Shown piece by piece: positions 1-64,000 of a stretch of 64,000 nucleotides of DNA (position 1 is its first letter; the number at the start of each line of letters is the position of its first letter). The DNA is from Arthrobacter sp. Edens01 (GTDB lineage: Bacteria; Actinomycetota; Actinomycetes; Actinomycetales; Micrococcaceae). The stretch is taken from assembly GCF_001307035.1 (NCBI RefSeq), contig NZ_LKIU01000002.1, forward strand, positions 231,088 through 295,087, in the 5' to 3' direction. The notes below the pieces were generated by a model, which saw only the letters and a list, made by a program, of their open reading frames with translations, was not told where the DNA came from and searched no databases. The position numbers were made by a program, and so were the translations under genes.

Positions 1-3000
1 CACCCGCTGGGACGAAACGGCCGACGGCCGCGCTGTCTTCCGCGAAGGTGGGCGCAAGGGCGATGCCTTCTACCGGAACAGGTGGAGCCACGACAAAGTG
101 GTCCGCTCAACCCACGGCGTGAACTGCACGGGCTCCTGCTCGTGGAAGGTCTATGTCAAGGACGGGATCATCACCTGGGAAGCCCAGGAAACTGACTATC
201 CCACCGTTGGCCCGGACCGGCCCGAATACGAACCCCGGGGCTGCCCGCGCGGCGCAGCGTTCTCCTGGTACACCTATTCACCCACACGGGTGCGCTATCC
301 CTACATCCGCGGCGTGCTGCTTGAAATGTACCGGGAGGCCAAGCGGTCCACCGGAGGGGATCCGGTGCTGGCCTGGGAATCCCTCATTGCCGATCAGGGG
401 AAGCGCCGGACGTGGCAGCAGGCCCGCGGCAAGGGCGGCCTGGTCCGTTCAAGCTGGCAGGAAGCCCTGGAAATGACCGCGGCAGCCCACGTTGCCACGA
501 TCAGGAAGTACGGTCCGGACCGGTGCACCGGCTTCTCCCCGATTCCCGCCATGTCCATGGTCTCCCACGCAGCCGGTGCACGGTTCATCAACCTGATTGG
601 CGGGGTGATGAACAGCTTCTATGACTGGTATGCGGACCTGCCGGTCGCCTCACCGCAGGTATTCGGCGACCAGACAGACGTCCCTGAGTCAGGGGACTGG
701 TGGGACGCCACCTACCTGATGATGTGGGGCTCGAACATTCCGGTGACCCGGACCCCGGACGCGCACTGGATGGTTGAAGGACGGTACCGGGGCACGAAAG
801 TGGTGTCGGTCAGCCCGGATTACGCGGACAACACCAAGTTCGCCGACGAATGGCTGCCCGCCCAGGCCGGGTCCGATGCAGCGCTCGCCATGGCCATGGG
901 CCACGTGATCCTCAAGGAGAACTTCGTGGACCGGCGGGTGCCGTTCTTCGAGGACTACGTGGTGCAGTACACGGACCTGCCGTTCCTGGTCACCCTGGTG
1001 GATGGCCCGGGCGGAACCACTGTTCCGGGAAAATTCCTTACCGCACAGGACCTGGGCGGAGAGGACGCGCAGGCTGCCGATGCCGCGTTCAAGACTGTCC
1101 TGCTGAACCGGGAAACGGGCGCCCCCACCGTGCCCAACGGTTCCATGGGGTTCCGCTACAACGATGACGACGCCGGGAAATGGAACCTGGATCTGCAGGG
1201 TGTCTATCCGGCACTGTCCCTGGCTGACGGTGCCGGCTGGCTCGGGGAGACCAGCGGGGTTGACCTGCCGGTGTTCTCCGACCCCTCCGGCGCAGGAACG
1301 GTGGTGCACCGCGGGGTTCCGGTAACAACGGTGGCGGGCAGGAAGGTCACCACGGTCTTTGACCTGATGCTGGCGCAGTACGGCGTGGGCAGGGACGGGC
1401 TGCCCGGAGACTGGGCCTCCGGATACGACGACGCCGCCACCGCCTACACCCCGGCATGGCAGGAAGAACTGACGTCCATCAAGCCCTCGGCGGTCATCCG
1501 CACAGCCCGGGATTTCGCGGCCAACGCTGAGAAGTCCAAGGGCCGGTCCATGATTATCCTCGGTGCGGGCATCTGCCAGTGGTACCACGGTGACGTTACG
1601 TACCGGGCGATCCTGGCCATGCTGATGCTCTGCGGCTGCGAGGGGCGCAACGGCGGCGGCTGGGCGCACTATGTGGGGCAGGAAAAGTGCCGTCCGATCA
1701 CCGGATGGGCCGCGATGGCCTCGGCGGGGGACTGGAACCGGCCGCCGCGGTTCATGATCGGTACGGCCTTCTGGTACATGCACACGGACCAGTTCCGTTC
1801 CGACGGGTACTCCACCGACGCCGTGCAGTCGCCGCTGGCGGAAGGCCACCTGCGGGGCATGCATTCGGCGGATGTTATTGCCAAGTCCACCCGCATGGGC
1901 TGGATGCCGTTCTTCCCGCAGTTCGACGCCAAAAACTCACTGGACGTCGCCGACGAGGCCGCAGACGGCGTCGCCCGCGGTGAAGCGCCCAACGAGGCTC
2001 GGTGGGTGGCGGACCGGCTCAAGGAGGGCAGCCTGCGCTTTGCCGTGGAGGACGTCGATGCGCCGGAGAACTGGCCGCGCACCCTGATCCTGTGGCGGTC
2101 GAACCTCCTCGGTTCCTCCGCCAAGGGAGAGGAATACTTCCAGAAGCACCTGCTGGGCACGCTGAACAACGTGATGGGCAAAGACCACGGCGATGCCCGC
2201 CCCAAGGACGTGGTGTGGAGGGAGGATGCACCGCAGGGAAAGCTGGACCTGCTGGTTTCCGCGGACTTCCGGATGACGAGCTCCACCCTGCTCTCCGACG
2301 TCGTGTTCCCGGCGGCGACCTGGTACGAAAAGTACGACCTCTCCTCCACAGACATGCACCCGTACGTGCATGCGTTCACCCCGGCTATCGCGCCGCCGTG
2401 GGAGGCGAAGTCGGACTTCGAGCTTTTCCGCCTGCTTTCCGTGGAATTCTCCCGTCAGGCACAAAAGCACCTGGGGGTGCGCAGGGACATGGTCGCCACG
2501 GCGCTGACCCACGACACCCCGGGGGAAATCGCCCAGCCCGGCGGGCACGCCCCCGACTGGAAGAACACGGATATACCGGCGGTGCCCGGGAAGAACCTGC
2601 CCAACCTCGCAGTGGTGGAACGCGACTACACCGCGATCGCGGACAAGTTCGTGGCCATGGGACCGCTGGCGGAGAAAGCCGGGTTCACCACCAAATACAT
2701 CACCTATGAGGTCTCCAAGCAGGTGCGCCAGCTGGCAGCCAAGCACGGCGTCTTCGACTCCGGCGCCGCCCGCGGGCGGCCTGCCGTGGATACCGACGCC
2801 CGGATGGCAGAGGCAATCCTGCTCTTCTCCGGAACCACCAACGGTGAACTGGCTGTCCAGGGCTTCGAAACCCTGGAGAAACGCACCGGAACGCCGCTGG
2901 CTGACCTGGCGATCGGCGCCGAGGACAAGTTGATCACCTTCCGGGACACCCAGGACCGCCCGACGCCGGTGATCACCTCACCGGAATGGTCCGGCTCCGA

Positions 3001-3655
3001 GACGGGCGGGCGCCGGTACGCCCCGTTCACCATCAACATCGAACGGCTGAAACCCTTCCACACGCTAACCGGGAGGATGCACTTCTTCCTGGACCATGAC
3101 TGGATCCGGGACATGGGGGAGGCGCTGCCCGTCTTCCGGCCCCCGCTGGATATGGCACGGCTGTTCGGCGAACCGCAGCTGGGCACCCGGGGTGAGCTTT
3201 CCGTAGCGGTGCGTTACCTGACCCCGCACAACAAGTGGTCCATCCACTCCGAGTACCAGGACAACCTGTTTATGCTCTCCCTCTCCCGGGGCGGCACAGC
3301 CGTCTGGATGAGCCCGCAGGACGCGGAGCTGATCCAGGTCCGGGACAACGACTGGGTTGAATGCGTCAACACCAACGGGGTGCTGGTGGGCCGGGCGATC
3401 GTCAGCAGCCGGATGCCTGCCGGCGTCGTGTACGTCTACCACGCGCAGGAAAGGATCATCGATACGCCGAAGTCCGAAGCCACCGGCCGGCGCGGCGGCA
3501 TCCACAACTCGGTAACGCGGATCCTGGTGAAGCCCAGCCACATGATCGGCGGATACGCCCAGCTGTCCTGGGCCTTCAACTACCTGGGCCCCACCGGCAA
3601 CCAGCGGGACATTGTCTCCGTGGTCCGCCGGCGCTCGCAGGAGGTGAGCTACTGA
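1..3655 (+). CDS. narG: Respiratory nitrate reductase alpha subunit, 5' end missing
   Basis: Catalytic subunit of the membrane-bound quinol:nitrate reductase, which reduces nitrate to nitrite at a molybdenum bis-MGD centre on the cytoplasmic side. The frame is open from base 2, so the true start lies upstream; about 1,217 residues are present, nearly the whole family length. The motif HGVNCTGSCSW near the visible start carries the His/Cys ligands of the FS0 iron-sulfur cluster. YDWYADLP matches the region holding the Asp ligand of molybdenum in E. coli NarG, and DVPESGDWW and WGSNIPVTRTPDAHW are family blocks. The GTG at base 98 is internal: conserved sequence continues upstream of it. The TGA shares one base with the narH ATG, so the genes are translationally coupled. 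Confidence 0.97.
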   Translation, partial: TRWDETADGRAVFREGGRKGDAFYRNRWSHDKVVRSTHGVNCTGSCSWKVYVKDGIITWEAQETDYPTVGPDRPEYEPRGCPRGAAFSWYTYSPTRVRYPYIRGVLLEMYREAKRSTGGDPVLAWESLIADQGKRRTWQQARGKGGLVRSSWQEALEMTAAAHVATIRKYGPDRCTGFSPIPAMSMVSHAAGARFINLIGGVMNSFYDWYADLPVASPQVFGDQTDVPESGDWWDATYLMMWGSNIPVTRTPDAHWMVEGRYRGTKVVSVSPDYADNTKFADEWLPAQAGSDAALAMAMGHVILKENFVDRRVPFFEDYVVQYTDLPFLVTLVDGPGGTTVPGKFLTAQDLGGEDAQAADAAFKTVLLNRETGAPTVPNGSMGFRYNDDDAGKWNLDLQGVYPALSLADGAGWLGETSGVDLPVFSDPSGAGTVVHRGVPVTTVAGRKVTTVFDLMLAQYGVGRDGLPGDWASGYDDAATAYTPAWQEELTSIKPSAVIRTARDFAANAEKSKGRSMIILGAGICQWYHGDVTYRAILAMLMLCGCEGRNGGGWAHYVGQEKCRPITGWAAMASAGDWNRPPRFMIGTAFWYMHTDQFRSDGYSTDAVQSPLAEGHLRGMHSADVIAKSTRMGWMPFFPQFDAKNSLDVADEAADGVARGEAPNEARWVADRLKEGSLRFAVEDVDAPENWPRTLILWRSNLLGSSAKGEEYFQKHLLGTLNNVMGKDHGDARPKDVVWREDAPQGKLDLLVSADFRMTSSTLLSDVVFPAATWYEKYDLSSTDMHPYVHAFTPAIAPPWEAKSDFELFRLLSVEFSRQAQKHLGVRRDMVATALTHDTPGEIAQPGGHAPDWKNTDIPAVPGKNLPNLAVVERDYTAIADKFVAMGPLAEKAGFTTKYITYEVSKQVRQLAAKHGVFDSGAARGRPAVDTDARMAEAILLFSGTTNGELAVQGFETLEKRTGTPLADLAIGAEDKLITFRDTQDRPTPVITSPEWSGSETGGRRYAPFTINIERLKPFHTLTGRMHFFLDHDWIRDMGEALPVFRPPLDMARLFGEPQLGTRGELSVAVRYLTPHNKWSIHSEYQDNLFMLSLSRGGTAVWMSPQDAELIQVRDNDWVECVNTNGVLVGRAIVSSRMPAGVVYVYHAQERIIDTPKSEATGRRGGIHNSVTRILVKPSHMIGGYAQLSWAFNYLGPTGNQRDIVSVVRRRSQEVSY

Positions 3656-5331
3656 TGAGGATCATGGCGCAGGTTGCAATGGTCATGGCGCTGGACAAGT
3701 GCATTGGCTGCCACACGTGTTCGGTGACCTGCAAACAGGCCTGGACCAACCGGGCCGGTACTGAGTACGTCTGGTTCAACAACGTGGAGACCCGCCCCGG
3801 GCAGGGGTATCCGCGCCGCTATGAGGACCAGGAGAAATGGCGCGGCGGATGGGAATTGAACCGGCGCGGGAACCTGAAACTGAAGGCCGGCGGCCGGATG
3901 GCCAAGCTCTTCGGGATCTTCGCGAGCCCGGTCCAGCCGGAGCTCAGCGACTACTACGAACCGTGGACGTACGACTACGAGAACCTGATCCAGGCACCTG
4001 CCGGCAACGATTTCCCGGTCGCCCGGCCCAAGTCCCTGATCACCGGCGAGAACATGAAGATCGAATGGTCGGCGAACTGGGATGACGACCTCGGGGGTGC
4101 ACCGGAAACGGCGCAGCAGGACCCGGTGGTGGAAAAGCTCCGGCAGGACGCTGAGGACAAGGTCAAGTTCGAATTCGACCAGACCTTCATGTTCTACCTC
4201 CCGCGGATCTGCGAGCACTGCCTGAACCCCTCCTGCATGGCATCCTGTCCTTCCGGCGCGATCTACAAGCGTGAGGAGGACGGCATTGTCCTGGTGGACC
4301 AGGACCGCTGCCGCGGCTGGCGGCAGTGCGTCACCGGCTGCCCTTACAAGAAGATCTATTTCAACCACCGCTCCGGCAAGGCTGAGAAATGTACGTTCTG
4401 CTACCCGCGGATAGAGGTGGGGCTGCCCACCGTGTGCGCGGAGACGTGCGTAGGCAGGCTGCGGTACATCGGAATTTTCCTGTACGACGCCGACCGGGTC
4501 ACCGAAGCGGCAGCAACACCGAATGAACAGGATCTTTACGAGGCCCAGCTGGACCTCATGATGGACCCGAACGACCCCGAGATCATCGCGGCCGCCCGCG
4601 CGGAGGGAATCCCGGAGGACTGGCTGGATGCAGCCCGCCGCTCACCGGTCTACGCGCTGGCCAAGGAACTGCGGGTGGCTCTGCCGCTGCATCCGGAATA
4701 CCGCACCATGCCCATGGTCTGGTACGTCCCGCCGCTGTCTCCGATCGTGGATGTACTAAAGGAACAGGGACACGACGGCGAGAAGGCCGAGAACCTCTTC
4801 GGGGCGATTGAAGCGCTGCGCATCCCGGTGGAATACCTGGCCGAGCTCTTCACCGCCGGGGACACCGATCTGGTGACCTCAGTGCTGCGGAAGCTGGCCG
4901 CCATGCGCGCCTACATGCGGGACATCACCCTGGGCGATGCGCCGGATGAAACCATCGCCTCCGACGTGGGCATGACCGGCGAGGAAATCGTGCGGATGTA
5001 CCGGCTTATGGCGGTGGCCAAGTACGAAGAGCGGTATGTCATCCCCAGCGCGCATCTGGAAGACGCCCACAACCTGGAGGAAATCGGCTGTTCCCTGGAC
5101 ACCGACGGCGGACCAGGGATGGGCCAGACCGGGGTGTTCGGTGAGGCATCCGGGCGCCCCATGCCCGTGGCGGTGGAGAACTTCGCCGCCCTGGAGGCAC
5201 GGCAGCGCGGCGACGACCCGGCAGGGAACCGGGACATGACGGGCCGGGTCAACCTCCTGAACTGGGACGGGCGGGGCTCACCCCGGGGACTTTTCCCGCC
5301 CGGCCAGACTGACGGCGGTGAACGGACATGA
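3655..5331 (+). CDS. narH: Respiratory nitrate reductase beta subunit
   Basis: Electron-transfer subunit (558 residues) carrying four iron-sulfur clusters between the NarI haems and NarG. Cys motifs are visible at the N-terminus (DKCIGCHTCSVTCKQAW), in the middle (CEHCLNPSCMASCPSGAIYK) and at DRCRGWRQCVTGCPYKK. The last has Trp where a fourth Cys would stand, the known signature of the [3Fe-4S] cluster in NarH. A further ligand region is KCTFCYPR. The ATG at 3655 overlaps the narG stop by one base; a longer in-frame opening reaching into narG is rejected because this ATG starts the conserved N-terminus. The 3' end overlaps narJ by four bases (ATGA). Confidence 0.97.
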   Translation: MRIMAQVAMVMALDKCIGCHTCSVTCKQAWTNRAGTEYVWFNNVETRPGQGYPRRYEDQEKWRGGWELNRRGNLKLKAGGRMAKLFGIFASPVQPELSDYYEPWTYDYENLIQAPAGNDFPVARPKSLITGENMKIEWSANWDDDLGGAPETAQQDPVVEKLRQDAEDKVKFEFDQTFMFYLPRICEHCLNPSCMASCPSGAIYKREEDGIVLVDQDRCRGWRQCVTGCPYKKIYFNHRSGKAEKCTFCYPRIEVGLPTVCAETCVGRLRYIGIFLYDADRVTEAAATPNEQDLYEAQLDLMMDPNDPEIIAAARAEGIPEDWLDAARRSPVYALAKELRVALPLHPEYRTMPMVWYVPPLSPIVDVLKEQGHDGEKAENLFGAIEALRIPVEYLAELFTAGDTDLVTSVLRKLAAMRAYMRDITLGDAPDETIASDVGMTGEEIVRMYRLMAVAKYEERYVIPSAHLEDAHNLEEIGCSLDTDGGPGMGQTGVFGEASGRPMPVAVENFAALEARQRGDDPAGNRDMTGRVNLLNWDGRGSPRGLFPPGQTDGGERT

Positions 5332-6026
5332 GCCTGCTGGAGAAGCTGCTGGGGAAACCCGGCAAGGGAACCATGGCTCCGGAAAGGTACGCGGACCGCA
5401 ATCCGCGGCGCAGCGCCGTCGTCCGCCAGGTGGCCTCTTTGCTGCTGCAGTATCCGGAGGAGGACCTCATTGCCTCCCTGCCGGTCCTGCGCAGCGCGCT
5501 GGAAGAATCAGGTGCGCTGGAGCCGGGGGTGCAGGAGCTCTTCGGCTGGCTGGCCGCCCGTCCGCTGCCCGGCGTGCAGTCGGTCTACGTCCAGGAGTTC
5601 GACCTCTCCAAACGCCACAGCCTGCACCTGACCTACTGGACAGACGGGGACACCAGGCGGCGGGGTGAAGCGCTCGCAGCCTTCAAAGAGGTCTACCGGG
5701 AACACGGGATGCTGCCGGAGGGCACGGAACTGCCCGACTACCTGCCGCTGGTGCTGGAGTTCGCAGCGAAGGTTTCCCCGGAAGACGGCTATGAACTCCT
5801 GCAGCGCTACCGTCCTTCACTGGAACTGCTGCGCCTGGCGCTTCGGGACGCCGGGCTTCCGTACCACCACGTGCTGGCGCTGGTGTGCACCACGCTTCCC
5901 GGTGTCTCACCGGAGGACGCACAGACGGTGATGCGCACAGCCGGGTACGGGCCGCCTACGGAAACCGTGGGCCTGGAGCCCTACAGTTCGCGGCTGCTGC
6001 CGCTGTCGGAGAGGAACCGGACATGA
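5328..6026 (+). CDS. narJ: Nitrate reductase assembly chaperone NarJ
   Basis: Cytoplasmic TorD-type chaperone of 232 residues that binds apo-NarGH and assists insertion of the molybdenum cofactor and iron-sulfur clusters before membrane attachment. It is not part of the mature enzyme. Family features are the all-helical composition and the segment ELPDYLPLVLEFAA in the middle. It sits in the canonical position between narH and narI, with ATGA overlaps on both sides. The length is in the normal range for actinobacterial NarJ. Confidence 0.93.
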   Translation: MSLLEKLLGKPGKGTMAPERYADRNPRRSAVVRQVASLLLQYPEEDLIASLPVLRSALEESGALEPGVQELFGWLAARPLPGVQSVYVQEFDLSKRHSLHLTYWTDGDTRRRGEALAAFKEVYREHGMLPEGTELPDYLPLVLEFAAKVSPEDGYELLQRYRPSLELLRLALRDAGLPYHHVLALVCTTLPGVSPEDAQTVMRTAGYGPPTETVGLEPYSSRLLPLSERNRT

Positions 6027-6850
6027 GCACCCCAGCCTCCCGTTTTCCCGCTGATGTGCTGCCACCTGAAAACGTGACCGTCACTCTGGGCGACGTCATG
6101 CTCTGGGGAGTGCTTCCGTATGTTGTGATAGCGGTTCTGGTTTTGGGATCCATCTGGCGCTACCGGTATGACCAGTTCGGCTGGACCACCCGGTCATCCC
6201 AGCTCTACGAGGCGCGGATCCTGCGGATCGCCTCGCCGCTTTTCCACTTCGGGATCCTGGCAGTAATCGCCGGGCACTTCATCGGGCTGGTGATTCCGCA
6301 GGACTGGACAAAGGACGTTGGGATCTCCGAGGGGCTGTACCACGCAATGGCACTGGGGATCGGGCTCATCGCGGGAATCGGCACCATGGTGGGGGTCGTC
6401 CTGCTGATCTACCGGCGCCGCACCACCGGGCCGGTGTTCATGGCCACTACCCGGAACGACAAGCTGATGTACGTGGTCCTGGTTGCCGCACTGTTCGCCG
6501 GGCTGGCAACAACCCTCATCTCGGTGTTCGACCCCAACATCACGGACTACCGCGAAACCGTCTCACCTTGGTTCAGGTCCGTTTTCATCTTCCAGCCGGA
6601 CATCGCCGCGATGACCGCTGCGAGCCTCTCCTTCAAAATCCATACGCTGTGGGGCCTGGCGCTGTTCGCGATCTGGCCTTTCACCCGGCTGGTGCATGCC
6701 TTTACTGCACCGCTGCAGTACCTGTTCCGCCCCTACATCGTCTACCGCTCGCGCGGGAAGCGGAATACACCCGGTGCCGTACCGCCGCGCCGCGGCTGGG
6801 CACCGGTTGGCACACCGGACCGGGTCCGCAAGGGAGTTCCCCGGCAGTAA
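6023..6850 (+). CDS. narI: Respiratory nitrate reductase gamma subunit (cytochrome b)
   Basis: Membrane subunit (275 residues, about five transmembrane segments) that oxidises menaquinol and passes electrons through two b haems to NarH. Haem-ligand histidines are expected in FHFGILAVIAGHFIGL (two His on one helix) and KIHTLWGLALFAIWPF followed by RLVHAF. The ATG at 6023 lies in the ATGA overlap with narJ; an upstream opening inside narJ lacks the family N-terminus. The basic C-terminal tail (RSRGKRN onward) is longer than in E. coli. Last of the four-gene reductase operon; narK follows after 21 bases. Confidence 0.96.
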   Translation: MSTPASRFPADVLPPENVTVTLGDVMLWGVLPYVVIAVLVLGSIWRYRYDQFGWTTRSSQLYEARILRIASPLFHFGILAVIAGHFIGLVIPQDWTKDVGISEGLYHAMALGIGLIAGIGTMVGVVLLIYRRRTTGPVFMATTRNDKLMYVVLVAALFAGLATTLISVFDPNITDYRETVSPWFRSVFIFQPDIAAMTAASLSFKIHTLWGLALFAIWPFTRLVHAFTAPLQYLFRPYIVYRSRGKRNTPGAVPPRRGWAPVGTPDRVRKGVPRQ

Positions 6851-6871
6851 GGGTTATGTGAAAGGACCGTC

Positions 6872-8107
6872 ATGGCATCCGCATCATCCGCTCCCGCTGC
6901 CCCGGACCTGAAATCCGGGCAGCTGCTGAACCTCATCACGGCCACCATCGCCTCGACGGTCGGCTTCTGGGCCTGGACCATCATTGGTCCGCTCTCTGCC
7001 CGCTACACCCAGACGATGGATCTGAACCCCAGCCAGGCCTCCATCCTGGTCGCGATGCCCATCCTCGTTGGGTCCATTGCCCGGATCCCGGTCGGGGCCT
7101 GGACGGACCGCTACGGCGGACGGCGGATGTTCACCCTGGTACTGGGCGTGACAGCCCCGCTGGTCCTGCTGACGGCGGTTGCCGGAGAGACCGGCAGCTA
7201 CGGGCTGATCATCGTCGTCGCATTTTTCCTGGGTATTGCCGGGACGGTCTTCGCCATCGGCATCCCGTTCTGCTCCGCCTGGTATGACCGCAGCCGCAAG
7301 GGTTTTGCCACCGGGGTGTTCGGCGCAGGCATGGTGGGTACCGCAGTCTCGGCGTTCTTCACCCCCCGGCTGGTCAGCGGCGTGGGGTACTTCAACGCCC
7401 ACCTGATCATCGCCGGCGTTGTGGCACTGATGGCGGTGATCAGCTGGCTGGTACTGCGGGAATCCCCGGCCTGGAGCCGCCCCACGGAGCCGACGCTGCC
7501 GAAGATCCGCCACGCGTTTACCCTGAAGGTCACCTGGCAGCTGTGTTTCCTCTACGGCGTGGTCTTTGGCGCCTTCGTGGCGTTCTCGAACTACCTGCCA
7601 ACCTATCTGGGCAACGTCTATGACTATGACGCGACCGCAGCCGGAACCCGGACCGCCGGATTTGCGGTCGCTGCAGTGATCGCCCGTCCCATCGGCGGAA
7701 CCGTTGCGGACAAGGTTGGGCCCAAGATCGTCACCCTCACCTCCTTCGCGGGGACAGTTGTCCTGGCCATGGTGGTCGCCTTCCAGCCGAGTCAGGAACG
7801 GGTGTACGGAACGGCGTTCCTGCTGATGGCACTGTTCCTGGGACTGGGCACCGGCGGGGTCTTCGCCTGGGTTGGGAGGGCAACGCCGCCAAAGGACGTT
7901 GGTACGGTCGGCGGCATCATCGCGGCAGCCGGCGGCCTGGGCGGCTACTTCCCGCCACTGGTCATGGGGGCAACCTACGACGCCGAAAACTCAAGTTACT
8001 TCATTGGCCTGACCCTGCTGGCCGTGTTCGCCGCACTGGCCCTGCTGCTGACCTTTACCGTGCGCAACGGAGGGAAAACCGACGAGCGGCTCCGGGCGCC
8101 CGCCTAG
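6872..8107 (+). CDS. narK: Nitrate/nitrite transporter of the NarK family
   Basis: Major facilitator superfamily protein of 411 residues with about 12 hydrophobic segments, expected to import nitrate or exchange it for nitrite. Family features are the helix 2-3 loop RIPVGAWTDRYGGRRMF and the segment GAFVAFSNYLPTYLGNVY in the second half. A good ribosome-binding site (AAAGGACC) precedes the ATG. Its position directly behind narGHJI and in the same direction indicates cotranscription or coordinated expression. Whether it is a nitrate/proton symporter or a nitrate/nitrite antiporter cannot be told from sequence alone. Confidence 0.93.
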   Translation: MASASSAPAAPDLKSGQLLNLITATIASTVGFWAWTIIGPLSARYTQTMDLNPSQASILVAMPILVGSIARIPVGAWTDRYGGRRMFTLVLGVTAPLVLLTAVAGETGSYGLIIVVAFFLGIAGTVFAIGIPFCSAWYDRSRKGFATGVFGAGMVGTAVSAFFTPRLVSGVGYFNAHLIIAGVVALMAVISWLVLRESPAWSRPTEPTLPKIRHAFTLKVTWQLCFLYGVVFGAFVAFSNYLPTYLGNVYDYDATAAGTRTAGFAVAAVIARPIGGTVADKVGPKIVTLTSFAGTVVLAMVVAFQPSQERVYGTAFLLMALFLGLGTGGVFAWVGRATPPKDVGTVGGIIAAAGGLGGYFPPLVMGATYDAENSSYFIGLTLLAVFAALALLLTFTVRNGGKTDERLRAPA

Positions 8108-8133
8108 ACCCTTGGCACGGAGAGCCTGCTGAG

Positions 8134-8139
8134 TAGAGT
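8134..8139 (+). promoter_or_regulatory. -10 box TAGAGT of a leaderless promoter
   Basis: TAGAGT lies exactly six bases (CGGACG) before the ATG at 8146. This spacing puts transcription start at or next to the start codon, so the phosphatase mRNA is probably leaderless. No purine-rich ribosome-binding site is present. Confidence 0.6.
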
Positions 8140-8145
8140 CGGACG

Positions 8146-8871
8146 ATGGGTGCAACAGAGCTGATCCTCATCCGTCACGGCGAGAGTGCCGGAAACGTCG
8201 CCGCCACGCAGGCGCAGCGGACCGGTGCCGAGGTGATCGACGTCGGGCTCCGGGATCCGGATGTGCCGCTCAGCGGTGACGGGGAGCGGCAGGCGGTGGC
8301 GCTGGGGGCGTGGCTCGCCTCCCTGCCCGCTGATGAGCGGCCTGAATCGGTATGGTGTTCGCCCTACCTGCGCGCCCGGCAAACCGCCGAACTGGCCGGG
8401 TTGTCACCCTTCCGGGTGGATGAGCGCCTGCGGGACCGCGAACTCGGAATCCTCGACCTGCTGACTTCCCGCGGGGTCGCTGCCCGGTATCCGGTGGAGG
8501 CCGAGCGCAAACAGTGGCTGGGCAAGTTCGCCTACCGGCCGCCCGGCGGTGAATCCTGGGCGGACGTTGCCCTGCGCCTGCGCTCGCTGCTGCGGGACCT
8601 GGACGACGCCGAAGACGGGCGCCGCGTAGCGGTGGTCTGCCACGACGCAGTGATCCTGCTGCTGCGCTACGTCTGTGAAGGACTCCTGGAGGCAGAACTG
8701 CTGGACATTGCCTCCGCGTCCAGTGTGCGCAACGGTTCAATCACCCGCCTGGTCCGGCCCTCCGGTACCGGTTTCTGGGAAGTGGCGTCCTTCAACGGCG
8801 TCGAGCACCTGGCCGCGGGAGGCGCCCCGGTCACCGAGCATGCAGGAGATGAAAATGTCCACCCGCGCTGA
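8146..8871 (+). CDS. Histidine phosphatase family protein (phosphoglycerate-mutase-like)
   Basis: Phosphatase of 241 residues in the phosphoglycerate mutase superfamily. The catalytic RHGE motif is in LILIRHGESAGN near the N-terminus; SPYLRARQTAE supplies a phosphate-binding Arg; and CHDAVILLLRY holds the second catalytic His. The substrate cannot be named, because the superfamily covers sugar phosphates, nucleotides and phosphoproteins. The gene overlaps nnrD by 17 bases, so the two are probably coexpressed. That hints at a metabolite-repair or clean-up role, but this is inference. Confidence 0.85.
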   Translation: MGATELILIRHGESAGNVAATQAQRTGAEVIDVGLRDPDVPLSGDGERQAVALGAWLASLPADERPESVWCSPYLRARQTAELAGLSPFRVDERLRDRELGILDLLTSRGVAARYPVEAERKQWLGKFAYRPPGGESWADVALRLRSLLRDLDDAEDGRRVAVVCHDAVILLLRYVCEGLLEAELLDIASASSVRNGSITRLVRPSGTGFWEVASFNGVEHLAAGGAPVTEHAGDENVHPR

Positions 8872-9724
8872 ACTGGTTACCCCTGCGCTGCTGCGTTCCT
8901 GGCAGGTCTCCCGCGACGCCGAGGGCAAGGACGACCGCGGCACTGTCCTGGTGATCGGCGGAGCCCGGCGCACGCCCGGAGCCGCAATCCTTACCGGCCG
9001 GACGGCGCTGCGTGCCGGTGCCGGGAGACTGACTCTGGCAGTGGCTGAGACGGCAGCCGTAGCCTCTGCTGTTGTGCTGCCCGAGTGCGGCACTGTTGGA
9101 CTGCCGGAAAACGGGGAACGCATCAACGGCAATGCTGCTGCCGATGCGCTGGGCACCGACCTGGACAGTGCGGACGTGCTGGTGGTGGGACCCGGGCTGG
9201 ACGATGCCGAGGATACCGCAGACCTGCTGCGCAGCATCAGCCCTCGAATCCCGGAGGGAGCATCGGTGGTGCTGGACGCCTACGCGCTGGGCGTCCTGCC
9301 CGGGCTGCCGGAACTGCGTGAACTTCTCTCCGGCAGGCTTGTGCTCACACCCAACCGGACCGAAGCCGCACGCCTGCTGGACACCGATGAGGTTCAGGAC
9401 GCCGACGCCGCAGCCCTGGAAATCGCGCGTGTGTACGGTGCGGTGGTCACCAGCAAGGGGCGCATTACGGCCCCGGACGGCCGGGCGTGGGAGATACCGG
9501 CGGGCAATCCCGGCCTGGCCACCTCAGGCAGCGGAGACGTCCTGGCCGGAGCGGTGGCCGGGTTCCTTGCCCGCGGTGCCTCGCCCGACCAGGCAGCCTG
9601 CTGGGGCACCTACCTGCATGCCGCGGCAGGTGACCGCCTGTCTTCGTCGAAGGGACCACTGAGTTTCCTGGCCAGTGAACTGCTGGAAGCCATGCCGCAG
9701 ATCATGACCGAACTGACTGTCTAA
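8855..9724 (+). CDS. nnrD: ADP-dependent NAD(P)H-hydrate dehydratase
   Basis: Repair enzyme of 289 residues (YjeF C-terminal / CARKD family) that dehydrates damaged NADHX and NADPHX back to NAD(P)H. Family blocks are the glycine-rich VIGGARRTPGAAILTGRTALRAGAG near residues 30-55, VVGPGL, LTPNRTEAARLL, and the nucleotide-binding NPGLATSGSGDVLAG near the C-terminus. The epimerase (YjeF N-terminal) domain is absent, so NnrE must be elsewhere. The ATG at 8855 is chosen because AGGAGA stands six bases upstream; a longer in-frame opening inside the phosphatase gene encodes sequence unlike the family. Confidence 0.9.
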   Translation: MSTRAELVTPALLRSWQVSRDAEGKDDRGTVLVIGGARRTPGAAILTGRTALRAGAGRLTLAVAETAAVASAVVLPECGTVGLPENGERINGNAAADALGTDLDSADVLVVGPGLDDAEDTADLLRSISPRIPEGASVVLDAYALGVLPGLPELRELLSGRLVLTPNRTEAARLLDTDEVQDADAAALEIARVYGAVVTSKGRITAPDGRAWEIPAGNPGLATSGSGDVLAGAVAGFLARGASPDQAACWGTYLHAAAGDRLSSSKGPLSFLASELLEAMPQIMTELTV

Positions 9725-9763
9725 TGCCCGGGTGCCGGACGGCAGAGCATCAGTCCGAACGGC

Positions 9764-10822
9764 CTAGTCCCTGGAGACCGTCAGCACTATGGACCCCTGC
9801 ACCTTGCCGGATTCGAGGCGTTCCATCGCGGACGCAGCAGCGGCCAGCGGAAACCGGCTGTCGATGTGCGGCACAATGCCGCCGGATTCAAGCAGCCCGG
9901 TCAGCCGTTCGAGCTCCGCTCCGCTCTCCTTGGCAAGGACAGCCCGGAACTGCCGGTGCCCCCGATCCAGTATGGACAGGACGCCGCCGGCTATCTGGCG
10001 CTCAAACATTCCGCCGGTCACTCTGCCGCCTCCTTCGCCGCCCACCAGCGCGGCGGTCCCGCCCGGCTTCAGTGCCCGCCTCAAGCGGGACAGGGAAGGA
10101 TTGCCGGCTATGTCGACAACCGCGTCATAGCCGTCCGGTGACGCAGCGAAGTCCTCCAACCGGTAGTCCAGGACGGTTTGAGCCCCCAGCTCCCGTACGA
10201 AATCGGCCTTGGCTGCCGACGAGGCCCCGGTGACTTCCGCGCCTGCCGCCACCGCGAGCTGCACCGACAGGCTGCCCACGCCGCCGGACGCGCCGAGGAT
10301 GAGCACCCGCTGGCCGGCGGAAACGCGTGCCACGTCCGTGACGGACTGCATCGCGGTGAGGCCAGAGACCGGAAGGACGGCAGCCTGTTCGAAGTCCAGG
10401 CCCCGGGGCATCGGAGCCAGCTTCCGTTCCAGCGCCGCTGAATACTCGGCAAAGGATCCTTTTCCGATTCCGTAGACCCTGTCCCCGGGCTTGAACCGCG
10501 TCACTGAGGAGCCAACGGCGACTACCTCTCCGGCGAGGTTGAGTCCTGCCACCGGCCGACGCGGGGTACGGAGGCCGAAGAATGCCCGCAGCAGGTACGG
10601 AGTACCCGTCATCACGTGCCAGGTTCCCTTGGCGAGTCCGGCTGCGCGCACCTGAACGAGGACCTCCTTGTCCGAGACGGAGGGGAGGGGGACGGTTTGC
10701 AGTGTGAGGACCTCGGGCCCGCCGTAGCCGTTCTGGAGCACTGCCTTCATCCGTGCGGGCAGGACGCTGTTCTTGCCGGCAGCAGGCCGGTCCAGCGGGA
10801 GGTTGGCATTCGTCCCAGACAT
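9764..10822 (-). CDS. NAD(P)-dependent alcohol dehydrogenase / quinone oxidoreductase (MDR family)
   Basis: Medium-chain dehydrogenase/reductase of 352 residues without structural zinc Cys residues, of the NADPH:quinone reductase type. Visible features are MKAVLQNGYGGPEVL at the start of the GroES-like domain, GDRVYGIGKGSFAEY, and the Rossmann motif ILGASGGVGSLSVQLA near residue 175. The start at 10822 has AAAGGG six bases upstream and adds a 24-residue tail before the usual MKAV start at 10750; either is possible. It is transcribed divergently from a TetR regulator across paired palindromic operators, so it is probably that regulator's target. Substrate unknown. Confidence 0.85.
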   Translation of the reverse strand: MSGTNANLPLDRPAAGKNSVLPARMKAVLQNGYGGPEVLTLQTVPLPSVSDKEVLVQVRAAGLAKGTWHVMTGTPYLLRAFFGLRTPRRPVAGLNLAGEVVAVGSSVTRFKPGDRVYGIGKGSFAEYSAALERKLAPMPRGLDFEQAAVLPVSGLTAMQSVTDVARVSAGQRVLILGASGGVGSLSVQLAVAAGAEVTGASSAAKADFVRELGAQTVLDYRLEDFAASPDGYDAVVDIAGNPSLSRLRRALKPGGTAALVGGEGGGRVTGGMFERQIAGGVLSILDRGHRQFRAVLAKESGAELERLTGLLESGGIVPHIDSRFPLAAAASAMERLESGKVQGSIVLTVSRD

Positions 10823-10850
10823 GGGAGCCCTTTCGTGTTGGCGTTCGAAC

Positions 10851-10887
10851 CTTACTTTGTAAGGCGGACGCTACCTTACAAAGTAAG
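10851..10887. promoter_or_regulatory. Paired palindromic operators for a TetR regulator
   Basis: CTTACTTTGTAAG at 10851-10863 and CTTACAAAGTAAG at 10875-10887 are reverse complements of each other. Each is itself a CTTAC-N3-GTAAG palindrome, and 11 bases separate them. They sit between the divergent oxidoreductase (-) and TetR gene (+), 28 and 21 bases from the start codons. This is the classic layout for autorepression together with control of the divergent partner. Confidence 0.85.
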
Positions 10888-10908
10888 GCGGCGGTAGAGT
10901 TAGCCGAA

Positions 10909-11637
10909 ATGAATGAACAACGGCAGACTCCCCGCCCACCGCTGACCCGAGAACTGGTGCTGCGCCGCGCCGTCGAGCTGGCTGACGCCGGGGGGCTGGC
11001 AGCACTGACCATGCGTTCCCTGGCCCAGGCACTTGAGGTCAAGCCGATGTCCCTGTACCACCACGTCGCCGGCAAGGAGGAAATCCTGGACGGCCTGGTG
11101 GACGTCGTTTTCGCCGAAGTGGACCTCCCGGCTGACGGCGGGTCATGGCGCACGGTGATGGAACGCCGGGCCGCATCCCTGCGCGGCACCCTGGGCCGCC
11201 ATCCCTGGGCAATTGGCCTGCTGGAGACCCGGACGGCACCCGGACCCGCAACACTGCAGCACCACGACTCAGTGCTCCGCGTCCTGCGCCGGACGGGTTT
11301 CAGTATTGAAGGGGCGGGGCATGCGTATGCCCTGCTGGACAGCTTTATCTATGGCTTTGCACTGCAGGAAGCCGGCCTGCCGGTGGGTACTCCGGACTCC
11401 GACCCGGACGTGATGCAGTCAATGGCGCGTTCGTTCTCTCCGTCCGACCTGCCGTACCTAGCCGAGACAGCTATGCACCGCGCGATGCAGCCCGGCTACG
11501 CCTTCGGAAACGAGTTCGGCTTCGGTCTGGGGATTATTCTGGACGGGCTGGAGGCTCTCCTGGAACGGGAGCAGAAAACCCCCGCGGAACAAGACGGGCT
11601 GATGCCCTCGCCGCGCCGGGCGGATAGTGTGGATTGA
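10909..11637 (+). CDS. TetR/AcrR family transcriptional regulator
   Basis: Repressor of 242 residues. The N-terminal helix-turn-helix spans about residues 15-60 (LAALTMRSLAQALEVKPMSL, then YHHVAGKEEILDGL). The rest resembles the TetR C-terminal ligand domain found in tetracycline-type and related regulators. A TAGAGT box stands eight bases before the ATG, so the mRNA has little or no leader. The paired CTTAC/GTAAG operators just upstream are its likely binding sites. The stop overlaps the next gene by one base (TGATG). Inducer unknown. Confidence 0.88.
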   Translation: MNEQRQTPRPPLTRELVLRRAVELADAGGLAALTMRSLAQALEVKPMSLYHHVAGKEEILDGLVDVVFAEVDLPADGGSWRTVMERRAASLRGTLGRHPWAIGLLETRTAPGPATLQHHDSVLRVLRRTGFSIEGAGHAYALLDSFIYGFALQEAGLPVGTPDSDPDVMQSMARSFSPSDLPYLAETAMHRAMQPGYAFGNEFGFGLGIILDGLEALLEREQKTPAEQDGLMPSPRRADSVD

Positions 11638-12392
11638 TGGCAACACCTGACCTCCCGGCCCGCTCCCGCCGCACTGTCCTGCAGGAAGCGCCGCTGTCCT
11701 ACCGCTTTACAAAGAGCGACGGCGCAGCGTTGGCGTTCTATGTCGGTGCGATGCTGCTGCTGAGCCTGACGCCGGCGGCGCTTGCGGTAACCACCGTGAT
11801 CACGGACCCGGTAACGGCGTCGTACGCGGTGAACTTCACGTTCTACCTGATCGCCGGAATCCTCGCGTTCATTGCCGCCCGCTCCTACGTGGTGCGTGAA
11901 ACCCGGATTCTGGCAACCCGGCCGTGGCTGACCCTAGGAGTCATTCCGCTGTCCATCATCGCGATGCTGGTCGCCACCATGATCCTGGTGCTGCTCACCG
12001 GACCGCCGGAGACCGCGGTGAACCAGGTGGCGGCCCAGGATTTGATGACCTCGGTGTCACCGTGGCTCATTGTGCCGCTGTTTGTTGTCCTCGCGCCGTT
12101 CGTGGAGGAGTACATCTACCGCCACCTCCTGATCGGCAAGCTCTCGCGCCGCTGGAACATCTGGGTGTGCAGCCTGCTGTCCGTGCTTGTCTTCTCCGGC
12201 ATCCATGTGCTGGGGGAGTCTGAGTTCTCCCTGGCCGTGCTGGTGCCATACCTGGCCATGGGAGCTGTGCTGGTGGGCGTCTACGTCTGGGCGGGCAACA
12301 ACTTTATGCTCTCCTACTTTGTGCACGCCGCGAAGAATCTGCTGGCCGTTGTCCTCACCTACGCGGTGCCGGCGGAGCTGCTGCAGCAATAA
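11637..12392 (+). CDS. CPBP-family intramembrane glutamic endopeptidase
   Basis: Multi-pass membrane protein of 251 residues with about seven hydrophobic segments. PFVEEYIYRHLLIGKLSRRW carries the EExxxR motif of the CPBP (CAAX-protease/bacteriocin-processing) family, and later SGIHVLGE and YFVHAAKNLL hold the other conserved His residues. Bacterial members act as intramembrane proteases, or in some cases as immunity or scaffolding proteins; the substrate here is unknown. Translation is coupled to the TetR gene through the TGATG overlap. A TTG three bases earlier is a less likely start. Confidence 0.85.
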   Translation: MATPDLPARSRRTVLQEAPLSYRFTKSDGAALAFYVGAMLLLSLTPAALAVTTVITDPVTASYAVNFTFYLIAGILAFIAARSYVVRETRILATRPWLTLGVIPLSIIAMLVATMILVLLTGPPETAVNQVAAQDLMTSVSPWLIVPLFVVLAPFVEEYIYRHLLIGKLSRRWNIWVCSLLSVLVFSGIHVLGESEFSLAVLVPYLAMGAVLVGVYVWAGNNFMLSYFVHAAKNLLAVVLTYAVPAELLQQ

Positions 12393-12393
12393 C

Positions 12394-12834
12394 CTAGCTG
12401 ATGCAGAACTCGTTGCCTTCCGGGTCTGCCATTGTGTACCAGAGGTGTGGACCCTGGCTGGCCTCCCAGAGGAATTTCGCGCCGCGTGCTTCCAGTGCGG
12501 CCCTGGTGGCGTTGATGTCATCTCCGGAGAGCCGGATGTCCAGATGAATGCGGTCCTTGACGGTCTTGGGTTCCGGCACGGGCTGGAACAGGATCCGCAT
12601 CGGGGCGACAGGTGAAACCCGCGGAACCGGCTGCAGGATCGCAGACCCGGCTTTCCACATGCGGACGCCGTTGTGGTCAATGACGTCATCCGGTGTGGCA
12701 AAGCCCTTCGCGAGCATTTCGTCGATGAAGTCCTGATTGGTTTCCTCGACCGGCCAGCCGAGGGTTTCCGCCCACCAGTCGGCCTGGTCATGGGCATTTT
12801 CGCAGTCGATGCAGATCTGGATGTCGTAAGCCAT
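12394..12834 (-). CDS. VOC-superfamily (glyoxalase-like) protein
   Basis: Small protein of 146 residues with the vicinal-oxygen-chelate fold: two beta-alpha-beta-beta-beta modules, with DRIHLDIRLSGDDINATRA starting the second and WYTMADPEGNEFCIS closing it. The final DPEGNEFC box is typical of the glyoxalase-like subgroup found widely in actinobacteria. These proteins bind or modify small molecules, and some confer antibiotic resistance; no substrate can be assigned. It is convergent with the CPBP gene, and only one base separates the stops. The start has a leaderless promoter. Confidence 0.82.
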   Translation of the reverse strand: MAYDIQICIDCENAHDQADWWAETLGWPVEETNQDFIDEMLAKGFATPDDVIDHNGVRMWKAGSAILQPVPRVSPVAPMRILFQPVPEPKTVKDRIHLDIRLSGDDINATRAALEARGAKFLWEASQGPHLWYTMADPEGNEFCIS

Positions 12835-12840
12835 GGACCA

Positions 12841-12846
12841 AACCTA
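12841..12846 (-). promoter_or_regulatory. -10 box TAGGTT of a leaderless promoter
   Basis: On the minus strand TAGGTT is followed by six bases (TGGTCC) and then the ATG at 12834. No ribosome-binding site is visible, so the VOC gene is probably translated from a leaderless mRNA. Confidence 0.6.
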
Positions 12847-12873
12847 GGCCGGTGCGCAGCTGGTGTCGTGGCC

Positions 12874-12898
12874 CTTGCGGACAATTGCCGTCCGCAAG
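12874..12898. other. Short inverted repeat in a divergent intergenic region
   Basis: CTTGCGGAC and GTCCGCAAG form a perfect 9-bp stem around a 7-base loop. It lies between the divergent VOC gene and the thiolase operon, where a terminator is not expected. It could be a protein-binding site or an mRNA structure; no role can be assigned. Confidence 0.45.
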
Positions 12899-12998
12899 AG
12901 GACTTGCGGAGTACACGCGTCGAATGCGGCCGCGTTACCCGGACGCTCCGGAAGAACCGTCACGTGTTTGACCGTCCCGGCCGGTTCTGCGATTGTTT

Positions 12999-13020
12999 AT
13001 AGAACGATTGGTCGGTAAAT
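12999..13020 (+). promoter_or_regulatory. PaaR-type operator upstream of the thiolase operon
   Basis: A 22-bp element with core AACGATTGGTCGGT and right half CGGTAAAT. It matches about 11 of 16 fixed positions of the PaaR motif described in Corynebacterium, as recalled. The same right half occurs before paaA and paaZ. It overlaps TATAGA (12998-13003), a candidate -10, and TTGACC at 12968-12973 is a possible -35. It starts 81 bases before the thiolase ATG. The left half is degenerate. Confidence 0.65.
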
Positions 13021-13079
13021 CCGGCGGCCGCGGAGGCAGTGAAGCCCGGCGGCAGGCTAGCAACTCTTTGGGAGCAGAC

Positions 13080-14291
13080 ATGGCTGAGGCTTTTCTCGTT
13101 GGTGGAGTGCGGACCCCCGTGGGCCGCTACGGAGGTGCGCTCTCCAGCGTCCGCCCCGATGACCTGGCAGCGCTGACACTGCGCGAACTCGTAGCACGCG
13201 AAGGCCTGGACCCCGCCGTCGTTGATGAAGTCATCCTCGGCAACGCCAACGGTGCAGGCGAGGAAAACCGCAACGTGGCCCGCATGGCCGCACTGTTGGC
13301 GGGCTTCCCCGAGACCGTTCCCGGCATCACCGTGAACCGGCTCTGCGCCTCCGGACTGTCTGCCATCATCATGGCTTCGCACATGATCAAGGCAGGGGCC
13401 GCGGACATCGTGATTGCCGGCGGCACGGAATCGATGAGCCGTGCTCCATGGGTCACTGAAAAGCCCACCAAAGCTTTCGCAAAGCCCGGGGACACCTTCG
13501 ACACCTCGATCGGCTGGCGCTTCGCCAACGAACGCTTCGTCTCCGGCGACCTGTCCCGCGACGGCAAGATGACCTACTCCATGCCCGAAACGGCAGAAGA
13601 ACTAGCGTCCACTGACAACATCTCCCGTGAAGACGCCGACGCGTTCGCCGTCCGCTCCCACGAAAACGCCCTGGCCGCCATCGCTGCCGGACGCTTCAAG
13701 GACGAAATCGTTCCCGTCACCGTCAAGGGCCGCAAAGGCGACACCGTCGTGGATACCGACGAAGGCCCCCGCGAAGGCACTTCCATGGAGGTCCTGGGCA
13801 AGCTGCGCCCGGTCGTGAAGCCCGGCGGCATTGTCACTGCGGGCAACGCCAGCTCCCTGAACGACGGCGCCTCCGCGATCATCATCGCCTCCGAACGTGC
13901 CATCAAGAAGTACGGCCTGACCGCACGTGCACGGATTGTCGACGGCGCCTCCGCCGGTGTACCGCCGGAAATCATGGGCATCGGCCCGGTCCCGGCCACG
14001 CAGAAGGTCCTCGAGCGCAGCGGTGTCCGCCTGGACCAGATCGGCGCCGTCGAGCTTAATGAAGCCTTCGCCACGCAGTCCCTCGCGTGCATCCGCCGCC
14101 TGGGCCTGGACGAGGGCATTGTGAACAACGACGGCGGCGCAATCGCCCTGGGGCACCCGCTCGGTTCCTCCGGCTCCCGCATTGCCATCACCCTGCTGGG
14201 CCGGATGGAGCGCGAAGGTGCTTCCCGCGGCATCGCCACCATGTGCGTCGGTGTTGGCCAGGGCACGGCCATGCTGATCGAGGCTGTCTAG
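13080..14291 (+). CDS. paaJ: Acetyl-CoA acyltransferase (3-oxoadipyl-CoA thiolase, phenylacetate pathway)
   Basis: Thiolase of 403 residues predicted to cleave 3-oxo-5,6-dehydrosuberyl-CoA and 3-oxoadipyl-CoA, the last steps of aerobic phenylacetate breakdown. The nucleophilic Cys is in NRLCASGLSA (about residue 90). NEAFA and GHPLGSSGSR (catalytic His) follow, and CVGVGQG near the end carries the second active Cys. The ATG at 13080 follows GGGAGC and begins the conserved MAEAFLVGGVRTPVGR. It heads a tightly packed operon with a hydratase and a dehydrogenase and has a PaaR-type site upstream. A general beta-oxidation thiolase is the alternative, but the context favours the paa role. Confidence 0.87.
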   Translation: MAEAFLVGGVRTPVGRYGGALSSVRPDDLAALTLRELVAREGLDPAVVDEVILGNANGAGEENRNVARMAALLAGFPETVPGITVNRLCASGLSAIIMASHMIKAGAADIVIAGGTESMSRAPWVTEKPTKAFAKPGDTFDTSIGWRFANERFVSGDLSRDGKMTYSMPETAEELASTDNISREDADAFAVRSHENALAAIAAGRFKDEIVPVTVKGRKGDTVVDTDEGPREGTSMEVLGKLRPVVKPGGIVTAGNASSLNDGASAIIIASERAIKKYGLTARARIVDGASAGVPPEIMGIGPVPATQKVLERSGVRLDQIGAVELNEAFATQSLACIRRLGLDEGIVNNDGGAIALGHPLGSSGSRIAITLLGRMEREGASRGIATMCVGVGQGTAMLIEAV

Positions 14292-15046
14292 TGGCAGGGT
14301 TCGACCACTTCACCACGCTTAAGGTCACCGTCGGGGAGGACCGCATCTCTGCTGTCCTGAACCGGCCGGAGGTCCGCAATGCCATTGACCAGGCCATGGT
14401 TGATGAACTGCACGAGCTCTGTGCGGCACTTGAAAGCGATCCGAAGGTCCTGATCCTTTCCGGGACCAACGGAGTTTTCGCCTCCGGCGCGGACATCGCC
14501 CAGCTGCGCGAACGCCGTCGGGAAGACGCACTGCGCGGCATCAACTCGACCATCTTCCACCGCATCGCCAAGCTGCCCATGCCGGTTATCGCCGCGCTGG
14601 ACGGCTACGCGCTGGGCGGGGGAGCGGAGCTGGCCTTCGCCGCCGACTTCCGCATTGCCACCCCGACCGTGAAGATCGGCAACCCTGAAACCTCCCTCGG
14701 CATCATGGCCGCGGCCGGGGCAACCTGGCGGCTGAAGGAACTCGTCGGGGAACCAATGGCCAAGGAGATCCTGCTGGCCGGCCGCATCCTGAACGCTGAG
14801 GAAGCACTCGCAGCCCGCCTGGTCACCGAGGTCCACGAGGCGGAGAACCTGCTGGGCGCTGCCAATGCACTGGCTGACCGGATCGCCAGGCAGGATCCGC
14901 TGGCCGTCCGCATTACCAAGTCCGTGTTCCACGCGCCCGCCGAGGCGCACCCCGTGATCGACACCCTCGCCCAGGGCATCCTCTTCGAGTCCGAGGCGAA
15001 GTTCGACCGCATGCAGGCATTCCTGGAAAGGAAGAAAAAGAAATGA
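14291..15046 (+). CDS. paaF: Enoyl-CoA hydratase/isomerase family protein, phenylacetate pathway
   Basis: Crotonase-fold enzyme of 251 residues, probably hydrating 2,3-didehydroadipyl-CoA to 3-hydroxyadipyl-CoA. The oxyanion-hole blocks are NGVFASGADIAQL and ALDGYALGGGAELAFAADF. The Glu in NPETSLGIMAAAG aligns with a catalytic position of hydratases. The start is GTG 14291, inside the TAGTG junction with the thiolase. The 3' end overlaps the dehydrogenase by ATGA, so the three genes form one translationally coupled unit. The C-terminus ends in a run of lysines (ERKKKK). Confidence 0.84.
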   Translation: MAGFDHFTTLKVTVGEDRISAVLNRPEVRNAIDQAMVDELHELCAALESDPKVLILSGTNGVFASGADIAQLRERRREDALRGINSTIFHRIAKLPMPVIAALDGYALGGGAELAFAADFRIATPTVKIGNPETSLGIMAAAGATWRLKELVGEPMAKEILLAGRILNAEEALAARLVTEVHEAENLLGAANALADRIARQDPLAVRITKSVFHAPAEAHPVIDTLAQGILFESEAKFDRMQAFLERKKKK

Positions 15047-15891
15047 CAGTTCCCTCCAAGGTCGGTGTCCTCGGCGGCGGCCGCATGGGTGCAGGCATTG
15101 CCCACGCCTTCTGCACCGCCGGTGCCTCCGTCGTCGTTGTTGAGCGCGACGAACAGGCGGCCAGCGCGGCGTACGAGCGCGTTGCCTCCAACCTGGCCAA
15201 GAGCGTTGAGCGCGGCACCACGGACGAGACCCTCGATTCCCTGGTCGCCCGGCTGAGCGTTTCTACGGACTACGCCGACTTTGCCGGCTCCGGTCTGGTC
15301 GTCGAAGCCGTGCCTGAAGACTTCGATCTGAAGGCGACCGCGCTGACGGCTGTGGAGGAACAGCTCGACGCCGATGCCTGGCTTGCGTCGAACACCTCCT
15401 CGCTGTCAGTTTCCGAGCTGGCGGAGAAGCTCCAGCGCCCGGAGCGCTTCTGCGGCCTGCACTTCTTCAACCCTGTTCCGGCGTCCACCCTGATTGAGGT
15501 GGTCCTGGGCAAGCAGACTTCCGAAGAGCTGGCCGAAGCCGCCCGGACCTGGGTGGCAGACCTCGGCAAGACGCCCGTCGTCGTCAATGACGCCCCGGGC
15601 TTTGCTAGCTCCCGGCTGGGCGTGGCCATCGCACTCGAGGCCATGCGCATGGTCGAGGAAGGTGTTGCTTCCGCCGAGGATATCGACGCCGCCATGGTCC
15701 TGGGCTACAAGCACCCGACCGGTCCGCTGAAGACCACCGACATTGTGGGCCTGGACGTGCGGCTCGGCATCGCCGAGTACCTTGCCTCCACGCTCGGTCC
15801 GCGCTTCGAGCCGCCGCAGATCCTGCGGGACAAGGTTGCCCGAGGCGAACTTGGCCGCAAGACCGGCAAGGGCTTCTTCGACTGGAGCTAG
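15043..15891 (+). CDS. paaH: 3-hydroxyacyl-CoA dehydrogenase, phenylacetate pathway
   Basis: NAD-dependent enzyme of 282 residues expected to oxidise 3-hydroxyadipyl-CoA to 3-oxoadipyl-CoA. The N-terminal Rossmann motif is VGVLGGGRMGAGIAHAF. SNTSSLSVSEL and GLHFFNPVP (active-site His) are family blocks, followed by a helical C-terminal dimerisation domain with GYKHPTGPLKTTDIVGLD. It is the short single-domain form, like 3-hydroxybutyryl-CoA dehydrogenases, not the longer E. coli PaaH. The ATG overlaps the hydratase stop by four bases. A terminator hairpin follows. Confidence 0.87.
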   Translation: MTVPSKVGVLGGGRMGAGIAHAFCTAGASVVVVERDEQAASAAYERVASNLAKSVERGTTDETLDSLVARLSVSTDYADFAGSGLVVEAVPEDFDLKATALTAVEEQLDADAWLASNTSSLSVSELAEKLQRPERFCGLHFFNPVPASTLIEVVLGKQTSEELAEAARTWVADLGKTPVVVNDAPGFASSRLGVAIALEAMRMVEEGVASAEDIDAAMVLGYKHPTGPLKTTDIVGLDVRLGIAEYLASTLGPRFEPPQILRDKVARGELGRKTGKGFFDWS

Positions 15892-15902
15892 TTTGCGCCT
15901 GG

Positions 15903-15953
15903 CAGCAGCTCGCATGCTTCGCCTCTTGAGGGAGCATGCGGGCTGCTGTTCTT
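15903..15953 (+). terminator. Terminator hairpin after the paaJ-paaF-paaH operon
   Basis: CAGCAGCTCGCATGCT (15903-15918) pairs with AGCATGCGGGCTGCTG (15933-15948) with one mismatch, followed by TTCTT. It starts 11 bases after the dehydrogenase stop. The gene beyond is convergent, so it may work in both directions. Confidence 0.75.
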
Positions 15954-15984
15954 AAGCTTTGCGGTGTCTGCGGAACTGGGGCCG

Positions 15985-16545
15985 TCAGCGCGCGGCGTCA
16001 ATCCCGGCACGCCATCCCGGAGCGCGCCCGCCGTGCGGCGGGTACAGGGCCCCGGCATCAATGCCTGAGCTCTGGAGCAGCCAGGAGACCAGGGAGTTTG
16101 AGTTCCACATATCGCCGTCGGGCATTTTGGCGCCCCACACCATGTCCGGAACTTGAGGCACCCTGGCGCGCAGGGCATCGGCACCGGACGTGGATACGTT
16201 GAACACCAGGGGCGGCTCCGGAGCATAGCCAAGGTCCGGAATGACCCCACCGCGCCAGCACCGCACTTCATACCGAAAGAGCTTCAGGCGGCCGAGCACC
16301 CGGAGACCGACTGGACCTTCGGCCACCACGCCGCGTTCACCGCTGCCCTGGCCCCACGAAGGCGTCATCTCGATCGCGTAGCTGGAACCGTCGGCCGCGA
16401 CCTCCAGGGCTGCGTGGAAGAGCGGCTGGGGGCGGCGCCGCTCCCGCACGGAGCGCCAGAGTTCCCACCAGCGGCTGGTGTGGATCACCAGATGTCCGCC
16501 GGCGCCAACAGGCAGCCACCACAACCGCACCTGCGCCGTGTCCAT
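15985..16545 (-). CDS. Conserved hypothetical protein
   Basis: Protein of 186 residues with no signal peptide or membrane segment and many Trp and Arg residues. I do not recognise a characterised family. Distinctive segments are MTPSWGQGSGERGVVAEGPV in the middle, DMWNSNSLVSWLLQ, and a C-terminal PPHGGRAPGWRAG motif. That pattern suggests a conserved fold of unknown role. A strong ribosome-binding site (AAGGAGGC) supports the start. It follows the MerR gene by 45 bases on the same strand, so the two are probably cotranscribed. Confidence 0.65.
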   Translation of the reverse strand: MDTAQVRLWWLPVGAGGHLVIHTSRWWELWRSVRERRRPQPLFHAALEVAADGSSYAIEMTPSWGQGSGERGVVAEGPVGLRVLGRLKLFRYEVRCWRGGVIPDLGYAPEPPLVFNVSTSGADALRARVPQVPDMVWGAKMPDGDMWNSNSLVSWLLQSSGIDAGALYPPHGGRAPGWRAGIDAAR

Positions 16546-16590
16546 GTGCCGCCTCCTTATGGAAACTGTCCGGCCCTCAGCAGGCCGCAG

Positions 16591-17394
16591 CTAAGCCTTG
16601 CCGACCGGCTGCTGCAGCTCGGTCACCCAATCCGCCTGGTCCTCTGACCCGGAGCGCAGGTAGACCTCCCGGCACGGGCCGGAGGGGGTCAGCCCGCGGG
16701 CAATGATTTCGGCGTGGACCGCCTGCCAGCTGTCGGCGATGCCGTCCATGGAGCCAAGATGGACCCCGCAGATCGCCATCGGAACGCTGGGCAGTTCCAC
16801 TGCCTCGACGCCGTCGGGAACCGGATCTGGGCTGGCGAAGCCTGCCGTAATCCGCATGCCGTCCTCACCCATGTCGTACTGCGCCACCGGTACACCTGAC
16901 GGCGCGCCGGATGGAGACAGCCGGGCGGCGACGCTGTCGAAGAGGGGTCCGACGACGCCGGGGACCTCGGGCTGTTCGGCCACCATTGCCTGGCGGGCAG
17001 CGAGGCGGAGCGCCGGAAGGGGTTTTTCAATGATTTCGATCTGGGCCATGTGCTTTTCCTTTTCGATGAGATGGAGCCTGCGCTCCACGTCGATGAGCCG
17101 TGCGGCAGCAATCCGTGCCTCCTCTGCGACCTCTGCCCGCCTCAGGCGCAGCAGGGCGGCGATTCGCCCTGAGTCCACGCCGGAGTCGAGCATGGCGGAG
17201 ATGTCCTCCAGCCCGAAGCCCAGGGAACGCAGTGCGACGATCCGGTGCAGCCGTTCAAGCTGGGCTGGATCGTAGGAACGGTAGCCGCTGAAAACATCCA
17301 CGTGGGCAGGTACGAGCAGGCCGGAAGTATCCCAGTGCCGAAGCATGCGGTGGGTTACCTGGCCGATCTGCGCGAACGCTCCGATGGATAACAT
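16591..17394 (-). CDS. MerR-family regulator with GyrI-like effector domain
   Basis: Regulator of 267 residues. Residues 1-70 are a MerR winged helix (MLSIGAFAQIGQVTHRMLRH onward, with GYRSYDPAQLERL), then a coiled-coil linker rich in Arg and Ala. From about residue 115 comes a GyrI/BmrR-like ligand-binding domain (AQIEIIEKPLPALRLAARQA). This architecture is that of BmrR-type multidrug-sensing activators that twist promoters with a long spacer. AGGAGA precedes the ATG. No efflux gene is adjacent; the downstream hypothetical protein is the only obvious operon partner. Confidence 0.87.
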   Translation of the reverse strand: MLSIGAFAQIGQVTHRMLRHWDTSGLLVPAHVDVFSGYRSYDPAQLERLHRIVALRSLGFGLEDISAMLDSGVDSGRIAALLRLRRAEVAEEARIAAARLIDVERRLHLIEKEKHMAQIEIIEKPLPALRLAARQAMVAEQPEVPGVVGPLFDSVAARLSPSGAPSGVPVAQYDMGEDGMRITAGFASPDPVPDGVEAVELPSVPMAICGVHLGSMDGIADSWQAVHAEIIARGLTPSGPCREVYLRSGSEDQADWVTELQQPVGKA

Positions 17395-17478
17395 GGTCCA
17401 GTTCTCCTGCCTTCCACAGTGTCAGGGTCAAGTATGACTGGCTGGGGCCTGCAGAGGCCGGTTGGGCGTGCGTCCGCC

Positions 17479-17484
17479 TAGTCT
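17479..17484 (+). promoter_or_regulatory. -10 box TAGTCT of a leaderless promoter
   Basis: TAGTCT lies seven bases before the ATG at 17492. GGAGG is also present, but only one base from the ATG, too close to act as a normal ribosome-binding site. Leaderless translation is more likely. Confidence 0.55.
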
Positions 17485-17491
17485 TGGAGGC

Positions 17492-18235
17492 ATGGGTGAG
17501 CCGAGGAGCCGGAACGTGGACTGGGAAGGCGCTGCCAATGCCCGGGACCTGGGCGGAATTCCCGCAGCCAACTCGCACATTCAGCCCGGGCGTGTGTACC
17601 GGATGGGCCGCTCCGAATGGCTCACCGCCCGCGGCTGGCAGCAGGCATACGACGCCGGTGTGCGGACGGTAGTTGACCTGCGCAACAGTTCCGAGATCGG
17701 GCGCCGCGACACGGATCCCGTAGTCCCCCCGTCGGCTGTTACCGGAATCCGGTTCCTGAATCTGCCTACCCAGGAAGCGGACGATCCTGACTTCACCGCG
17801 CTGACCGGACCGTACATGAGCTCACCCCGGTTCTACCCGGAGAACCTGCGCCGCTGGCCGGAAAAGTTCGCGGCAATCGCCCGCGCCGTCGCTGATGCGC
17901 CGCCCGGCGGCGTCGTACTGCACTGCTCAGCCGGTCGCGACCGTACGGGACTCGTCGCCGCCCTGCTGCTGGACCTGGCCGGCGTGGCGCCGGGGGAGAT
18001 CGCAGCCGACTACCGCGAAGCGCTGACCGGCATCAACGACTGGCACCGCACCCAGCAGCGGCCACGGGAACGGCCGCTGGACGACTCCGAGCTCGCGGCC
18101 CGCGCCGGCTCCGCCGAAGCGGAGCTGCTGGATATGCTGCGGAACTTCGACGCCGCAGCCTACCTGCGCCGGGCCGGTGCCGGTGAGGGAACCCTCGCCC
18201 GGCTCCGGTCCCGGCTGCTGCAGGAGGACTTCTAA
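17492..18235 (+). CDS. Tyrosine-protein phosphatase of the PtpB-like (DUF/Y_phosphatase3) family
   Basis: Protein of 247 residues. NARDLGGIPA near the N-terminus is the neural-deformation motif of the M. tuberculosis PtpB-type family, and VVLHCSAGRDRTGLVAALLL is the catalytic P-loop (HCxAGxDRTG) with nucleophilic Cys and Arg. The Lys-or-Asp-rich P-loop gives this family activity on phosphotyrosine and often on phosphoinositides. The start at 17492 is chosen from the -10 box spacing; a TTG 30 bases upstream is less likely. The stop overlaps the convergent gene by four bases. Confidence 0.87.
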   Translation: MGEPRSRNVDWEGAANARDLGGIPAANSHIQPGRVYRMGRSEWLTARGWQQAYDAGVRTVVDLRNSSEIGRRDTDPVVPPSAVTGIRFLNLPTQEADDPDFTALTGPYMSSPRFYPENLRRWPEKFAAIARAVADAPPGGVVLHCSAGRDRTGLVAALLLDLAGVAPGEIAADYREALTGINDWHRTQQRPRERPLDDSELAARAGSAEAELLDMLRNFDAAAYLRRAGAGEGTLARLRSRLLQEDF

Positions 18236-18615
18236 GCAGACTGGTCCTGCATGGTTATGTCATTGCGCGGAAGCCGGCCCCTGCATGGGAAAACCCTTTC
18301 CGTGGTGGCCAAGTAGAAAAAAGAGCTCCTGTTCCGGCCCTCAAAGGCGCCAGGGACCATCAGCGAGGAATACCGGGGGCACCACTGGGGCGTCCCGGGG
18401 CTGGCGGCCAGGGCCTCGGCCAGCAGAGGAACGTCGTGGTGCCACATGATCTGCTGCCGTCCATCGAGCACCAGGCAGATCAGGTCCAGTTCCGGGTCGG
18501 CGTGGACCTCGACGTCGATCCAGTCGTCGTACTTCATGAGGCGGCCGCCATGGATCCAATGGATCTTGTGGCCGGGGGCAAATGCGGTGCAGCGGGGGTC
18601 ACTGGAGGGAATCAC
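18232..18615 (-). CDS. Conserved hypothetical protein
   Basis: Protein of 127 residues, no signal or membrane segment. Segments KYDDWIDVEVHADPELDLIC and QQIMWHHDVPLLAEALA suggest a small alpha/beta fold, but no family is recognised. The start is a GTG at 18615 with AAGGA upstream; an internal ATG before KYDDWIDVEV is an alternative start giving about 100 residues. It is convergent with the phosphatase gene and overlaps its stop by four bases. Confidence 0.55.
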   Translation of the reverse strand: MIPSSDPRCTAFAPGHKIHWIHGGRLMKYDDWIDVEVHADPELDLICLVLDGRQQIMWHHDVPLLAEALAASPGTPQWCPRYSSLMVPGAFEGRNRSSFFYLATTERVFPCRGRLPRNDITMQDQSA

Positions 18616-18838
18616 AGCGTGTCCTTCGAGATGAGTGTCCTTGCCCGCTCCGGTTGGACGCGGGCCGCTTCGTCATCCGAACCACCCGCCGAACATTGGG
18701 GTTGGTGCATGGCCAGTCGGAGCTTTTCCACACCCTGCGGGCGCGGAGGCCATGTCTCGTGAAGCACTGATTACGTTAGCAGGCCGCGGGGACACCCGTA
18801 CATACAGACGGCCCGGGCCTTCTTCCGAACCTCACGGC

Positions 18839-18877
18839 ACGACGGCGGTGCCCGCGTCTGGTGGGCACCGCCGTCGT
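18839..18877. terminator. Hairpin downstream of the SGNH hydrolase gene
   Basis: Two perfectly matched 15-bp arms (18839-18853 and 18863-18877, inner part GACGGCGGTGCCC) around a 9-base loop. It lies 23 bases beyond the minus-strand stop of the SGNH hydrolase and lacks a clear T run. In the rest of 18616-18900 no gene or other signal is seen. Confidence 0.65.
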
Positions 18878-18900
18878 CTCAGGTGCGTGAACGGTACTGG

Positions 18901-19875
18901 TCAGAGGCGGCCGCGGCAGGGATGGCCGCCGCCGGGGTGCAGGTCCACATCCGCGGTGATGGCGGCCAGGTAACCCTCGCGGTAGCCGGTGGCATTTGGA
19001 TGCAGGTCGAACGGGCTGTTTGCGTAGATGATCCACGGAGCGGCTGAGCCGATGCCGTGGCCGGCGAACTCGTCCACCACATCAACATAGGTGGACCTGC
19101 GGTCCGGCAGCTGGGCGGCGAGAACTGCGTTCAGTGCGTCTGTTCCGGCGTTGAAAAGCGCTGCGGCGTCAGGACTCAGAAGCCCGGGAACACCGGCCCC
19201 GTCAAACAGATGCGGGTATCCGGTCAGGACCAGCTCGGCCCGGGGGGCCAGGGCCCGCAGCTGCCCGAGGGACTGGCGCACCTGGGGTGCGAGGGCTGTT
19301 TCCGCGTATTCCTGTGCCGCCGCGAGTGCCGGAGCGCAGGTGGCCGGGAGCTGGGCACCGGCGCAGGCTGCCACGACTTCGCCGAACCGCACATCGTTGC
19401 CGCCGATGGTCAGCGTGACCAGGTCGGTGTTCCGGTCGATGCTGCCTGCAGCCTGCAGGGAGGCGATTTGTTCCGGCAGGTCCACGGGGCCTGTGGGCGC
19501 TGAGGGAGGGGTGCTGGCCGCCGTCGCGCCGCCGCAGGTGACATCAGCGTCCAGTTCAACCTTGCGGAGTTCATCCAACAGGGCCGGGTAGCCTTCGGCG
19601 GTGCGGCCGCAGGCACCGAGGACTGCTCCGCCGCCGAATCCGGCGGCATACGAATCCCCAAGTGCTACGTAATCAACTGTCCTTTTGGGCCCGCGGTCCC
19701 ACCCATTGTGGGGCCCGTGGTGGCCGCGGTCGCGGTCCGCTCCGGTACCGGCTGCGGTCCAGCCCGGGGGAGCACCTGCCGCGTCCGCCGCGGGTACGGC
19801 CAGGGACCCTGCCGTGAGCAGGCATCCTGCGGACAGCAGCGCCGCTGCCCGTCCCCACTTGCGTAACTGGAACAT
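18901..19875 (-). CDS. Secreted SGNH/GDSL-type lipase or esterase
   Basis: Exported hydrolase of 324 residues. The signal peptide (RKWGRAAALLSAGCLLTAG, ending near ADAAGAPP) is followed by the catalytic Ser block VALGDSYAAGFG, the oxyanion block TIGGNDVRFG, and the Asp/His block DLHPNATGY near the C-terminus. Six cysteines suggest disulfides, as in Streptomyces-type SGNH lipases. The ATG at 19875 has AAGGCAGGAAC upstream; a longer in-frame opening reaching 20049 lacks export features before this Met. It is transcribed divergently from paaZ. Confidence 0.88.
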   Translation of the reverse strand: MFQLRKWGRAAALLSAGCLLTAGSLAVPAADAAGAPPGWTAAGTGADRDRGHHGPHNGWDRGPKRTVDYVALGDSYAAGFGGGAVLGACGRTAEGYPALLDELRKVELDADVTCGGATAASTPPSAPTGPVDLPEQIASLQAAGSIDRNTDLVTLTIGGNDVRFGEVVAACAGAQLPATCAPALAAAQEYAETALAPQVRQSLGQLRALAPRAELVLTGYPHLFDGAGVPGLLSPDAAALFNAGTDALNAVLAAQLPDRRSTYVDVVDEFAGHGIGSAAPWIIYANSPFDLHPNATGYREGYLAAITADVDLHPGGGHPCRGRL

Positions 19876-20035
19876 GTTCCTGCCTTCCGCCGTCGTCGTC
19901 TGCAGTGCAGTGCCGCGTAACCGCTTACGGTAGCGGCCGCGCACCTGCGGCGGAATACGAAGAGGACGAACGGAGCGGGGAGGAAAAGTATGGGCCGGTC
20001 CGCTTTTGGGTGATGTGCCGCAGGGCACTCTCATG

Positions 20036-20068
20036 TAGGCTGGATTCATTACCGACCGTCCGGTCAGT
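20036..20068 (+). promoter_or_regulatory. paaZ promoter -10 (TAGGCT) and PaaR-type operator
   Basis: TAGGCT at 20036-20041 is the probable -10, though no convincing -35 is seen. Five bases later comes a 22-bp palindromic site (20047-20068) with core ACCGACCGTCCGGT and right end CAGT. It matches 14 of the 16 fixed positions of the PaaR motif known from Corynebacterium, as recalled. It would cover the transcription start, fitting repression. This is the best of the five sites in the window. Confidence 0.75.
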
Positions 20069-20154
20069 TATCGGCCTGCGCCGCCGCAGCTGCGGCCAGC
20101 GGAACCGGTCCGGACTGGAAAATGAACGTCCAGTATCGAAAGGGTCCGTCAAAG

Positions 20155-22239
20155 ATGACCTCAACCGCCATAGACGTGCAAGTCGTCCCCAGTTTCGTCC
20201 AGGACGAATGGTGGACCCCGGAAGGCACCTCGGCCAACCCCGCTGAAGTCCGCGACGCCTCCACGGGCGAGCTGCTGGCACTGGTCAGCACCGACGGCCT
20301 GGACACCGCCGCAGCCGTCGAACACGGCCGCACGGTGGGCCACCGCGGCCTCGCCGGCCTCACGTTCCACCAGCGGGCACTGAAGCTGAAGGAACTGGCG
20401 CAGTACCTCAACGGACGCCGCCCGGAACTCTACGAGATCTCCGCACGCACCGGCGCCACCAAGATTGACTCCCTGGTGGACATCGACGGCGGCATCGGCG
20501 TCCTCTTCACCTTCGGTTCCAAGGGCCGCCGCGAGCTTCCGAACTCCACCGTGGTGATCGACGGCACCGCTGAGGTCCTGTCCAAGGACGGCTCCTTCAT
20601 TGGCGAGCACATCTACACGTCCATCCCGGGCGTCGCCGTGCAGATCAACGCGTTCAACTTCCCTGTCTGGGGCATGCTGGAAAAGTTCGCCCCTGCCTTC
20701 ATCGCCGGCGTACCGACGATCGTGAAGCCTGCAACTCCCACCGGCTACCTCACCGAAGCCGCCGTGCGGATGATGATCGAATCCGGCATCCTGCCCGCCG
20801 GTTCCCTCCAGCTGATTTCCGGCTCCGCGCGCGACCTGCTGGACCACCTCGACTACCGGGACATGGTCTCCTTCACGGGATCGGCGTCGACCGCCAACAA
20901 GCTGAAGAACCACACCAACGTCATCGAAGGCGGCGTCCGTTTCACCAGCGAAACCGACTCGCTGAACGCTTCGATCCTCGGCCCGGACGCTGTTCCCGGT
21001 ACCCCGGAATTTGATGCGTACGTGAAGTCGCTGGTCACCGAAATGACCGTCAAGGCCGGCCAGAAGTGCACCTCCATCCGCCGCGCCATTGTGCCCAAGG
21101 CCTTGGTGAATGATGTCGTTGCTGCCGCCGCCAAGCGCATCGAAGAGCGCGTTGTCCTCGGCGACCCCCGCGCTGAGGGCGTCACCATGGGTGCGCTGGC
21201 TTCCGCTGAGCAGCGCGACGGCGTCCGTTCTTCCGTCCAGACGCTCCTGGATGCCGGCGCGAAGATCGCGTTCGGCAGCCTGGAGGCCCCCGAAACCGTG
21301 CAGGCTGACGGCAGCCGCGGCGTCGTCGAAGACGGTGCCTTCATGGCGCCGGTGCTGCTCACCTGGGATGACCCCAACGCAGAGGCACTGCACTCGGTTG
21401 AGGCCTTCGGCCCGGTTTCCTCCGTGGTCGGCTATGAAGACACCGCCGACGCCGTGCGCCTGGCTGCCCTGGGCGGCGGCTCGCTGGTAGCCACCGTCTG
21501 CAGCAACGACCCGTCAACCGTCCGCGAAGTTGTCGCCGGCATCGCCGGCCACCACGGCCGTGTGCACGTCCTGAACCGGGAAACCGCCCGCACCTCCACC
21601 GGCCACGGTTCGCCCGTGCCGCACCTGGTCCACGGCGGTCCCGGCCGCGCCGGCGGCGGCGAGGAGCTCGGCGGCATCCGCGCCGTCAAGCACCACATGC
21701 AGCGCACCGCCATCCAGGGTTCACCGAACATGCTCACCGCCATTACCGGCGTCTGGCACACCGGCGCAGACCAGTTCTTCGATGAGACCCACCCGTTCCG
21801 CAAGGACCTTTCGACGCTGAAGATCGGCGATGCGATGGCCTCGGAACTGCGGGAAGTCACCCTGGAGGACATCACCGCGTTCGCAAACAGCACCGGCGAC
21901 ACGTTCTACGCGCACACCAACCAGGAAGCTGCTGAGGCGAACCCGTTCTTCCCGGGCATCGTGGCGCACGGCTACCTGCTGCTCTCCTGGGGTGCCGGAC
22001 TGTTCGTGGAGCCTGCTCCGGGACCGGTACTGGCTAACTACGGGCTGGAGAACCTGCGGTTCATCACGCCGGTTGCTGCCGGCGACTCCATCCGGGTCAC
22101 CCTCACGGCCAAGAAGATCACCCCGCGTGAGACCGACGAGTACGGCGAGGTTGCCTGGGACGCCGTCCTGCACAACCAGAACGACGAGATCGTGGCCACC
22201 TACGACGTGCTGACCCTTGTGGAGAAGAAGCGCGCCTAG
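20155..22239 (+). CDS. paaZ: Bifunctional oxepin-CoA hydrolase / semialdehyde dehydrogenase
   Basis: Two-domain enzyme of 694 residues that opens the oxepin-CoA ring and oxidises the resulting aldehyde to 3-oxo-5,6-dehydrosuberyl-CoA. The N-terminal aldehyde dehydrogenase domain (to about residue 525) has the catalytic Cys in AGQKCTSIRR. The C-terminal MaoC-type hydratase domain has FANSTGDTFYAHTNQEAAEA (Asp and His) and NPFFPGIVAHGYLLLS. ATG 20155 is chosen; an in-frame ATG 33 bases earlier is possible. It is a single-gene unit ended by a 60-bp palindrome and is preceded by the best PaaR-type operator. Confidence 0.94.
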   Translation: MTSTAIDVQVVPSFVQDEWWTPEGTSANPAEVRDASTGELLALVSTDGLDTAAAVEHGRTVGHRGLAGLTFHQRALKLKELAQYLNGRRPELYEISARTGATKIDSLVDIDGGIGVLFTFGSKGRRELPNSTVVIDGTAEVLSKDGSFIGEHIYTSIPGVAVQINAFNFPVWGMLEKFAPAFIAGVPTIVKPATPTGYLTEAAVRMMIESGILPAGSLQLISGSARDLLDHLDYRDMVSFTGSASTANKLKNHTNVIEGGVRFTSETDSLNASILGPDAVPGTPEFDAYVKSLVTEMTVKAGQKCTSIRRAIVPKALVNDVVAAAAKRIEERVVLGDPRAEGVTMGALASAEQRDGVRSSVQTLLDAGAKIAFGSLEAPETVQADGSRGVVEDGAFMAPVLLTWDDPNAEALHSVEAFGPVSSVVGYEDTADAVRLAALGGGSLVATVCSNDPSTVREVVAGIAGHHGRVHVLNRETARTSTGHGSPVPHLVHGGPGRAGGGEELGGIRAVKHHMQRTAIQGSPNMLTAITGVWHTGADQFFDETHPFRKDLSTLKIGDAMASELREVTLEDITAFANSTGDTFYAHTNQEAAEANPFFPGIVAHGYLLLSWGAGLFVEPAPGPVLANYGLENLRFITPVAAGDSIRVTLTAKKITPRETDEYGEVAWDAVLHNQNDEIVATYDVLTLVEKKRA

Positions 22240-22260
22240 CCTCCACCTCACCTCACCTCC

Positions 22261-22320
22261 ATCGAGATCGCAGAAACTGCCCGTTAGAAGCTTCTAACGG
22301 GCAGTTTCTGTCATCTCGTT
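22261..22320. repeat. 60-bp palindromic repeat, copy 1
   Basis: Two 30-base arms meeting at AAGCTT with no spacer; 27 of 30 positions pair. The left arm opens with ATCGAGATCGCAGAAACTGC, a 20-base block shared with the copies at 33777 and 37548 except at position 9. It lies 21 bases after paaZ and 24 before the end of the convergent tetR gene. It may act as a two-way terminator but has no T run. Confidence 0.85.
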
Positions 22321-22344
22321 TGGGGGGGAAGAAAGGGAACGGGA

Positions 22345-22980
22345 TCAGGGCTTGCCGTGCAGGCCGTCGAACATCATTGAAATAATGTCGTCGGCGAGCT
22401 TCTCCGCGCTCAGCGAGCCGCCTGGCTTGTACCACTCAACGATCGAGTTGATCGTTCCGAAAAGCAGGCGGGTAGTGGTCCGGGGATCGATGTCGCTGCG
22501 CAGTGACCCTTCGGAGCGGGCGGCGTCTACGAGCTCCGCCACGCGGCGGTCGAACTGGCGGCGGCGCTCCATGGCGTCACGCTCGACTTCAGTGTTGCCG
22601 CGCAGCCGCAGGAGCAGGGTGACGAACGGCAGCCGCTCGGTCAGGACTTTGATGGTGCCCCGGAGCACGAACTCGAGCCGGGCGTCGGCCGGACCGGAGG
22701 AAGCCTGCGGGTCGTCCAGTATGCCTTCGAGGCCGCCCAGGGCGTTTTCGAGCGCAAGGCGCAGCAGGTCGCCCTTGGACGGAACGTGGTGATAGATCGC
22801 GGACTTGGTGATGCCCAGATTCTCCGCGAGGATGCCCATCGACGTCGCTTCGTAGCCGTGACGGTTAAACACGTCAACGGCTATGTTCAGCACGGTCTGC
22901 TGGTCATAGCCGGGCCGCCCCCTGCGGGTGCCGTTGGCGCCGGAGGGAGAGGAAGTCGCGGAACTCGTTGGACTAGGCAT
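22345..22980 (-). CDS. paaR: TetR-family repressor of the phenylacetate genes
   Basis: Regulator of 211 residues. The N-terminus is Ser/Thr rich, then the helix-turn-helix covers about residues 35-75 (GYEATSMGILAENLGITKSA, then IYHHVPSKGDLL). The C-terminal ligand domain resembles TetR regulators of CoA-thioester pathways. It lies downstream of paaK on the same strand, and the window holds a set of like operators before the paa genes, so it is probably the phenylacetyl-CoA-sensing repressor, the PaaR counterpart of actinobacteria. ATG 22980 is used; a start 39 bases further up would lie inside the inverted repeat. The symbol is by role and context. Confidence 0.82.
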   Translation of the reverse strand: MPSPTSSATSSPSGANGTRRGRPGYDQQTVLNIAVDVFNRHGYEATSMGILAENLGITKSAIYHHVPSKGDLLRLALENALGGLEGILDDPQASSGPADARLEFVLRGTIKVLTERLPFVTLLLRLRGNTEVERDAMERRRQFDRRVAELVDAARSEGSLRSDIDPRTTTRLLFGTINSIVEWYKPGGSLSAEKLADDIISMMFDGLHGKP

Positions 22981-22989
22981 CTGGATATT

Positions 22990-23011
22990 TTCGCATGATC
23001 GTTCGGTTGGC
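22990..23011 (-). promoter_or_regulatory. Degenerate PaaR-type operator before the tetR gene
   Basis: The core GATCGTTCGGT shares CG-N2-CGGT with the other sites, but only about half of the fixed positions match. It lies 10 bases upstream of the regulator start and runs into the left arm of the inverted repeat at 23001-23036. Autorepression is the inferred role. Confidence 0.4.
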
Positions 23012-23036
23012 CGGGACACGTCCCGGCCAACCGAAC
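23001..23036. other. Perfect 17+17 bp inverted repeat between paaK and paaR
   Basis: The arms GTTCGGTTGGCCGGGAC (23001-23017) and GTCCCGGCCAACCGAAC (23020-23036) are exact reverse complements around two bases. It starts 14 bases after the paaK stop and ends up 20 bases before the regulator ATG. As RNA it would be a strong hairpin without a U run, a possible paaK terminator or processing site. Both outer ends carry the operator half GTTCGGTT. Confidence 0.8.
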
Positions 23037-23050
23037 ACTTTCTGCGGCTG

Positions 23051-24394
23051 TTAGGCCGGCTTGTTTTCCTGCTTGCGCAGGTCGTAGATCCGGCGCAGCT
23101 TGCCGCTGGAACGGGCCAGTGAACCGGGCTCCACCACGTGGATGGCGCAGGAGGATCCGATGTGGATCTTGATCTGGCTCTTCAGCTCAGCGGCGGCCTT
23201 GACGCACTCGTCAGCCGAAGACTCGGCGCGGCGCTCGATCTTTACGGCCAGCTCGTCCATACGGTCCGGTCGGGTGATTTCGAGCTGGAAGTGCGGGCTG
23301 AGGGCTGGGATCCGCAGGGCGATCTCCTCGATCTGGCTCGGGAAGAGGTTCACGCCGCGCAGGATGATCATGTCGTCATTGCGGCCGGTGATGCGGCCCA
23401 TGCGGCGCATGCCCGGACGTGCCGTGCCGGGCAGCAGACGGGTCAGGTCGTGCGTGCGGTAGCGGATGATCGGCAGTGCTTCCTTGGTCAGGGACGTGAA
23501 GACCAGTTCGCCGTGCTCACCGTCGTCCAGGACCTTGGTGTCATCGAACGGATCGATGATCTCCGGACGGAAGTGGTCCTCCCAGATGTGGGCGCCGTCC
23601 TTGGTTTCAACGCATTCCCCGGCTACGCCCGGGCCCATGACCTCGGAGAGGCCATAGATGTCGCAGGCGTCGATGTCCATCATCTGCTCAAGCTCATGCC
23701 GCATTTCCTCAGTCCACGGCTCGGCGCCCAGGACGGCGTTCTTCAGCGAGGTGGAGCGCGGATCGATCCCGGCGCGCTTCATGGCATCGGCAATGGTCAG
23801 CAGATAGGTGGGAGTAGCCAGGATGGTGTCCGGCTGGAAGTCCTGGATCAGCTGGATCTGCCGTTCGGTCTGGCCGCCGGACATCGGAATGACCGTGCAG
23901 CCCAGCTTCTCGGCGCCGAAGTGGGCGCCCAGGCCGCCGGTGAAGAGGCCGTAGCCGTAGGCGTTGTGGACCTTGTAGTTGGACTTCACTCCGGAGGCAC
24001 GCAGTGAGCGGGCCACCAGGGTGCCCCAGCGGTCAAGGTCGCCCTTGGTGTAGCCGACGACGGTCGGACGGCCGGTGGTCCCGGAGGATGCGTGGATGCG
24101 GGACACCTCGTCCATCGGCACAGCGAACATGCCAAACGGGTAGCTCTGGCGCAGGTCTTCCTTGGTCGTGTACGGGAACTTGGCCAGATCCGAGAGTTCC
24201 TTGAGATCGTCCGGGTGGACACCGGCGTCGTCGAATTTCTTCGTGTACAGCGGCACGCGGTCATAGGCGTAGCGGACCGTCTCCTTGAGGCGGGTGAGCT
24301 GCAGGGCCTCGATCTGATCCCGGCTCATGAGCTCCTCGGCGTCGAGGGTGGCGGGATCTGCTGCGGTGGCCTTGATTGCGGAGGCGGTATTCAT
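23051..24394 (-). CDS. paaK: Phenylacetate-CoA ligase
   Basis: Adenylate-forming ligase of 447 residues that activates phenylacetate to phenylacetyl-CoA with ATP, the entry step of the pathway. The AMP-binding loop is HASSGTTGRPTVVGYTKGD (about residue 100), with DIYGLSEVMGPGVAGE and the C-terminal hinge GRNDDMIILRGVNLFPSQIE. The length matches PaaK of other bacteria. Start ATG 24394 follows AAAGG; a 120-residue extension upstream is rejected as it overlaps paaI and has no family sequence. It follows paaI by 94 bases and is probably transcribed from the paaI promoter. Confidence 0.95.
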   Translation of the reverse strand: MNTASAIKATAADPATLDAEELMSRDQIEALQLTRLKETVRYAYDRVPLYTKKFDDAGVHPDDLKELSDLAKFPYTTKEDLRQSYPFGMFAVPMDEVSRIHASSGTTGRPTVVGYTKGDLDRWGTLVARSLRASGVKSNYKVHNAYGYGLFTGGLGAHFGAEKLGCTVIPMSGGQTERQIQLIQDFQPDTILATPTYLLTIADAMKRAGIDPRSTSLKNAVLGAEPWTEEMRHELEQMMDIDACDIYGLSEVMGPGVAGECVETKDGAHIWEDHFRPEIIDPFDDTKVLDDGEHGELVFTSLTKEALPIIRYRTHDLTRLLPGTARPGMRRMGRITGRNDDMIILRGVNLFPSQIEEIALRIPALSPHFQLEITRPDRMDELAVKIERRAESSADECVKAAAELKSQIKIHIGSSCAIHVVEPGSLARSSGKLRRIYDLRKQENKPA

Positions 24395-24488
24395 TGCGTA
24401 GAACCTTTGGGAGAGGGGTAGGGCTTGATTGTGCAGTGTTGGGAAAGAAAGTGGAAGTGCGTAACCCGGTGCGGGCGGAAGGGCCGGT

Positions 24489-24965
24489 TCAGGACCGGCG
24501 GGCCGGATTCGGAATGGTGCGTGAGCGGCCCCTGAATTCAGCAACGACGCGCGTCGCGCCGTCCGGAGACTCGGCGGTGACTTCGATGTCGTACACGCCG
24601 CTGCGGCCTGCCGCTGCACGGCGGCTGGCTTCGGCCCGAAGCTTATCGCCGGAACGGGCTGAAGAGATGAAGTTGATGTCGGCTCCGGAAGCCACGGTGA
24701 TGGTCTCCATGTTTGCCAGCGAGTCTGCGCCGGCCGGATTGCACGCAAGGGCAAATGCGGTGTCCGCGAAGGCGAAAACCATGCCGCCGTGCGCGATCGA
24801 AAACCCGTTCAGCATCTCCGGACGCAGATCCATGGTGATGACTGCCTCGCCGTCAGCGAGGTGCTCTACCTTAATTCCGAGCCATTCCGAAGTGGCATCG
24901 TGTTCCAGGATGGGATGCGCGGGGTTCGTTTCGCGAACCGGTGCGGTGACGCCGTAGTCAGCCAT
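24489..24965 (-). CDS. paaI: Hydroxyphenylacetyl-CoA thioesterase, hotdog fold
   Basis: Thioesterase of 158 residues. PaaI-type enzymes hydrolyse stalled ring-hydroxylated or epoxidised phenylacetyl-CoA intermediates, freeing CoA and limiting toxicity. The hotdog core includes NGFSIAHGGMVFAFADTAFA, with the HGG block and the Asp of the PaaI family, and SARSGDKLRAEA. ATG 24965 has GAGGGCATCC upstream; the in-frame opening above it runs through the operator and promoter and is rejected. It heads the minus-strand unit paaI-paaK-paaR. Confidence 0.92.
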   Translation of the reverse strand: MADYGVTAPVRETNPAHPILEHDATSEWLGIKVEHLADGEAVITMDLRPEMLNGFSIAHGGMVFAFADTAFALACNPAGADSLANMETITVASGADINFISSARSGDKLRAEASRRAAAGRSGVYDIEVTAESPDGATRVVAEFRGRSRTIPNPARRS

Positions 24966-24983
24966 GGATGCCCTCACTTTTTT

Positions 24984-25031
24984 CTTTACCGAATGTTCAT
25001 TAGGTAATCCTGTGAGCGTTATCACTGTCAA
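24984..25031 (-). promoter_or_regulatory. paaI promoter with overlapping PaaR-type operator
   Basis: On the minus strand TTGACA (25026-25031) and TTACCT (25002-25007) are 18 bases apart and form a good promoter. The operator-like palindrome at 24984-25005 (TTACCGAATG facing CATTAGGTAA) covers the -10 and lies 19 bases from the ATG. Its inner core departs from the paaZ site, so affinity may differ. Confidence 0.72.
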
Positions 25032-25115
25032 GTTGAAGCAGTCTCATGCGGGTGTGTGACACCGGGGGCCGGCCGTAATACTTGGCGTTCCCAGCCCCCG
25101 CAAAGGCTCATGGTC

Positions 25116-25121
25116 TAACCT
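25116..25121 (+). promoter_or_regulatory. -10 box TAACCT of a leaderless promoter
   Basis: TAACCT is followed by GACAAA and then GTG at 25128. The six-base gap places the transcript start on the initiation codon, and it decides GTG 25128 over the adjacent ATG at 25131. Confidence 0.58.
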
Positions 25122-25127
25122 GACAAA

Positions 25128-25922
25128 GTGATGTTTGCCACAGCCGCACCGGGAGTGCTGCAGCCCAAGTCCTCGCTCTTACCCGAATGGCTGGATCCCC
25201 AGGTCTTCCTCTCCGACCCCGCCGTGGGCCCCTGGGTAGTCCTGCTGATCTGCGGAATCGTCTTCGTGGAAACGGGCCTGCTCATCGGGTTTTTCCTCCC
25301 CGGGGATTCCCTGCTCTTCACCGCAGGTCTCCTGGTAGCCACAGGTGCCATGCAGATCAACATTTGGGTGCTGATCCTGCTGATTGCCCTCTGCGCTTTC
25401 GCCGGTGACCAGCTGGGCTACTACATAGGCCGCAAGGCGGGACCCGTGGTCTTCAACAGACCCGAATCCAGGTTCTTCCACCAGGACAACGTTCGCCGGG
25501 CCGAGGCATTCTTTGCCAGGCACGGTGGCAAAGCAGTGGTCCTCGCCCGCTTCATCCCGGTGATCCGGACCTTCACGCCGGTAGTCGCCGGCGTCGGCCG
25601 GATGCATTACGCAACCTTTATCGCCTACAACGCCATCGGCGGGGCCTTCTGGGCGCTGAGCGTCACGCTGCTGGGGTACATTCTGGGCGACCGCGTGCCG
25701 TTCGTACGGGACAACCTGGACCTGATCTTCCTCGGTGTTATCGCCTTGACGCTGATCTTTGTGGTTGCAGGGCTGTTCCGCCCGGGCAAGCGGCAGCGCG
25801 CTGCGGGCAAAGGCCCCGCAGGGAAGGAAGCAGGGAAGGAAGCAGGGAAGGAAGCGCGTCCGCGGATCCGTCCAGTGCCGCGGCCCCGCCCGAGAGCGCC
25901 GGAGGCCGGCGGGATCGACTAG
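25128..25922 (+). CDS. DedA-family (SNARE-associated) membrane protein
   Basis: Integral membrane protein of 264 residues. Family signatures are ETGLLIGFFLPGDSLLFTAG near residue 45 and ARFIPVIRTFTPVVAG near residue 145, with four to five hydrophobic segments. DedA proteins act as lipid-carrier flippases or translocases, for example of undecaprenyl phosphate or phosphatidylethanolamine, and support envelope and proton-motive-force homeostasis. The substrate here is not known. The C-terminal tail is cytoplasmic, basic and proline-rich and contains a threefold AGKE repeat encoded by 12-bp units. Confidence 0.9.
   Translation: MMFATAAPGVLQPKSSLLPEWLDPQVFLSDPAVGPWVVLLICGIVFVETGLLIGFFLPGDSLLFTAGLLVATGAMQINIWVLILLIALCAFAGDQLGYYIGRKAGPVVFNRPESRFFHQDNVRRAEAFFARHGGKAVVLARFIPVIRTFTPVVAGVGRMHYATFIAYNAIGGAFWALSVTLLGYILGDRVPFVRDNLDLIFLGVIALTLIFVVAGLFRPGKRQRAAGKGPAGKEAGKEAGKEARPRIRPVPRPRPRAPEAGGID
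25818..25853 (+). repeat. Three perfect 12-bp tandem repeats in the DedA tail
   Basis: GCAGGGAAGGAA occurs three times in a row (25818, 25830, 25842), encoding AGKE-type units. As 12 is a multiple of three, unit gain or loss changes tail length without a frameshift. Confidence 0.9.
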
Positions 25923-25948
25923 CCGGACCTGCCCGGACCAGACATACC

Positions 25949-25982
25949 GGAAGCCGGGTACCCCGCGGGGTACCCGGCTTCC
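25949..25982. terminator. Perfect 34-bp palindrome between convergent genes
   Basis: GGAAGCCGGGTACCCCG (25949-25965) is directly followed by its exact reverse complement. It lies between the stops of the DedA gene (+) and the oligopeptidase gene (-), so a bidirectional terminator is likely. No T run is present; the flanks are GC-rich. Confidence 0.78.
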
Positions 25983-25997
25983 TGCGTCTCCTGAGAG

Positions 25998-28178
25998 TTA
26001 CCGGGCCGCAGCCGGAGAAACCACTCCAGGCAGCAGGTCCCGGGCGCCCAGCGCCGAGAGTACAAAGGCATAGTCCCAGGCGCGGTCCTTCCAGGCTTCG
26101 TAACGGCCGGATGCGCCGCCGTGGCCGCCGTCCATCTCGATTTTCATCACGATCGGCTCGGAACCGGTGGTGGTTTCGCGCAGCTTCGCGACCCACTTGG
26201 CCGGTTCTACGTAAAGCACCCGGGTGTCGTTGAAACTGGTCACCGCTGCTATGCGCGGGTAGTCCACGGCGCGGATGTTCTCATACGGGCTGTACTCGCT
26301 CATGTAGCGGTAAACCTCGGGATCGGTGATCGGATTGCCCCACTCCTCCCACTCCAGAGCTGAAAGCGGCAGGTCGGGATCCAGGATGGAGGTCAGTGCA
26401 TCAACGAACGGTACCTGGGCCAGGATCGCCCGGTACTTTTCCGGTGCCAGGTTCGCGACGGCGCCCATCAGCAGTCCGCCCGCGGAGCCGCCCATGGCCG
26501 CGATCCGCTCCGGGTCCACCCATCCTGAGGCAGCCATGTGGTCGGTCGCTGCCACGAAGTCGGTGAACGTGTTCTTTTTGTTCAGCTTCTTGCCCTGGTC
26601 GTACCAGGCGCGGCCCATCTCGCCGCCGCCGCGGATGTGCGCCACCACAAAGACGACGCCGCGGTCCAGGAGGGAGAGCCGGGCAATGTTAAACGCCGGG
26701 TCCATGGAGATTTCGTAGCTGCCGTACGCGTAGACCAGTGCGGGGTTGGAACCGTCCTGTGCCACTTCCCGGCGGCGGAGCACCGAGAGCGGGATGCGGG
26801 TGCCGTCCGCCGCCGTCGCCCAGTCCCGCTCGGCAACGTAGTCGGAGCGGTTGTACCCGCCGCGGACGGGGGTTTCCTTCCGCAGCTCCAGCTCGCCCGT
26901 GGCCAGCACATAGTCATAGACGCGCGGGGGAGTGAGGTAGGACGTGTAGCTGAGCCGGATGATCGGGGAGTCGTATTCAGCGTTGGTCAGGCCTGCCGTG
27001 TAAAGCTGCTCATCGAACGCGGGCTCGGCCGGCGCCTGCTGCTCCACAGTGCCAATCCCGGCCAGCGGCAGGATCTGCACCCGCTCCGTGGTGTCCTTGC
27101 GGACCGAAACCAGGACGTGCGTGGAGGTGACGGATACCCCGTTGACCCGGACGGCGTCGTCGTGGGCCACCACGGTGTGCCACTGCTGCTCCTGCAGCGG
27201 CTTGGCGAACTCCGGCTCCGCGACCAGGGAGACCATCGAGTTCAGTGCGTCCTTGTTGTGAGTGATCAGGTACTGGCGCACACCGTCCCCGGTAAACGGT
27301 TCGACTTCGTACAGGATCCGCTCGCTGCGCGGGATCAGGGTACGCACGGTATCCGACGGATCATCGAAGTCCAGGACACGGTATTCGCTGTACTCGGAAC
27401 AGCTGATGCCGATCAGGAGCTGCCTGCGGTCGGCGGAAAGGTCGAAGCCTGTCCACATGGCGACGTCGTCCTCCTGGTAGATCACGGCGTCTTGGCTGAC
27501 ATCCGTGCCCAGGGTGTGAGCCTTGATCTGGTAGGGGCGCCACGAATCGTCTACGACGGTGTAGAACACCCGGGTTCCGTCCGGGGAGAAAGCGAGGGAG
27601 TAGAAGACGTTGGAAACGACGTCGGGCAGCAGCTCACCGGTGCGCAGGTCCTTGATGCGAAGGGTGAACCGCTCATCTCCTGCGTTGTCCTCGCAGTACG
27701 CCAGCAGGTTGCCGTCCTCGGTGACGGCCAGGCCGCCGAGCGCGAAGAAGGGCTTGCCCTCAGCTTCGGCATTGCCGTCAATGAGGATCTGCTCTCCGGG
27801 GACCGGAACGCCGGGTTCGACGACGGGCGGTGTCCAGTCCGCGTGCAGATCACCGGTGTCCTGGGCTGCAGTGCGGCAGTGGATCGCGTACTGCTGGCCT
27901 TCCTCGGTGCGGGTGTAGTACCACCAGCCTCGCTTGCGGGCAGGAACGGAAAGATCCGTTTCAACGGTGCGGGCCTTGATCTCGTCGAAGATCTGCTGCC
28001 TCAGCGGTTCCTGATCCGCAGTGACGGCCTCGGTGTAGGCATTCTCCGCATTGAGATGCTCAACGACCTCGGGATTTTCCTTCTCCCTCAGCCACTCATA
28101 GTCGTCGGTAAACGTTTCACCGTGATGGGTGCGCTCGACGGGGACTTTTTTGGCAGCCGGGGGAACAGGTGTAGTCAT
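25998..28178 (-). CDS. ptrB: S9-family oligopeptidase B
   Basis: Cytosolic serine peptidase of 726 residues, prolyl-oligopeptidase family, cutting short peptides after basic residues. The N-terminal part begins VERTHHGETFTDDYEWLREK and forms a seven-bladed propeller with repeats such as LAFSPDGTRVFYTVVDDS. The C-terminal alpha/beta hydrolase has the catalytic Ser in AAMGGSAGGLLMG and the His in DGGHGGASGRYE. The stretch EEWGNPITDPEVYRYM, with acidic residues near the active site, favours oligopeptidase B over prolyl oligopeptidase. The start at 28178 is set by a TATATT box seven bases upstream; an in-frame extension of 57 residues has no family sequence. Confidence 0.9.
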   Translation of the reverse strand: MTTPVPPAAKKVPVERTHHGETFTDDYEWLREKENPEVVEHLNAENAYTEAVTADQEPLRQQIFDEIKARTVETDLSVPARKRGWWYYTRTEEGQQYAIHCRTAAQDTGDLHADWTPPVVEPGVPVPGEQILIDGNAEAEGKPFFALGGLAVTEDGNLLAYCEDNAGDERFTLRIKDLRTGELLPDVVSNVFYSLAFSPDGTRVFYTVVDDSWRPYQIKAHTLGTDVSQDAVIYQEDDVAMWTGFDLSADRRQLLIGISCSEYSEYRVLDFDDPSDTVRTLIPRSERILYEVEPFTGDGVRQYLITHNKDALNSMVSLVAEPEFAKPLQEQQWHTVVAHDDAVRVNGVSVTSTHVLVSVRKDTTERVQILPLAGIGTVEQQAPAEPAFDEQLYTAGLTNAEYDSPIIRLSYTSYLTPPRVYDYVLATGELELRKETPVRGGYNRSDYVAERDWATAADGTRIPLSVLRRREVAQDGSNPALVYAYGSYEISMDPAFNIARLSLLDRGVVFVVAHIRGGGEMGRAWYDQGKKLNKKNTFTDFVAATDHMAASGWVDPERIAAMGGSAGGLLMGAVANLAPEKYRAILAQVPFVDALTSILDPDLPLSALEWEEWGNPITDPEVYRYMSEYSPYENIRAVDYPRIAAVTSFNDTRVLYVEPAKWVAKLRETTTGSEPIVMKIEMDGGHGGASGRYEAWKDRAWDYAFVLSALGARDLLPGVVSPAAAR

Positions 28179-28185
28179 GGTCCCG

Positions 28186-28191
28186 AATATA
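28186..28191 (-). promoter_or_regulatory. -10 box TATATT of a leaderless promoter
   Basis: On the minus strand TATATT is followed by seven bases (CGGGACC) and the ATG at 28178. No Shine-Dalgarno sequence of normal spacing is present. Confidence 0.55.
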
Positions 28192-28278
28192 TCGAGCCGG
28201 ACCGGCGGCGGCGACGGGCCGCGCCCCTTTATGCTTCGGGCGGAGCGGGCAGCGCCCAGGATCCCCGGCGCGGGTGGG

Positions 28279-28836
28279 CTAGCGTCCCAGCAGGATCCAG
28301 GCGCTGAACATTCCGGCAGCGGCAAAGAACACCCAGTTCGCCAAGACAAGGATAAGAGTGTGCGCGAAGGGCCGGGGGCCGGTGCTGGGCACCACGGTCA
28401 CGGGATCTTCGGTGGCCGGTCCGCGGCGGAACTGGGACCACAGCGACGTGGCCAGCAGCAGGCCGCCGCCGGCCAGGGCTACCGGAACGGCCGGAAGGGT
28501 TAACAGGACTGTGCTGCCCGCGGTCCAGTACAGGAGGATGTGAGCCAGGACGACGCCGGCCAGGACGGCCAGCGGGCGGCCGGGCTTTCCCGCGAGGGCC
28601 GCGGGCAGATACCGGGGTGCGGCACCGGCAGCGAGAAGCAGGGTCAGGACTACGGCGAGACCGCTTGCGGTGATCTTCAGGATGCCGCCGCTTGAGGCAA
28701 CGGCGGCGGCAACGGCGCAGAAGCCGAGGAGTCCCAGCAGGATTGGTACCAGCAGGTGGGCGGCCAGGGCGGGGGCGCTGCCGTTCCTGAACCCCTCCGG
28801 CACACGGACGCGCTCCGGCGTTCCCCTGCTGGCCAT
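28279..28836 (-). CDS. Conserved hypothetical integral membrane protein
   Basis: Protein of 185 residues with about five hydrophobic segments (for example LLVPILLGLLGFCAVAAAVA, LAVLAGVVLAHILLYW and LILVLANWVFFAAAGMFSAW) and a hydrophilic N-terminal stretch of about 20 residues. No family is recognised. The ATG has a strong GGAGGAAACGT site. It is divergent from paaA and lies 100 bases upstream of the oligopeptidase start on the same strand, but that gene has its own promoter. Confidence 0.7.
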   Translation of the reverse strand: MASRGTPERVRVPEGFRNGSAPALAAHLLVPILLGLLGFCAVAAAVASSGGILKITASGLAVVLTLLLAAGAAPRYLPAALAGKPGRPLAVLAGVVLAHILLYWTAGSTVLLTLPAVPVALAGGGLLLATSLWSQFRRGPATEDPVTVVPSTGPRPFAHTLILVLANWVFFAAAGMFSAWILLGR

Positions 28837-28954
28837 ACGTTTCCTCCTGGATGCGGCTGTCCCTTCAAAGGTATCCGGTGTCAGCGTGGCCGCCTGACAC
28901 CGCTACGGGCATGGGGCGGTGTGTCCAGGGCGGCCGCAAAGAACCCGCTCCGCC

Positions 28955-29003
28955 TTGACGTGCCATCGCTCACACGCATATCCTGAACGAACGGTCGGTA
29001 ATT
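28955..29003 (+). promoter_or_regulatory. paaA promoter with overlapping PaaR-type operator
   Basis: TTGACG (28955-28960), an 18-base spacer and TATCCT (28979-28984) make a near-consensus promoter. The 22-bp operator at 28982-29003, with core AACGAACGGTCGGT, overlaps the -10 and matches 13 of 16 fixed PaaR-motif positions, as recalled from Corynebacterium. The long leader (about 75 bases) precedes the paaA ATG at 29066. Confidence 0.8.
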
Positions 29004-29065
29004 ATTGGCCGAACGACTTCCGCGGAGCTGTCCGCGGCCACGTGGAAAACAGTGAGGTGACATCT

Positions 29066-30061
29066 ATGGCTACGCAGGCAGACACAGAGCGTGACTTGTA
29101 CGCCGTCCCGGCCCAGCAGGACGATGACGCAGCCGGGCAGGCAGCATTCGACGCGATCATTGCCGACGACTCGCGGATCGAGCCCCGCGACTGGATGCCG
29201 GAAGGCTACCGGAAGACCCTGGTCCGCCAGGTCTCCCAGCACGCGCACTCCGAGATCATCGGCATGCAGCCTGAAGCCAACTGGATCACCCGTGCCCCCT
29301 CACTGAAGCGCAAGGCCATCCTCCTGGCCAAGGTCCAGGACGAAGCCGGCCACGGCCTCTACCTCTACTCGGCCGCCGAGACCCTCGGAACGCCGCGGGA
29401 CAAGATGACCGAAGACCTCATCGCCGGCAAGGCCCGCTACTCAAGTATCTTCAACTACCCCACCCGCAGCTGGGCAGATATGGGCGCCATTGGCTGGCTC
29501 GTTGACGGCGCCGCCATCTGCAACCAGGTCCCGCTCTGCCGCGCCTCCTACGGACCCTACGGCCGTGCCATGGTCCGTATCTGCAAGGAAGAATCCTTCC
29601 ACCAGCGCCAGGGATTCGAGATCCTGCTCGAGCTGGCCAACGGCACCGAGGCGCAGAAGCAGATGGCCCAGGACGCCATCAACCGCTGGTACGCCCCGGC
29701 CCTGATGATGTTCGGCCCGCCGGATGATGATTCCCCCAACTCCCGCCAGTCAATGGCCTGGAACATCAAGCGCTTCTCCAACGACGAGCTGCGCCAGCGC
29801 TTCGTCGGCATGATCTACGAGCAGGTCAAGGTCCTTGGCCTGACCCTCCCCGATGACCAGATCCGGTTCAACGAAGAAACCGGCAAATGGGAGCACGGAC
29901 CGCTGGACTGGAACGAGTTCAAGGAAGTCCTTGCAGGACGCGGCCCGTGCAACTCGCAGCGGCTGGCCCGCCGCCGCGAAGCACACGAAGACGGCGCCTG
30001 GGTGCGCGAAGCAGCAGCTGCGTACGCGGCAAAGCAGGCACGAAAGACAGAGGTGGCATAA
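29066..30061 (+). CDS. paaA: 1,2-phenylacetyl-CoA epoxidase catalytic subunit A
   Basis: Catalytic di-iron subunit (331 residues) of the PaaABCE multicomponent monooxygenase, which epoxidises the aromatic ring of phenylacetyl-CoA with O2. Two ferritin-like iron-binding EXXH motifs are visible: [12 protein letters not shown] (about residue 95) and [13 protein letters not shown] (about residue 175). Length agrees with PaaA from other phyla. ATG 29066 begins the family-like [11 protein letters not shown]; upstream in-frame codons run through the operator. First gene of a tight six-gene operon. Confidence 0.96.
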
Positions 30062-30063
30062 GC

Positions 30064-30426
30064 ATGGTTTCCGGTTCCACAACGGGCGATGACGGCACGA
30101 AGACGGCGGCAACGTCCGGTTCGGTGGCGCCCGACACGGGCGTAAACGCGGCCTGGCCGCTCTGGGAAGTGTTTGTCCGCTCCTCCCGCGGACTCTCCCA
30201 CGTCCACGCAGGTTCGCTGCACGCGCCCGACGCCGACATGGCGCTGCGCAACGCACGCGACCTATACACCCGGCGCAACGAAGGCGTTTCGCTCTGGGTG
30301 GTTCCGGCCGAGGCGATCATCTCCTCCGACCCCGATGCCAAGGGCCAGTTCTTCGAGTCCCCGCAGGGCAAGGACTACCGGCACGCAACGTACTACCGCA
30401 AGTCCGAAGGGGTGAAGCACCTGTGA
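30064..30426 (+). CDS. paaB: 1,2-phenylacetyl-CoA epoxidase subunit B
   Basis: Small subunit (120 residues) of the epoxidase complex that bridges the PaaAC heterodimers. The core is typical: WPLWEVFVRSSRGLSHVHAG, DMALRNARDLYTRR and EGVSLWVVPAEAI. The N-terminus carries about 30 extra residues rich in Thr, Ser and Gly that E. coli PaaB lacks. Spacing to paaA is two bases, and the stop overlaps the GTG start of paaC. A start further upstream, inside paaA, is rejected. Confidence 0.93.
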   Translation: MVSGSTTGDDGTKTAATSGSVAPDTGVNAAWPLWEVFVRSSRGLSHVHAGSLHAPDADMALRNARDLYTRRNEGVSLWVVPAEAIISSDPDAKGQFFESPQGKDYRHATYYRKSEGVKHL

Positions 30427-31241
30427 ACACGGACAGCGCCACCCGCATCACCCCGGGCAACGCCCTCCGCCCGGAGGACATTGCAGCCTCTGATGCCAAG
30501 GCCCCCGAAGCCGTCGCGGAGTACGCGCTCCGCCTGGGCGACGACGCACTGATCCTGGCCCAGCGCCTGGGCTGGTGGGTTGCCCGGGCCCCGGAGCTGG
30601 AAGAGGACATTGCCCTTTCCAACATCGCCCTGGACCTGATTGGTCATGCCCGGTCCTTCCTCACCTACGCCGGCACTGCCTGGGACAAGACCGAGGATGA
30701 CCTGGCCTACTGGCGAGGTGAAGAGGAATACCGTTCCGCCCACATCGTGGAGCAGGAAAACGGCGACTTCGCCAAGACGATTGCCCGCCAGCTGGTGGTC
30801 TCCTTCTTCCAGTACGAGCTTTACACCGCCATGCTCTCCTCCAAGGACGAGACCCTGGCGGCCATCGCGGCCAAGGCCGTGAAGGAAGTCGACTACCACC
30901 GCGACCACAGCGCCCAGTGGGTGCTGCGCCTGGGCCAGGGAACCGAGGAATCACGCACCCGGATGATCCGCGCCCTGGAACTCATCTGGCCGTACGTGGG
31001 CGAGCTGTTCGAGGACGATGACCTGGTTCGCTCCCTCGACGGAATCGCCGTCGTGCCCTCCACGCTCCGCGCTGCCTTCGATGAGAAGGTCGGTGCCGTG
31101 CTGGCCGAAGCCGAGCTCGAAGCCCCAGAGGTGCAGCCCGCACCGGGCGGCGGACGCCGCGGCGAGCACAGCGAGTACCTCGGCTACATCCTGGCTGAGC
31201 TCCAGGTGCTGGCCCGCCAGCACCCCGGTGCAACCTGGTAA
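30423..31241 (+). CDS. paaC: 1,2-phenylacetyl-CoA epoxidase structural subunit C
   Basis: Ferritin-like structural subunit (272 residues) that pairs with PaaA in the oxygenase core but lacks a working di-iron site. Family blocks include GDDALILAQRLGWWVARAPE, EEDIALSNIALDLIGHARSF, and VKEVDYHRDHSAQWVLRLG. The start is GTG 30423 in a GTGA overlap with the paaB stop. The middle carries an FQYELYTAML segment typical of the family. Confidence 0.94.
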   Translation: MNTDSATRITPGNALRPEDIAASDAKAPEAVAEYALRLGDDALILAQRLGWWVARAPELEEDIALSNIALDLIGHARSFLTYAGTAWDKTEDDLAYWRGEEEYRSAHIVEQENGDFAKTIARQLVVSFFQYELYTAMLSSKDETLAAIAAKAVKEVDYHRDHSAQWVLRLGQGTEESRTRMIRALELIWPYVGELFEDDDLVRSLDGIAVVPSTLRAAFDEKVGAVLAEAELEAPEVQPAPGGGRRGEHSEYLGYILAELQVLARQHPGATW

Positions 31242-31246
31242 CAGCT

Positions 31247-31792
31247 ATGAACGAGACTGAGGCAGCACCCCCCGTCGACGCCGCAGCCAGTACGCAGCTG
31301 CGACCCGCGGACCCCGCATCAGCGGCCGCCTGGGACGTAGCGGCGACAGTCTGCGACCCGGAAATCCCGGTCCTGACCATTGAGGACCTGGGTGTTCTGC
31401 GGGCCGTTCAGGTCCAGCAGGACAACTCGGTGCGGGTGGCCATCACCCCCACTTACTCCGGCTGCCCCGCCATGGACGCGATCCGCGACGACGTCACCGC
31501 CGCGCTCGTTGCCGCCGGCTACGGACCGGTCCGCGTGGACCTGGTCCTGGCCCCGGCCTGGACCACGGACTGGATGAGCGAATCCGGCAAGACCAAACTC
31601 AACGAGTACGGCATCGCCCCGCCCACCGGCCGGGCCGCTGCCGGACCCGTCCGGCTGGGCCTTAGCGTCAAGTGCCCCCAGTGCTCCTCACTCAACACGC
31701 GTGAAATGACACGCTTTGGCTCTACTTCCTGCAAGGCGCTGTACGTCTGCCGCGACTGCCAGGAACCCTTCGACTACTTCAAGGTGCTCTAA
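31247..31792 (+). CDS. paaD: Phenylacetate degradation protein PaaD, metal-sulfur assembly factor
   Basis: Accessory protein of 181 residues needed for epoxidase maturation, related to the MIP18/SufT family. The N-terminal domain has VCDPEIPVLTIEDLGVLRAV and TPTYSGCPAMDAIRDDV with its conserved Cys. A C-terminal zinc-ribbon-like tail shows CPQCSSLNT and CRDCQEPF. Presumed to assist iron-sulfur delivery to PaaE or iron loading of PaaA. Five bases separate it from paaC and three from paaE. Confidence 0.93.
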   Translation: MNETEAAPPVDAAASTQLRPADPASAAAWDVAATVCDPEIPVLTIEDLGVLRAVQVQQDNSVRVAITPTYSGCPAMDAIRDDVTAALVAAGYGPVRVDLVLAPAWTTDWMSESGKTKLNEYGIAPPTGRAAAGPVRLGLSVKCPQCSSLNTREMTRFGSTSCKALYVCRDCQEPFDYFKVL

Positions 31793-31795
31793 ACC

Positions 31796-32956
31796 ATGAC
31801 AACCTCCACCACCGAGGCGGGCGCAGCTCCCGCCTCGCGCCGCACCGCCTTCCACCCGCTGACGGTCAGTGCTGTCCGCCGGCTCACCGAAGACGCCATC
31901 GAAGTCACCTTCGCGGTTCCCGAAGAGCTGACCGGTTCCTTCGATTACCTGCCCGGCCAGTACGTTGCCCTGCGCACCACGCTGGACGGCGCGGAAATCC
32001 GCCGCAGCTACTCCATCTGCGCGGAGCCGAAGCCCGGTGAAATCCGGGTCGCCATTAAGCGCGACCTCGGCGGCAAGTTCTCCACCTGGGCCAATGAAAA
32101 CCTGAAGGCCGGGGACGTCCTGGACGTCATGAGCCCCACGGGCGGTTTCATCTCCAAGCACCCGATGACGGCGCTGAACCACCCCGAAGACATCGACGTA
32201 GCGGACGAGAACGTTTTCGTTGCCGTCGCTGCCGGTTCCGGGATCACCCCGGTGATCTCCATTGCCCGCACCGTGCTGGCTGCCTCGGAGAACGTGCGCT
32301 TCGACCTGGTGTACGCCAACAAGGCGGCGATGGACGTCATGTTCCTCGAAGAGCTGGCGGACCTGAAGGACAAGTACCCGGCACGTTTCGCCGTGCACCA
32401 CGTGCTCTCCCGCGAGCAGCGCATCTCCCCGCTGCTTTCCGGCCGGATCGACGCTGACAAGCTGTCTGCACTGATCGAATCCGTTCTGCCGACCCGCGAC
32501 GTTGACGAGTGGTTCCTCTGCGGCCCGTTCGAACTGGTGCAGCTGTGCCGGGACACCCTGGCAGAGCGCGGCGTGGACTCGGAAAAGGTTCGCTTTGAGC
32601 TGTTCACCACTGGCCAGCCGGGCAAGCCGGAAGGCCAGATCGGCCGCCCCATCCAGGTGGACCCGTCAGCGGACAACTACGAGATCAGCTTCCGCCTGGA
32701 CGGACTGCAGGGCAAGGTTGCCAGCCCCACGCACGCCCGCGAATCGATCCTCAATGCAGCCCTGCGCGTGCGTCCGGATGTTCCGTTCGCCTGTGCCGGC
32801 GGCGTGTGCGGCACCTGCCGCGCCAAGGTTGTCTCCGGCACCGTGGAGATGGAAGAGAACTACGCACTGGAACCGGATGAAATCGAAAAGGGTTACATCC
32901 TGACCTGCCAGAGCCGTCCTACCAGCCCCGAAGTCACCGTCGACTACGACGCCTAG
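31796..32956 (+). CDS. paaE: 1,2-phenylacetyl-CoA epoxidase reductase subunit E
   Basis: Reductase of 386 residues passing electrons from NADPH to the di-iron centre. It has an FAD-binding domain (IRRSYSICAEP, about residue 80), an NAD(P)-binding domain (AAGSGITPVISIARTVL), and a C-terminal plant-type [2Fe-2S] ferredoxin domain with CAGGVCGTCRAKVVSG and a final Cys in YILTCQSRP. Fifth gene of the paaABCDE-G operon. Confidence 0.95.
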   Translation: MTTSTTEAGAAPASRRTAFHPLTVSAVRRLTEDAIEVTFAVPEELTGSFDYLPGQYVALRTTLDGAEIRRSYSICAEPKPGEIRVAIKRDLGGKFSTWANENLKAGDVLDVMSPTGGFISKHPMTALNHPEDIDVADENVFVAVAAGSGITPVISIARTVLAASENVRFDLVYANKAAMDVMFLEELADLKDKYPARFAVHHVLSREQRISPLLSGRIDADKLSALIESVLPTRDVDEWFLCGPFELVQLCRDTLAERGVDSEKVRFELFTTGQPGKPEGQIGRPIQVDPSADNYEISFRLDGLQGKVASPTHARESILNAALRVRPDVPFACAGGVCGTCRAKVVSGTVEMEENYALEPDEIEKGYILTCQSRPTSPEVTVDYDA

Positions 32957-32969
32957 GAGCGCGGAACCC

Positions 32970-33764
32970 ATGAGCGAACAGAACCAGCCTGAGTCCATGG
33001 TCGAACTCAGCTTTTCCGACGGCGTCGCAGAGGTTGTGCTGAACGCCCCCTACAAGCTGAACTCGCTGGACGAGCAGGCCCTCGCGGACCTGTCCAAGGC
33101 TTACGACGACGCCGCTGCCGCCGGCGTGCGGGCACTGCTGCTGCGCGGCGAGGGCCGTGCATTCTGCGCCGGACGCGACATCTCCGGCGTCGTCCCGGCC
33201 GAAGACGACGCCTATGCCTACCTGGGGGACCTGGTTACGCCGCTGCTGAAGAAGATGGCTGCCTTCCCGGCACCCACCTTTGCCGCCGCGCACGGCGCCT
33301 GCCTCGGCGTCGGGCTGGGCCTGCTTGTGGCGACGGACGTGGTCTACGTGGCGGACAACGCGAAGATCGGCTCGCCGTTCGCGAACCTGGGGGCAACCCT
33401 GGATTCGGGCGGACACTGGCTCTTCACCGAGCGGCTGGGCGCCCACCGCACGCTGGACCTGATCTACACGGCAGACCTGATGAGCGGAGCTGAAGCCGTA
33501 GGGGCCGGCCTGTTCAGCCGGGTGTTCCCGGCCGACGAGCTGCTGGACTCCACCCGTGCCACTGTGGCCCGCGTGGCCTCCGGTGCAACTGGAGCCTTCC
33601 GTGCTTCCAAGGAACTCGTCGCACAGATCCGCGATGCCCGGCTGGGGCTATGGGATTCTGTCGAAGACGAGAATAAGGCGCAGGGCGTGCTTTGCGGCAC
33701 CGAGGACTATGCCGAAGGCTTCGCCGCCTTCAAGGAGAAGCGCAAGCCGGTATTCAAGGGCTAG
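32970..33764 (+). CDS. paaG: Ring 1,2-epoxyphenylacetyl-CoA isomerase (crotonase family)
   Basis: Crotonase-fold enzyme of 264 residues expected to isomerise ring-1,2-epoxyphenylacetyl-CoA to oxepin-CoA. Compared with the enzyme at 14291 it keeps PaaG-like blocks: GRAFCAGRDIS, the Asp in ATLDSGGHWLF (aligned with the catalytic Asp of PaaG), and the C-terminal DYAEGFAAFKEKRKPVF. Last gene of the operon, 13 bases after paaE. A 60-bp palindrome follows after 12 bases. Confidence 0.87.
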   Translation: MSEQNQPESMVELSFSDGVAEVVLNAPYKLNSLDEQALADLSKAYDDAAAAGVRALLLRGEGRAFCAGRDISGVVPAEDDAYAYLGDLVTPLLKKMAAFPAPTFAAAHGACLGVGLGLLVATDVVYVADNAKIGSPFANLGATLDSGGHWLFTERLGAHRTLDLIYTADLMSGAEAVGAGLFSRVFPADELLDSTRATVARVASGATGAFRASKELVAQIRDARLGLWDSVEDENKAQGVLCGTEDYAEGFAAFKEKRKPVFKG

Positions 33765-33776
33765 CTTTCCCCTCTC

Positions 33777-33836
33777 ATCGAGATAGCAGAAACTGCACGA
33801 TACAGCCCTGTAACGTGCAGTTTCTGCCATCTCGAT
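33777..33836. repeat. 60-bp palindromic repeat, copy 2
   Basis: Two 30-base arms, 27 of 30 positions pairing. The outer left block is ATCGAGATAGCAGAAACTGC, as in the other copies; the inner half differs (ACGATACAG against CTGTAACGT), with several changes compensated in the opposite arm. It lies 12 bases after paaG at the end of the paaABCDE-G operon. Confidence 0.85.
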
Positions 33837-33934
33837 GGGAACGGGGAGCGGATATTCGACAGGGCGTCGAAACTTCGGGAGAATTGCAGGGCCGGATGCG
33901 ATCCCGCCCGGCACACGGTGCCTGAGGAGGACCG

Positions 33935-34543
33935 ATGACAGCGCGTGCCGCACGCTTGGTGCGCGGCTGGGCCGGAGCATTCGCGGCCACAGCCGTGGCC
34001 GCTGCGTCGCATGTGCTTGGCGGCGGTGCCGCTCCCGAACCGGCCCTCGTGCTGTTCTGCCTGGCAGTTTCGGGAATGGTCAGCTGCCTGCTGGCCGGAC
34101 GCGGGCTCTCCCTGCCCCGGCTTTCCACCGCCGTCGTCTTCAGCCAGGGGCTGTTCCACCTCATTTTCAGCTTCGGCTCTGCCCCCGCAGCCGTCGTCGC
34201 AGGTTCCGGCCATGCCCACCACTCAGGGCCCTCCCTGACTGAGATCGGCACTGCCGCCGCGGCGTCGTCGGCCCCTGTCCACGGACTCATGATGTGGCTG
34301 AGCCACGCACTGGCCGCGGCCGCCACGGTGTGGATCGTGGCCCATGGCGAGCGGACCCTAATCCGCATCCTCGAGGCACTTGGTGTCCGGCCCGGTGCCC
34401 TGCTGCCGTTGTTCCGTCCCGCGCACCTTCCCCGCCCCATCGCTTCGGCCCTGGCCGTCCGTCCCCTGGGGCTGCGCAACCTTGGCATTCCGCTCCTGAC
34501 GCTCCGGCACCGGGGCCCACCTGCTGTATTCGTGTCCAGCTAG
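33935..34543 (+). CDS. Hypothetical membrane protein, copper-cluster neighbour
   Basis: Protein of 202 residues with about four hydrophobic segments (GWAGAFAATAVAAASHVLGG, ALVLFCLAVSGMVSCLLAG, TAVVFSQGLFHLIFSFG, MMWLSHALAAAATVWIVAHG). A short His-containing loop GSGHAHHSG lies before the last membrane segment. No family is recognised. A GAGGAGG site stands seven bases before the ATG. It precedes copC by 55 bases on the same strand, so a part in copper handling is inferred from position and the His-rich loop. Confidence 0.7.
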   Translation: MTARAARLVRGWAGAFAATAVAAASHVLGGGAAPEPALVLFCLAVSGMVSCLLAGRGLSLPRLSTAVVFSQGLFHLIFSFGSAPAAVVAGSGHAHHSGPSLTEIGTAAAASSAPVHGLMMWLSHALAAAATVWIVAHGERTLIRILEALGVRPGALLPLFRPAHLPRPIASALAVRPLGLRNLGIPLLTLRHRGPPAVFVSS

Positions 34544-34598
34544 GCGCACCCGCGCACTCCGCACGAATCCCAGTTCCTTCCCGGAACGGAAAGCAGTT

Positions 34599-35234
34599 AT
34601 GCCTACCACTTTTTACCGCCAGGCCCGCACCCGTGCCTCGCTCCTTGCCGCAGCTCTCCTCGCAGCCTTCGCAGCGGTTCTCTTCCTTGCAGCACCGGCA
34701 CACGCGCACGATGAACTCATTTCATCCAATCCGGCCGACGGCGCCGTGCTGGAAGAAGCACCGTCCGAAATCGAACTGGTCTTCAGCTCCGCGCTGATGG
34801 ATCTGGGCAACCAGGTGATCGTTGCTGACGCTGCCGGCAACAACGTTGCCGAGTCGGAGCCGGTGCTAAACCGGGAAACACTGGTTCAGGCAGTTCCAGC
34901 ACTCGAAGCGGGGGACTACCAGGTGAACTGGCGTGCGGTTTCCAGCGATGGGCACCCGATCACCGGCACCTTCAGCTTCACTGTGAACGCTCCGGCCGGA
35001 GCGGAGGAAAGCACCGCTCCGGCGGCTTCCGAATCCGCTTCCATCCCGGCAGCCAGCGAGCCCGCTCCCAGCGCTTCAGCAGACCCGGCAGAAGCAGAAC
35101 CGGCAGCGGAGGAGTCAGATGTGGCATCCCACCTGCCGTGGGCCCTCGCCGGTGCCGGCGTAGGAGCGGCTGCAGCCCTCGCTGCCTGGGCGATCGTTGT
35201 CCAGATGCAAAAGCGCCGCGGAGATCACGCCTAG
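34599..35234 (+). CDS. copC: CopC-domain copper-binding protein, membrane anchored
   Basis: Exported protein of 211 residues. The signal peptide ends at AHA before HDELISSNPADGAVL, so the mature protein starts with His, the copper-binding N-terminal His of CopC proteins; a second ligand His is in SSDGHPITGTFSFTV. The CopC beta-barrel covers about residues 38-130. A long Ala/Pro/Ser/Glu-rich linker then leads to a C-terminal membrane helix (WALAGAGVGAAAALAAWAIV) and a basic end. It binds Cu(II) outside the membrane; with the next two genes it suggests copper delivery rather than only resistance. Confidence 0.9.
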   Translation: MPTTFYRQARTRASLLAAALLAAFAAVLFLAAPAHAHDELISSNPADGAVLEEAPSEIELVFSSALMDLGNQVIVADAAGNNVAESEPVLNRETLVQAVPALEAGDYQVNWRAVSSDGHPITGTFSFTVNAPAGAEESTAPAASESASIPAASEPAPSASADPAEAEPAAEESDVASHLPWALAGAGVGAAAALAAWAIVVQMQKRRGDHA

Positions 35235-35353
35235 CTTCCAGCCGCCCCGCCGCGTCATGCTGCGGCACGCTTCTTTGGCCTGCCCAAATGCAGTGCCCCC
35301 GTCTTCTCTTCCGTGCCCGCGGGCGCGGAACACACCTTTGGAGTACCTGAAAC

Positions 35354-35932
35354 ATGAAAAAACTGACCCTCGCCGCCGCTGTCCTTGCGCTCTCCGCAGC
35401 CGGACTGGCCGGCTGCGCCGCAACAGACACCCCGGCTGCCGAAACCGCACAGACTGCCGAGCAGGCAGCCGCGCTGTCCGTAACGGGAGCCTGGGCGAAG
35501 GCTGCCGACGCCGGCGGTATGACCGGCGCCTTCGGCACGCTGGAGAACTCCGGCACTGAGGACCTCACCGTCGTCTCTGCCAGCACGCCCGCCGCTACCG
35601 CGGTTGAGCTGCATGAAGTTGCCATGGACGACGACGGCGCCATGGTCATGCGCGAAATCGAAGGCGGCTTTGTGGTCCCCGCCGGAGGTGAGTACCTGCT
35701 CGAACCCGGGGCCAGCCACCTGATGCTCATGGGCCTGCAGGACGGCCTGCTCGCCGGAGACACCGTAACCATCACCCTGGAACTGGAAGACGGCTCGACG
35801 GTGGAGATGGACGCGACCACCAAGGACTTTGCCGGCGCCAATGAAAGCTATGGAGACATCAGCGGCGCTGACGGCCACGGGACTGAGGGAGACCACGGTT
35901 CCACCGAAACCCACGGACACGCGGACAACTGA
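35354..35932 (+). CDS. PCu(A)C-type copper chaperone lipoprotein
   Basis: Lipoprotein of 192 residues with lipobox LAGC at about residue 20. The PCu(A)C domain holds the Cu(I) site of His and Met residues: LHEVAMDDDGAMVMREIEGG, then GASHLMLMGL. The C-terminus is His-rich (GHGTEGDHGSTETHGHADN), probably a further metal-binding tail. Such proteins pass copper to oxidases; the Streptomyces homologue ECuC feeds Sco and a DyP peroxidase. The stop overlaps the peroxidase ATG by one base. Confidence 0.9.
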   Translation: MKKLTLAAAVLALSAAGLAGCAATDTPAAETAQTAEQAAALSVTGAWAKAADAGGMTGAFGTLENSGTEDLTVVSASTPAATAVELHEVAMDDDGAMVMREIEGGFVVPAGGEYLLEPGASHLMLMGLQDGLLAGDTVTITLELEDGSTVEMDATTKDFAGANESYGDISGADGHGTEGDHGSTETHGHADN

Positions 35933-37170
35933 TGGCCCAGGACCAAGCACCCGGCGGCGTCGGAAGGCGCAGGCTGCTGTTTGGGGGAGCTGCGGCCGGT
36001 CTGGGAGCAGTGGCTGCCGCCGGCGGGCACCTTCTGGGCAGCCGCAGCACGCCTGATCTGGAGCGGACAGGCCTGGATGAAGCCGGCAGCAACGGACAGG
36101 AAACAGTTCCGTTCTACGGACTTCACCAGGCCGGAATCGAAACTCCTCCCGCGGCCTACGCTGCCTTTGTGGCCCTGGACCTCCGCGAGGGCATCGGCCG
36201 CGACCGGATCCAGTCCTGGCTGCGCCTGCTCACAGACGACGCCGCGGCGCTGACCCAGGGCCAGCCGGCCTTGGCCGACACGGAACCCGAGCTGGCAGTG
36301 CATCCCGCCCGGCTGACCGTGACCATCGGTTTCGGCCGCAGCCTGGTAGCCGCGGCAGCCCCCGACAGAGTGCCTGCCTGGCTCGGCCCGCTTCCGGCGT
36401 TCGGCATCGACGCCCTGCAGGACCGCTGGAACGGCGGTGACCTGGTGCTGCAGCTCTGCGCCGATGATCCGCTGACCCTGGCCCACGCCCAGCGGATGCT
36501 GCTGAAGGACAGCCGGTCTTTCGCTTCCGTGCGCTGGGTGCAGACCGGATTCCGGCGTGCCTACGGCAGCGAACCCGCGGGCACTACCATGCGCAACCAT
36601 TTCGGACAGGTAGACGGCAGCGCGAATGCGCTGCCGGGGACCCCGGAGTTCGAGCGCGTGGTCTGGGGTGACGCCGAGCTTCCGGCATGGCTGGAGGGCG
36701 GCACATCCATGGTCATTCGCCGCATCGCCATGAACCTGGACACCTGGGACGAGCTGGACCGGAGGGGACGGGAAGAATCGGTGGGCCGCAGGCTCTCCGA
36801 CGGCGCCCCGCTCACCGGGGAAGCCGAACATGACGAACCGGATTTTGACGCCGTTACCGGTCTTGGTTTCAAGGTCATTCCGGAGTACGCGCACATGCGG
36901 CGGGCCAGGCCGGACAACCCGCGTCAGCGGATCTACCGGCGCGGCTACAACTATGACGACGCCCCGGAGCCGGGAGGGTCCGTCTCCAATGCCGGGCAGA
37001 TTTTTGTGGCGTTCCAGGCTGACGTGACTGAACAGTTCGTGCCGATCCAGCAGCGCCTGGACCAGCTGGACCTGCTCAATGAGTGGACGACGCCGATTGG
37101 CTCAGCGGTCTTTGCCGTGCCGCCGGGTGCGCGGAAGGGCGGTTTTGTGGGGGAGGAGCTCTTCACATAG
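35932..37170 (+). CDS. Tat-exported Dyp-type peroxidase
   Basis: Haem peroxidase of 412 residues. The twin-arginine signal is GRRRLLFGGAAAGLGAVAAA. The GXXDG motif with distal Asp is in FGQVDGSAN, and AHMRRARPDN provides the probable proximal His. It resembles the EfeB/DtpA group. In Streptomyces lividans a Tat-exported DyP (DtpA) is encoded with the copper chaperone ECuC and a CopC-domain protein, close to this order. Role: probably an extracytoplasmic peroxidase tied to copper trafficking or haem use. Translational coupling with the chaperone is indicated by TGATG. Confidence 0.92.
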   Translation: MAQDQAPGGVGRRRLLFGGAAAGLGAVAAAGGHLLGSRSTPDLERTGLDEAGSNGQETVPFYGLHQAGIETPPAAYAAFVALDLREGIGRDRIQSWLRLLTDDAAALTQGQPALADTEPELAVHPARLTVTIGFGRSLVAAAAPDRVPAWLGPLPAFGIDALQDRWNGGDLVLQLCADDPLTLAHAQRMLLKDSRSFASVRWVQTGFRRAYGSEPAGTTMRNHFGQVDGSANALPGTPEFERVVWGDAELPAWLEGGTSMVIRRIAMNLDTWDELDRRGREESVGRRLSDGAPLTGEAEHDEPDFDAVTGLGFKVIPEYAHMRRARPDNPRQRIYRRGYNYDDAPEPGGSVSNAGQIFVAFQADVTEQFVPIQQRLDQLDLLNEWTTPIGSAVFAVPPGARKGGFVGEELFT

Positions 37171-37260
37171 GGATTGCTCCGCTGCAGGTGGCCCCGCTAG
37201 GTTGGGAATGTCAGTATGCTGACTAACGTTCCCCTGGCGGGGCATCACCGAAAGGCAACA

Positions 37261-37527
37261 ATGACGCAGAGCTACGATCCGAATAATGATCCGGCCAATC
37301 CGGACAAGCCCAAGGAAGCTGACAACGCTGCTGAGGCCCAGAAAGGCCCGGGCACGCAGGAGGGCACCGGAAACCATGCCGGAAGCGGTGAGAAGGGCCG
37401 CCGGGTCAACCCTGACCCGGCAGAAGGCAACATCACCGGACTGGAGCCCGGCGGCGGGGTGCCGCCGGGTGAGACTCCTCCTGCGGAGGACCAGATGAGC
37501 ATGGACCAGGGACACGACGAAGACTAG
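37261..37527 (+). CDS. Small disordered hydrophilic protein
   Basis: Protein of 88 residues, very rich in Pro, Gly, Asn, Asp and Glu ([18 protein letters not shown] at the start, [13 protein letters not shown] at the end), with no hydrophobic core. It is predicted to be unfolded. GAAAGG lies six bases before the ATG; an upstream in-frame ATG at 37216 would add 15 residues but lacks a good site. It resembles small stress-related proteins of unknown role in actinobacteria. It is followed after 20 bases by the third 60-bp palindrome. Confidence 0.6.
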
Positions 37528-37547
37528 GCGCGTCCGTCCCTTCTTTA

Positions 37548-37607
37548 ATCGAGATTGCAGAAACTGCCCGTTTGGAGCTCCAAACGGGCAGTTTCTGCAA
37601 TCGCGAT
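37548..37607. repeat. 60-bp palindromic repeat, copy 3
   Basis: The most regular copy: 29 of 30 arm positions pair, meeting at GAGCTC. The left block is ATCGAGATTGCAGAAACTGC; the only mismatch is at arm position 5. It lies between convergent stops, 20 bases after the small protein gene and 6 before the Lrp stop. Confidence 0.87.
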
Positions 37608-37613
37608 GGAGGG

Positions 37614-38063
37614 TCAGCGGACGTCGAGGTCCTCGAACACCAGGAAAGTCTGGGTGTCCAGTACGCCGGGCGCAGACTGCAGCTGGTCGAAGATGACCTG
37701 CCGCAGGTGAAGGTTGTCCTCGGCCCGCACCAGCAGGATCACATCGAAGGACCCTCCCACCAGGGCAACATGGTGCACCTCGGGAATCTTGCGCAGGGCT
37801 TCCTTCAATTCGCGCCAGGAATGCTGGCGAACCTTCAAGGTGACGTAAGCGCTGGACCGCAGTCCCGCCTTGACCGGGTCCACGAGTGCGGTGAAGCGGG
37901 TCAGGACGCCGGAGCCGGTCAGCTTCGAGATGCGCGAGTAGGCGTGCGCCCGGGAGATATGCACGGCCTCGGCCACGGCACTGACTGAGGCCCGGCCGTC
38001 ACGCGTGAGCTCCTCAAGGATCCGCTTATCGATCTCATCCAGTGTCGCCTGCGTCTCCGCCAT
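37614..38063 (-). CDS. bkdR: Lrp/AsnC-family transcriptional regulator
   Basis: Regulator of 149 residues. An N-terminal helix-turn-helix (IDKRILEELTRDGRASVSAV, then AEAVHISRAHAYSRISKL) precedes the RAM/AsnC ligand domain with AALVGGSFDVILLVRAED-like sequence (HVALVGGSFDVILLVRAED). It is divergent from the branched-chain oxoacid dehydrogenase genes, whose expression Lrp-like BkdR proteins control in other bacteria, so that role is inferred. ATG 38063 begins the family N-terminus; a 24-residue extension upstream is rejected. Confidence 0.87.
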   Translation of the reverse strand: MAETQATLDEIDKRILEELTRDGRASVSAVAEAVHISRAHAYSRISKLTGSGVLTRFTALVDPVKAGLRSSAYVTLKVRQHSWRELKEALRKIPEVHHVALVGGSFDVILLVRAEDNLHLRQVIFDQLQSAPGVLDTQTFLVFEDLDVR

Positions 38064-38272
38064 AGTGTCTACGTCCTTCAAAGTAATCGAGCTCACTTTT
38101 ACAAGTCGTCCATCACAATACGCAGAGAACGACAATAAATCTAGGATTCCGGCGTCCGGTGGATGCGAATCGTCAGCTTCTTCATACTGGGCTTACAGAA
38201 ATTCCATCCAAGCCGGAGGAACCGGGACGCCCGGAACCCATCCGGCATCCGCCGCGGCAGACGGAGGCTTCA

Positions 38273-39421
38273 ATGACTATTCCCACCGGCAACACTCGCG
38301 CCGGGTCCGCTCAGGGCACGCGGCCGGAAGACAATGAGGACCGCACCGCAACCATGCTGCCCTCCGCCGAACCGGTCCAGCTGATCGACGCTGACGGCAC
38401 CCACCGGCACAGCGAGAAGTACCCGCTCCCGGACGGTGACGCCCTCAAGGCCGCCTTCGAGGGCCTGGTGTCCGGCCGGCGCATCAACGACCAGGCCAAC
38501 GCGCTGGTCCGGCAGGGCCGGCTGGCGGTCTACCCTTCCTCCCACGGACAGGAAGCATGCCAGATTGCAGCCGCTGCCGTGCTGGCCGACGGCGACTGGC
38601 TCTTCCCGACGTACCGCGACACCGTCGCCGTCGTACACCGCGGGGTGGACCCCCTGCAGGTCCTGACCCTGCTCAAGGGTGACTGGCACGCAGGCTATGA
38701 CCCGTATGAGCACAACGTGGCTCCGCAGGCGACGCCGCTGGCCACCCAGCTGCTGCACGCCGTGGGCGTGGCCCACGCGGCCAAGCTGCGCGGCGAGAAC
38801 ACCGTGGTGATGGCAATGTGCGGCGACGGCGCCACCAGCGAAGGCGACTTCCATGAGGCCCTGAACTTCGCCGCGGTCTTCCACGTTCCCGTGGTTTTCT
38901 TCGTGCAGAACAACGAGTACGCAATTTCTGTGCCGCTGAAGAACCAGAGCGTAGCTCCCTCGCTGGCCCATAAGGCCATCGGTTACGGCATGCCGGGCGA
39001 GCGGGTGGACGGCAACGACGCCGCGGCGCTGCTCGCCGTGCTGGGCGCCGCCGTCGAGCGTGCCCGTGAAGGTGGCGGCCCTGCCCTGGTGGAAGCACAC
39101 ACCTACCGGATGCAGGCCCACACCAACGCCGACGACGCCACCCGTTACCGCTCCGAGGAGGACGTCGCCCAGTGGGTTCCCAGGGATCCCCTGGCCCGGC
39201 TGCGCACCTACCTCACCGGACTGGGCGTCCTTGACGACGCCGCTGAGGAAGAGATGGCGGCCTCGGCCGAGACCATCGCGTCCCGCATCCGCGACGGCCT
39301 CAACACGGACACCGTGCCCGAGCCCATGGACCTCTTCAACTTCGTCTATGACAGCCGCACCCCGCAGCTCGCCGAGCAGGCCGCCCTGCTGCAGGACGAG
39401 CTGTCCCGGGCACAGGACTAA
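38273..39421 (+). CDS. bkdA: Branched-chain 2-oxoacid dehydrogenase E1 alpha subunit
   Basis: Thiamine-diphosphate-binding alpha chain (382 residues) of the E1 component that decarboxylates branched-chain 2-oxoacids or related acids. The TPP motif is CGDGATSEGDFHEALNF, followed by VFFVQNNEYAIS. GLVSGRRINDQANALVRQG and the phosphorylation-loop-like YRMQAHTNADDATRYR are family segments. AGGAGG-like ACGGAGGC precedes ATG 38273. Pyruvate dehydrogenase E1 alpha is the alternative; the Lrp neighbour and E2 type favour branched-chain acids. Confidence 0.86.
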   Translation: MTIPTGNTRAGSAQGTRPEDNEDRTATMLPSAEPVQLIDADGTHRHSEKYPLPDGDALKAAFEGLVSGRRINDQANALVRQGRLAVYPSSHGQEACQIAAAAVLADGDWLFPTYRDTVAVVHRGVDPLQVLTLLKGDWHAGYDPYEHNVAPQATPLATQLLHAVGVAHAAKLRGENTVVMAMCGDGATSEGDFHEALNFAAVFHVPVVFFVQNNEYAISVPLKNQSVAPSLAHKAIGYGMPGERVDGNDAAALLAVLGAAVERAREGGGPALVEAHTYRMQAHTNADDATRYRSEEDVAQWVPRDPLARLRTYLTGLGVLDDAAEEEMAASAETIASRIRDGLNTDTVPEPMDLFNFVYDSRTPQLAEQAALLQDELSRAQD

Positions 39422-39433
39422 CAGGAGCCACCA

Positions 39434-40486
39434 ATGACAGTCACAGCACAGGCGCCTGCGCCCGAAGATACCCGTGTCAGCCTGACCTTCGCGAAGGCAC
39501 TGAACACCGCCCTGGCCGACGAAATGGCCGCGGATTCCGCCGTGGTGATGTTCGGCGAGGACGTCGGCCCGCTCGGCGGCGTCTTCCGCATCACCGACGG
39601 CCTGACCGCCCGCTTCGGTGAGGAACGCTGCTTCGATACCCCGCTGGCCGAATCAGGCATCATGGGCATGGCCGTTGGCATGGCCATGAACGGAATCCGC
39701 CCGGTTGTCGAAATGCAGTTCGACGCCTTCGCCTACCCAGCCTTCGAGCAGGTGGTCAGCCACGTCGCCAAGATGTCCAACCGCACCCGCGGCAAGGTCA
39801 AACTGCCCCTGGTGATCCGCATTCCGTACGCCGGCGGAATCGGGGGAGTGGAGCACCACTGCGACTCCTCCGAGTCCTACTACGCGCACACCCCGGGCCT
39901 GACCGTCCTGGCCCCGGCCACCGTTGCGGACGCCTACACCATGCTCCGCGAAGCCATCCGCTTCCCGGACCCGGTGGTGTTCCTGGAACCCAAGAAGCTG
40001 TACTGGACCAAGGAAGACGTTGACCTGGCTGCCCTGCGGGCGCCTTTCGAAGACAGCACACCGGCCGCAGACCCGGCGATCGGCAAGGCCGCCGTCGCCC
40101 GCGAAGGCACCGACGCAACCCTGATCGCCTACGGTCCGTCCGTATCCACTGCCTTGTCCGCGGCCGAGGCGGCTGCCGCTGAAGGCCGCAGCCTGGAAGT
40201 CATCGATATCCGCAGCATCGTCCCCTTCGATGACGAAACGGTGTGCGCCTCGGTCCGGAAGACCGGCCGCGCCGTCGTCATTTCTGAAGCCCCCGGCTTT
40301 GCGTCCGTCGCATCGGAAATCGTTGCCCGCATCCAGGAACGCTGCTTCCACTCGCTGGCTGCACCCGTGCTTCGCGTGACTGGCTTCGACATCCCGTACC
40401 CGGCCCCGAAGCTGGAGCACTTCTTCCTGCCCGGTGTGGACCGCATCCTGGACGCTGTGGACGAACTTCAGTGGGAGGACAAATGA
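39434..40486 (+). CDS. bkdB: Branched-chain 2-oxoacid dehydrogenase E1 beta subunit
   Basis: Beta chain (350 residues) of E1, transketolase-like pyrimidine-binding domain plus C-terminal domain. Motifs include VMFGEDVGPLGGVFRITDGL, DTPLAESGIMGMAVGMAMNG and RIPYAGGIGGVEHHCDSSES with the conserved active-site His. It lies 12 bases after E1 alpha and overlaps E2 by ATGA. It assembles as alpha2-beta2 with the upstream product. Confidence 0.88.
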   Translation: MTVTAQAPAPEDTRVSLTFAKALNTALADEMAADSAVVMFGEDVGPLGGVFRITDGLTARFGEERCFDTPLAESGIMGMAVGMAMNGIRPVVEMQFDAFAYPAFEQVVSHVAKMSNRTRGKVKLPLVIRIPYAGGIGGVEHHCDSSESYYAHTPGLTVLAPATVADAYTMLREAIRFPDPVVFLEPKKLYWTKEDVDLAALRAPFEDSTPAADPAIGKAAVAREGTDATLIAYGPSVSTALSAAEAAAAEGRSLEVIDIRSIVPFDDETVCASVRKTGRAVVISEAPGFASVASEIVARIQERCFHSLAAPVLRVTGFDIPYPAPKLEHFFLPGVDRILDAVDELQWEDK

Positions 40487-41910
40487 GCGTGCGCACTTTC
40501 CTGCTCCCGGACCTGGGCGAAGGCCTGACCGACGCGGAACTGGTGAACTGGCTCGTTGCCGAGGGCGACACCATTGCGGTGGACCAGCCCGTTGCCGAGG
40601 TGGAGACCGCCAAGTCACTGGTGGAAGTCCCCTCGCCGTTCGCGGGCGTGGTGCAGACACTGCACGGCGCCGCGGGGGAGAGCATCGACGTCGGCAAGCC
40701 GCTGATCTCGGTCCGCACGACGGCGGACGCCCCGGCACCCGGCGAAACCTCGCCGAGTGCCCCCAGCGACCCGGATCCTGCCGGCGAGGCCTACCGGCAG
40801 GAGGAACGGGCCGGTTCGGGCAACGTGCTCATCGGTTACGGGACTCCCGATCAGACCAGCCACGGCACTAACCGCCGCACCCGCGCCCCGCGCCGCGCTT
40901 CGGCTGTGCAGGCCGTCCCCGCAGCTCCGGCTCCTGCAGCCGTCGCCGTCGCTGACCTGGCTCCGGCCGCAGCCGCAACCGCCACCCTTGAGGCTCCGCG
41001 CTGCATCAATCCGCTGGTGCGCCGCCTGGCCCGCGAGTCCGGAATCGCCCTGCGCACCGTGGACGGCACCGGCCCGGACGGCCTGATCCTGCGCCGCGAC
41101 GTCGAACTGGCCATCAGCGCCGGCTCACCAGACACAGCGGTAGCACCTGTCCCTGCGTCGCCGGCTGCTCCGGCAGCCGGCGATACGGACCCCCGATCAG
41201 GACTGGGCGTCGCGTCCCGCACCCCGGTCAAGGGACTGCGCCGCACCGTCGCCGCGAACCTCAGCGCCAGCCGCAGCGAAATCCCGGAAGCGACCGTCTG
41301 GGTGGATGTGGATGCCACCGCCCTGCTGGAACTGCGCGCGGACCTCAAACGGCGGGACCCGGAGAACACCCCGGGCCTGATGGCTTTCCTCGCCCGCTTC
41401 ACCCTGGCCGGCCTGCGCCGGTTCCCGGAACTTAACACCCGTTACGTCGCCGGAACCGGCCCGGATGCCGAACTGGTGGCCTTCGACGGCGTCAACCTGG
41501 GGTTCGCTGCGCAGACCGACCGCGGCCTGATGGTTCCCTCGATCCGGCACGCCGAAAAGCTGAGCGCCCGGGAACTGGACGCGGAAATCCGGCGGCTGAC
41601 GGCGTCGGCCCGGTCCGGAGCCGCCACTCCGTCAGAGCTGACCAGCGGCACCTTCACCGTGAACAACTACGGGGTATTCGGCGTTGACGGAAGCGCGGCG
41701 ATCATCAACTATCCCGAATCGGCGATCCTTGGCATCGGGCGCATCATCGACAAGCCGTGGGTCGTGGACGGACAGCTCGCGGTACGCAAAATGACTGAAC
41801 TGACACTCGTCTTTGACCACCGGGTCTGTGACGGAGGGACTGCCGGCGGGTTCCTTCGTTACGTTGCCGACGCAATAGAGAACCCGGGAAGCGTCCTGGC
41901 TGACCTGTAG
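40483..41910 (+). CDS. bkdC: Branched-chain 2-oxoacid dehydrogenase E2 (dihydrolipoyl acyltransferase)
   Basis: E2 core of 475 residues. One N-terminal lipoyl domain with the lipoylated Lys in EVETAKSLVEVPSPFAG; an Ala/Pro-rich linker; a peripheral subunit-binding domain (INPLVRRLARESGIALRTVD, then GTGPDGLILRRDVE); and a C-terminal acyltransferase domain ending with the catalytic LVFDHRVCDGGTAGGF. No lipoamide dehydrogenase (E3) gene follows, so the complex must use one encoded elsewhere. Confidence 0.88.
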   Translation: MSVRTFLLPDLGEGLTDAELVNWLVAEGDTIAVDQPVAEVETAKSLVEVPSPFAGVVQTLHGAAGESIDVGKPLISVRTTADAPAPGETSPSAPSDPDPAGEAYRQEERAGSGNVLIGYGTPDQTSHGTNRRTRAPRRASAVQAVPAAPAPAAVAVADLAPAAAATATLEAPRCINPLVRRLARESGIALRTVDGTGPDGLILRRDVELAISAGSPDTAVAPVPASPAAPAAGDTDPRSGLGVASRTPVKGLRRTVAANLSASRSEIPEATVWVDVDATALLELRADLKRRDPENTPGLMAFLARFTLAGLRRFPELNTRYVAGTGPDAELVAFDGVNLGFAAQTDRGLMVPSIRHAEKLSARELDAEIRRLTASARSGAATPSELTSGTFTVNNYGVFGVDGSAAIINYPESAILGIGRIIDKPWVVDGQLAVRKMTELTLVFDHRVCDGGTAGGFLRYVADAIENPGSVLADL

Positions 41911-41962
41911 CCTGCGGCACACGGTAGGTTGGTTAGCGCAGACACCCCGAAGGACGGACGCC

Positions 41963-42814
41963 ATGACCCAGACCCACCCGCAGACTCCCGATGACTGGAT
42001 AGAGCTGGCGCCGCGCACTTATGTGCGGGCAAGCCCGGGCTGGGGAATGAACTCCGGGCTGGTTATCGGCGAGGAACGGGCGCTGCTGGTGGATACGGGT
42101 GCCGGACCGGCCCAGGCCAAGGCGCTGCTCGACGGCGTCCGGAAGCTGACCAGCCTGCCGGTCATCGCGGTTAACACCCATGCCCACTTCGACCACTTCT
42201 TCGGCAACGCCTACCTGATGGACAACGGTGTTGAAGAGATCTGGGCAACCAGCGCCTGCGTCGGGACCATTACGGCAACAGGTGAGGAGCAGCGTTCCGC
42301 TGTTGCCGTCGTCGAACCGGGCATGGCAGCCGGGACCGGCCCGGGTACGGCCATAGCCGCACCCACCAGGCTGGTTGAGGGGGCACCCGTGGACCTGGAC
42401 CTCGGCGGGATTTCCGTGACCCTGTTCCATCTGGGCCGCGGCCACACCGACCATGACCTTCTGGTGGGTGCCGGCGACGTGCTTTTCGCCGGAGACCTGG
42501 TGGAACAGGGCGCAGACCCGAATTTCGGAGACTCCTACCCGAAGGAGTGGATCCGCACGCTGGGCAAGATCGTTGCGCTGGAAGACCTTTACGGAACCGT
42601 GGTTCCCGGGCACGGAAAACCGGTGGACATGGACTTCGTGACCACCCAGATGAACAAGATGCGCACCGCCGTTGCCGTGACCCGCAGTGCCATGGACCAG
42701 GCCTCCACGGACATGACCAAGGCCGTGCCGATCCTGCCCTACGGGCCCGAACAGTCCCGGGCCCTGCTGATGCGCCTGCGTACCCTGGCCCGCTGGAAGT
42801 GGCTGAAGCAATAG
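41963..42814 (+). CDS. Metallo-beta-lactamase-fold hydrolase
   Basis: Protein of 283 residues. NTHAHFDHFFGNAYL is the HxHxDH zinc motif, GRGHTDHDLLV holds a further His/Asp, and VVPGHGKPVDMDFV the last His. It resembles the cyclase/glyoxalase-II-like branch used on many substrates; the specific reaction is unknown. AAGGACGG precedes the ATG. It overlaps the downstream transporter by about 16 bases, suggesting joint expression. Confidence 0.85.
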   Translation: MTQTHPQTPDDWIELAPRTYVRASPGWGMNSGLVIGEERALLVDTGAGPAQAKALLDGVRKLTSLPVIAVNTHAHFDHFFGNAYLMDNGVEEIWATSACVGTITATGEEQRSAVAVVEPGMAAGTGPGTAIAAPTRLVEGAPVDLDLGGISVTLFHLGRGHTDHDLLVGAGDVLFAGDLVEQGADPNFGDSYPKEWIRTLGKIVALEDLYGTVVPGHGKPVDMDFVTTQMNKMRTAVAVTRSAMDQASTDMTKAVPILPYGPEQSRALLMRLRTLARWKWLKQ

Positions 42815-44031
42815 ATACCTTCAGTCTGCGCGGTATCGCCGTACCGGCCTTCGGGCCAACGGTGCTGTACGGAACGGCGATCGGGGCGATCCTTCCCGTC
42901 GTAGCCCTGACCGCCCGCGACCTCGGTGCCACAGTGGCGCTGGCTGCCGCGATTGTCACCCTGACCGGCATCGGTTCTCTCCTGACCAACGTTCCGGCGA
43001 CGCTGGTTACCACCCGCTTCGGGGAGAAATGGGCGCTGGTGGGCGCGGCAGCCTGGTGCGCAGCTGCCATGGTTCTGGCAGCTTCAGTGCCCGTGCTCTG
43101 GGTCTTCGCCGTCGCCGTTTTTATGGTCGGCATGGCGGGAGCCGTGTTCGGGCTGGCCCGGCAAAGCTACGTCACTGAAGCCGTTCCGCTGCACTACCGG
43201 GCACGTGCGCTTTCCACTCTGGGCGGATCCAACCGGATCGGTGTCTTTATCGGTCCGTTCGCTGCCGCCGGGGTGATGTCCTTCGCCGGAACTCCAGGCG
43301 CCTACTGGGTAGGTGCTGTGGCCGCCCTGGGTGCGGGACTGCTGAGCCTGACCGTTCCAGACCTGAGCGTGCGCGGGCCAGGCCACGGAAACTGGGCCTC
43401 GCGCAGTGAGGAGCTGGAGGAAGCGGTCGACGCCGTGGCCGCGCCCACCATCAGGTCCATTCTCCGCAGCCACTCACATGTTTTCGGCACAGTGGGGATC
43501 GGGGTGCTGCTGATTGCGGCGGTTCGGGCCACCCGGCAGGCCGTCATTCCGCTGTGGGCCCAGCACCTGGGCATCGATCCTGCCCAGACCGCGCTGATCT
43601 ACGGCATTTCCGCCGGCATCGACATGCTGATCTTCTATCCGGCCGGACGGGTCATGGACCTGCGCGGACGCCGGGCAGTGGCGGTGCCCTGCATGCTGCT
43701 GATGGCTGCAGGGCTTGGCCTGCTGCCGCTCACGTCATCTCCGCTGCAGCTGCTGCTGGCGGCCCTGCTCATCGGTTTCGGCAACGGAATCGGATCCGGA
43801 ATCGTGATGACGCTGGGCGCGGATTTCTCTCCGCAGCCGGGCCGGCCGCAGTTTCTGGGGCTGTGGCGGCTGCTCTCGGACATTGGGATTCTCAGCGGGC
43901 CGGGACTGCTGTCCCTGGTCACCGCGCTTATCTCGCTTTCCGCCGGAATTGCCGCGACCGCGGTGATGGGTCTTGCCGGTGCCGCCGTGCTGTGGCGGTA
44001 CGTTCCGAAGGGACGCCGGACCGGCCCCTAG
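42799..44031 (+). CDS. Major facilitator superfamily transporter
   Basis: Membrane protein of about 410 residues with 11-12 hydrophobic segments (VLYGTAIGAILPVVALTARD, VFAVAVFMVGMAGAVFGLAR, IGVLLIAAVRATRQAVIPLW). The helix 2-3 and 8-9 loop signature shows as YPAGRVMDLRGRRAVAVP. Likely drug or metabolite efflux, substrate unknown. No ATG lies near the N-terminus; GTG 42799 is chosen because it starts just before the first membrane segment and overlaps the hydrolase stop. The stop overlaps the convergent PAP2 gene by four bases. Confidence 0.83.
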   Translation: MAEAIDTFSLRGIAVPAFGPTVLYGTAIGAILPVVALTARDLGATVALAAAIVTLTGIGSLLTNVPATLVTTRFGEKWALVGAAAWCAAAMVLAASVPVLWVFAVAVFMVGMAGAVFGLARQSYVTEAVPLHYRARALSTLGGSNRIGVFIGPFAAAGVMSFAGTPGAYWVGAVAALGAGLLSLTVPDLSVRGPGHGNWASRSEELEEAVDAVAAPTIRSILRSHSHVFGTVGIGVLLIAAVRATRQAVIPLWAQHLGIDPAQTALIYGISAGIDMLIFYPAGRVMDLRGRRAVAVPCMLLMAAGLGLLPLTSSPLQLLLAALLIGFGNGIGSGIVMTLGADFSPQPGRPQFLGLWRLLSDIGILSGPGLLSLVTALISLSAGIAATAVMGLAGAAVLWRYVPKGRRTGP

Positions 44032-44927
44032 CGGTCCCCGGCCTGCTGGGTGAACAGCCAGGAGCCAAGGGCCGCGATCATATACCCCACGCCGAGGATC
44101 AGGCTCAGTCCGCACCAGAAGTACAGTGGACGGCCGTCCAGCCCAGCCACGCCTGCGCCCCAGCGGGCATAGGCATACAGGGCAGCTGAAAGGGCCAGGA
44201 AGAACATGCCTCCCGCTGCGGACAGACCGGTCCAGAGCCGTCCGCCCGCGCCGCGGCTGCCCGGGGGGAGGGTGTTCCAGTCCTGGTTGGTCCGCATCAT
44301 CACCAGGCCCCCCACCAGCGTGCAGGCGGCAACAACAAAAAAGGCTGCAACGACGTCGGCGGGCCTGTGCCAGAGATTGAAGAACGTTGCCGTGCCGGCC
44401 AGGACGGCGTAGGTGCCGCCCAGGACTGCGGTCAGCGGCCGCCACCGCGGGGAAGAGACCAGAAAGACAGCTGCCATGGCGGAGGCAGCCATGGTGGTGT
44501 GTCCGGAGGGAAGGGAATTGAACGCGAGCGTGGCGACACCGCGGTCCGGACGGTCCAGCAGCAGGTTCTTCAGCAGTTGCGTCACCAGGTTGGCACCGGC
44601 CATGGTGGCGATGGCAATGACGGCAGGGGAGAGGCGCCTGCGGTAAATCGTGACGCCGGCGATTACCGCCAGCGCAATGAACACGGATGCCAGCGGAAGG
44701 CTGTCCAGGATCTGCAGCGACGGGACGCGGGTCCCCGGTGCCACCAGCTCCGCCTCGCGCCAGGCGGATTCGTCTGCCGCCTGGCCCGTAGTGGTTCGGA
44801 CGAAGCCAAAGTACGTTACTGCCGCGCCCGCTGCCGCCAGCAGTGCCGCGAAAAGAAAGAGTGCGGGGTTGTGCCCGGCCGGCCGCCGCACGGGCTGCCG
44901 CTTGTTCAGGAGATTGCGCGTATCCAT
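44028..44927 (-). CDS. PAP2-family membrane phosphatase
   Basis: Integral membrane protein of 299 residues. The three phosphatase motifs are KNLLLDRPDRG (KX6RP-like), SLPSGHTTMAASAM (PSGH) and NLWHRPADVVAAF (with catalytic His). After motif 3 come further membrane helices (LVGGLVMMRTNQ and the C-terminal third). Probable role: dephosphorylation of a lipid phosphate such as undecaprenyl pyrophosphate or phosphatidate; the substrate is not determined. The start at 44927 is preceded by GAGGGG directly at the codon, so initiation is uncertain. Confidence 0.85.
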   Translation of the reverse strand: MDTRNLLNKRQPVRRPAGHNPALFLFAALLAAAGAAVTYFGFVRTTTGQAADESAWREAELVAPGTRVPSLQILDSLPLASVFIALAVIAGVTIYRRRLSPAVIAIATMAGANLVTQLLKNLLLDRPDRGVATLAFNSLPSGHTTMAASAMAAVFLVSSPRWRPLTAVLGGTYAVLAGTATFFNLWHRPADVVAAFFVVAACTLVGGLVMMRTNQDWNTLPPGSRGAGGRLWTGLSAAGGMFFLALSAALYAYARWGAGVAGLDGRPLYFWCGLSLILGVGYMIAALGSWLFTQQAGDR

Positions 44928-44987
44928 CCCCTCAAGCGTGCCATAGGTCCTTGCCGGTTTGCTGTGAATAGCCGCCGTGCAGGCCAT

Positions 44988-44993
44988 TAGGCT
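44988..44993 (+). promoter_or_regulatory. -10 box TAGGCT of a leaderless menC promoter
   Basis: TAGGCT, then GGAACT, then GTG at 45000. The six-base gap marks a leaderless start and supports GTG 45000 as the menC initiation codon. Confidence 0.62.
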
Positions 44994-44999
44994 GGAACT

Positions 45000-46013
45000 G
45001 TGGAACCAAATCCTTATCCCGGCCTTCCTGTCCTGCGTGACGGGGCGCACGTTGTGTCCCTTCCCATGCGCGTGAAGTTTCGCGGAATCCTCCACCGTGA
45101 GGCCCTGGTGCTGCAGGGACCCGCTGGCTGGGGAGAGTTCTCGCCCTTCCCCGAGTATGACGACGACGAAGCGGTTCCGTGGCTGGCCTCAGCCGTCAAA
45201 TCTGCCTGGGAACCGTTTCCGCAGCCGGTCCGCAGCAGCGTTCCGGTCAACGCAACGGTCCCCGCAGTGGCAGCGGACCAGGTGGAGAAAGTCCTGGCCC
45301 GGTTCGGAGCCGTGCCCGCCGTGAAGGTGAAAGTGGCCGAGCGGGGCCAGATACTGGCCAACGATCTTGAGCGGGTCTCCGAAGTGCGGCGGCTGCTTCC
45401 GGACGCGGGGATCAAGGTAGACGCGAACGGCGGCTGGAGCGTGGAGGAGGCCGTTCATGCCCTGACCCTGCTCTCGGAGTACGGCCTCGAATATGCGGAA
45501 CAGCCGGCTGCGGACATTCCCGGCCTGCGCGCGGTTCGCCTGGAGCTGGCACGCCGTCAGATCCCGGTTCCGGTGGCGGCAGATGAGTCTGTGCGCAAGG
45601 AATCGGATCCTTTGCTGGTGGCGAGGGAGGACGCCGCGGATCTGCTGGTGGTTAAGGTGTCGCCGCTGGGCGGGGTGGCCCGGGCACTGGAAGTAGTGGC
45701 AGAGGCCGGTCTTCCCGCCGTCGTAAGCTCCGCACTGGATACCTCGGTGGGCATCCGGGCCGGTGTTGCGCTGGCCGCAGCCCTGCCTGAACTTCCGTTT
45801 GCCTGCGGACTGGGGACACTCTCCCTCATGGAAGGTGACGTTTCGGATCAACCCCTGCTGCCCGACGGCGGGGCGCTGGCAGTGCGCGACGCACCAGTTA
45901 ATCCGGACCTGCTGGAACGTTACGCGGCCGCCCCGGACCGGCAGCAGTGGTGGCTGGAACGGCTGGAGCGGGTGTACTCGAAACTGGCCTTGGCCCCGGA
46001 AACCGGACGCTGA
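45000..46013 (+). CDS. menC: o-Succinylbenzoate synthase
   Basis: Enolase-superfamily enzyme of 337 residues that dehydrates SHCHC to o-succinylbenzoate in menaquinone synthesis. The acid/base Lys is in AVKVKVAERGQ. Metal ligands lie in IKVDANGGWS, LEYAEQPA and VAADESVRKE, and the second Lys is in LVVKVSPLGG. AVVSSALDTSVGIRAGVALA is a further family block. It is the actinobacterial short form. It precedes menD by 113 bases on the same strand, but each has its own -10 box. Confidence 0.92.
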   Translation: MEPNPYPGLPVLRDGAHVVSLPMRVKFRGILHREALVLQGPAGWGEFSPFPEYDDDEAVPWLASAVKSAWEPFPQPVRSSVPVNATVPAVAADQVEKVLARFGAVPAVKVKVAERGQILANDLERVSEVRRLLPDAGIKVDANGGWSVEEAVHALTLLSEYGLEYAEQPAADIPGLRAVRLELARRQIPVPVAADESVRKESDPLLVAREDAADLLVVKVSPLGGVARALEVVAEAGLPAVVSSALDTSVGIRAGVALAAALPELPFACGLGTLSLMEGDVSDQPLLPDGGALAVRDAPVNPDLLERYAAAPDRQQWWLERLERVYSKLALAPETGR

Positions 46014-46114
46014 GGATCTATCGCCCGGCGCTCACTGTGCCGGACAGTCAGCCGGGTCAGGCAGGCCAATAGCCAATTCGCGCTTCCGGACCGCACGCTC
46101 CGGATGCCGAACCC

Positions 46115-46120
46115 TAGGAT
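46115..46120 (+). promoter_or_regulatory. -10 box TAGGAT of a leaderless menD promoter
   Basis: TAGGAT is followed by GGAGAG and GTG at 46127. GGAGAG touches the start codon, too close to act as a Shine-Dalgarno, so leaderless initiation is favoured. Confidence 0.6.
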
Positions 46121-46126
46121 GGAGAG

Positions 46127-47854
46127 GTGACCGGATCCTCGAAGTCCCCCAGCCAGAACTCCTCCGCCAGCCCTTCGGGGCAGGGCGCAGGAAACAGCCT
46201 GAGCTCCCTCCAGTCGGCCCGCTCTGCCATTCGGGCACTGGCCCGCGCCGGAGTGCGGGACGTGGTGCTGGCACCGGGCTCCCGCAGTGCACCTCTGGCC
46301 TACGCCCTGGCCGAAGCGCAGACGCAGGGACTCGTCCAGGTCCATGTCCGCATTGATGAACGCGTTGCCGGCTTTACTGCCCTGGGTCTCGCGCGCGGCG
46401 GCGCACGCCCGGCAGCCGTAGTAACGACGTCGGGCACAGCCGTAGGTGAACTGGTTCCGGCGGTGATGGAAGCGCACCATGCAGGGATTGCGCTGGTGGT
46501 TCTCTCCGCTGACCGTCCCGCTGAACTCCACGGTACCGGCGCCAACCAGACCACGGTGCAGGACGGAATCTTCGGGCGCTTCCCGGCCGCCCAAGCCAAC
46601 ATTGAAGCAGGCCTGGATCCGCAGGGTGCCATCGCAGAGGCCTTCGCGAAAGTGGGCGGCCCGTCACCCTACGGTCCCGTCCACATCAACCTCCAGTTCC
46701 GTGATCCCCTCATTCCCACGGAGGCGGATGCCTTGGGGGCTGCAGAGGCGGGCCCGGTTGAGGCACTGGCAGCAGCCGAGGAAGCGGCCCCGGGAGCACT
46801 GGCGGATCTGGGCGGCGTGCACCGGACCGTGGTTGTTGCCGGCGACGGCGCCGGGGAAATAGCAGCTATCTTTGCCCGGCGTGCCGGACTGCCGCTGCTG
46901 GCTGAACCATCCTCGAACGCCCGGTTTGGCCCCAACTCAGTCACCGCCTACCGCCTGCTCCTGGCGGAGCTTGGTCCGCAGATTGAACGCGTGGTGGTCT
47001 TTGGCCGGCCCACGCTTTCCCGTCCGGTGTCCGCCCTGCTGGCCCGCCCGGACGTAGCGAAAGCCCTCTACGTTCCCCGTCCCGTGAACTGGTTTACACC
47101 CGGCAAACGGCCGGAAAAAGTCGTAACGGACCTTTCAGGGCTGCTCGCGTTTGCCGGCAGGGGAGCGCCGGGCTGGCTGAAGATGTGGCAGCGTGCCTCG
47201 GCCGCCGCAGAAACCGCAATCCACGCCGTGCTGGATGCCGAAAGCGAGTTGTCCGGCCTGCATGTGGCCCGGCTGGTCTGGGAGAACTCGGACGCCAACC
47301 TGGTGCTCGGATCCTCCAACACCATACGGGACGTTGACCTGGTGGCCGCGGGGCGCTGGCACCCGCTGGATGTCTATGCAAACCGTGGCCTGGCCGGCAT
47401 TGACGGCACTATCTCCACGGCGTCGGGCATTGCCCTGGCCAACGGAATTCCGACCCGGCTGCTGCTGGGGGACCTCACCTTCCTGCATGACGCCGGCGGG
47501 CTGCTGCTCGGCGACGGAGAGGCGGAGCCCGACCTGCAGCTGGTAGTGCTCAACGACGCCGGCGGGGGCATCTTCACCACGCTCGAACACGGAGAGCTGG
47601 GGGAACGCGAGGAATACCGCGACGTCGTCGAGCGCTTCTTCGGTACCCCGCACCGGGCCGACCTGAGAGCGCTGGCCGCCGGTTACGGAGTACGCCACCA
47701 GGCCCTGGACACGGCGGGGGAGCTCGACACCGCGCTGCGGGCCCCGGTGCGGGGCCGGTCCATCCTTGAAGTCAAAGTACAGCGGTCCGCCCTGCGCGCA
47801 CTGCACCGCCGGATCGAAGAAGCGGTGACCGGCGCCCTTCCTGCAGCTCCCTAA
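46127..47854 (+). CDS. menD: SEPHCHC synthase (menaquinone biosynthesis MenD)
   Basis: Thiamine-diphosphate enzyme of 575 residues that adds succinate semialdehyde (from 2-oxoglutarate) to isochorismate. Family blocks: VLAPGSRSAPLAYALAEA near residue 45, HVRIDERVAGFTALGLARGG, VVTTSGTAVGELVPAV, SADRPAELHGTGANQT, and late NDAGGGIFTTLEHGE. Together with menF, which makes isochorismate, and menC, it covers the first committed steps. A GNRA-loop terminator follows. Confidence 0.94.
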   Translation: MTGSSKSPSQNSSASPSGQGAGNSLSSLQSARSAIRALARAGVRDVVLAPGSRSAPLAYALAEAQTQGLVQVHVRIDERVAGFTALGLARGGARPAAVVTTSGTAVGELVPAVMEAHHAGIALVVLSADRPAELHGTGANQTTVQDGIFGRFPAAQANIEAGLDPQGAIAEAFAKVGGPSPYGPVHINLQFRDPLIPTEADALGAAEAGPVEALAAAEEAAPGALADLGGVHRTVVVAGDGAGEIAAIFARRAGLPLLAEPSSNARFGPNSVTAYRLLLAELGPQIERVVVFGRPTLSRPVSALLARPDVAKALYVPRPVNWFTPGKRPEKVVTDLSGLLAFAGRGAPGWLKMWQRASAAAETAIHAVLDAESELSGLHVARLVWENSDANLVLGSSNTIRDVDLVAAGRWHPLDVYANRGLAGIDGTISTASGIALANGIPTRLLLGDLTFLHDAGGLLLGDGEAEPDLQLVVLNDAGGGIFTTLEHGELGEREEYRDVVERFFGTPHRADLRALAAGYGVRHQALDTAGELDTALRAPVRGRSILEVKVQRSALRALHRRIEEAVTGALPAAP

Positions 47855-47867
47855 CGTACCCGGACGC

Positions 47868-47903
47868 AGCTGCGGCCTGCACCGGAAGGTGCAGGCCGCA
47901 GCT
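47868..47903. terminator. Bidirectional terminator with GGAA tetraloop
   Basis: AGCTGCGGCCTGCACC (47868-47883) pairs perfectly with 47888-47903 around the tetraloop GGAA, then CTTTG. It separates the convergent menD and ABC-transporter ATPase genes. Confidence 0.85.
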
Positions 47904-47923
47904 CTTTGTGCTGAATTCGGGTC

Positions 47924-48685
47924 CTAGAGGACCTTGGAGAGGAAGGAGCGGGTCCGCTCGTGCTGCGGATTGCCCAGCACGGTTTCGGGTGCACCCTGCT
48001 CCACAACCACGCCGCCGTCCATGAATACCACGCGGTCACCGACCTCGCGGGCAAAGCCCATCTCATGGGTCACCACCATCATGGTCATGCCCTCCTGGGC
48101 CAGCTGGCGCATGACTTCCAGGACGTCACCAACGAGCTCCGGGTCCAGTGCGGAAGTGGGCTCGTCAAAGAGCATCATGTCCGGATCCATGGACAGGGCC
48201 CGGGCAATCGCAACGCGCTGCTGCTGGCCGCCGGACAGCTGGGCGGGGAACGCCTTGGCGCGGTCGGCCAGGCCAACCTTTGCCAGGTTCTTCATGGCCG
48301 TCGCCTCAGCCTCGGCCTTGCCGCGCTTCTTGGCACGGCGCTGGGCCAGGGTCAGGTTCTGCAGCACATTCAGGTGCGGGAAGAGGTTGAACTGCTGGAA
48401 TACCATGCCGATCCGGGTGCGGACGGCATCCAGGTCCGTCTCCGGATCGGTGATGTCCGTGCCCTCGACCCGGATGGTTCCCGTTGTCGGTTCCTCGAGC
48501 CGGTTCACGCAGCGCAGCAGGGTGGACTTGCCGGAACCGGACGGACCGATCACGCAGACGACTTCGCCCTGGTTGACGTGGAAGTCGATGCCCTTGAGGA
48601 CCTCGTTGTCGCCGAAGGACTTGTGCAGGTTCCGGACTTCAATGGCGGGAGTGCCTGCGGACGGGGTAGGTACAGGTGTGCTCAC
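47924..48685 (-). CDS. Polar amino-acid ABC transporter ATP-binding protein
   Basis: ATPase of 253 residues of the GlnQ/HisP type that powers uptake of a polar amino acid. Walker [17 protein letters not shown]-loop region [18 protein letters not shown], signature [15 protein letters not shown], Walker [15 protein letters not shown], and the H-loop in [11 protein letters not shown]. It follows the permease gene by six bases. Substrate (glutamine, glutamate, cystine or other) cannot be decided from sequence. Confidence 0.92.
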
Positions 48686-48691
48686 GCTGGA

Positions 48692-49477
48692 TTACCGGCC
48701 TCTCTGGTTGTGGCGTTCGAGTTTGGCGACCAGCTGTGTCAGCGGCAGGGTAATGATCAGATACATGATCGCAGCCAGGACCAGGGGAGTGGAGTTGGCG
48801 TTCTGCGAGACCGCATCCCGCGCGAAGGTGGTCAGCTCCCGGTCCTGCATCGCCATGCCTGCGATGAACAGCAGCGAGGTGTCCTTGATCAGGATCACCA
48901 GCTCATTGGTCAGCGGCGGGGTGATGATGCGGAACGCCTGGGGCAGGGTCACGGAGACCATGGTCCACGCCGGGCCCATGCCCAGCGAGCGGGCCGCTTC
49001 GGTCTGTCCTGCGGGTACGGCCTGAATGCCTGCACGGATGGTCTCGGCAATGTAAGCGCCGGACACCATGATCAGGGCGATCAGGCCGGCTCCCGCGTTG
49101 CCTCCGGGCGGACGCCAGGAGAAAGCGATCGGGACGGCGAAGGCCATCGCGAAGATCACCAGCAGGGCGGGCAGGCCGCGGAAGATCTCGATGTAGACCG
49201 TTGCCGCCCAACGGTAGGGGCCCACCGGGGAGAGCTTCATCAGTGCCAGAATCAGGCCGAGGATCAGGCCGCCGATGAACGCGATGATCGTGTAGACGAC
49301 GGTGTTCTTGACGGCGACCGTGATGATGGTCGGGAAGGCCGCGCGGGCCACCTCCGGGTCGAAGAAGTTCACGCCGATGGCCTGCCAGTCGGCGAGCAGG
49401 ACTACGGCAACAACTGCCAGGACGAAGACGGCGTACAGGATGCCCCGGGTGAGGCGTCTGCGGGTGGACGGTTTCAA
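48692..49477 (-). CDS. Polar amino-acid ABC transporter permease
   Basis: Membrane protein of 261 residues with about five to six helices (ILYAVFVLAVVAVVLLADWQ, VVYTIIAFIGGLILGLILAL, LPALLVIFAMAFAVPIAF). The cytoplasmic EAA loop, QTEAARSLGMGPAWTMVSVT, contacts the ATPase. The HisM/GlnP family is clear. The upstream neighbour is a binding protein on the same strand with a hairpin between, which would favour binding-protein mRNA over permease mRNA. Confidence 0.92.
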   Translation of the reverse strand: MKPSTRRRLTRGILYAVFVLAVVAVVLLADWQAIGVNFFDPEVARAAFPTIITVAVKNTVVYTIIAFIGGLILGLILALMKLSPVGPYRWAATVYIEIFRGLPALLVIFAMAFAVPIAFSWRPPGGNAGAGLIALIMVSGAYIAETIRAGIQAVPAGQTEAARSLGMGPAWTMVSVTLPQAFRIITPPLTNELVILIKDTSLLFIAGMAMQDRELTTFARDAVSQNANSTPLVLAAIMYLIITLPLTQLVAKLERHNQRGR

Positions 49478-49502
49478 GTAAAGGCCTTCCGCGGAAGTTT
49501 AG

Positions 49503-49535
49503 GGCCGTCCCTGGCGGGATGTGCCAGGGACGGCC
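49503..49535 (-). other. Intercistronic hairpin, binding protein to permease
   Basis: GGCCGTCCCTGGC and GCCAGGGACGGCC form a perfect 13-bp stem with a 7-base loop in the 73-base gap between the binding-protein stop and the permease start. Such hairpins in ABC operons attenuate or stabilise mRNA so that the binding protein is made in excess. Confidence 0.7.
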
Positions 49536-49550
49536 GTGGGTCAGTCGGTG

Positions 49551-50333
49551 TTATTCGGTGAAGTACTCGTCGTAGATTTCCTGGTATTTGCCGTTGTCAC
49601 GCAGGGCGGCCAGCTGTTCGTTCACGCCGGATACGAGTTCTTCGCTCGCGTTCTTCGCCATGGCGAAACCGTAGGATTCGTCCGTCTCGAACTTCGCGGC
49701 GATGGTGAAGGCGCCCTCTTGGGTGTGGCCCAGGTTCACGGGGAGGTCCTGCAGCACGGCGTCGACGTTCCCTGCCTGCAGGGCGGGGAAGAGTTCGGCG
49801 TCCGAGGGGTAGGAGATGATCTCGGCGTCGGCAGCGTTGTCCCGGGCGTAGGCCTCGCCGGTGGTGCCCTGCTGGACCCCAACCTTCTTGCCGGCGAGGT
49901 CTTCGATGCCGGTGATGTCCGAGCCCTCGGGCACGAGGATGGACTGCAGCGAATCGTAATAGGGATCGGAGAACGTCAGGTTCTTCTGGCGTTCCTCGGT
50001 AATGGTCATGGCGCTGGCGCCCAGGTCGCACTGTCCGGCGGCCAGGACGGTGCCGCCCTGCAGGCCGTCAAAACCGACGTCCTGGATGGAGGCCTCAAGG
50101 CCCATGCCGGATGCGATTTCCTTGATGAGGTCCATGTCGAAGCCCACGTACTCGCCGTTTTCTTCGTATTCGAAGGGCGGGTAGGGAATGTCGGAGCAGA
50201 CGGTGAGTTTCCCATCGGAAACCAGGTTCATTCCCGAATCAGACGCGCTGTCGCTGCCGCCGCCGCAGGCGGAGAGGGCAAGTGCGGACAGTGCCGCAGC
50301 GGCCAGGACGGAGGATCGTGCTTTGTACGGCAT
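49551..50333 (-). CDS. Amino-acid ABC transporter substrate-binding lipoprotein 1
   Basis: Lipoprotein of 260 residues. The signal peptide ends in the lipobox LSACGGGSDS. SBP_bac_3 segments are DGKLTVCSDIPYPPFEYEEN, GEYVGFDMDLIKEIASGMGL, GKKVGVQQGTTGEAYARDN and the C-terminal GKYQEIYDEYFTE. It is about three-quarters identical by eye to the protein at 50520-51305, so the two are recent tandem duplicates. GAGAAGG lies upstream of ATG 50333; a 27-residue extension is rejected as it disrupts the signal peptide. Confidence 0.92.
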   Translation of the reverse strand: MPYKARSSVLAAAALSALALSACGGGSDSASDSGMNLVSDGKLTVCSDIPYPPFEYEENGEYVGFDMDLIKEIASGMGLEASIQDVGFDGLQGGTVLAAGQCDLGASAMTITEERQKNLTFSDPYYDSLQSILVPEGSDITGIEDLAGKKVGVQQGTTGEAYARDNAADAEIISYPSDAELFPALQAGNVDAVLQDLPVNLGHTQEGAFTIAAKFETDESYGFAMAKNASEELVSGVNEQLAALRDNGKYQEIYDEYFTE

Positions 50334-50467
50334 GGATTGGTACCTTCTCTTGGTGCCGGGCAGGACCGCCTGCGGTCCCGAACATTGTTGGTAAGCAGTC
50401 TCGATTGTACGCATCCATCACGTTTCGGGTGCCGCAGCTCACAGCGCGGGGCGTGCCCTTTACAACA

Positions 50468-50502
50468 GACGGCGCTGGCCTGTGAACAAGGCCGGCGCCG
50501 TC
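50468..50502 (-). other. Intercistronic hairpin between the tandem binding-protein genes
   Basis: GACGGCGCTGGCC and GGCCGGCGCCGTC form a 13-bp stem with one mismatch around a 9-base loop, 17 bases beyond the stop of the upstream binding-protein gene. It may end that transcript or limit read-through into the second copy. Confidence 0.65.
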
Positions 50503-50519
50503 ATGCAGCAGCAGATGGG

Positions 50520-51305
50520 TTATTCGGTGAAGTACTTGTCGTAGATTTCCTGGTACTTGCCGTTGCTGCGCAGCTCTGCCAGCTCTGCGTTGACAGCAGC
50601 CACCAGGTCTTCGCTTCCGGTCTTCTTCATGGCGAAGCCGTACACTTCATCCGTTTCGTACGTCGCGGAGATGGTGAAGGCACCGCCGTCCGTGTGGTCC
50701 AGGTTGACGGGCAGGTCCTGGAGGACGGCGTCGATGTTGCCGGCCTGCAGGGCCGGGAACAGCTCGGCGTCGGACTGGTAGGAGACAATCTCGGCGTCGG
50801 CGGCGTTCTCCCGGGCGTACGACTCGCCGGTGGTGCCCTGCTGCACGCCAACCTTCTTGCCCGCCAGGTCTTCGAGGGACTGCACAGAGGAGCCCTCGGG
50901 AACCAGCAGCGACTGGAGGGAGTCGTAGTACGGGTCGGAGAAGGCGAGCTTGTCTGCGCGTTCCGGAGTGATGGTCACTGCGGCAGCGATCAGGTCGCAC
51001 TGGCCGGCGGCCAGGACGGTGCCGCTCTGGAGCCCGTCGAAGCCGACGTTCTGCAGTTCCCAGTCCAGGCCCATCCCGGCGGCGATTTCGCGCGAGAGGT
51101 CCATGTCGAACCCGGCGTATTCACCGTTGTCATCTACGTATTCAAAAGGCTGGAACGGCAGGTTGGAGCAGACAGTCAGCGTGCCGTCATTGACCAGTCC
51201 CAGACCGGACTCATCAGCTGAATCGGACCCCGAGCCGCAGGCTGCGAGGCTGAGGGCACCGACGGCCAGGACAGCGGCGACGGCTTTGCGTGCTTTGTGG
51301 TGCAT
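50520..51305 (-). CDS. Amino-acid ABC transporter substrate-binding lipoprotein 2
   Basis: Lipoprotein of 261 residues, tandem paralogue of the protein at 49551-50333. Lipobox LAACGSGSDS, then DGTLTVCSNLPFQPFEYVDD, GEYAGFDMDLSREIAAGMGL and the same C-terminal KYQEI motif. Differences are spread, with several in the ligand-binding lobes (for example LPFQPFEY against IPYPPFEY), so the two may differ in ligand. It is the first gene of the transport unit, and its own promoter must lie in 51306-51405. Confidence 0.92.
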   Translation of the reverse strand: MHHKARKAVAAVLAVGALSLAACGSGSDSADESGLGLVNDGTLTVCSNLPFQPFEYVDDNGEYAGFDMDLSREIAAGMGLDWELQNVGFDGLQSGTVLAAGQCDLIAAAVTITPERADKLAFSDPYYDSLQSLLVPEGSSVQSLEDLAGKKVGVQQGTTGESYARENAADAEIVSYQSDAELFPALQAGNIDAVLQDLPVNLDHTDGGAFTISATYETDEVYGFAMKKTGSEDLVAAVNAELAELRSNGKYQEIYDKYFTE

Positions 51306-51405
51306 TGGTTTAGAACCTTAGGTCGTGACGGAGCGTTCGGCTCCGGTTGGGGGCAGGAAAAAGGCGGCAGAAAGCCGCTCTCCGGGAATAAATTGTACGC
51401 GCCGC

Positions 51406-52725
51406 TCAGGAAGGCTGGCCGGAGAGCACCCGGGCACGGTCCAGTCCCAGGGCCTCAAGCATGGGACGGAACTTGGACCAGGTTTCTTCCAGCTCTGCTG
51501 CCGGGTTGGAACCCGAAACGATCCCGCAGCCTGCGAACAAGCGGACAGCTTGGGGGTCTTCGATCACGGCACCGCGCAGCGCGATGCCCCATTCCCCGTT
51601 GCCGGCGGCGTCGAACCAGCCCACCGGACCTGCATACGGACCCCGGTCCATGTGTTCAAGTTCACTGATGAGCTCCCCGGCAACACTGGTCGGGTAGCCG
51701 CAGACAGCAGCGGTTGGGTGGAGGGCTTCAACCAGGTCCAGCGATGTTGGGACAGTGCCGCCGTCCACGCGGAGGTCCGCGGTGACATCCGAGGCCAGAT
51801 GCCAGACGTTGGGCAGCTCAAGGACGAATGGTTCGCTGTGCGAAGTCATCGAAGACGTGAACGGTTCAAGATGGCTGGTGACCGAATCGATGGCGATGGC
51901 ATGTTCGTGCTGCTGCTTTTCGGAGCCGGCCAGGACGCGCTTGGCGTAGTCCGGATCGTCGAGGGGAGCCGTGGCACGGTCCAGGGTGCCTGCCAGCACC
52001 CGGGCACGGGCCTTGCCCTCTTCAACCTTGATCAGCATTTCAGGGGTGGACCCAATGAGTCCGTCAACTGAATACGTCCAGCAGCTCTCGTACCGCAGTG
52101 CCAGTTCGCGAAGCACCTGCGCGGTGGCGACGGGCGAAGACAGGCTGGCCACAATGTCCCGGGCCAGGACGATCTTGCTGAGCTCACCGGCGGCGATGTG
52201 CGCCACGGACCGGGCGACGGCGTTTTTCCATTCGGACTCGGAGAGCACACCGGGCTGGATGGTGTCATTGCCGTCTGAAAGTGAATCTGCGGAGATTTCC
52301 TCCAGGTAGCCGGCCAGGGCAGCTACCACCGACTCCCGGTCCAGGACGGCGTCGGGATCGAGCGTGGTCTGCGTGACCCATGCGGTTCCGTTCCGCGAGC
52401 CGACGATGATCTCCGGGACTACAACCCGGGAAAGAAAAGGGGACCGCTTGGAGAAGGCAAAGGAACCGAAGGCGGCCAGGCCGCTTCCCGGAACCTGGAC
52501 CTCGTCCTCGACGGCGGCTTCGGCGCGGACTGCGTTCCACCATCGGCGGGCTGAATCAAACCGGTCCGGGCCGGTGGAAGTGTGGCGCAGGACTTCTCCG
52601 AATCCCACCAGGCCTTCGCCGTGGCGGATCCAGCACAGCTGGTCATTGCGGACCAGATACTCCAGCAGCCCGATCGCGGCCGAGGGCACGCTCAATGGGA
52701 TGGTTAGGGAACGCAGGGAGGTCAT
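51406..52725 (-). CDS. menF: Isochorismate synthase
   Basis: Chorismate-binding enzyme of 439 residues producing isochorismate for menaquinone. KIVLARDIVASL carries the catalytic Lys region, WTYSVDGLIGSTPEMLIKVE the substrate-binding block, and RVLAGTLDRA, VEALHPTAAVCGYP and LFAGCGIVSGSNPAAE the magnesium- and chorismate-binding segments. GGAGGC precedes ATG 52725; a longer in-frame extension of 52 residues is unlike the family. It is transcribed divergently from menG. A siderophore-type isochorismate synthase is the alternative, but the men context is clear. Confidence 0.93.
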   Translation of the reverse strand: MTSLRSLTIPLSVPSAAIGLLEYLVRNDQLCWIRHGEGLVGFGEVLRHTSTGPDRFDSARRWWNAVRAEAAVEDEVQVPGSGLAAFGSFAFSKRSPFLSRVVVPEIIVGSRNGTAWVTQTTLDPDAVLDRESVVAALAGYLEEISADSLSDGNDTIQPGVLSESEWKNAVARSVAHIAAGELSKIVLARDIVASLSSPVATAQVLRELALRYESCWTYSVDGLIGSTPEMLIKVEEGKARARVLAGTLDRATAPLDDPDYAKRVLAGSEKQQHEHAIAIDSVTSHLEPFTSSMTSHSEPFVLELPNVWHLASDVTADLRVDGGTVPTSLDLVEALHPTAAVCGYPTSVAGELISELEHMDRGPYAGPVGWFDAAGNGEWGIALRGAVIEDPQAVRLFAGCGIVSGSNPAAELEETWSKFRPMLEALGLDRARVLSGQPS

Positions 52726-52856
52726 AATGCCTCCAACCCTACTCCGCCTGCCTGCAAGCCCCATATCCAGGCCATGGCCCGGCGGGAGGGAACACATGCG
52801 TTTGTGAGCAAACGCAAACACCTTGCGGCCGGTTCGGCTGCCGGAACATTGTTTGA

Positions 52857-52862
52857 GACAAT
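52857..52862 (+). promoter_or_regulatory. -10 box GACAAT of a leaderless menG promoter
   Basis: GACAAT is followed by six bases (GAGCGG) and GTG 52869. The first base departs from TAnnnT, but the spacing equals that of the other leaderless starts in the window. Confidence 0.5.
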
Positions 52863-52868
52863 GAGCGG

Positions 52869-53615
52869 GTGAAGCGCGCAACTTTGGAAAAACGCCCCGA
52901 TGAAGTCGCTGCCATGTTCGATGAGGTGGCTCCCAAGTACGACATCGTCAACGATGTGCTGTCCATGGGCCAGACCCGCCGCTGGCGCCGTCTGGTGGTG
53001 GACGCCGTCGGCGCCCGTCCCGGTTCCCGTGTGCTGGACCTTGCGGCCGGTACCGGAACCTCCAGCGAGCCTTATGCCGACGCCGGTGTCTCCGTGGTCG
53101 CCTGTGACTTCTCCCTGGGCATGCTCAAGGTTGGCAAACGCCGCCGCCCGGACATCGACTTCGTAGCCGGTGACGCCACCAACCTGCCGTTCGAGGACAA
53201 CTCCTTCGACGCGACCACCATCTCCTTTGGGTTGCGCAATGTTAACGAGCCCAAGAAGGCCCTGGCTGAGATGCTGCGGGTCACCAAGCCGGGCGGGAAA
53301 CTTGTTATTGCCGAGTTTTCATCGCCGGTTGTTCCTTTGTGGCGCACCATGTACACCGAATACCTCATGCGCGCGCTGCCTCCGATCGCCCGCAAGGTCG
53401 CATCCAACCCGGACGCCTACGTCTACCTCGCCGAGTCAATCCGCGCCTGGCCGAACCAGGACGAACTCGCGGGCTGGATCGCCGCACAAGGCTGGGAGGA
53501 CGTCGCCTACCGCAACCTTACGGGCGGAATCGTCGCCATCCACCGTGCAGTGAAGCCTGCAGATAATCCTGCAGTTAATCCTGCAGATAAGCCGGCGGAG
53601 GCCGCCGGAGCGTGA
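52869..53615 (+). CDS. menG: Demethylmenaquinone methyltransferase
   Basis: S-adenosylmethionine-dependent methyltransferase of 248 residues making menaquinone from demethylmenaquinone. UbiE/MenG features: [20 protein letters not shown] at the start, SAM motif [37 protein letters not shown], and [20 protein letters not shown] with the C-terminal family block. The tail ends with a low-complexity Asp/Ala/Pro stretch encoded by tandem 12-bp repeats. The stop overlaps the reductase start by four bases. Confidence 0.94.
53556..53591 (+). repeat. 12-bp tandem repeats in the menG tail
   Basis: Three units CCTGCAGATAAT, CCTGCAGTTAAT and CCTGCAGATAAG at 53556, 53568 and 53580, encoding [12 protein letters not shown]-type units, with a degenerate unit before them. 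Length change stays in frame. Confidence 0.85.
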
Positions 53616-54949
53616 GCGTCCTCATCGTCGGTGCCGGCCCGGCCGGCTCCACCGCCGCCTACTACCTCGCCTCTGCGGGTATTGACGTAACGGTTCTCGA
53701 GAAGACCGCGTTTCCCCGTGAAAAGGTGTGCGGCGACGGGCTCACGCCCCGCGCTGTCCGCGAAATCCAGCTCCTGGGCCTTCCCCATGACGAGGCAGAC
53801 GGCTGGCGCCGGAACAAGGGCCTTCGGCTGATCGCCGCGGGACGGACAATCGAGCTCCCCTGGCCGGACCTGGCGGACTTCCCCTCCTACGGGCTGGTCC
53901 GCACGCGCCTGGGCTTTGATGAGGAGCTGGCGCAGCACGCCCGTTCAGCAGGCGCAAGAATCCTGGAGCGGCACAGCGTCACCGAAGCCATCAGGGACGA
54001 AGACGGCAGGGTACGCGGCGTCGTCGCGAACGTGCTTGATGAAAACGGCCGCAAGACCGGCGAGGCACGCGAGTTCACCGCCGACATCGTCCTGGCTGCC
54101 GACGGCAACTCCACCCGTACGGCCCTGAGCCTTGGCATTGAGAAGCGCGATGACCGCCCGCTGGGTGTGGCCGTGCGCACCTATTTCACCTCGCCGCGCA
54201 CCAATGACGACTGGATGGAAGGCTGGCTGGAGCTTCCTGACGCTGCCGGCAACCCGCTGCCCGGCTACGGCTGGGTCTTCGGAGTTGGCGACGGCACCTC
54301 CAACGTGGGCCTGGGCATCCTGAACTCCTCCAAGGAGTTCGGCAAACTGGACTACCGCCAGGTGCTGCGGGACTGGACCGCCGGCATGCCCGAAGAATGG
54401 GGCTTCACCCCGGAGAACCAAGTCGGCGAGATCCGCGGGGCCGCCCTTCCCATGGGTTTCAACCGGACCCCGCACTACTCTCCCGGACTGCTCCTGCTCG
54501 GCGACGCCGGCGGGATGGTCAGCCCGTTCAACGGAGAAGGCATTTCCTACGCCATGGAGTCCGCACGCTTCGCGGCGGACTACATTGTCTCCGCCGAACA
54601 GGCGCGCCGCACCCCCGGGGTCCTCTCCCCGCAGGCAGCGTACGACGCCGCGCTGGCGGGCTACGCGGAGCGTGTCCGGAACGAGTGGGGCAGCCACTTT
54701 ACCCTCGGCCGGATCTTCGCCGGGCTGATCGGCAAACCGGCTGTCATGAAGCTGGCACTGCGGACCGGGATGCCCATCCCGGTGCTGATGCGCTTCGTCG
54801 TTCGGATGCTGGCCAACCTCAGGGACGCCTCACCCCGCGGGATCGAGGATAGAGTGATTGCGTTGATGGAAATGCTGGTTCCTGCCGCCTCCAACCAGGA
54901 CGGCGCGCCCCAGCCCGTCCGGGGCGCGGGCAGCAATGCCAGAGTTTGA
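53612..54949 (+). CDS. menJ: Geranylgeranyl-reductase-family FAD oxidoreductase (probable menaquinone reductase)
   Basis: Flavoprotein of 445 residues. The FAD motif [20 protein letters not shown] is followed by ERKV-like [16 protein letters not shown] and [18 protein letters not shown]. In mycobacteria the related MenJ partly saturates the menaquinone prenyl tail; placement after menG and before a prenyl synthase supports that role here, by inference. The start is GTG 53612 in a GTGA overlap with menG. Confidence 0.85.
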
Positions 54950-54977
54950 CCCCTGCCAACCCGTCCCCACGAGAAGT

Positions 54978-54983
54978 TAGCCT
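54978..54983 (+). promoter_or_regulatory. -10 box TAGCCT of a leaderless promoter
   Basis: TAGCCT, then TGAACA, then GTG 54990, a six-base gap. It gives the prenyl synthase gene its own leaderless start in addition to any read-through from menG-menJ. Confidence 0.6.
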
Positions 54984-54989
54984 TGAACA

Positions 54990-56048
54990 GTGACTGAATC
55001 CACCAATGCCAGCCCGGATGCCCTCGGGGACGCCGAGACGGCGCTGCCTCCCGGGTTCACCCCCATCGCCGAGGATCCCGTTCTGGGACCTGCGATTGTC
55101 GCCGGACTGGGGAAGATCGAGGATGAGCTGCGCGAAGCCATCGCCAACTCCGATCCGTTCGCGGACGCAACCTCCCGTCACCTGATGGAAGCCGGCGGCA
55201 AGCGGATCCGCCCGCTGCTGGTACTGCTGGCCTCGCACCTTGGTCCCAACCCCGGCAACGAGCAGGTGCGGATGGCCGCCGTCGTCGTCGAACTAACGCA
55301 CCTCGCCACCCTGTACCACGACGACGTGATGGACTCCGCGCCCGTGCGCCGCGGAGCCCCCACCGCCCACGAAGTCTGGGGCAACTCAGTTGCCGTGCTG
55401 ACGGGCGACCTCATCTTTGCGCGCGCCTCCTCACTGGTGTCCGTCCTTGGGGCCGAGGCCCTGGGGATCCAGGCCCGCACCTTCGAACGGCTGGTCATGG
55501 GACAGCTGCACGAGACTCTCGGCCCGGCCGACGGCGAGGATCCGCTGGAGCACTACCTCTCCGTCATCGCGGGGAAGACCGGTTCCCTGATCGCGGCCTC
55601 GGGCCAGCTGGGTGCGCTTTTTGGCGGCGCAGACCGGGAGACCGTGGAGATCATGGTCGAATACGGAGAGAAGGTCGGTGTTGCCTTCCAGCTGGCTGAC
55701 GACGTGATTGACGTAGCCGGCCTGCAGGACAAGTCGGGGAAGACTCCGGGAACGGACCTGCGGGAAGGTGTCCCCACGCTTCCCGTACTCCTGCTGCGCC
55801 GCAACGCTGCTGCCGGGGACACCGAAGCTGCCGCGGTCCTGGAGCTGGTCGACGCCGACCTGAGTTCCGATGAAGCCCTGGCTGCCGCCGTGGCTGCAGT
55901 CCGGGGCAACCGTGCCACCGCTGAGGCCTGGGAGGTTGCCCGGCAGTGGGCAGCCGATGCTGTCGCAGCGCTGGCGCCCATGCCCGAATCCCTGGTCAAG
56001 TCTTCCCTGGCGGCGTTTGCAGAAGCTGTTGTGGAGCGCGAAGCATAG
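54990..56048 (+). CDS. Polyprenyl diphosphate synthase for menaquinone side chain
   Basis: Trans-prenyl transferase of 352 residues. The first Asp-rich motif is in LYHDDVMDSAPVRRG, and the second is in AFQLADDVIDVAGL. GGKRIRPLLVLLA near residue 70 is the substrate Lys/Arg block. The product length (hepta- to nonaprenyl) cannot be read reliably; the residues before the first motif (VELTHLATL) lack bulky aromatics, which fits a long chain. It ends the men group and is followed by a strong terminator. Confidence 0.92.
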   Translation: MTESTNASPDALGDAETALPPGFTPIAEDPVLGPAIVAGLGKIEDELREAIANSDPFADATSRHLMEAGGKRIRPLLVLLASHLGPNPGNEQVRMAAVVVELTHLATLYHDDVMDSAPVRRGAPTAHEVWGNSVAVLTGDLIFARASSLVSVLGAEALGIQARTFERLVMGQLHETLGPADGEDPLEHYLSVIAGKTGSLIAASGQLGALFGGADRETVEIMVEYGEKVGVAFQLADDVIDVAGLQDKSGKTPGTDLREGVPTLPVLLLRRNAAAGDTEAAAVLELVDADLSSDEALAAAVAAVRGNRATAEAWEVARQWAADAVAALAPMPESLVKSSLAAFAEAVVEREA

Positions 56049-56074
56049 GTCCTTGTCTGAACGGTTAAGAACAA

Positions 56075-56111
56075 AAAAGGCTGCCCCGGTGAACCAGCGG
56101 GGCAGCCTTTT
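56075..56111. terminator. Bidirectional rho-independent terminator
   Basis: AAAAGGCTGCCCC and GGGGCAGCCTTTT pair perfectly with an 11-base loop, giving an A run before and T run after the stem on both strands. It lies between the convergent prenyl synthase and SUKH-like genes and is the clearest intrinsic terminator in the window. Confidence 0.92.
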
Positions 56112-56123
56112 AGTTTTGCCGGA

Positions 56124-56546
56124 TCAGTCTTCGTCGTCCTCGAAAACCCACTCGAACATGTCAAAAACGTACTCGCTGAAGGTTCCCTCTTCGCTCTGCC
56201 ATTCGCCGCGCGCATTGTTGCGCCGCCAGACGATCGGGTCCGGAATGTCCAGCTGGTCGGCCCGGAAACCCCAGGTGAATTTTTCATCCTCGTCTTCGAG
56301 GAAGAGCAGGAAGCCGTCCTCGACCTCAAGCTCGTCGGGGTCCCAGAAGAAGTGGTATGCCTCCATCAGGTCTTCGCAGCCGCCCAGGGCAAGGTAGAAC
56401 TCACGCAGGACCAGAGGGATGGGGAAGTCATGCTCATCGAGCATGTCGTCCAGTTCATCCGCGCTGAGGCCGTCATCGGGCCGCCAGTTGTCCTCAAGGT
56501 ACTTCGGGACCAGGGCACGGAACTTTTCGAGGAACATTTCACTCAT
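56124..56546 (-). CDS. SMI1/KNR4 (SUKH)-like acidic protein
   Basis: Protein of 140 residues, strongly acidic (ending FEWVFEDDED). FPIPLVLREFYLALGGCEDL matches the short helix and Gly pattern of SUKH-fold proteins. The following DPDELEVEDGFLLFLEDED and WGFRADQL resemble the later strands. SUKH proteins often serve as immunity partners of contact-dependent or polymorphic toxins, but many are lone genes. No toxin gene is adjacent. GGAGC lies ahead of the ATG. Confidence 0.6.
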   Translation of the reverse strand: MSEMFLEKFRALVPKYLEDNWRPDDGLSADELDDMLDEHDFPIPLVLREFYLALGGCEDLMEAYHFFWDPDELEVEDGFLLFLEDEDEKFTWGFRADQLDIPDPIVWRRNNARGEWQSEEGTFSEYVFDMFEWVFEDDED

Positions 56547-56655
56547 TGCTGGGGCTCCAACGTTGCAGGCGGACGTACTTCTATCCTAGCCGCGGCAGGG
56601 ACAGTCCCTGACCGGCCGGCCGGAGGCGGCCAGCGGGCGGGGCTGCAGCCGGGCG

Positions 56656-57288
56656 CTAAGCGGTACGGTGCGCCAGCCCCGGATAGTCCAGCACCACGCC
56701 GTCGGAATCAACCGTGATCTCCGCCGTGAAGCCCCCGGAATCCGAGGAGAACAGGACGATCGCGCTGCCGCGTTCCCCGCGGTAGGGAGAGACCTGTGAG
56801 TAGACCTGTTCGCTGGCAACTACCCGCAGGCTCGGCATCTGGACAAAGGCCATGGTCAGCCGGGTCTCGTCCGGGGGAGCGGCATTGTTCAGGAGGTCCA
56901 GCCGGAGGATGGGCATGGTGTTTGTCAGGGGGCACAGGCCCAGGTCGCAGTCCTGGGCATTGTCCAGGGACCGGGGGTCCTCGATCCCCGGTCCGGGAAG
57001 GTCAACTGTGCCGCTGGCGGTGACGTGCGAATCCCAGCGGCCGTCCACGGACCGCGTAAGTTCCAGGGTGCGGGACCAGCCGTTGCCGGTGACTTCAACG
57101 TGCAGCCGGCGGGTTACCCACCCCGGAGACGTTGAGAGGGACCAGGTGGCACAGTACTCGTCGCATGTGGTGGTGCCGCTGGCTGCCAGTTCGCTTTCGC
57201 GGAAGGAAACGACCGCTGAATCCCGGCGTCCGGGGTCATCGATGCCCGCCCAGTGAAGGGTCTTGGCGGGTTGCGCAGGCGAGTCCAT
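56656..57288 (-). CDS. Putative glycolipid-binding protein
   Basis: Protein of 210 residues without a signal peptide. Family-type blocks: LHWAGIDDPGRRDSAVVSF at the start, WVTRRLHVEVTGNGWSRTL, DCDLGLCPLTNTMPILRL, and the C-terminal DSDGVVLDYPGLAHR. This order matches the glycolipid-binding family described from a Pseudomonas structure; the ligand in actinobacteria is not known. It has a leaderless promoter. Confidence 0.8.
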   Translation of the reverse strand: MDSPAQPAKTLHWAGIDDPGRRDSAVVSFRESELAASGTTTCDEYCATWSLSTSPGWVTRRLHVEVTGNGWSRTLELTRSVDGRWDSHVTASGTVDLPGPGIEDPRSLDNAQDCDLGLCPLTNTMPILRLDLLNNAAPPDETRLTMAFVQMPSLRVVASEQVYSQVSPYRGERGSAIVLFSSDSGGFTAEITVDSDGVVLDYPGLAHRTA

Positions 57289-57294
57289 CCCTAC

Positions 57295-57300
57295 AGCCTA
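57295..57300 (-). promoter_or_regulatory. -10 box TAGGCT of a leaderless promoter
   Basis: On the minus strand TAGGCT is followed by GTAGGG and ATG 57288. The six-base gap equals that at menC and menD. Confidence 0.58.
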
Positions 57301-57367
57301 AAGTCCGGTTCAAAACCGGACCAAACTGCGCGCGGGTGTTCCGCTCTCCGCGGGCCCGGCACCGCAC

Positions 57368-58783
57368 TCAACCTGCGAGCCTGCGCACATTCAGCGCCAG
57401 GTAGAGATGCACCCTGTCAGCAGTGACCGCAGGGTCATAGCCGGAGAGGTCAGCGATCTGCGTCAGCCGGTACCGGACGGTGTTGCGGTGCAGGCCGAGT
57501 TCCTGTGCCACCTTGGCCACCGACCCGTTCAGGGCCAGGTACTTCTCCAGTGTTGGCACCAGTTCGGCGTCGTGTGTCCGGTCGAAGGCCAGCAGCGGGT
57601 CCAGTGCCTCGGCGGCCAGGTCGGCAAGCGGAACATCCCGGCTTCCCATCAGCAGCGAGGCCAGGCTGAGGCGGTCAGGCTCATTGACCGCAGCACCGCG
57701 CAGGAGTCCTTCCTTGGCCTCGTAGTAGCCCCACCGGAGCCCTGCCGGCTCGGTATAGGGCCCGCCGACGCCAATTTTGGCCGGGATGCCGGCTTCCTGA
57801 AGATATGCGCCCAGGGCCGGAGCCAGCTGGGCGGGATTACCCTCGGGAACCAGCACGGCCAGCCGTTCCTCGCAGATGGCGCTGACTGCGGATTCGAAAG
57901 CCGCCGGGAGTGGAAGCGAGGTGAGCGCCTTTGCCTGGGACGGGGCCGCCTCCACCAGCAGGGTCAGCTGCCGGCGGCCGGTGCTGACCCCGGATGCTCG
58001 AAGTCTGTGGTCGGCATCCTGCCCGGTGAGTTTGCCGGCCACAATGTCATCCAGCAGCTGCCCGTTGACGGCGCGTTCCCGAACCCGTCGCCGGGCCTGG
58101 TTGTTCAGCTCCACACTGATCAGGCTCTGGGCGTAGGCGATTAGGTCAGGCTGGCGGAAGGGGCGGGCAACCGAGAGCGTGCAGCGGTCCCGCAGCCCGG
58201 TGGCGATCGGAACCCGGTGCCATTCACTGTCCGCCGCTGCACCGCCGGTGGAAAAGACCTCGGTGCCGAACTGGTGCAGCGCCACATCCGTTTCCAGGAT
58301 TGACCCCAGTTCTGCAAGCAGCCCCGGCAGTCCCTGGCCGGACAGCAGGGCTTTCGCCAGCACCTGGTGTCCGGTGAGAAGCTCGTGCAGGTGCTCCACA
58401 TGGTCTGAGGACAGTGCATCGGCCACAAGTTTCCCTATGGCAATGAACGGAGTCCGGTAGGGGACTTCGAAGACCGGCAGGCCCAGCCGGTTGGCTTCCT
58501 CCAGCAGCGGACCGGGAACCCGGTCCAGGCTCAGGCCGGTGCCGAACCCGATTGCCAGGGCCCCCGCCCGGTGCACGCTTTCAACGAACCTGCGCTGCAC
58601 GGCGCCGGTGCGCTGACGCATGCCGGTGGTGAGTACGACTTCGCCGCCGCTCAGGAACGGGGACGGGTTTTCAAGTTCGGTGACGGCCACCCACTGCACC
58701 GGCACCGGTTCAATGGCGGCAGTGCCCCGGACAACCAGGTCCAGGTCTTCGGCAGAAAGCAGATCGGTAAGCGAGATAGGCAC
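57368..58783 (-). CDS. PucR-family transcriptional regulator
   Basis: Regulator of 471 residues. The N-terminal PucR domain covers about residues 1-125 (DLLSAEDLDLVVRGTAAIEP), then a GGDEF-like middle region, and a C-terminal helix-turn-helix (YLALNGSVAKVAQELGLHRN, then TVRYRLTQIADL). PucR regulators control purine, GABA and other nitrogen-compound genes; here it is divergent from gabT, so activation of gabT by a GABA-pathway signal is the likely role. GTG 58783 is used on the strength of the -10 box; the in-frame extension to 59251 overlaps gabT and is rejected. Confidence 0.88.
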   Translation of the reverse strand: MPISLTDLLSAEDLDLVVRGTAAIEPVPVQWVAVTELENPSPFLSGGEVVLTTGMRQRTGAVQRRFVESVHRAGALAIGFGTGLSLDRVPGPLLEEANRLGLPVFEVPYRTPFIAIGKLVADALSSDHVEHLHELLTGHQVLAKALLSGQGLPGLLAELGSILETDVALHQFGTEVFSTGGAAADSEWHRVPIATGLRDRCTLSVARPFRQPDLIAYAQSLISVELNNQARRRVRERAVNGQLLDDIVAGKLTGQDADHRLRASGVSTGRRQLTLLVEAAPSQAKALTSLPLPAAFESAVSAICEERLAVLVPEGNPAQLAPALGAYLQEAGIPAKIGVGGPYTEPAGLRWGYYEAKEGLLRGAAVNEPDRLSLASLLMGSRDVPLADLAAEALDPLLAFDRTHDAELVPTLEKYLALNGSVAKVAQELGLHRNTVRYRLTQIADLSGYDPAVTADRVHLYLALNVRRLAG

Positions 58784-58789
58784 CCCACA

Positions 58790-58795
58790 ACTATA
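58790..58795 (-). promoter_or_regulatory. -10 box TATAGT of a leaderless promoter
   Basis: On the minus strand TATAGT is followed by TGTGGG and GTG 58783. It sets the start of the PucR gene, which has no ribosome-binding site. Confidence 0.6.
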
Positions 58796-58940
58796 GGCAG
58801 CTTCCGTTGGGCGCCTGCACCGCAAACTCGCGCCTTCTTTGTGCGGATGGCCGTCCCATCGAGTCCTCCCGCCGCGTAAATTTGGATCACTGCGGCGTAT
58901 AACTCCCATCACTCCACCCCGTCGAAAGAGGCATGAACCA

Positions 58941-60296
58941 ATGAGCACATCAGCCACCGCCCCGGCTTTCCGGCTGGAACAGAAGCGGAACATCACCGGG
59001 ACCTTCCCCGGACCCAAGTCCGCTGCCCTCAGCGAGCGCCGTGCCGCCGTCGTGGCCAAGGGTGTTGCCTCCAGCGTCCCGGTGTATGTCCAGGATGCCG
59101 ACGGCGGCATCATCCAGGATGTGGATGGTAACTCCTTCATCGACCTGGGGTCAGGCATTGCTGTCACCAGCGTCGGCGCGTCCGATCCCGCCGTGGTTGC
59201 AGCCGCGCAGGAACAGGTTTCCCGCTTCACGCACACCTGCTTTATGGTCACCCCGTACGAGGGCTATGTTGCCGTCGCAGAGAAGCTCGCCGAACTTACT
59301 CCCGGCACGCACGAAAAGCGCACGGTGCTCTTCAACTCCGGCGCCGAGGCCGTTGAAAACGCCGTCAAGATCGCCCGCTCGGCTACCGGCCGCCAGGCCG
59401 TCGTCGCGTTCGACCACGCGTACCATGGCCGCACCAACCTCACCATGGGCCTGACCGCCAAGGCCGCACCGTACAAGACCGGTTTCGGGCCGTTCGCGTC
59501 CGAGATCTACCGGATGCCCATGAGCTACCCGTACCGCGAGGAAAACCCGGAAATCACCGGCACCGAGGCAGCCGAGCGTGCCATCCTGGCCATCGAAAAG
59601 CAGATCGGCGCGGATCAGCTCGCAGCCATCCTGATCGAGCCGATCCAGGGTGAAGGCGGCTTCATTGTCCCCGCTGAAGGCTTCCTGCCCCGCCTGGCCG
59701 AATGGGCCAAGGCCAACGGAATCGTATTCATCGCTGATGAAGTCCAGTCCGGTTTCTGCCGCACCGGCGAGTGGTTCGCCGTGGACCATGAAGGTGTTGT
59801 TCCGGACATTATGACCATGGCAAAGGGCATTGCCGGCGGCATGCCGCTCTCCGCTGTGACCGGCCGCGCCGACCTGCTGGATGCAGTGCACCCCGGCGGC
59901 CTGGGCGGAACCTACGGCGGCAACCCCGTGGCCTGTGCCTCGGCACTGGCAGCGATCGAAACGATGGAAACCCAGGATCTCGCCGGGCGCGCCCGCCGCA
60001 TCGAGGAAATCACCGTTCCCAGGATGCGCAGGCTTGCAGACGAGACAGGGGTTATCGGCGATGTCCGCGGACGCGGCGCAATGCTTGCCCTCGAGCTGGT
60101 CAAGCCCGGTACCAAGACTCCCGACGCCGCTGCCGCCAAGGCGGTCGCCGCCGCCTGCCTGGCCGAGGGCGTCATCATCCTCACCTGCGGTACCTACGGC
60201 AACGTGATCCGCCTGCTGCCTCCGCTGGTGATCGGCGAGGAGCTGCTCTCCGACGGCCTCGACGTGCTGGAAGCAGCCATCCGCGCCCAGGCATAA
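58941..60296 (+). CDS. gabT: 4-aminobutyrate aminotransferase
   Basis: PLP enzyme of 451 residues transferring the amino group of GABA to 2-oxoglutarate, giving succinate semialdehyde. Class III aminotransferase features: LFNSGAEAVENAVKIAR, VVAFDHAYHGRTNLTMGLT, FIADEVQSGFCRTGEWFA (Asp contacting PLP), and the PLP Lys in TMAKGIAGGMPLSAV. The start ATG 58941 has GAAAGAGG upstream; longer in-frame sequence lies in the intergenic region. It is divergent from a PucR regulator. Succinate-semialdehyde dehydrogenase is not in the window. Confidence 0.92.
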   Translation: MSTSATAPAFRLEQKRNITGTFPGPKSAALSERRAAVVAKGVASSVPVYVQDADGGIIQDVDGNSFIDLGSGIAVTSVGASDPAVVAAAQEQVSRFTHTCFMVTPYEGYVAVAEKLAELTPGTHEKRTVLFNSGAEAVENAVKIARSATGRQAVVAFDHAYHGRTNLTMGLTAKAAPYKTGFGPFASEIYRMPMSYPYREENPEITGTEAAERAILAIEKQIGADQLAAILIEPIQGEGGFIVPAEGFLPRLAEWAKANGIVFIADEVQSGFCRTGEWFAVDHEGVVPDIMTMAKGIAGGMPLSAVTGRADLLDAVHPGGLGGTYGGNPVACASALAAIETMETQDLAGRARRIEEITVPRMRRLADETGVIGDVRGRGAMLALELVKPGTKTPDAAAAKAVAAACLAEGVIILTCGTYGNVIRLLPPLVIGEELLSDGLDVLEAAIRAQA

Positions 60297-60306
60297 CTCC
60301 TATTGG

Positions 60307-60346
60307 CCAAAGGGCGGTATCCGGTCACCCGGATGCCGCCCTTTGG
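60307..60346. terminator. Terminator between gabT and the TetR gene
   Basis: CCAAAGGGCGGTATCCGG and CCGGATGCCGCCCTTTGG form an 18-bp stem with one wobble pair and a four-base loop, followed by TGTTT. It separates convergent genes. Confidence 0.85.
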
Positions 60347-60376
60347 TGTTTCCCGGTCCCGGTTTTCCCGCGAAGC

Positions 60377-61033
60377 CTACGCGCGGGAGAACCCCGCGAA
60401 GCCGCGGATCATCGCATCAAGTCCGGTCTCGAAGGCCTGCTCGGCCGCCTTGCCGCTTTCCCTGCCGGGGGCGGCGGCCACAGCCGCGGTGAACAGCGGG
60501 CTGGCCCCGGCAAGTGAACCGGTGTCGAAAATGTCCTCCGGGGCAACGGCGTCGAAGGCCGATCCGAAGATAAACGACTCAAGGGCCACAATCGCCGGAA
60601 TGATCTGTGCCTGCTTCCAGCCTGCCCGCAGGAAGCCCTCCGTGACCGCTTCGTACATGGCTAGGGTGCGCGGAGCGCCGGAGACCTGCAGGACGGCAAT
60701 CACGGCAATGAGCGGGGTGTGCCGGGCAAAGACTGCCCGGTAGGACCGGGCCCAGGTCCGCACGGCGTCGTTCCAGGGCAGTTCGGCGAAGCAGGCCACA
60801 TCCACCTCCGCCATGAGGTCGTCCTGGATCCAGCGCAGCACTTCCGCTTTGGAGGAGGCGTGGTTGTAGAGGGCCGACGGCGCCACCTGCAGCCTGGCTG
60901 CCAGCGAGGACATGGTGAAGCCCTCATAGCCCCCTGCGGTGATGACTTCCAGGGCAGCTGCGGCGATATTCTCCCTTGTCAGGACGCGCTTGGACGGACG
61001 GCCCGCGCTGCGCCGCGTGCGTGCTGCCGGCAT
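60377..61033 (-). CDS. TetR/AcrR family transcriptional regulator
   Basis: Repressor of 218 residues. The Arg-rich N-terminus is followed by the helix-turn-helix at about residues 25-65 (GGYEGFTMSSLAARLQVAPS, then ALYNHASSKAEVLRW). The C-terminal domain is helical. A GGAGGAATGG site precedes the ATG. It is divergent from the amine oxidase gene across a perfect AAATGAA-N5-TTCATTT palindrome, its probable binding site. An amine or its oxidation product could be the inducer. Confidence 0.87.
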   Translation of the reverse strand: MPAARTRRSAGRPSKRVLTRENIAAAALEVITAGGYEGFTMSSLAARLQVAPSALYNHASSKAEVLRWIQDDLMAEVDVACFAELPWNDAVRTWARSYRAVFARHTPLIAVIAVLQVSGAPRTLAMYEAVTEGFLRAGWKQAQIIPAIVALESFIFGSAFDAVAPEDIFDTGSLAGASPLFTAAVAAAPGRESGKAAEQAFETGLDAMIRGFAGFSRA

Positions 61034-61130
61034 CCATTCCTCCAGGTGTCTGCGGCACTTCCGGTGCCGGAAATTAATATTCGCACAGACTCTCCCTCCA
61101 CAGCCGGGCGTCGGTTAGAGTGTCGGTACA

Positions 61131-61149
61131 AAATGAACGCTATTCATTT
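61131..61149. promoter_or_regulatory. TetR operator palindrome AAATGAA-N5-TTCATTT
   Basis: A perfect 7+7 bp inverted repeat with a five-base centre (CGCTA), 54 bases before the amine oxidase start and 98 from the TetR start. It is AT-rich in a GC-rich genome and lies where a divergent regulator would bind. Confidence 0.8.
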
Positions 61150-61202
61150 ATGTGGCGTGGCATTTGAGCGGCCGGAGGTCGGCCGCTGGAGAGAGGAATA
61201 AA

Positions 61203-62567
61203 GTGCAAACCCTGGAACGGAACGTTGTCATCATCGGCGCAGGCCCCTCCGGCCTCACTGCGGCACGGAAACTCAAGGCCGCAGGCCTGAGCGTGGCAGT
61301 GCTTGAGGCGCGGGACCGGGTAGGCGGCCGCACCTGGTCGGACACCATCGACGGTGCCTTCCTCGAAATCGGCGGACAGTGGATCTCCCCTGACCAGGAA
61401 GCGCTCAGCGAACTGGTCGAGGAGCTGGGACTGGAGACTTTCCCGCGGTACCGCGAGGGCGAATCCGTGTACATCGGCTCGGACCACCGCGCCGTCCGCT
61501 ACTCGGGAGACATGTTCCCCGTAGCCGAGTCAACAGCCCGGGAAATGGAACGGCTCATCACCCTGCTTGACGAGCTCACCGCGAAGACCGATCCGGCAAC
61601 TCCGTGGACACACCCCGACGCCCGGGCACTGGATACCATCTCTTTCTCCGCCTGGCTGCGTGAACAGTCCTCCGACGAAGAAGCCTGCAACAACATCGGC
61701 CTGTTCGTCGCCGGCGGGATGCTCACCAAGCCCGCGCATTCCTTCTCCGCCCTGCAGGCGCTGCTGATGGCTTCCTCTGCCGGATCGTTCTCCAACCTGG
61801 TGGATGAGAACTTCATTCTGGACCGCCGCGTGGCCGGAGGCATGCAGCAGGTCTCCGAGCGGATGGCCGCGGAGCTGGGAGAAGACGTCATTCTCGGCGC
61901 GCCGGTGCGCACCCTGCGCTGGAACGAGGACGGCCACTCCGTAACGGCAGAGGCCGACGGCGTCACCGTCCACGCCCGCTACGCCATCATGGCAGTCCCG
62001 CCGAACCTCTACTCCCGCGTCTCCTACGACCCGCCGCTTCCTCGCCGGCAGCATCAGATGCACCAGCATGTCTCTCTGGGCCTGGTCATCAAGGTCCATG
62101 CCGTGTACGAGAAGCCGTTCTGGCGCGAGTCCGGTCTTTCCGGCACCTGCTTCGGCGCCCACGAACTGGTGCAGGAGGTCTACGACAACACGAACCACGG
62201 GGATTCCCGCGGCACCCTGGTGGGCTTTGTCTCCGATGAAAAGGCCGACGCCATGTTCGAGCTGACCGCTGAGGAACGCCGCCAGGCAATCCTCGAATCG
62301 ATCGCCCGCTACCTCGGCGACGAAGCACTCACCCCCGAGGTTTACTACGAATCCGACTGGGGCTCGGAGGAATGGACCCGCGGCGCCTACGCTGCCAGCT
62401 ATGACCTGGGCGGCCTGCACCGCTACGGTCCGGACCAGCTGACCCCGGTTGGCCCCATCTACTGGTCCTGTTCCGATCTTGCAGCCGAGGGCTACCAGCA
62501 CGTCGACGGCGCCGTCCGCATGGGCGCGAAGACCGCCGAACGCATCATCTCCCGGTTCCAGGGCTGA
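61203..62567 (+). CDS. FAD-dependent amine oxidase, probably putrescine oxidase
   Basis: Flavin amine oxidase of 454 residues. The FAD motif VVIIGAGPSGLTAARKLKAA and LEARDRVGGRTWSDTIDG are followed by FLEIGGQWISPDQEAL and, near the end, GYQHVDGAVRMGAKTAE. It resembles bacterial putrescine and tyramine oxidases, which release an aminoaldehyde, ammonia and H2O2. GAGAGGAAT precedes GTG 61203; a 17-residue extension upstream includes the operator region. The permease at the window end and nearby gabT favour putrescine. Confidence 0.86.
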   Translation: MQTLERNVVIIGAGPSGLTAARKLKAAGLSVAVLEARDRVGGRTWSDTIDGAFLEIGGQWISPDQEALSELVEELGLETFPRYREGESVYIGSDHRAVRYSGDMFPVAESTAREMERLITLLDELTAKTDPATPWTHPDARALDTISFSAWLREQSSDEEACNNIGLFVAGGMLTKPAHSFSALQALLMASSAGSFSNLVDENFILDRRVAGGMQQVSERMAAELGEDVILGAPVRTLRWNEDGHSVTAEADGVTVHARYAIMAVPPNLYSRVSYDPPLPRRQHQMHQHVSLGLVIKVHAVYEKPFWRESGLSGTCFGAHELVQEVYDNTNHGDSRGTLVGFVSDEKADAMFELTAEERRQAILESIARYLGDEALTPEVYYESDWGSEEWTRGAYAASYDLGGLHRYGPDQLTPVGPIYWSCSDLAAEGYQHVDGAVRMGAKTAERIISRFQG

Positions 62568-62573
62568 TCAGCC

Positions 62574-63461
62574 GTGCGTTACGTAGTCGGCTACACGGCC
62601 ACCGAACGGGGCAGGGACGCGCTGTTCCTGGCCTGTGCAATCGCCCGGAGCCAGGGAGCATCCCTGGACCTGGTGATCGTTGACCCCGAAGAGTCTCCCT
62701 ACACGGCTGTCTACCCGCCGGAGCGGACCTACGCGTCCCTCCTGGCCAAGCAGCTCAGGGACTGGCTGGATGAAGCCCTGGCCCTGGTGCCCGAAGACAT
62801 CGAGGCAAGGGGGCACATCCGCACTGCCGACTCGGACGCGCGTGGACTGATCGAAGCGGCCGAAGCCTTCGGCGCCGGCCTCATTGTGGTCGGCGCAGGA
62901 AGCAACGGGCTGTTCAAGCGCTTCACGGTGGGCAGCGTTGCCAACGCGCTGCTGCATGCTGCCGGCGTCCCGGTGGCCCTTGCTCCCCGCGGCTACAGCA
63001 GGATGGAACCGCTCACGCGGATCACCTGTGCGGTGGGGGAGCGGCGGGGTGCGGAAGACGTCCTGGAGGTTGCCTGTGATTCAGCTGCCCGCCGGGGCCT
63101 GCCGCTGCGCCTGCTCTCCCTGCTGGCGCTGGACTCCTCCGGCGGTGCGGCCCTGGACGAAGCACGGCTGCACGTTGCGGACCGGGTCCGGCGGGCTGAG
63201 GAACTTACCAAGGGAAAGAGCAGCATTACCGGTGTTGTCGCCCACGGGCGCACCATCGAAAACGCCGTCGACGACCTTGAATTCGACGACGGCGAGGTCC
63301 TGATCATCGGCTCTAGCCGATTGGCCCGCAGCAACCAGCTTTTCCTCGGCACCACCGCGTCCAAAGTCCTCCGCAGCCTCCCGGTGCCAATGGTCGTGGT
63401 CCCGCGTAACTATTCCCGCGCCGCACACGGCCAGGCACCCCAGTCAGGAGATACCCAGTGA
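62574..63461 (+). CDS. Universal stress protein, two-domain
   Basis: Protein of 295 residues with two UspA domains. Each ends in an ATP-binding-type loop: VVGAGSNGLFKRFTVGSVAN (domain 1) and IIGSSRLARSNQLFLGTTAS (domain 2), then PVPMVVVPRNY. It probably binds nucleotide and modulates the neighbouring transporter, since Usp genes next to amine or amino-acid permeases are common. The start is GTG 62574, six bases after the oxidase stop; the stop overlaps the permease GTG by four bases. Confidence 0.87.
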   Translation: MRYVVGYTATERGRDALFLACAIARSQGASLDLVIVDPEESPYTAVYPPERTYASLLAKQLRDWLDEALALVPEDIEARGHIRTADSDARGLIEAAEAFGAGLIVVGAGSNGLFKRFTVGSVANALLHAAGVPVALAPRGYSRMEPLTRITCAVGERRGAEDVLEVACDSAARRGLPLRLLSLLALDSSGGAALDEARLHVADRVRRAEELTKGKSSITGVVAHGRTIENAVDDLEFDDGEVLIIGSSRLARSNQLFLGTTASKVLRSLPVPMVVVPRNYSRAAHGQAPQSGDTQ

Positions 63462-64000
63462 AGACACGCACCCGGGCACAGGGCGGAGCCGCCGCAAGCG
63501 GGCTGAGCAGCAAAGGGCTGAAGGGAGGACAGGTCGGGCTGATCGGCGCCGTCGTCATTGGCATTTCCTGCATTGCGCCCGCCTACACCCTCACATCCGG
63601 ACTCGGGCCGACCATTTCAGAGGTCGGGGTGCAGCTTCCGGCGATCTTCCTGGTCGGGTTTATTCCCATGATCCTGGTGGCGCTTGGCTACCGGGAGCTG
63701 AACAACGCCATGCCGGACTCAGGCACGTCCTTCACCTGGGCAACGCGGGCCTTCGGTCCATGGGTGGGCTGGATGGGCGGCTGGGGACTGATTGCGGCGA
63801 CCATCATTGTCCTCTCCAACCTGGCAGCTGTAGCGGTCGATTTCTTCTACCTGATGCTCGCCCAGGTCACAGGCAACGATTCCCTCGCCGACCTGACTTT
63901 GAACCTGCCCCTGAATATCGCAACAACCCTGGTCTTCGTGGCCATAGCCTGCTGGATCTCCTACCGCGGCGTGGAGACCACCAAGACAGTGCAGTACGTA
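63458..64000 (+). CDS. APC-superfamily amino acid/polyamine permease, 3' end missing
   Basis: The frame opens at GTG 63458 and continues to the window end (181 codons), so only the first third is seen. Membrane segments include GQVGLIGAVVIGISCIAPAY, LPAIFLVGFIPMILVALGY and LIAATIIVLSNLAAVAVDFF, with the family block ELNNAMPDSGTSFTWATRAF. The GISCIAPAY and GPTISE region resembles the substrate-binding first helix of amino-acid-polyamine-organocation carriers. Coupled by GTGA to the universal stress gene behind an amine oxidase, it is probably a putrescine or amine uptake system. Confidence 0.87.
   Translation, partial: MKTRTRAQGGAAASGLSSKGLKGGQVGLIGAVVIGISCIAPAYTLTSGLGPTISEVGVQLPAIFLVGFIPMILVALGYRELNNAMPDSGTSFTWATRAFGPWVGWMGGWGLIAATIIVLSNLAAVAVDFFYLMLAQVTGNDSLADLTLNLPLNIATTLVFVAIACWISYRGVETTKTVQYV

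Follow-up and report, generated by a model that had tools for sequence, protein, structure and literature searches.

A dispersed family of 60-bp palindromes at gene ends in Arthrobacter

The DNA analysed here, a stretch of 64,000 nt from Arthrobacter sp. Edens01 (GCF_001307035.1, NZ_LKIU01000002.1, positions 231,088-295,087 of the forward strand; hereafter the window), contains three near-perfect 60-bp palindromes at the ends of unrelated genes, and raises the question what such units are and what they do there. Copy 1 (22261-22320; 27 of 30 positions paired) lies between a gene for a protein with aldehyde dehydrogenase and MaoC domains (20122-22239, plus strand; Pfam PF00171 and PF01575), which we take to be paaZ-like, and a converging TetR-family gene (22345-23019, minus strand; PF00440 and PF17932). 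Copy 2 (33777-33836; 27 of 30 paired, the two central bases being unpaired) follows an enoyl-CoA hydratase gene (32970-33764, plus strand; PF00378) in tandem arrangement. Copy 3 (37548-37607; 29 of 30 paired) separates a DUF6480 gene (37216-37527, plus strand; PF20088) from a converging gene annotated as Lrp/AsnC (37614-38135, minus strand), which served as the locus for comparing congeners. All three copies are of the type that we call A. Their left block, ATCGAGATxGCAGAAACTGC, varies at position 9 alone, and the palindromes start 21, 12 and 20 nt after the end of the stop codon for copies 1, 2 and 3; these features had been described correctly in the original prediction. The right arms are more variable than the left: on the minus strand, that of copy 1 reads AACGAGATGACAGAAACTGC and that of copy 3 ATCGCGATTGCAGAAACTGC. 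At copies 1 and 3 the second stop codon, on the far side, is 24 and 6 nt away.

The spacer between the stop codon and copy 1 (22240-22260, plus strand) is C-rich and G-poor, and the spacer between copy 1 and the TetR gene (22321-22344, minus strand) is G-rich on the plus strand and C-rich as seen from the TetR side. Copy 2 is preceded by a C-rich spacer (33765-33776, plus strand) and adjoined by a G-rich stretch (33837-33851); the spacer in front of copy 3 covers 37528-37547 (plus strand). With up to three mismatches the outer block occurs at 6 places in the window, as compared to a mean of 0.01 in shuffled sequences, and RNA folds of the three copies give z-scores of -8.7 to -11. At the Rfam gathering score no family matched the palindromes, the sole match in the window being a SAM-IV element elsewhere.

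A dispersed repeat family of REP-like kind had been proposed, and the genome bears this out with at least 38 type-A copies at unrelated loci. A whole-genome search with a 17-mer of the block at no more than one mismatch gave 30 matches on the forward strand and 25 on the reverse, and none on either for the pattern read backwards. Type-A copies are 60 bp (35 copies) or 61 bp (3 copies) long. The genome also harbors a sister type, B, and the frame common to both types is CGARANNNCA–N36–TGNNNTYTCG; in six tracts, with an inner gap of 4 to 120 bp allowed, 60 of the 62 frame matches measured exactly 60 bp. The outer frame is conserved while the interior is free in sequence yet largely palindromic. 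Every arm listed at no more than one mismatch in the genome has its partner 37-38 bp away, the C4 arm having a partner that is present but too diverged for that list, and no lone arms at this threshold that could bound a longer transposon were found. Local duplication of flanking DNA, the condition named as one that would overturn the family, was rejected: two pairs of copies have identical inner 54-mers (54/54), one of these pairs in opposite orientations, but largely unrelated outer flanks, which beyond 15 nt match at 8-19 of 45 positions in both pairs.

Position was mapped relative to genes, as had been suggested. In the Edens01 genome 22 copies occupy convergent junctions, 15 follow a gene in tandem arrangement and 1 separates divergent genes. 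An adjoining stop codon is found for 37 of the 38 copies, at a distance of at most 24 nt or with a slight overlap; none lies within a called gene, and the largest overlap with a gene end is 10 nt. The picture was extended to 70 elements in five species, after removal from 76 scan hits of six that fell below a score of 22 or below 20 pairs (G000:114458, G117:633395, G117:873936, G032:560447, G058:510927 and G204:779875). The first of these is a diverged copy, each arm of which contains CAAGAA. With genes called by a custom script, 38 of the 70 elements are convergent, 31 tandem and 1 divergent, whereas background intergenic gaps of at least 60 bp are divided into 143 convergent, 588 tandem and 275 divergent (binomial p 5e-15, with orthologous copies treated as independent). 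A stop codon lies within 40 nt of 65 of 69 elements, at a median distance of 13 nt, and in 400-kb tracts of the five species family members account for 7-9 of the 31-39 convergent gaps per species. Class-wide, 79 stop-to-element spacers contain 58% C and 11% G, and at tandem sites the first 15 nt after the element are 50% G; the C-rich and G-rich borders are symmetric even without a converging gene. The borders are not an extension of the stem, as an element's own flanks pair at 2.99 and swapped flanks at 3.24.

Comparison with other Arthrobacter genomes showed that sites of the Edens01 genome are common to four relatives. Presence and absence at syntenic sites were compared, as had been proposed: of 23 orthologous sites, 12 carry an element in four or all five of the species. 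The orthology mapping overlooked one copy, G032:537280, a type-A element by eye that corresponds to the G000:374478 site. Core sequences match at 15.1 of 16 positions between type-A orthologs as compared to 9.3 of 16 between non-orthologs, and the spacers at orthologous sites look unalignable by eye. At 7 of the 12 widely filled sites the type, A or B, varies between species, and presence itself also differs between close species. A sixth relative, G204, has no element at any of the 17 sites shared by several species, and a single frame match at another place in the genome; about half of these sites (8) carry an ordinary hairpin with a score of at least 11 and the other 9 no strong hairpin. 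In a 400-kb tract of G204 the family occupies 0 of 41 convergent gaps and other hairpins occupy 23. The set of other hairpins in convergent gaps, which includes G000:114458 and, in G312, a type-A element of reduced length, varies in length and has no common sequence by eye, in line with the earlier statement that ordinary terminators share structure and not sequence. Copy number is high in G000, G117, G032, G058 and G312 and low in G194, G204 and G100. In a one-locus tree of 28 of the 29 congeners, a possible loss of the family in the three low-copy genomes depends on a node with a support of 0.67.

Scattered in dozens through Arthrobacter genomes, the mostly 60-bp palindromes have the look of hairpins that act in both directions at gene ends and form a home-grown family. 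More fully, we give about an even chance to a REP-like family of two-way 3'-end hairpins that stand in for ordinary terminators and spread by copying. Transcription from either side would produce an RNA ending in a near-perfect stem of up to ~28 pairs, which would halt RNA polymerase and/or block 3'-to-5' decay, so that a single 60-bp unit could close the mRNAs of two converging genes where otherwise an ordinary terminator would serve. The C-rich spacer may aid Rho, new copies would arise when one element is copied to another gene end, and the symmetry of the arms may be mended partly by template switching.

The stable hairpin near a gene end agrees with an intrinsic terminator, but the U-rich tract after the stem is lacking, the DNA following the 60-mer being T-poor in both types (mean 1.2-1.3 T of 8). 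At the inner TTTCTG type A has 4.9 T of 8, whereas type B, which has no U-rich tail, has 1.9. The arms covary, with a score of 0.221 against 0.096 in shuffled alignments (0 of 500 shuffles reach it), and same-type orthologs display lock-step changes in both arms, 39 differing positions when all species pairs are added up. At tandem sites, sense-strand G-U pairs (37) are barely more frequent than A-C (31), so RNA pairing is not clearly the selected target and wobble was discarded as proof of selection on RNA. Together with a type B that lacks a U-tract, this weak preference indicates that plain intrinsic termination is not the whole story. Further points count against the hairpin reading: a terminator does not need a fixed length; types are exchanged at 7 of 12 sites and G204 lacks a strong hairpin at 9 of 17; and the central pair 30, which is impossible in an RNA hairpin, is paired in 74% of cases whereas 47% is expected.

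A possible, less probable reading is that the palindromes form an undescribed class of 60-bp gene-end units in Arthrobacter, with possible look-alikes in the order. In this view CGARANNNCA stays fixed as the outer frame, the two arms of the palindromic interior are exchanged in step with each other, and whole types swap at fixed gene-end sites. This would imply a dedicated mechanism of copying or conversion, which recognises the ends, sets them 60 bp apart and puts the units in the place of ordinary terminators.

That a host enzyme mobilises these units as small elements, as had been suggested, has so far found no support. A mobile non-autonomous palindrome of MITE- or REP-like kind, with both ends read by an enzyme, landing at gene ends or terminators and having a hairpin role as a by-product, would account for the exact 60-bp unit with its conserved frame and free interior, for identical inner 54-mers at separate sites and in opposite orientation, and for the differences in presence and type between close species. 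Against this, the PF01797 (Y1/RAYT) profile found nothing in 29 congeneric genomes (the control was positive in 5 of 14 known genomes), which removes a RAYT-driven REP; target-site duplications were seen at 0 of 70 elements and a GTAG foot at just 2 of 70, and orthologous sites are strongly retained. A phage or plasmid vector was likewise rejected, as BLAST of copy 3 against phages and plasmids, of an idealised type B against plasmids, and a search of viral contigs with the A/B pattern gave no match; 20 viral matches of a looser frame were not palindromic (at best 10 of 20 free positions) and are attributed to chance. The missing Y1/RAYT gene and duplications and the retention in place speak more for a role at gene ends than for free transposition, and we consider mobility unlikely.

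Less probable still is a DNA-level site, for gyrase, a nucleoid protein or a cruciform, that manages supercoiling between converging genes, as is known for the BIMEs of E. coli. The preference for convergent junctions, the excess of central pairs where RNA cannot pair, the absence of a clear G-U preference and the symmetric borders would suit it, but 31 of 70 elements are tandem and nearly all directly after a stop, and an interior that varies while staying largely palindromic fits a hairpin better than sequence reading. That the symmetry is upheld mainly by template switching between the arms during replication, with little selection on structure, is improbable. Template switching is described in PMC8794818 as fixing stem pairing, and the lock-step changes, the central pairing and an inverted duplication at the foot of copy G032:750415 agree with it; however, 189 changed positions in the same ortholog pairs are not lock-step, and the conserved outer sequence, fixed length and gene-end position are left unaccounted for. 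DNA-uptake signal dimers serving as terminators, as in Neisseria and Pasteurellaceae, likewise place inverted pairs of a conserved word in gene-end hairpins and are very improbable here, since in the Edens01 genome the word occurs as pairs, all listed arms being partnered and single copies not abundant, and copies number in the tens against the 1,000 or more given for uptake signals in PMC1852404.

Occurrence outside Arthrobacter is tentative. Frame matches were found in 17 genomes of other genera, 1-3 each, and in five more genomes of the order, while a reversed control matched once each in 6 of 395 genomes. Among the 13 of these 22 genomes whose matches were inspected, the interior is palindromic in 5 (P<0.001 at p 0.3 per position) and not in 8, and some of the out-of-genus matches may be ordinary hairpins. 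A further search (R1) gave putative matches at E 1e-6 or better in 22 genomes, which belong to 11 other genera, with at most 17 per genome over both strands. A separate set of R1 counts per genome is limited to 150 scored candidates and likewise includes both strands. A literature search found no description of the palindrome sequence; the RepRanger paper (PMC12306157) lists Arthrobacter livingstonensis in a table, with counts but no sequences in that row.

Some junctions carry an ordinary hairpin in one species and a conserved repeat in its relatives, and two subfamilies are exchanged at fixed sites, which amounts to a natural experiment on gene-end evolution. Should the units halt transcription or shield RNA, a core expression function would have passed to a dispersed repeat at about one fifth of the convergent gaps analysed; should the 60-bp unit be set by an enzyme, this would be a REP-like system without RAYT. 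The constant length and the mirrored changes of the arms merit tests, and the lock-step changes make selection and template switching in hairpin upkeep directly testable against each other.

Similar to MITEs, the Arthrobacter palindromes are dispersed, non-coding and have inverted arms; unlike MITEs, they lack target duplications and internal sequence. REPs, according to PMC3733652, are multi-copy extragenic palindromes of 20-40 bp, found downstream of coding regions and mostly between convergent or unidirectional genes, with a tetranucleotide tag GTAG or CGTC, and the CGTC REPs apparently have no dedicated transposase. The Arthrobacter elements are likewise multi-copy, extragenic and located at gene ends, and thus REPs in the broad sense; like the CGTC REPs, they come with no Y1/RAYT gene that was found. 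They differ from REPs in the 60-bp unit, in the variable interior and in the tag, as GTAG/CTAC lies within 6 bp of the foot in 2 of 70 elements and CGTC/GACG in 12 of 70. With bidirectional intrinsic terminators the palindromes have in common the hairpin directly 3' of the stop codon and the convergent junctions, ordinary hairpins taking 8 of 17 of the same sites in G204, whereas sequence conserved across sites, fixed length, symmetry up to the centre and T-poor DNA after the stem set them apart.

The three 60-bp palindromes of the window proved to be as originally predicted when the sequence was re-read and the copies aligned. Copy 1 (22261-22320) separates a paaZ-like gene from the TetR gene that converges on it. 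Copy 2 (33777-33836) lies 3' of an enoyl-CoA hydratase gene. At copy 3 (37548-37607), a DUF6480 gene and an Lrp/AsnC gene converge. The outer block greatly exceeds chance in the window, with 6 matches where shuffled sequences average 0.01, and the proposed search of the own genome with this block gave 30 + 25 matches, as compared with 0 + 0 for the reversed pattern. The window also harbors a SAM-IV riboswitch (18632-18764, minus strand, 49.8 bits) and, top among the remaining inverted repeats listed, a 94% paired ordinary hairpin in a convergent gap (60307-60346).

Alignment of 38 own-genome copies of type A, the version to which the window copies belong, gave a length of 60 bp for 35 of them and 61 bp for the other three; two more copies have CAGAAACGGC arms, and three copies of the other main version, type B, occur within a 400-kb tract. 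In type A the outer sequence shows strong conservation, and the inner 20 bp are variable yet mostly paired; the covariation score is 0.221, against 0.096 after shuffling, and two-sided changes affect 93 cells, against 40 after shuffling. When positions relative to genes were mapped, 37 of the 38 copies were located at gene ends, starting at most 24 nt from the nearest stop codon, with overlaps of as much as 10 nt in some cases; 22 copies lie between convergent genes, 15 follow tandem genes and one lies between divergent genes.

The family is real and genus-centred. Exact type-A cores are multi-copy only in Arthrobacter, with 36 copies in the own genome, 55 in A. koreensis DSM 16760 (G032), 49 in A. 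gandavensis SR10 (G058), 48 in A. citreus DSM 20133 (G117), 19 in G312 and 0-7 in the remaining 24 congeners; outside the genus, 6 genomes of other genera have single matches. The core is present in 16/395 family and 6/396 order genomes. A looser frame with free interior (CGARANNNCA + 36 free bases + TGNNNTYTCG) occurs in 20 of 29 congeners (G032 74, G058 58, G117 56, G312 46, own genome 42, G223 24, and 1-9 in 14 others) and 1-3 times each in 17 genomes of other genera; its reversed control matched once each in 6 genomes, none of them Arthrobacter. Distant congeners carry their own versions, CGAGAAGGCACAAATTACCG in G131 and G159 and CGAAAGTGCAGTACTTACYG in G241. With an inner gap of 4-120 bp allowed, six 400-kb tracts yielded 62 matches, 60 of them exactly 60 bp long. 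The class may reach beyond the genus: 5 of 13 inspected outside matches have palindromic interiors, and the search query R1, scored by E value, gave candidates in 11 other genera. Among at least 100 matching stretches, the one listed from outside Arthrobacter belongs to a Rhodoglobus MAG. The contig of this MAG (L335, 4952-5012) carries a 61-bp palindrome with the family's frame. No printed description of these palindromes was found in the literature searched, the coverage of which excludes most subscription journals.

Scanning six tracts gave 76 matches, of which 70 elements in five syntenic tracts were kept, with genes predicted by our own gene caller. Elements prefer convergent junctions (38/70, against 143/1006 gaps; p 5e-15 if copies are treated as independent, which orthologs are not), at a median of 13 nt after a stop. 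The palindromes are most likely two-way gene-end hairpins, for which we infer termination. The tract of the relative G204 has no elements, and all 17 multi-species sites lack them there; 8 of these have an ordinary hairpin scoring at least 11 and 9 have none so scoring, and several of the hairpins carry A/T tails. Remaining convergent gaps contain 16-23 other hairpins per tract. A family standing in for ordinary terminators could produce such a pattern.

Several features are atypical of a plain terminator. Few T residues follow the 60-mer, and type B lacks a T-rich stretch altogether. Sense-strand pairs at 43 tandem elements include 37 G·U versus 31 A·C. The two central positions are paired in 71% and 74%, compared with 51% and 47% predicted from composition and 83-87% at their neighbours. 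The 79 stop-to-element spacers are 58% C and 11% G (skew 0.67, ca. 0.12 in controls), a composition that suits Rho, but the spacer is short and symmetric; the G-rich mirror-image border is found at tandem sites too, and no extra base pairing was found between the C-rich and G-rich borders.

At G000:C2:321021 (L150) in the own genome, a type-B element is closely followed by an ordinary-looking hairpin (GAAAGCGGCCGGCCCC...GGGACCGGCCGCTTTC), and some gene ends therefore carry both. Ordinary hairpins at G032:C5:540431 (L159) and in the G058 gap orthologous to G000:369546 have AGAAACCGCCCGTTTG or AGAACCGCCCGTTTGG stems, which resemble the type-A core CAGAAACTGCCCGTTTGG; type A may have originated in a terminator of this kind.

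Types A (CGAGATNRCAGAAASTGC) and B (CGAGAGGCCAGTTACGGC) have a common 30-bp arm frame, with intermediate forms at G117:746043 and G032:664053. When 100 elements, the 70 and another 30 from the own genome, were typed at positions 14-15 in both arms, 81 were AA, 16 were BB, two had both arms intermediate and one was A/intermediate; none combined an A arm with a B arm. One arm of G058:545323 is partly B-like outside these positions. The 70 elements represent 23 orthologous sites, 17 seen in at least two species and 12 occupied in four or more of the five species; type differs between species at 7 of these 12. Inner cores match at 15.1/16 positions in A-A orthologs (non-orthologs 9.3) and at 14.0/16 in the 6 B-B pairs (8.5). 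The 29 A-B pairs have only 10.1/16 in common (8.6), although all 7 sites exceed background. A/B exchange is thus mostly replacement of the whole element; at a single site, G032:677504, core asymmetry was retained through an A-to-B change. Of the position differences between same-type orthologs, 39 affect the two arms in lock-step and the other 189 do not. A diverged copy at G000:C2:114458 (L139), orthologous to G032:750415, has CAGAAA changed to CAAGAA in both arms, and the last hairpin listed for the G312 tract (L236-L255) is a type-A copy apparently one base shorter per arm, a symmetric indel.

A recent local duplication, the alternative to the dispersed family originally predicted, is contradicted by two own-genome pairs with identical inner 54-mers, the flanks of which match at only 8-19/45 positions beyond 15 nt; the units thus seem to have been copied without their genes. 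One of these pairs has a common asymmetric arm difference and partly similar near borders (13/15 and 10/15). Target duplications were found at none of the 70 elements, and no phage or plasmid copies were detected with copy 3 (phages and plasmids), type B (plasmids) or the A/B pattern (viral contigs). Arm symmetry could be maintained by template switching between arms (PMC8794818). A perfect inverted duplication of C-rich flank at G032:C5:750350-750475 (L170), centred on ATCGAGAT and abutting an element at its foot, resembles a product of template switching.

A/B exchange at fixed sites and the fixed 60-bp length are the unexplained and most interesting features. None of the 29 congeners has a Y1/RAYT gene; the family is REP-like in the broad sense and belongs outside the RAYT-REP class.
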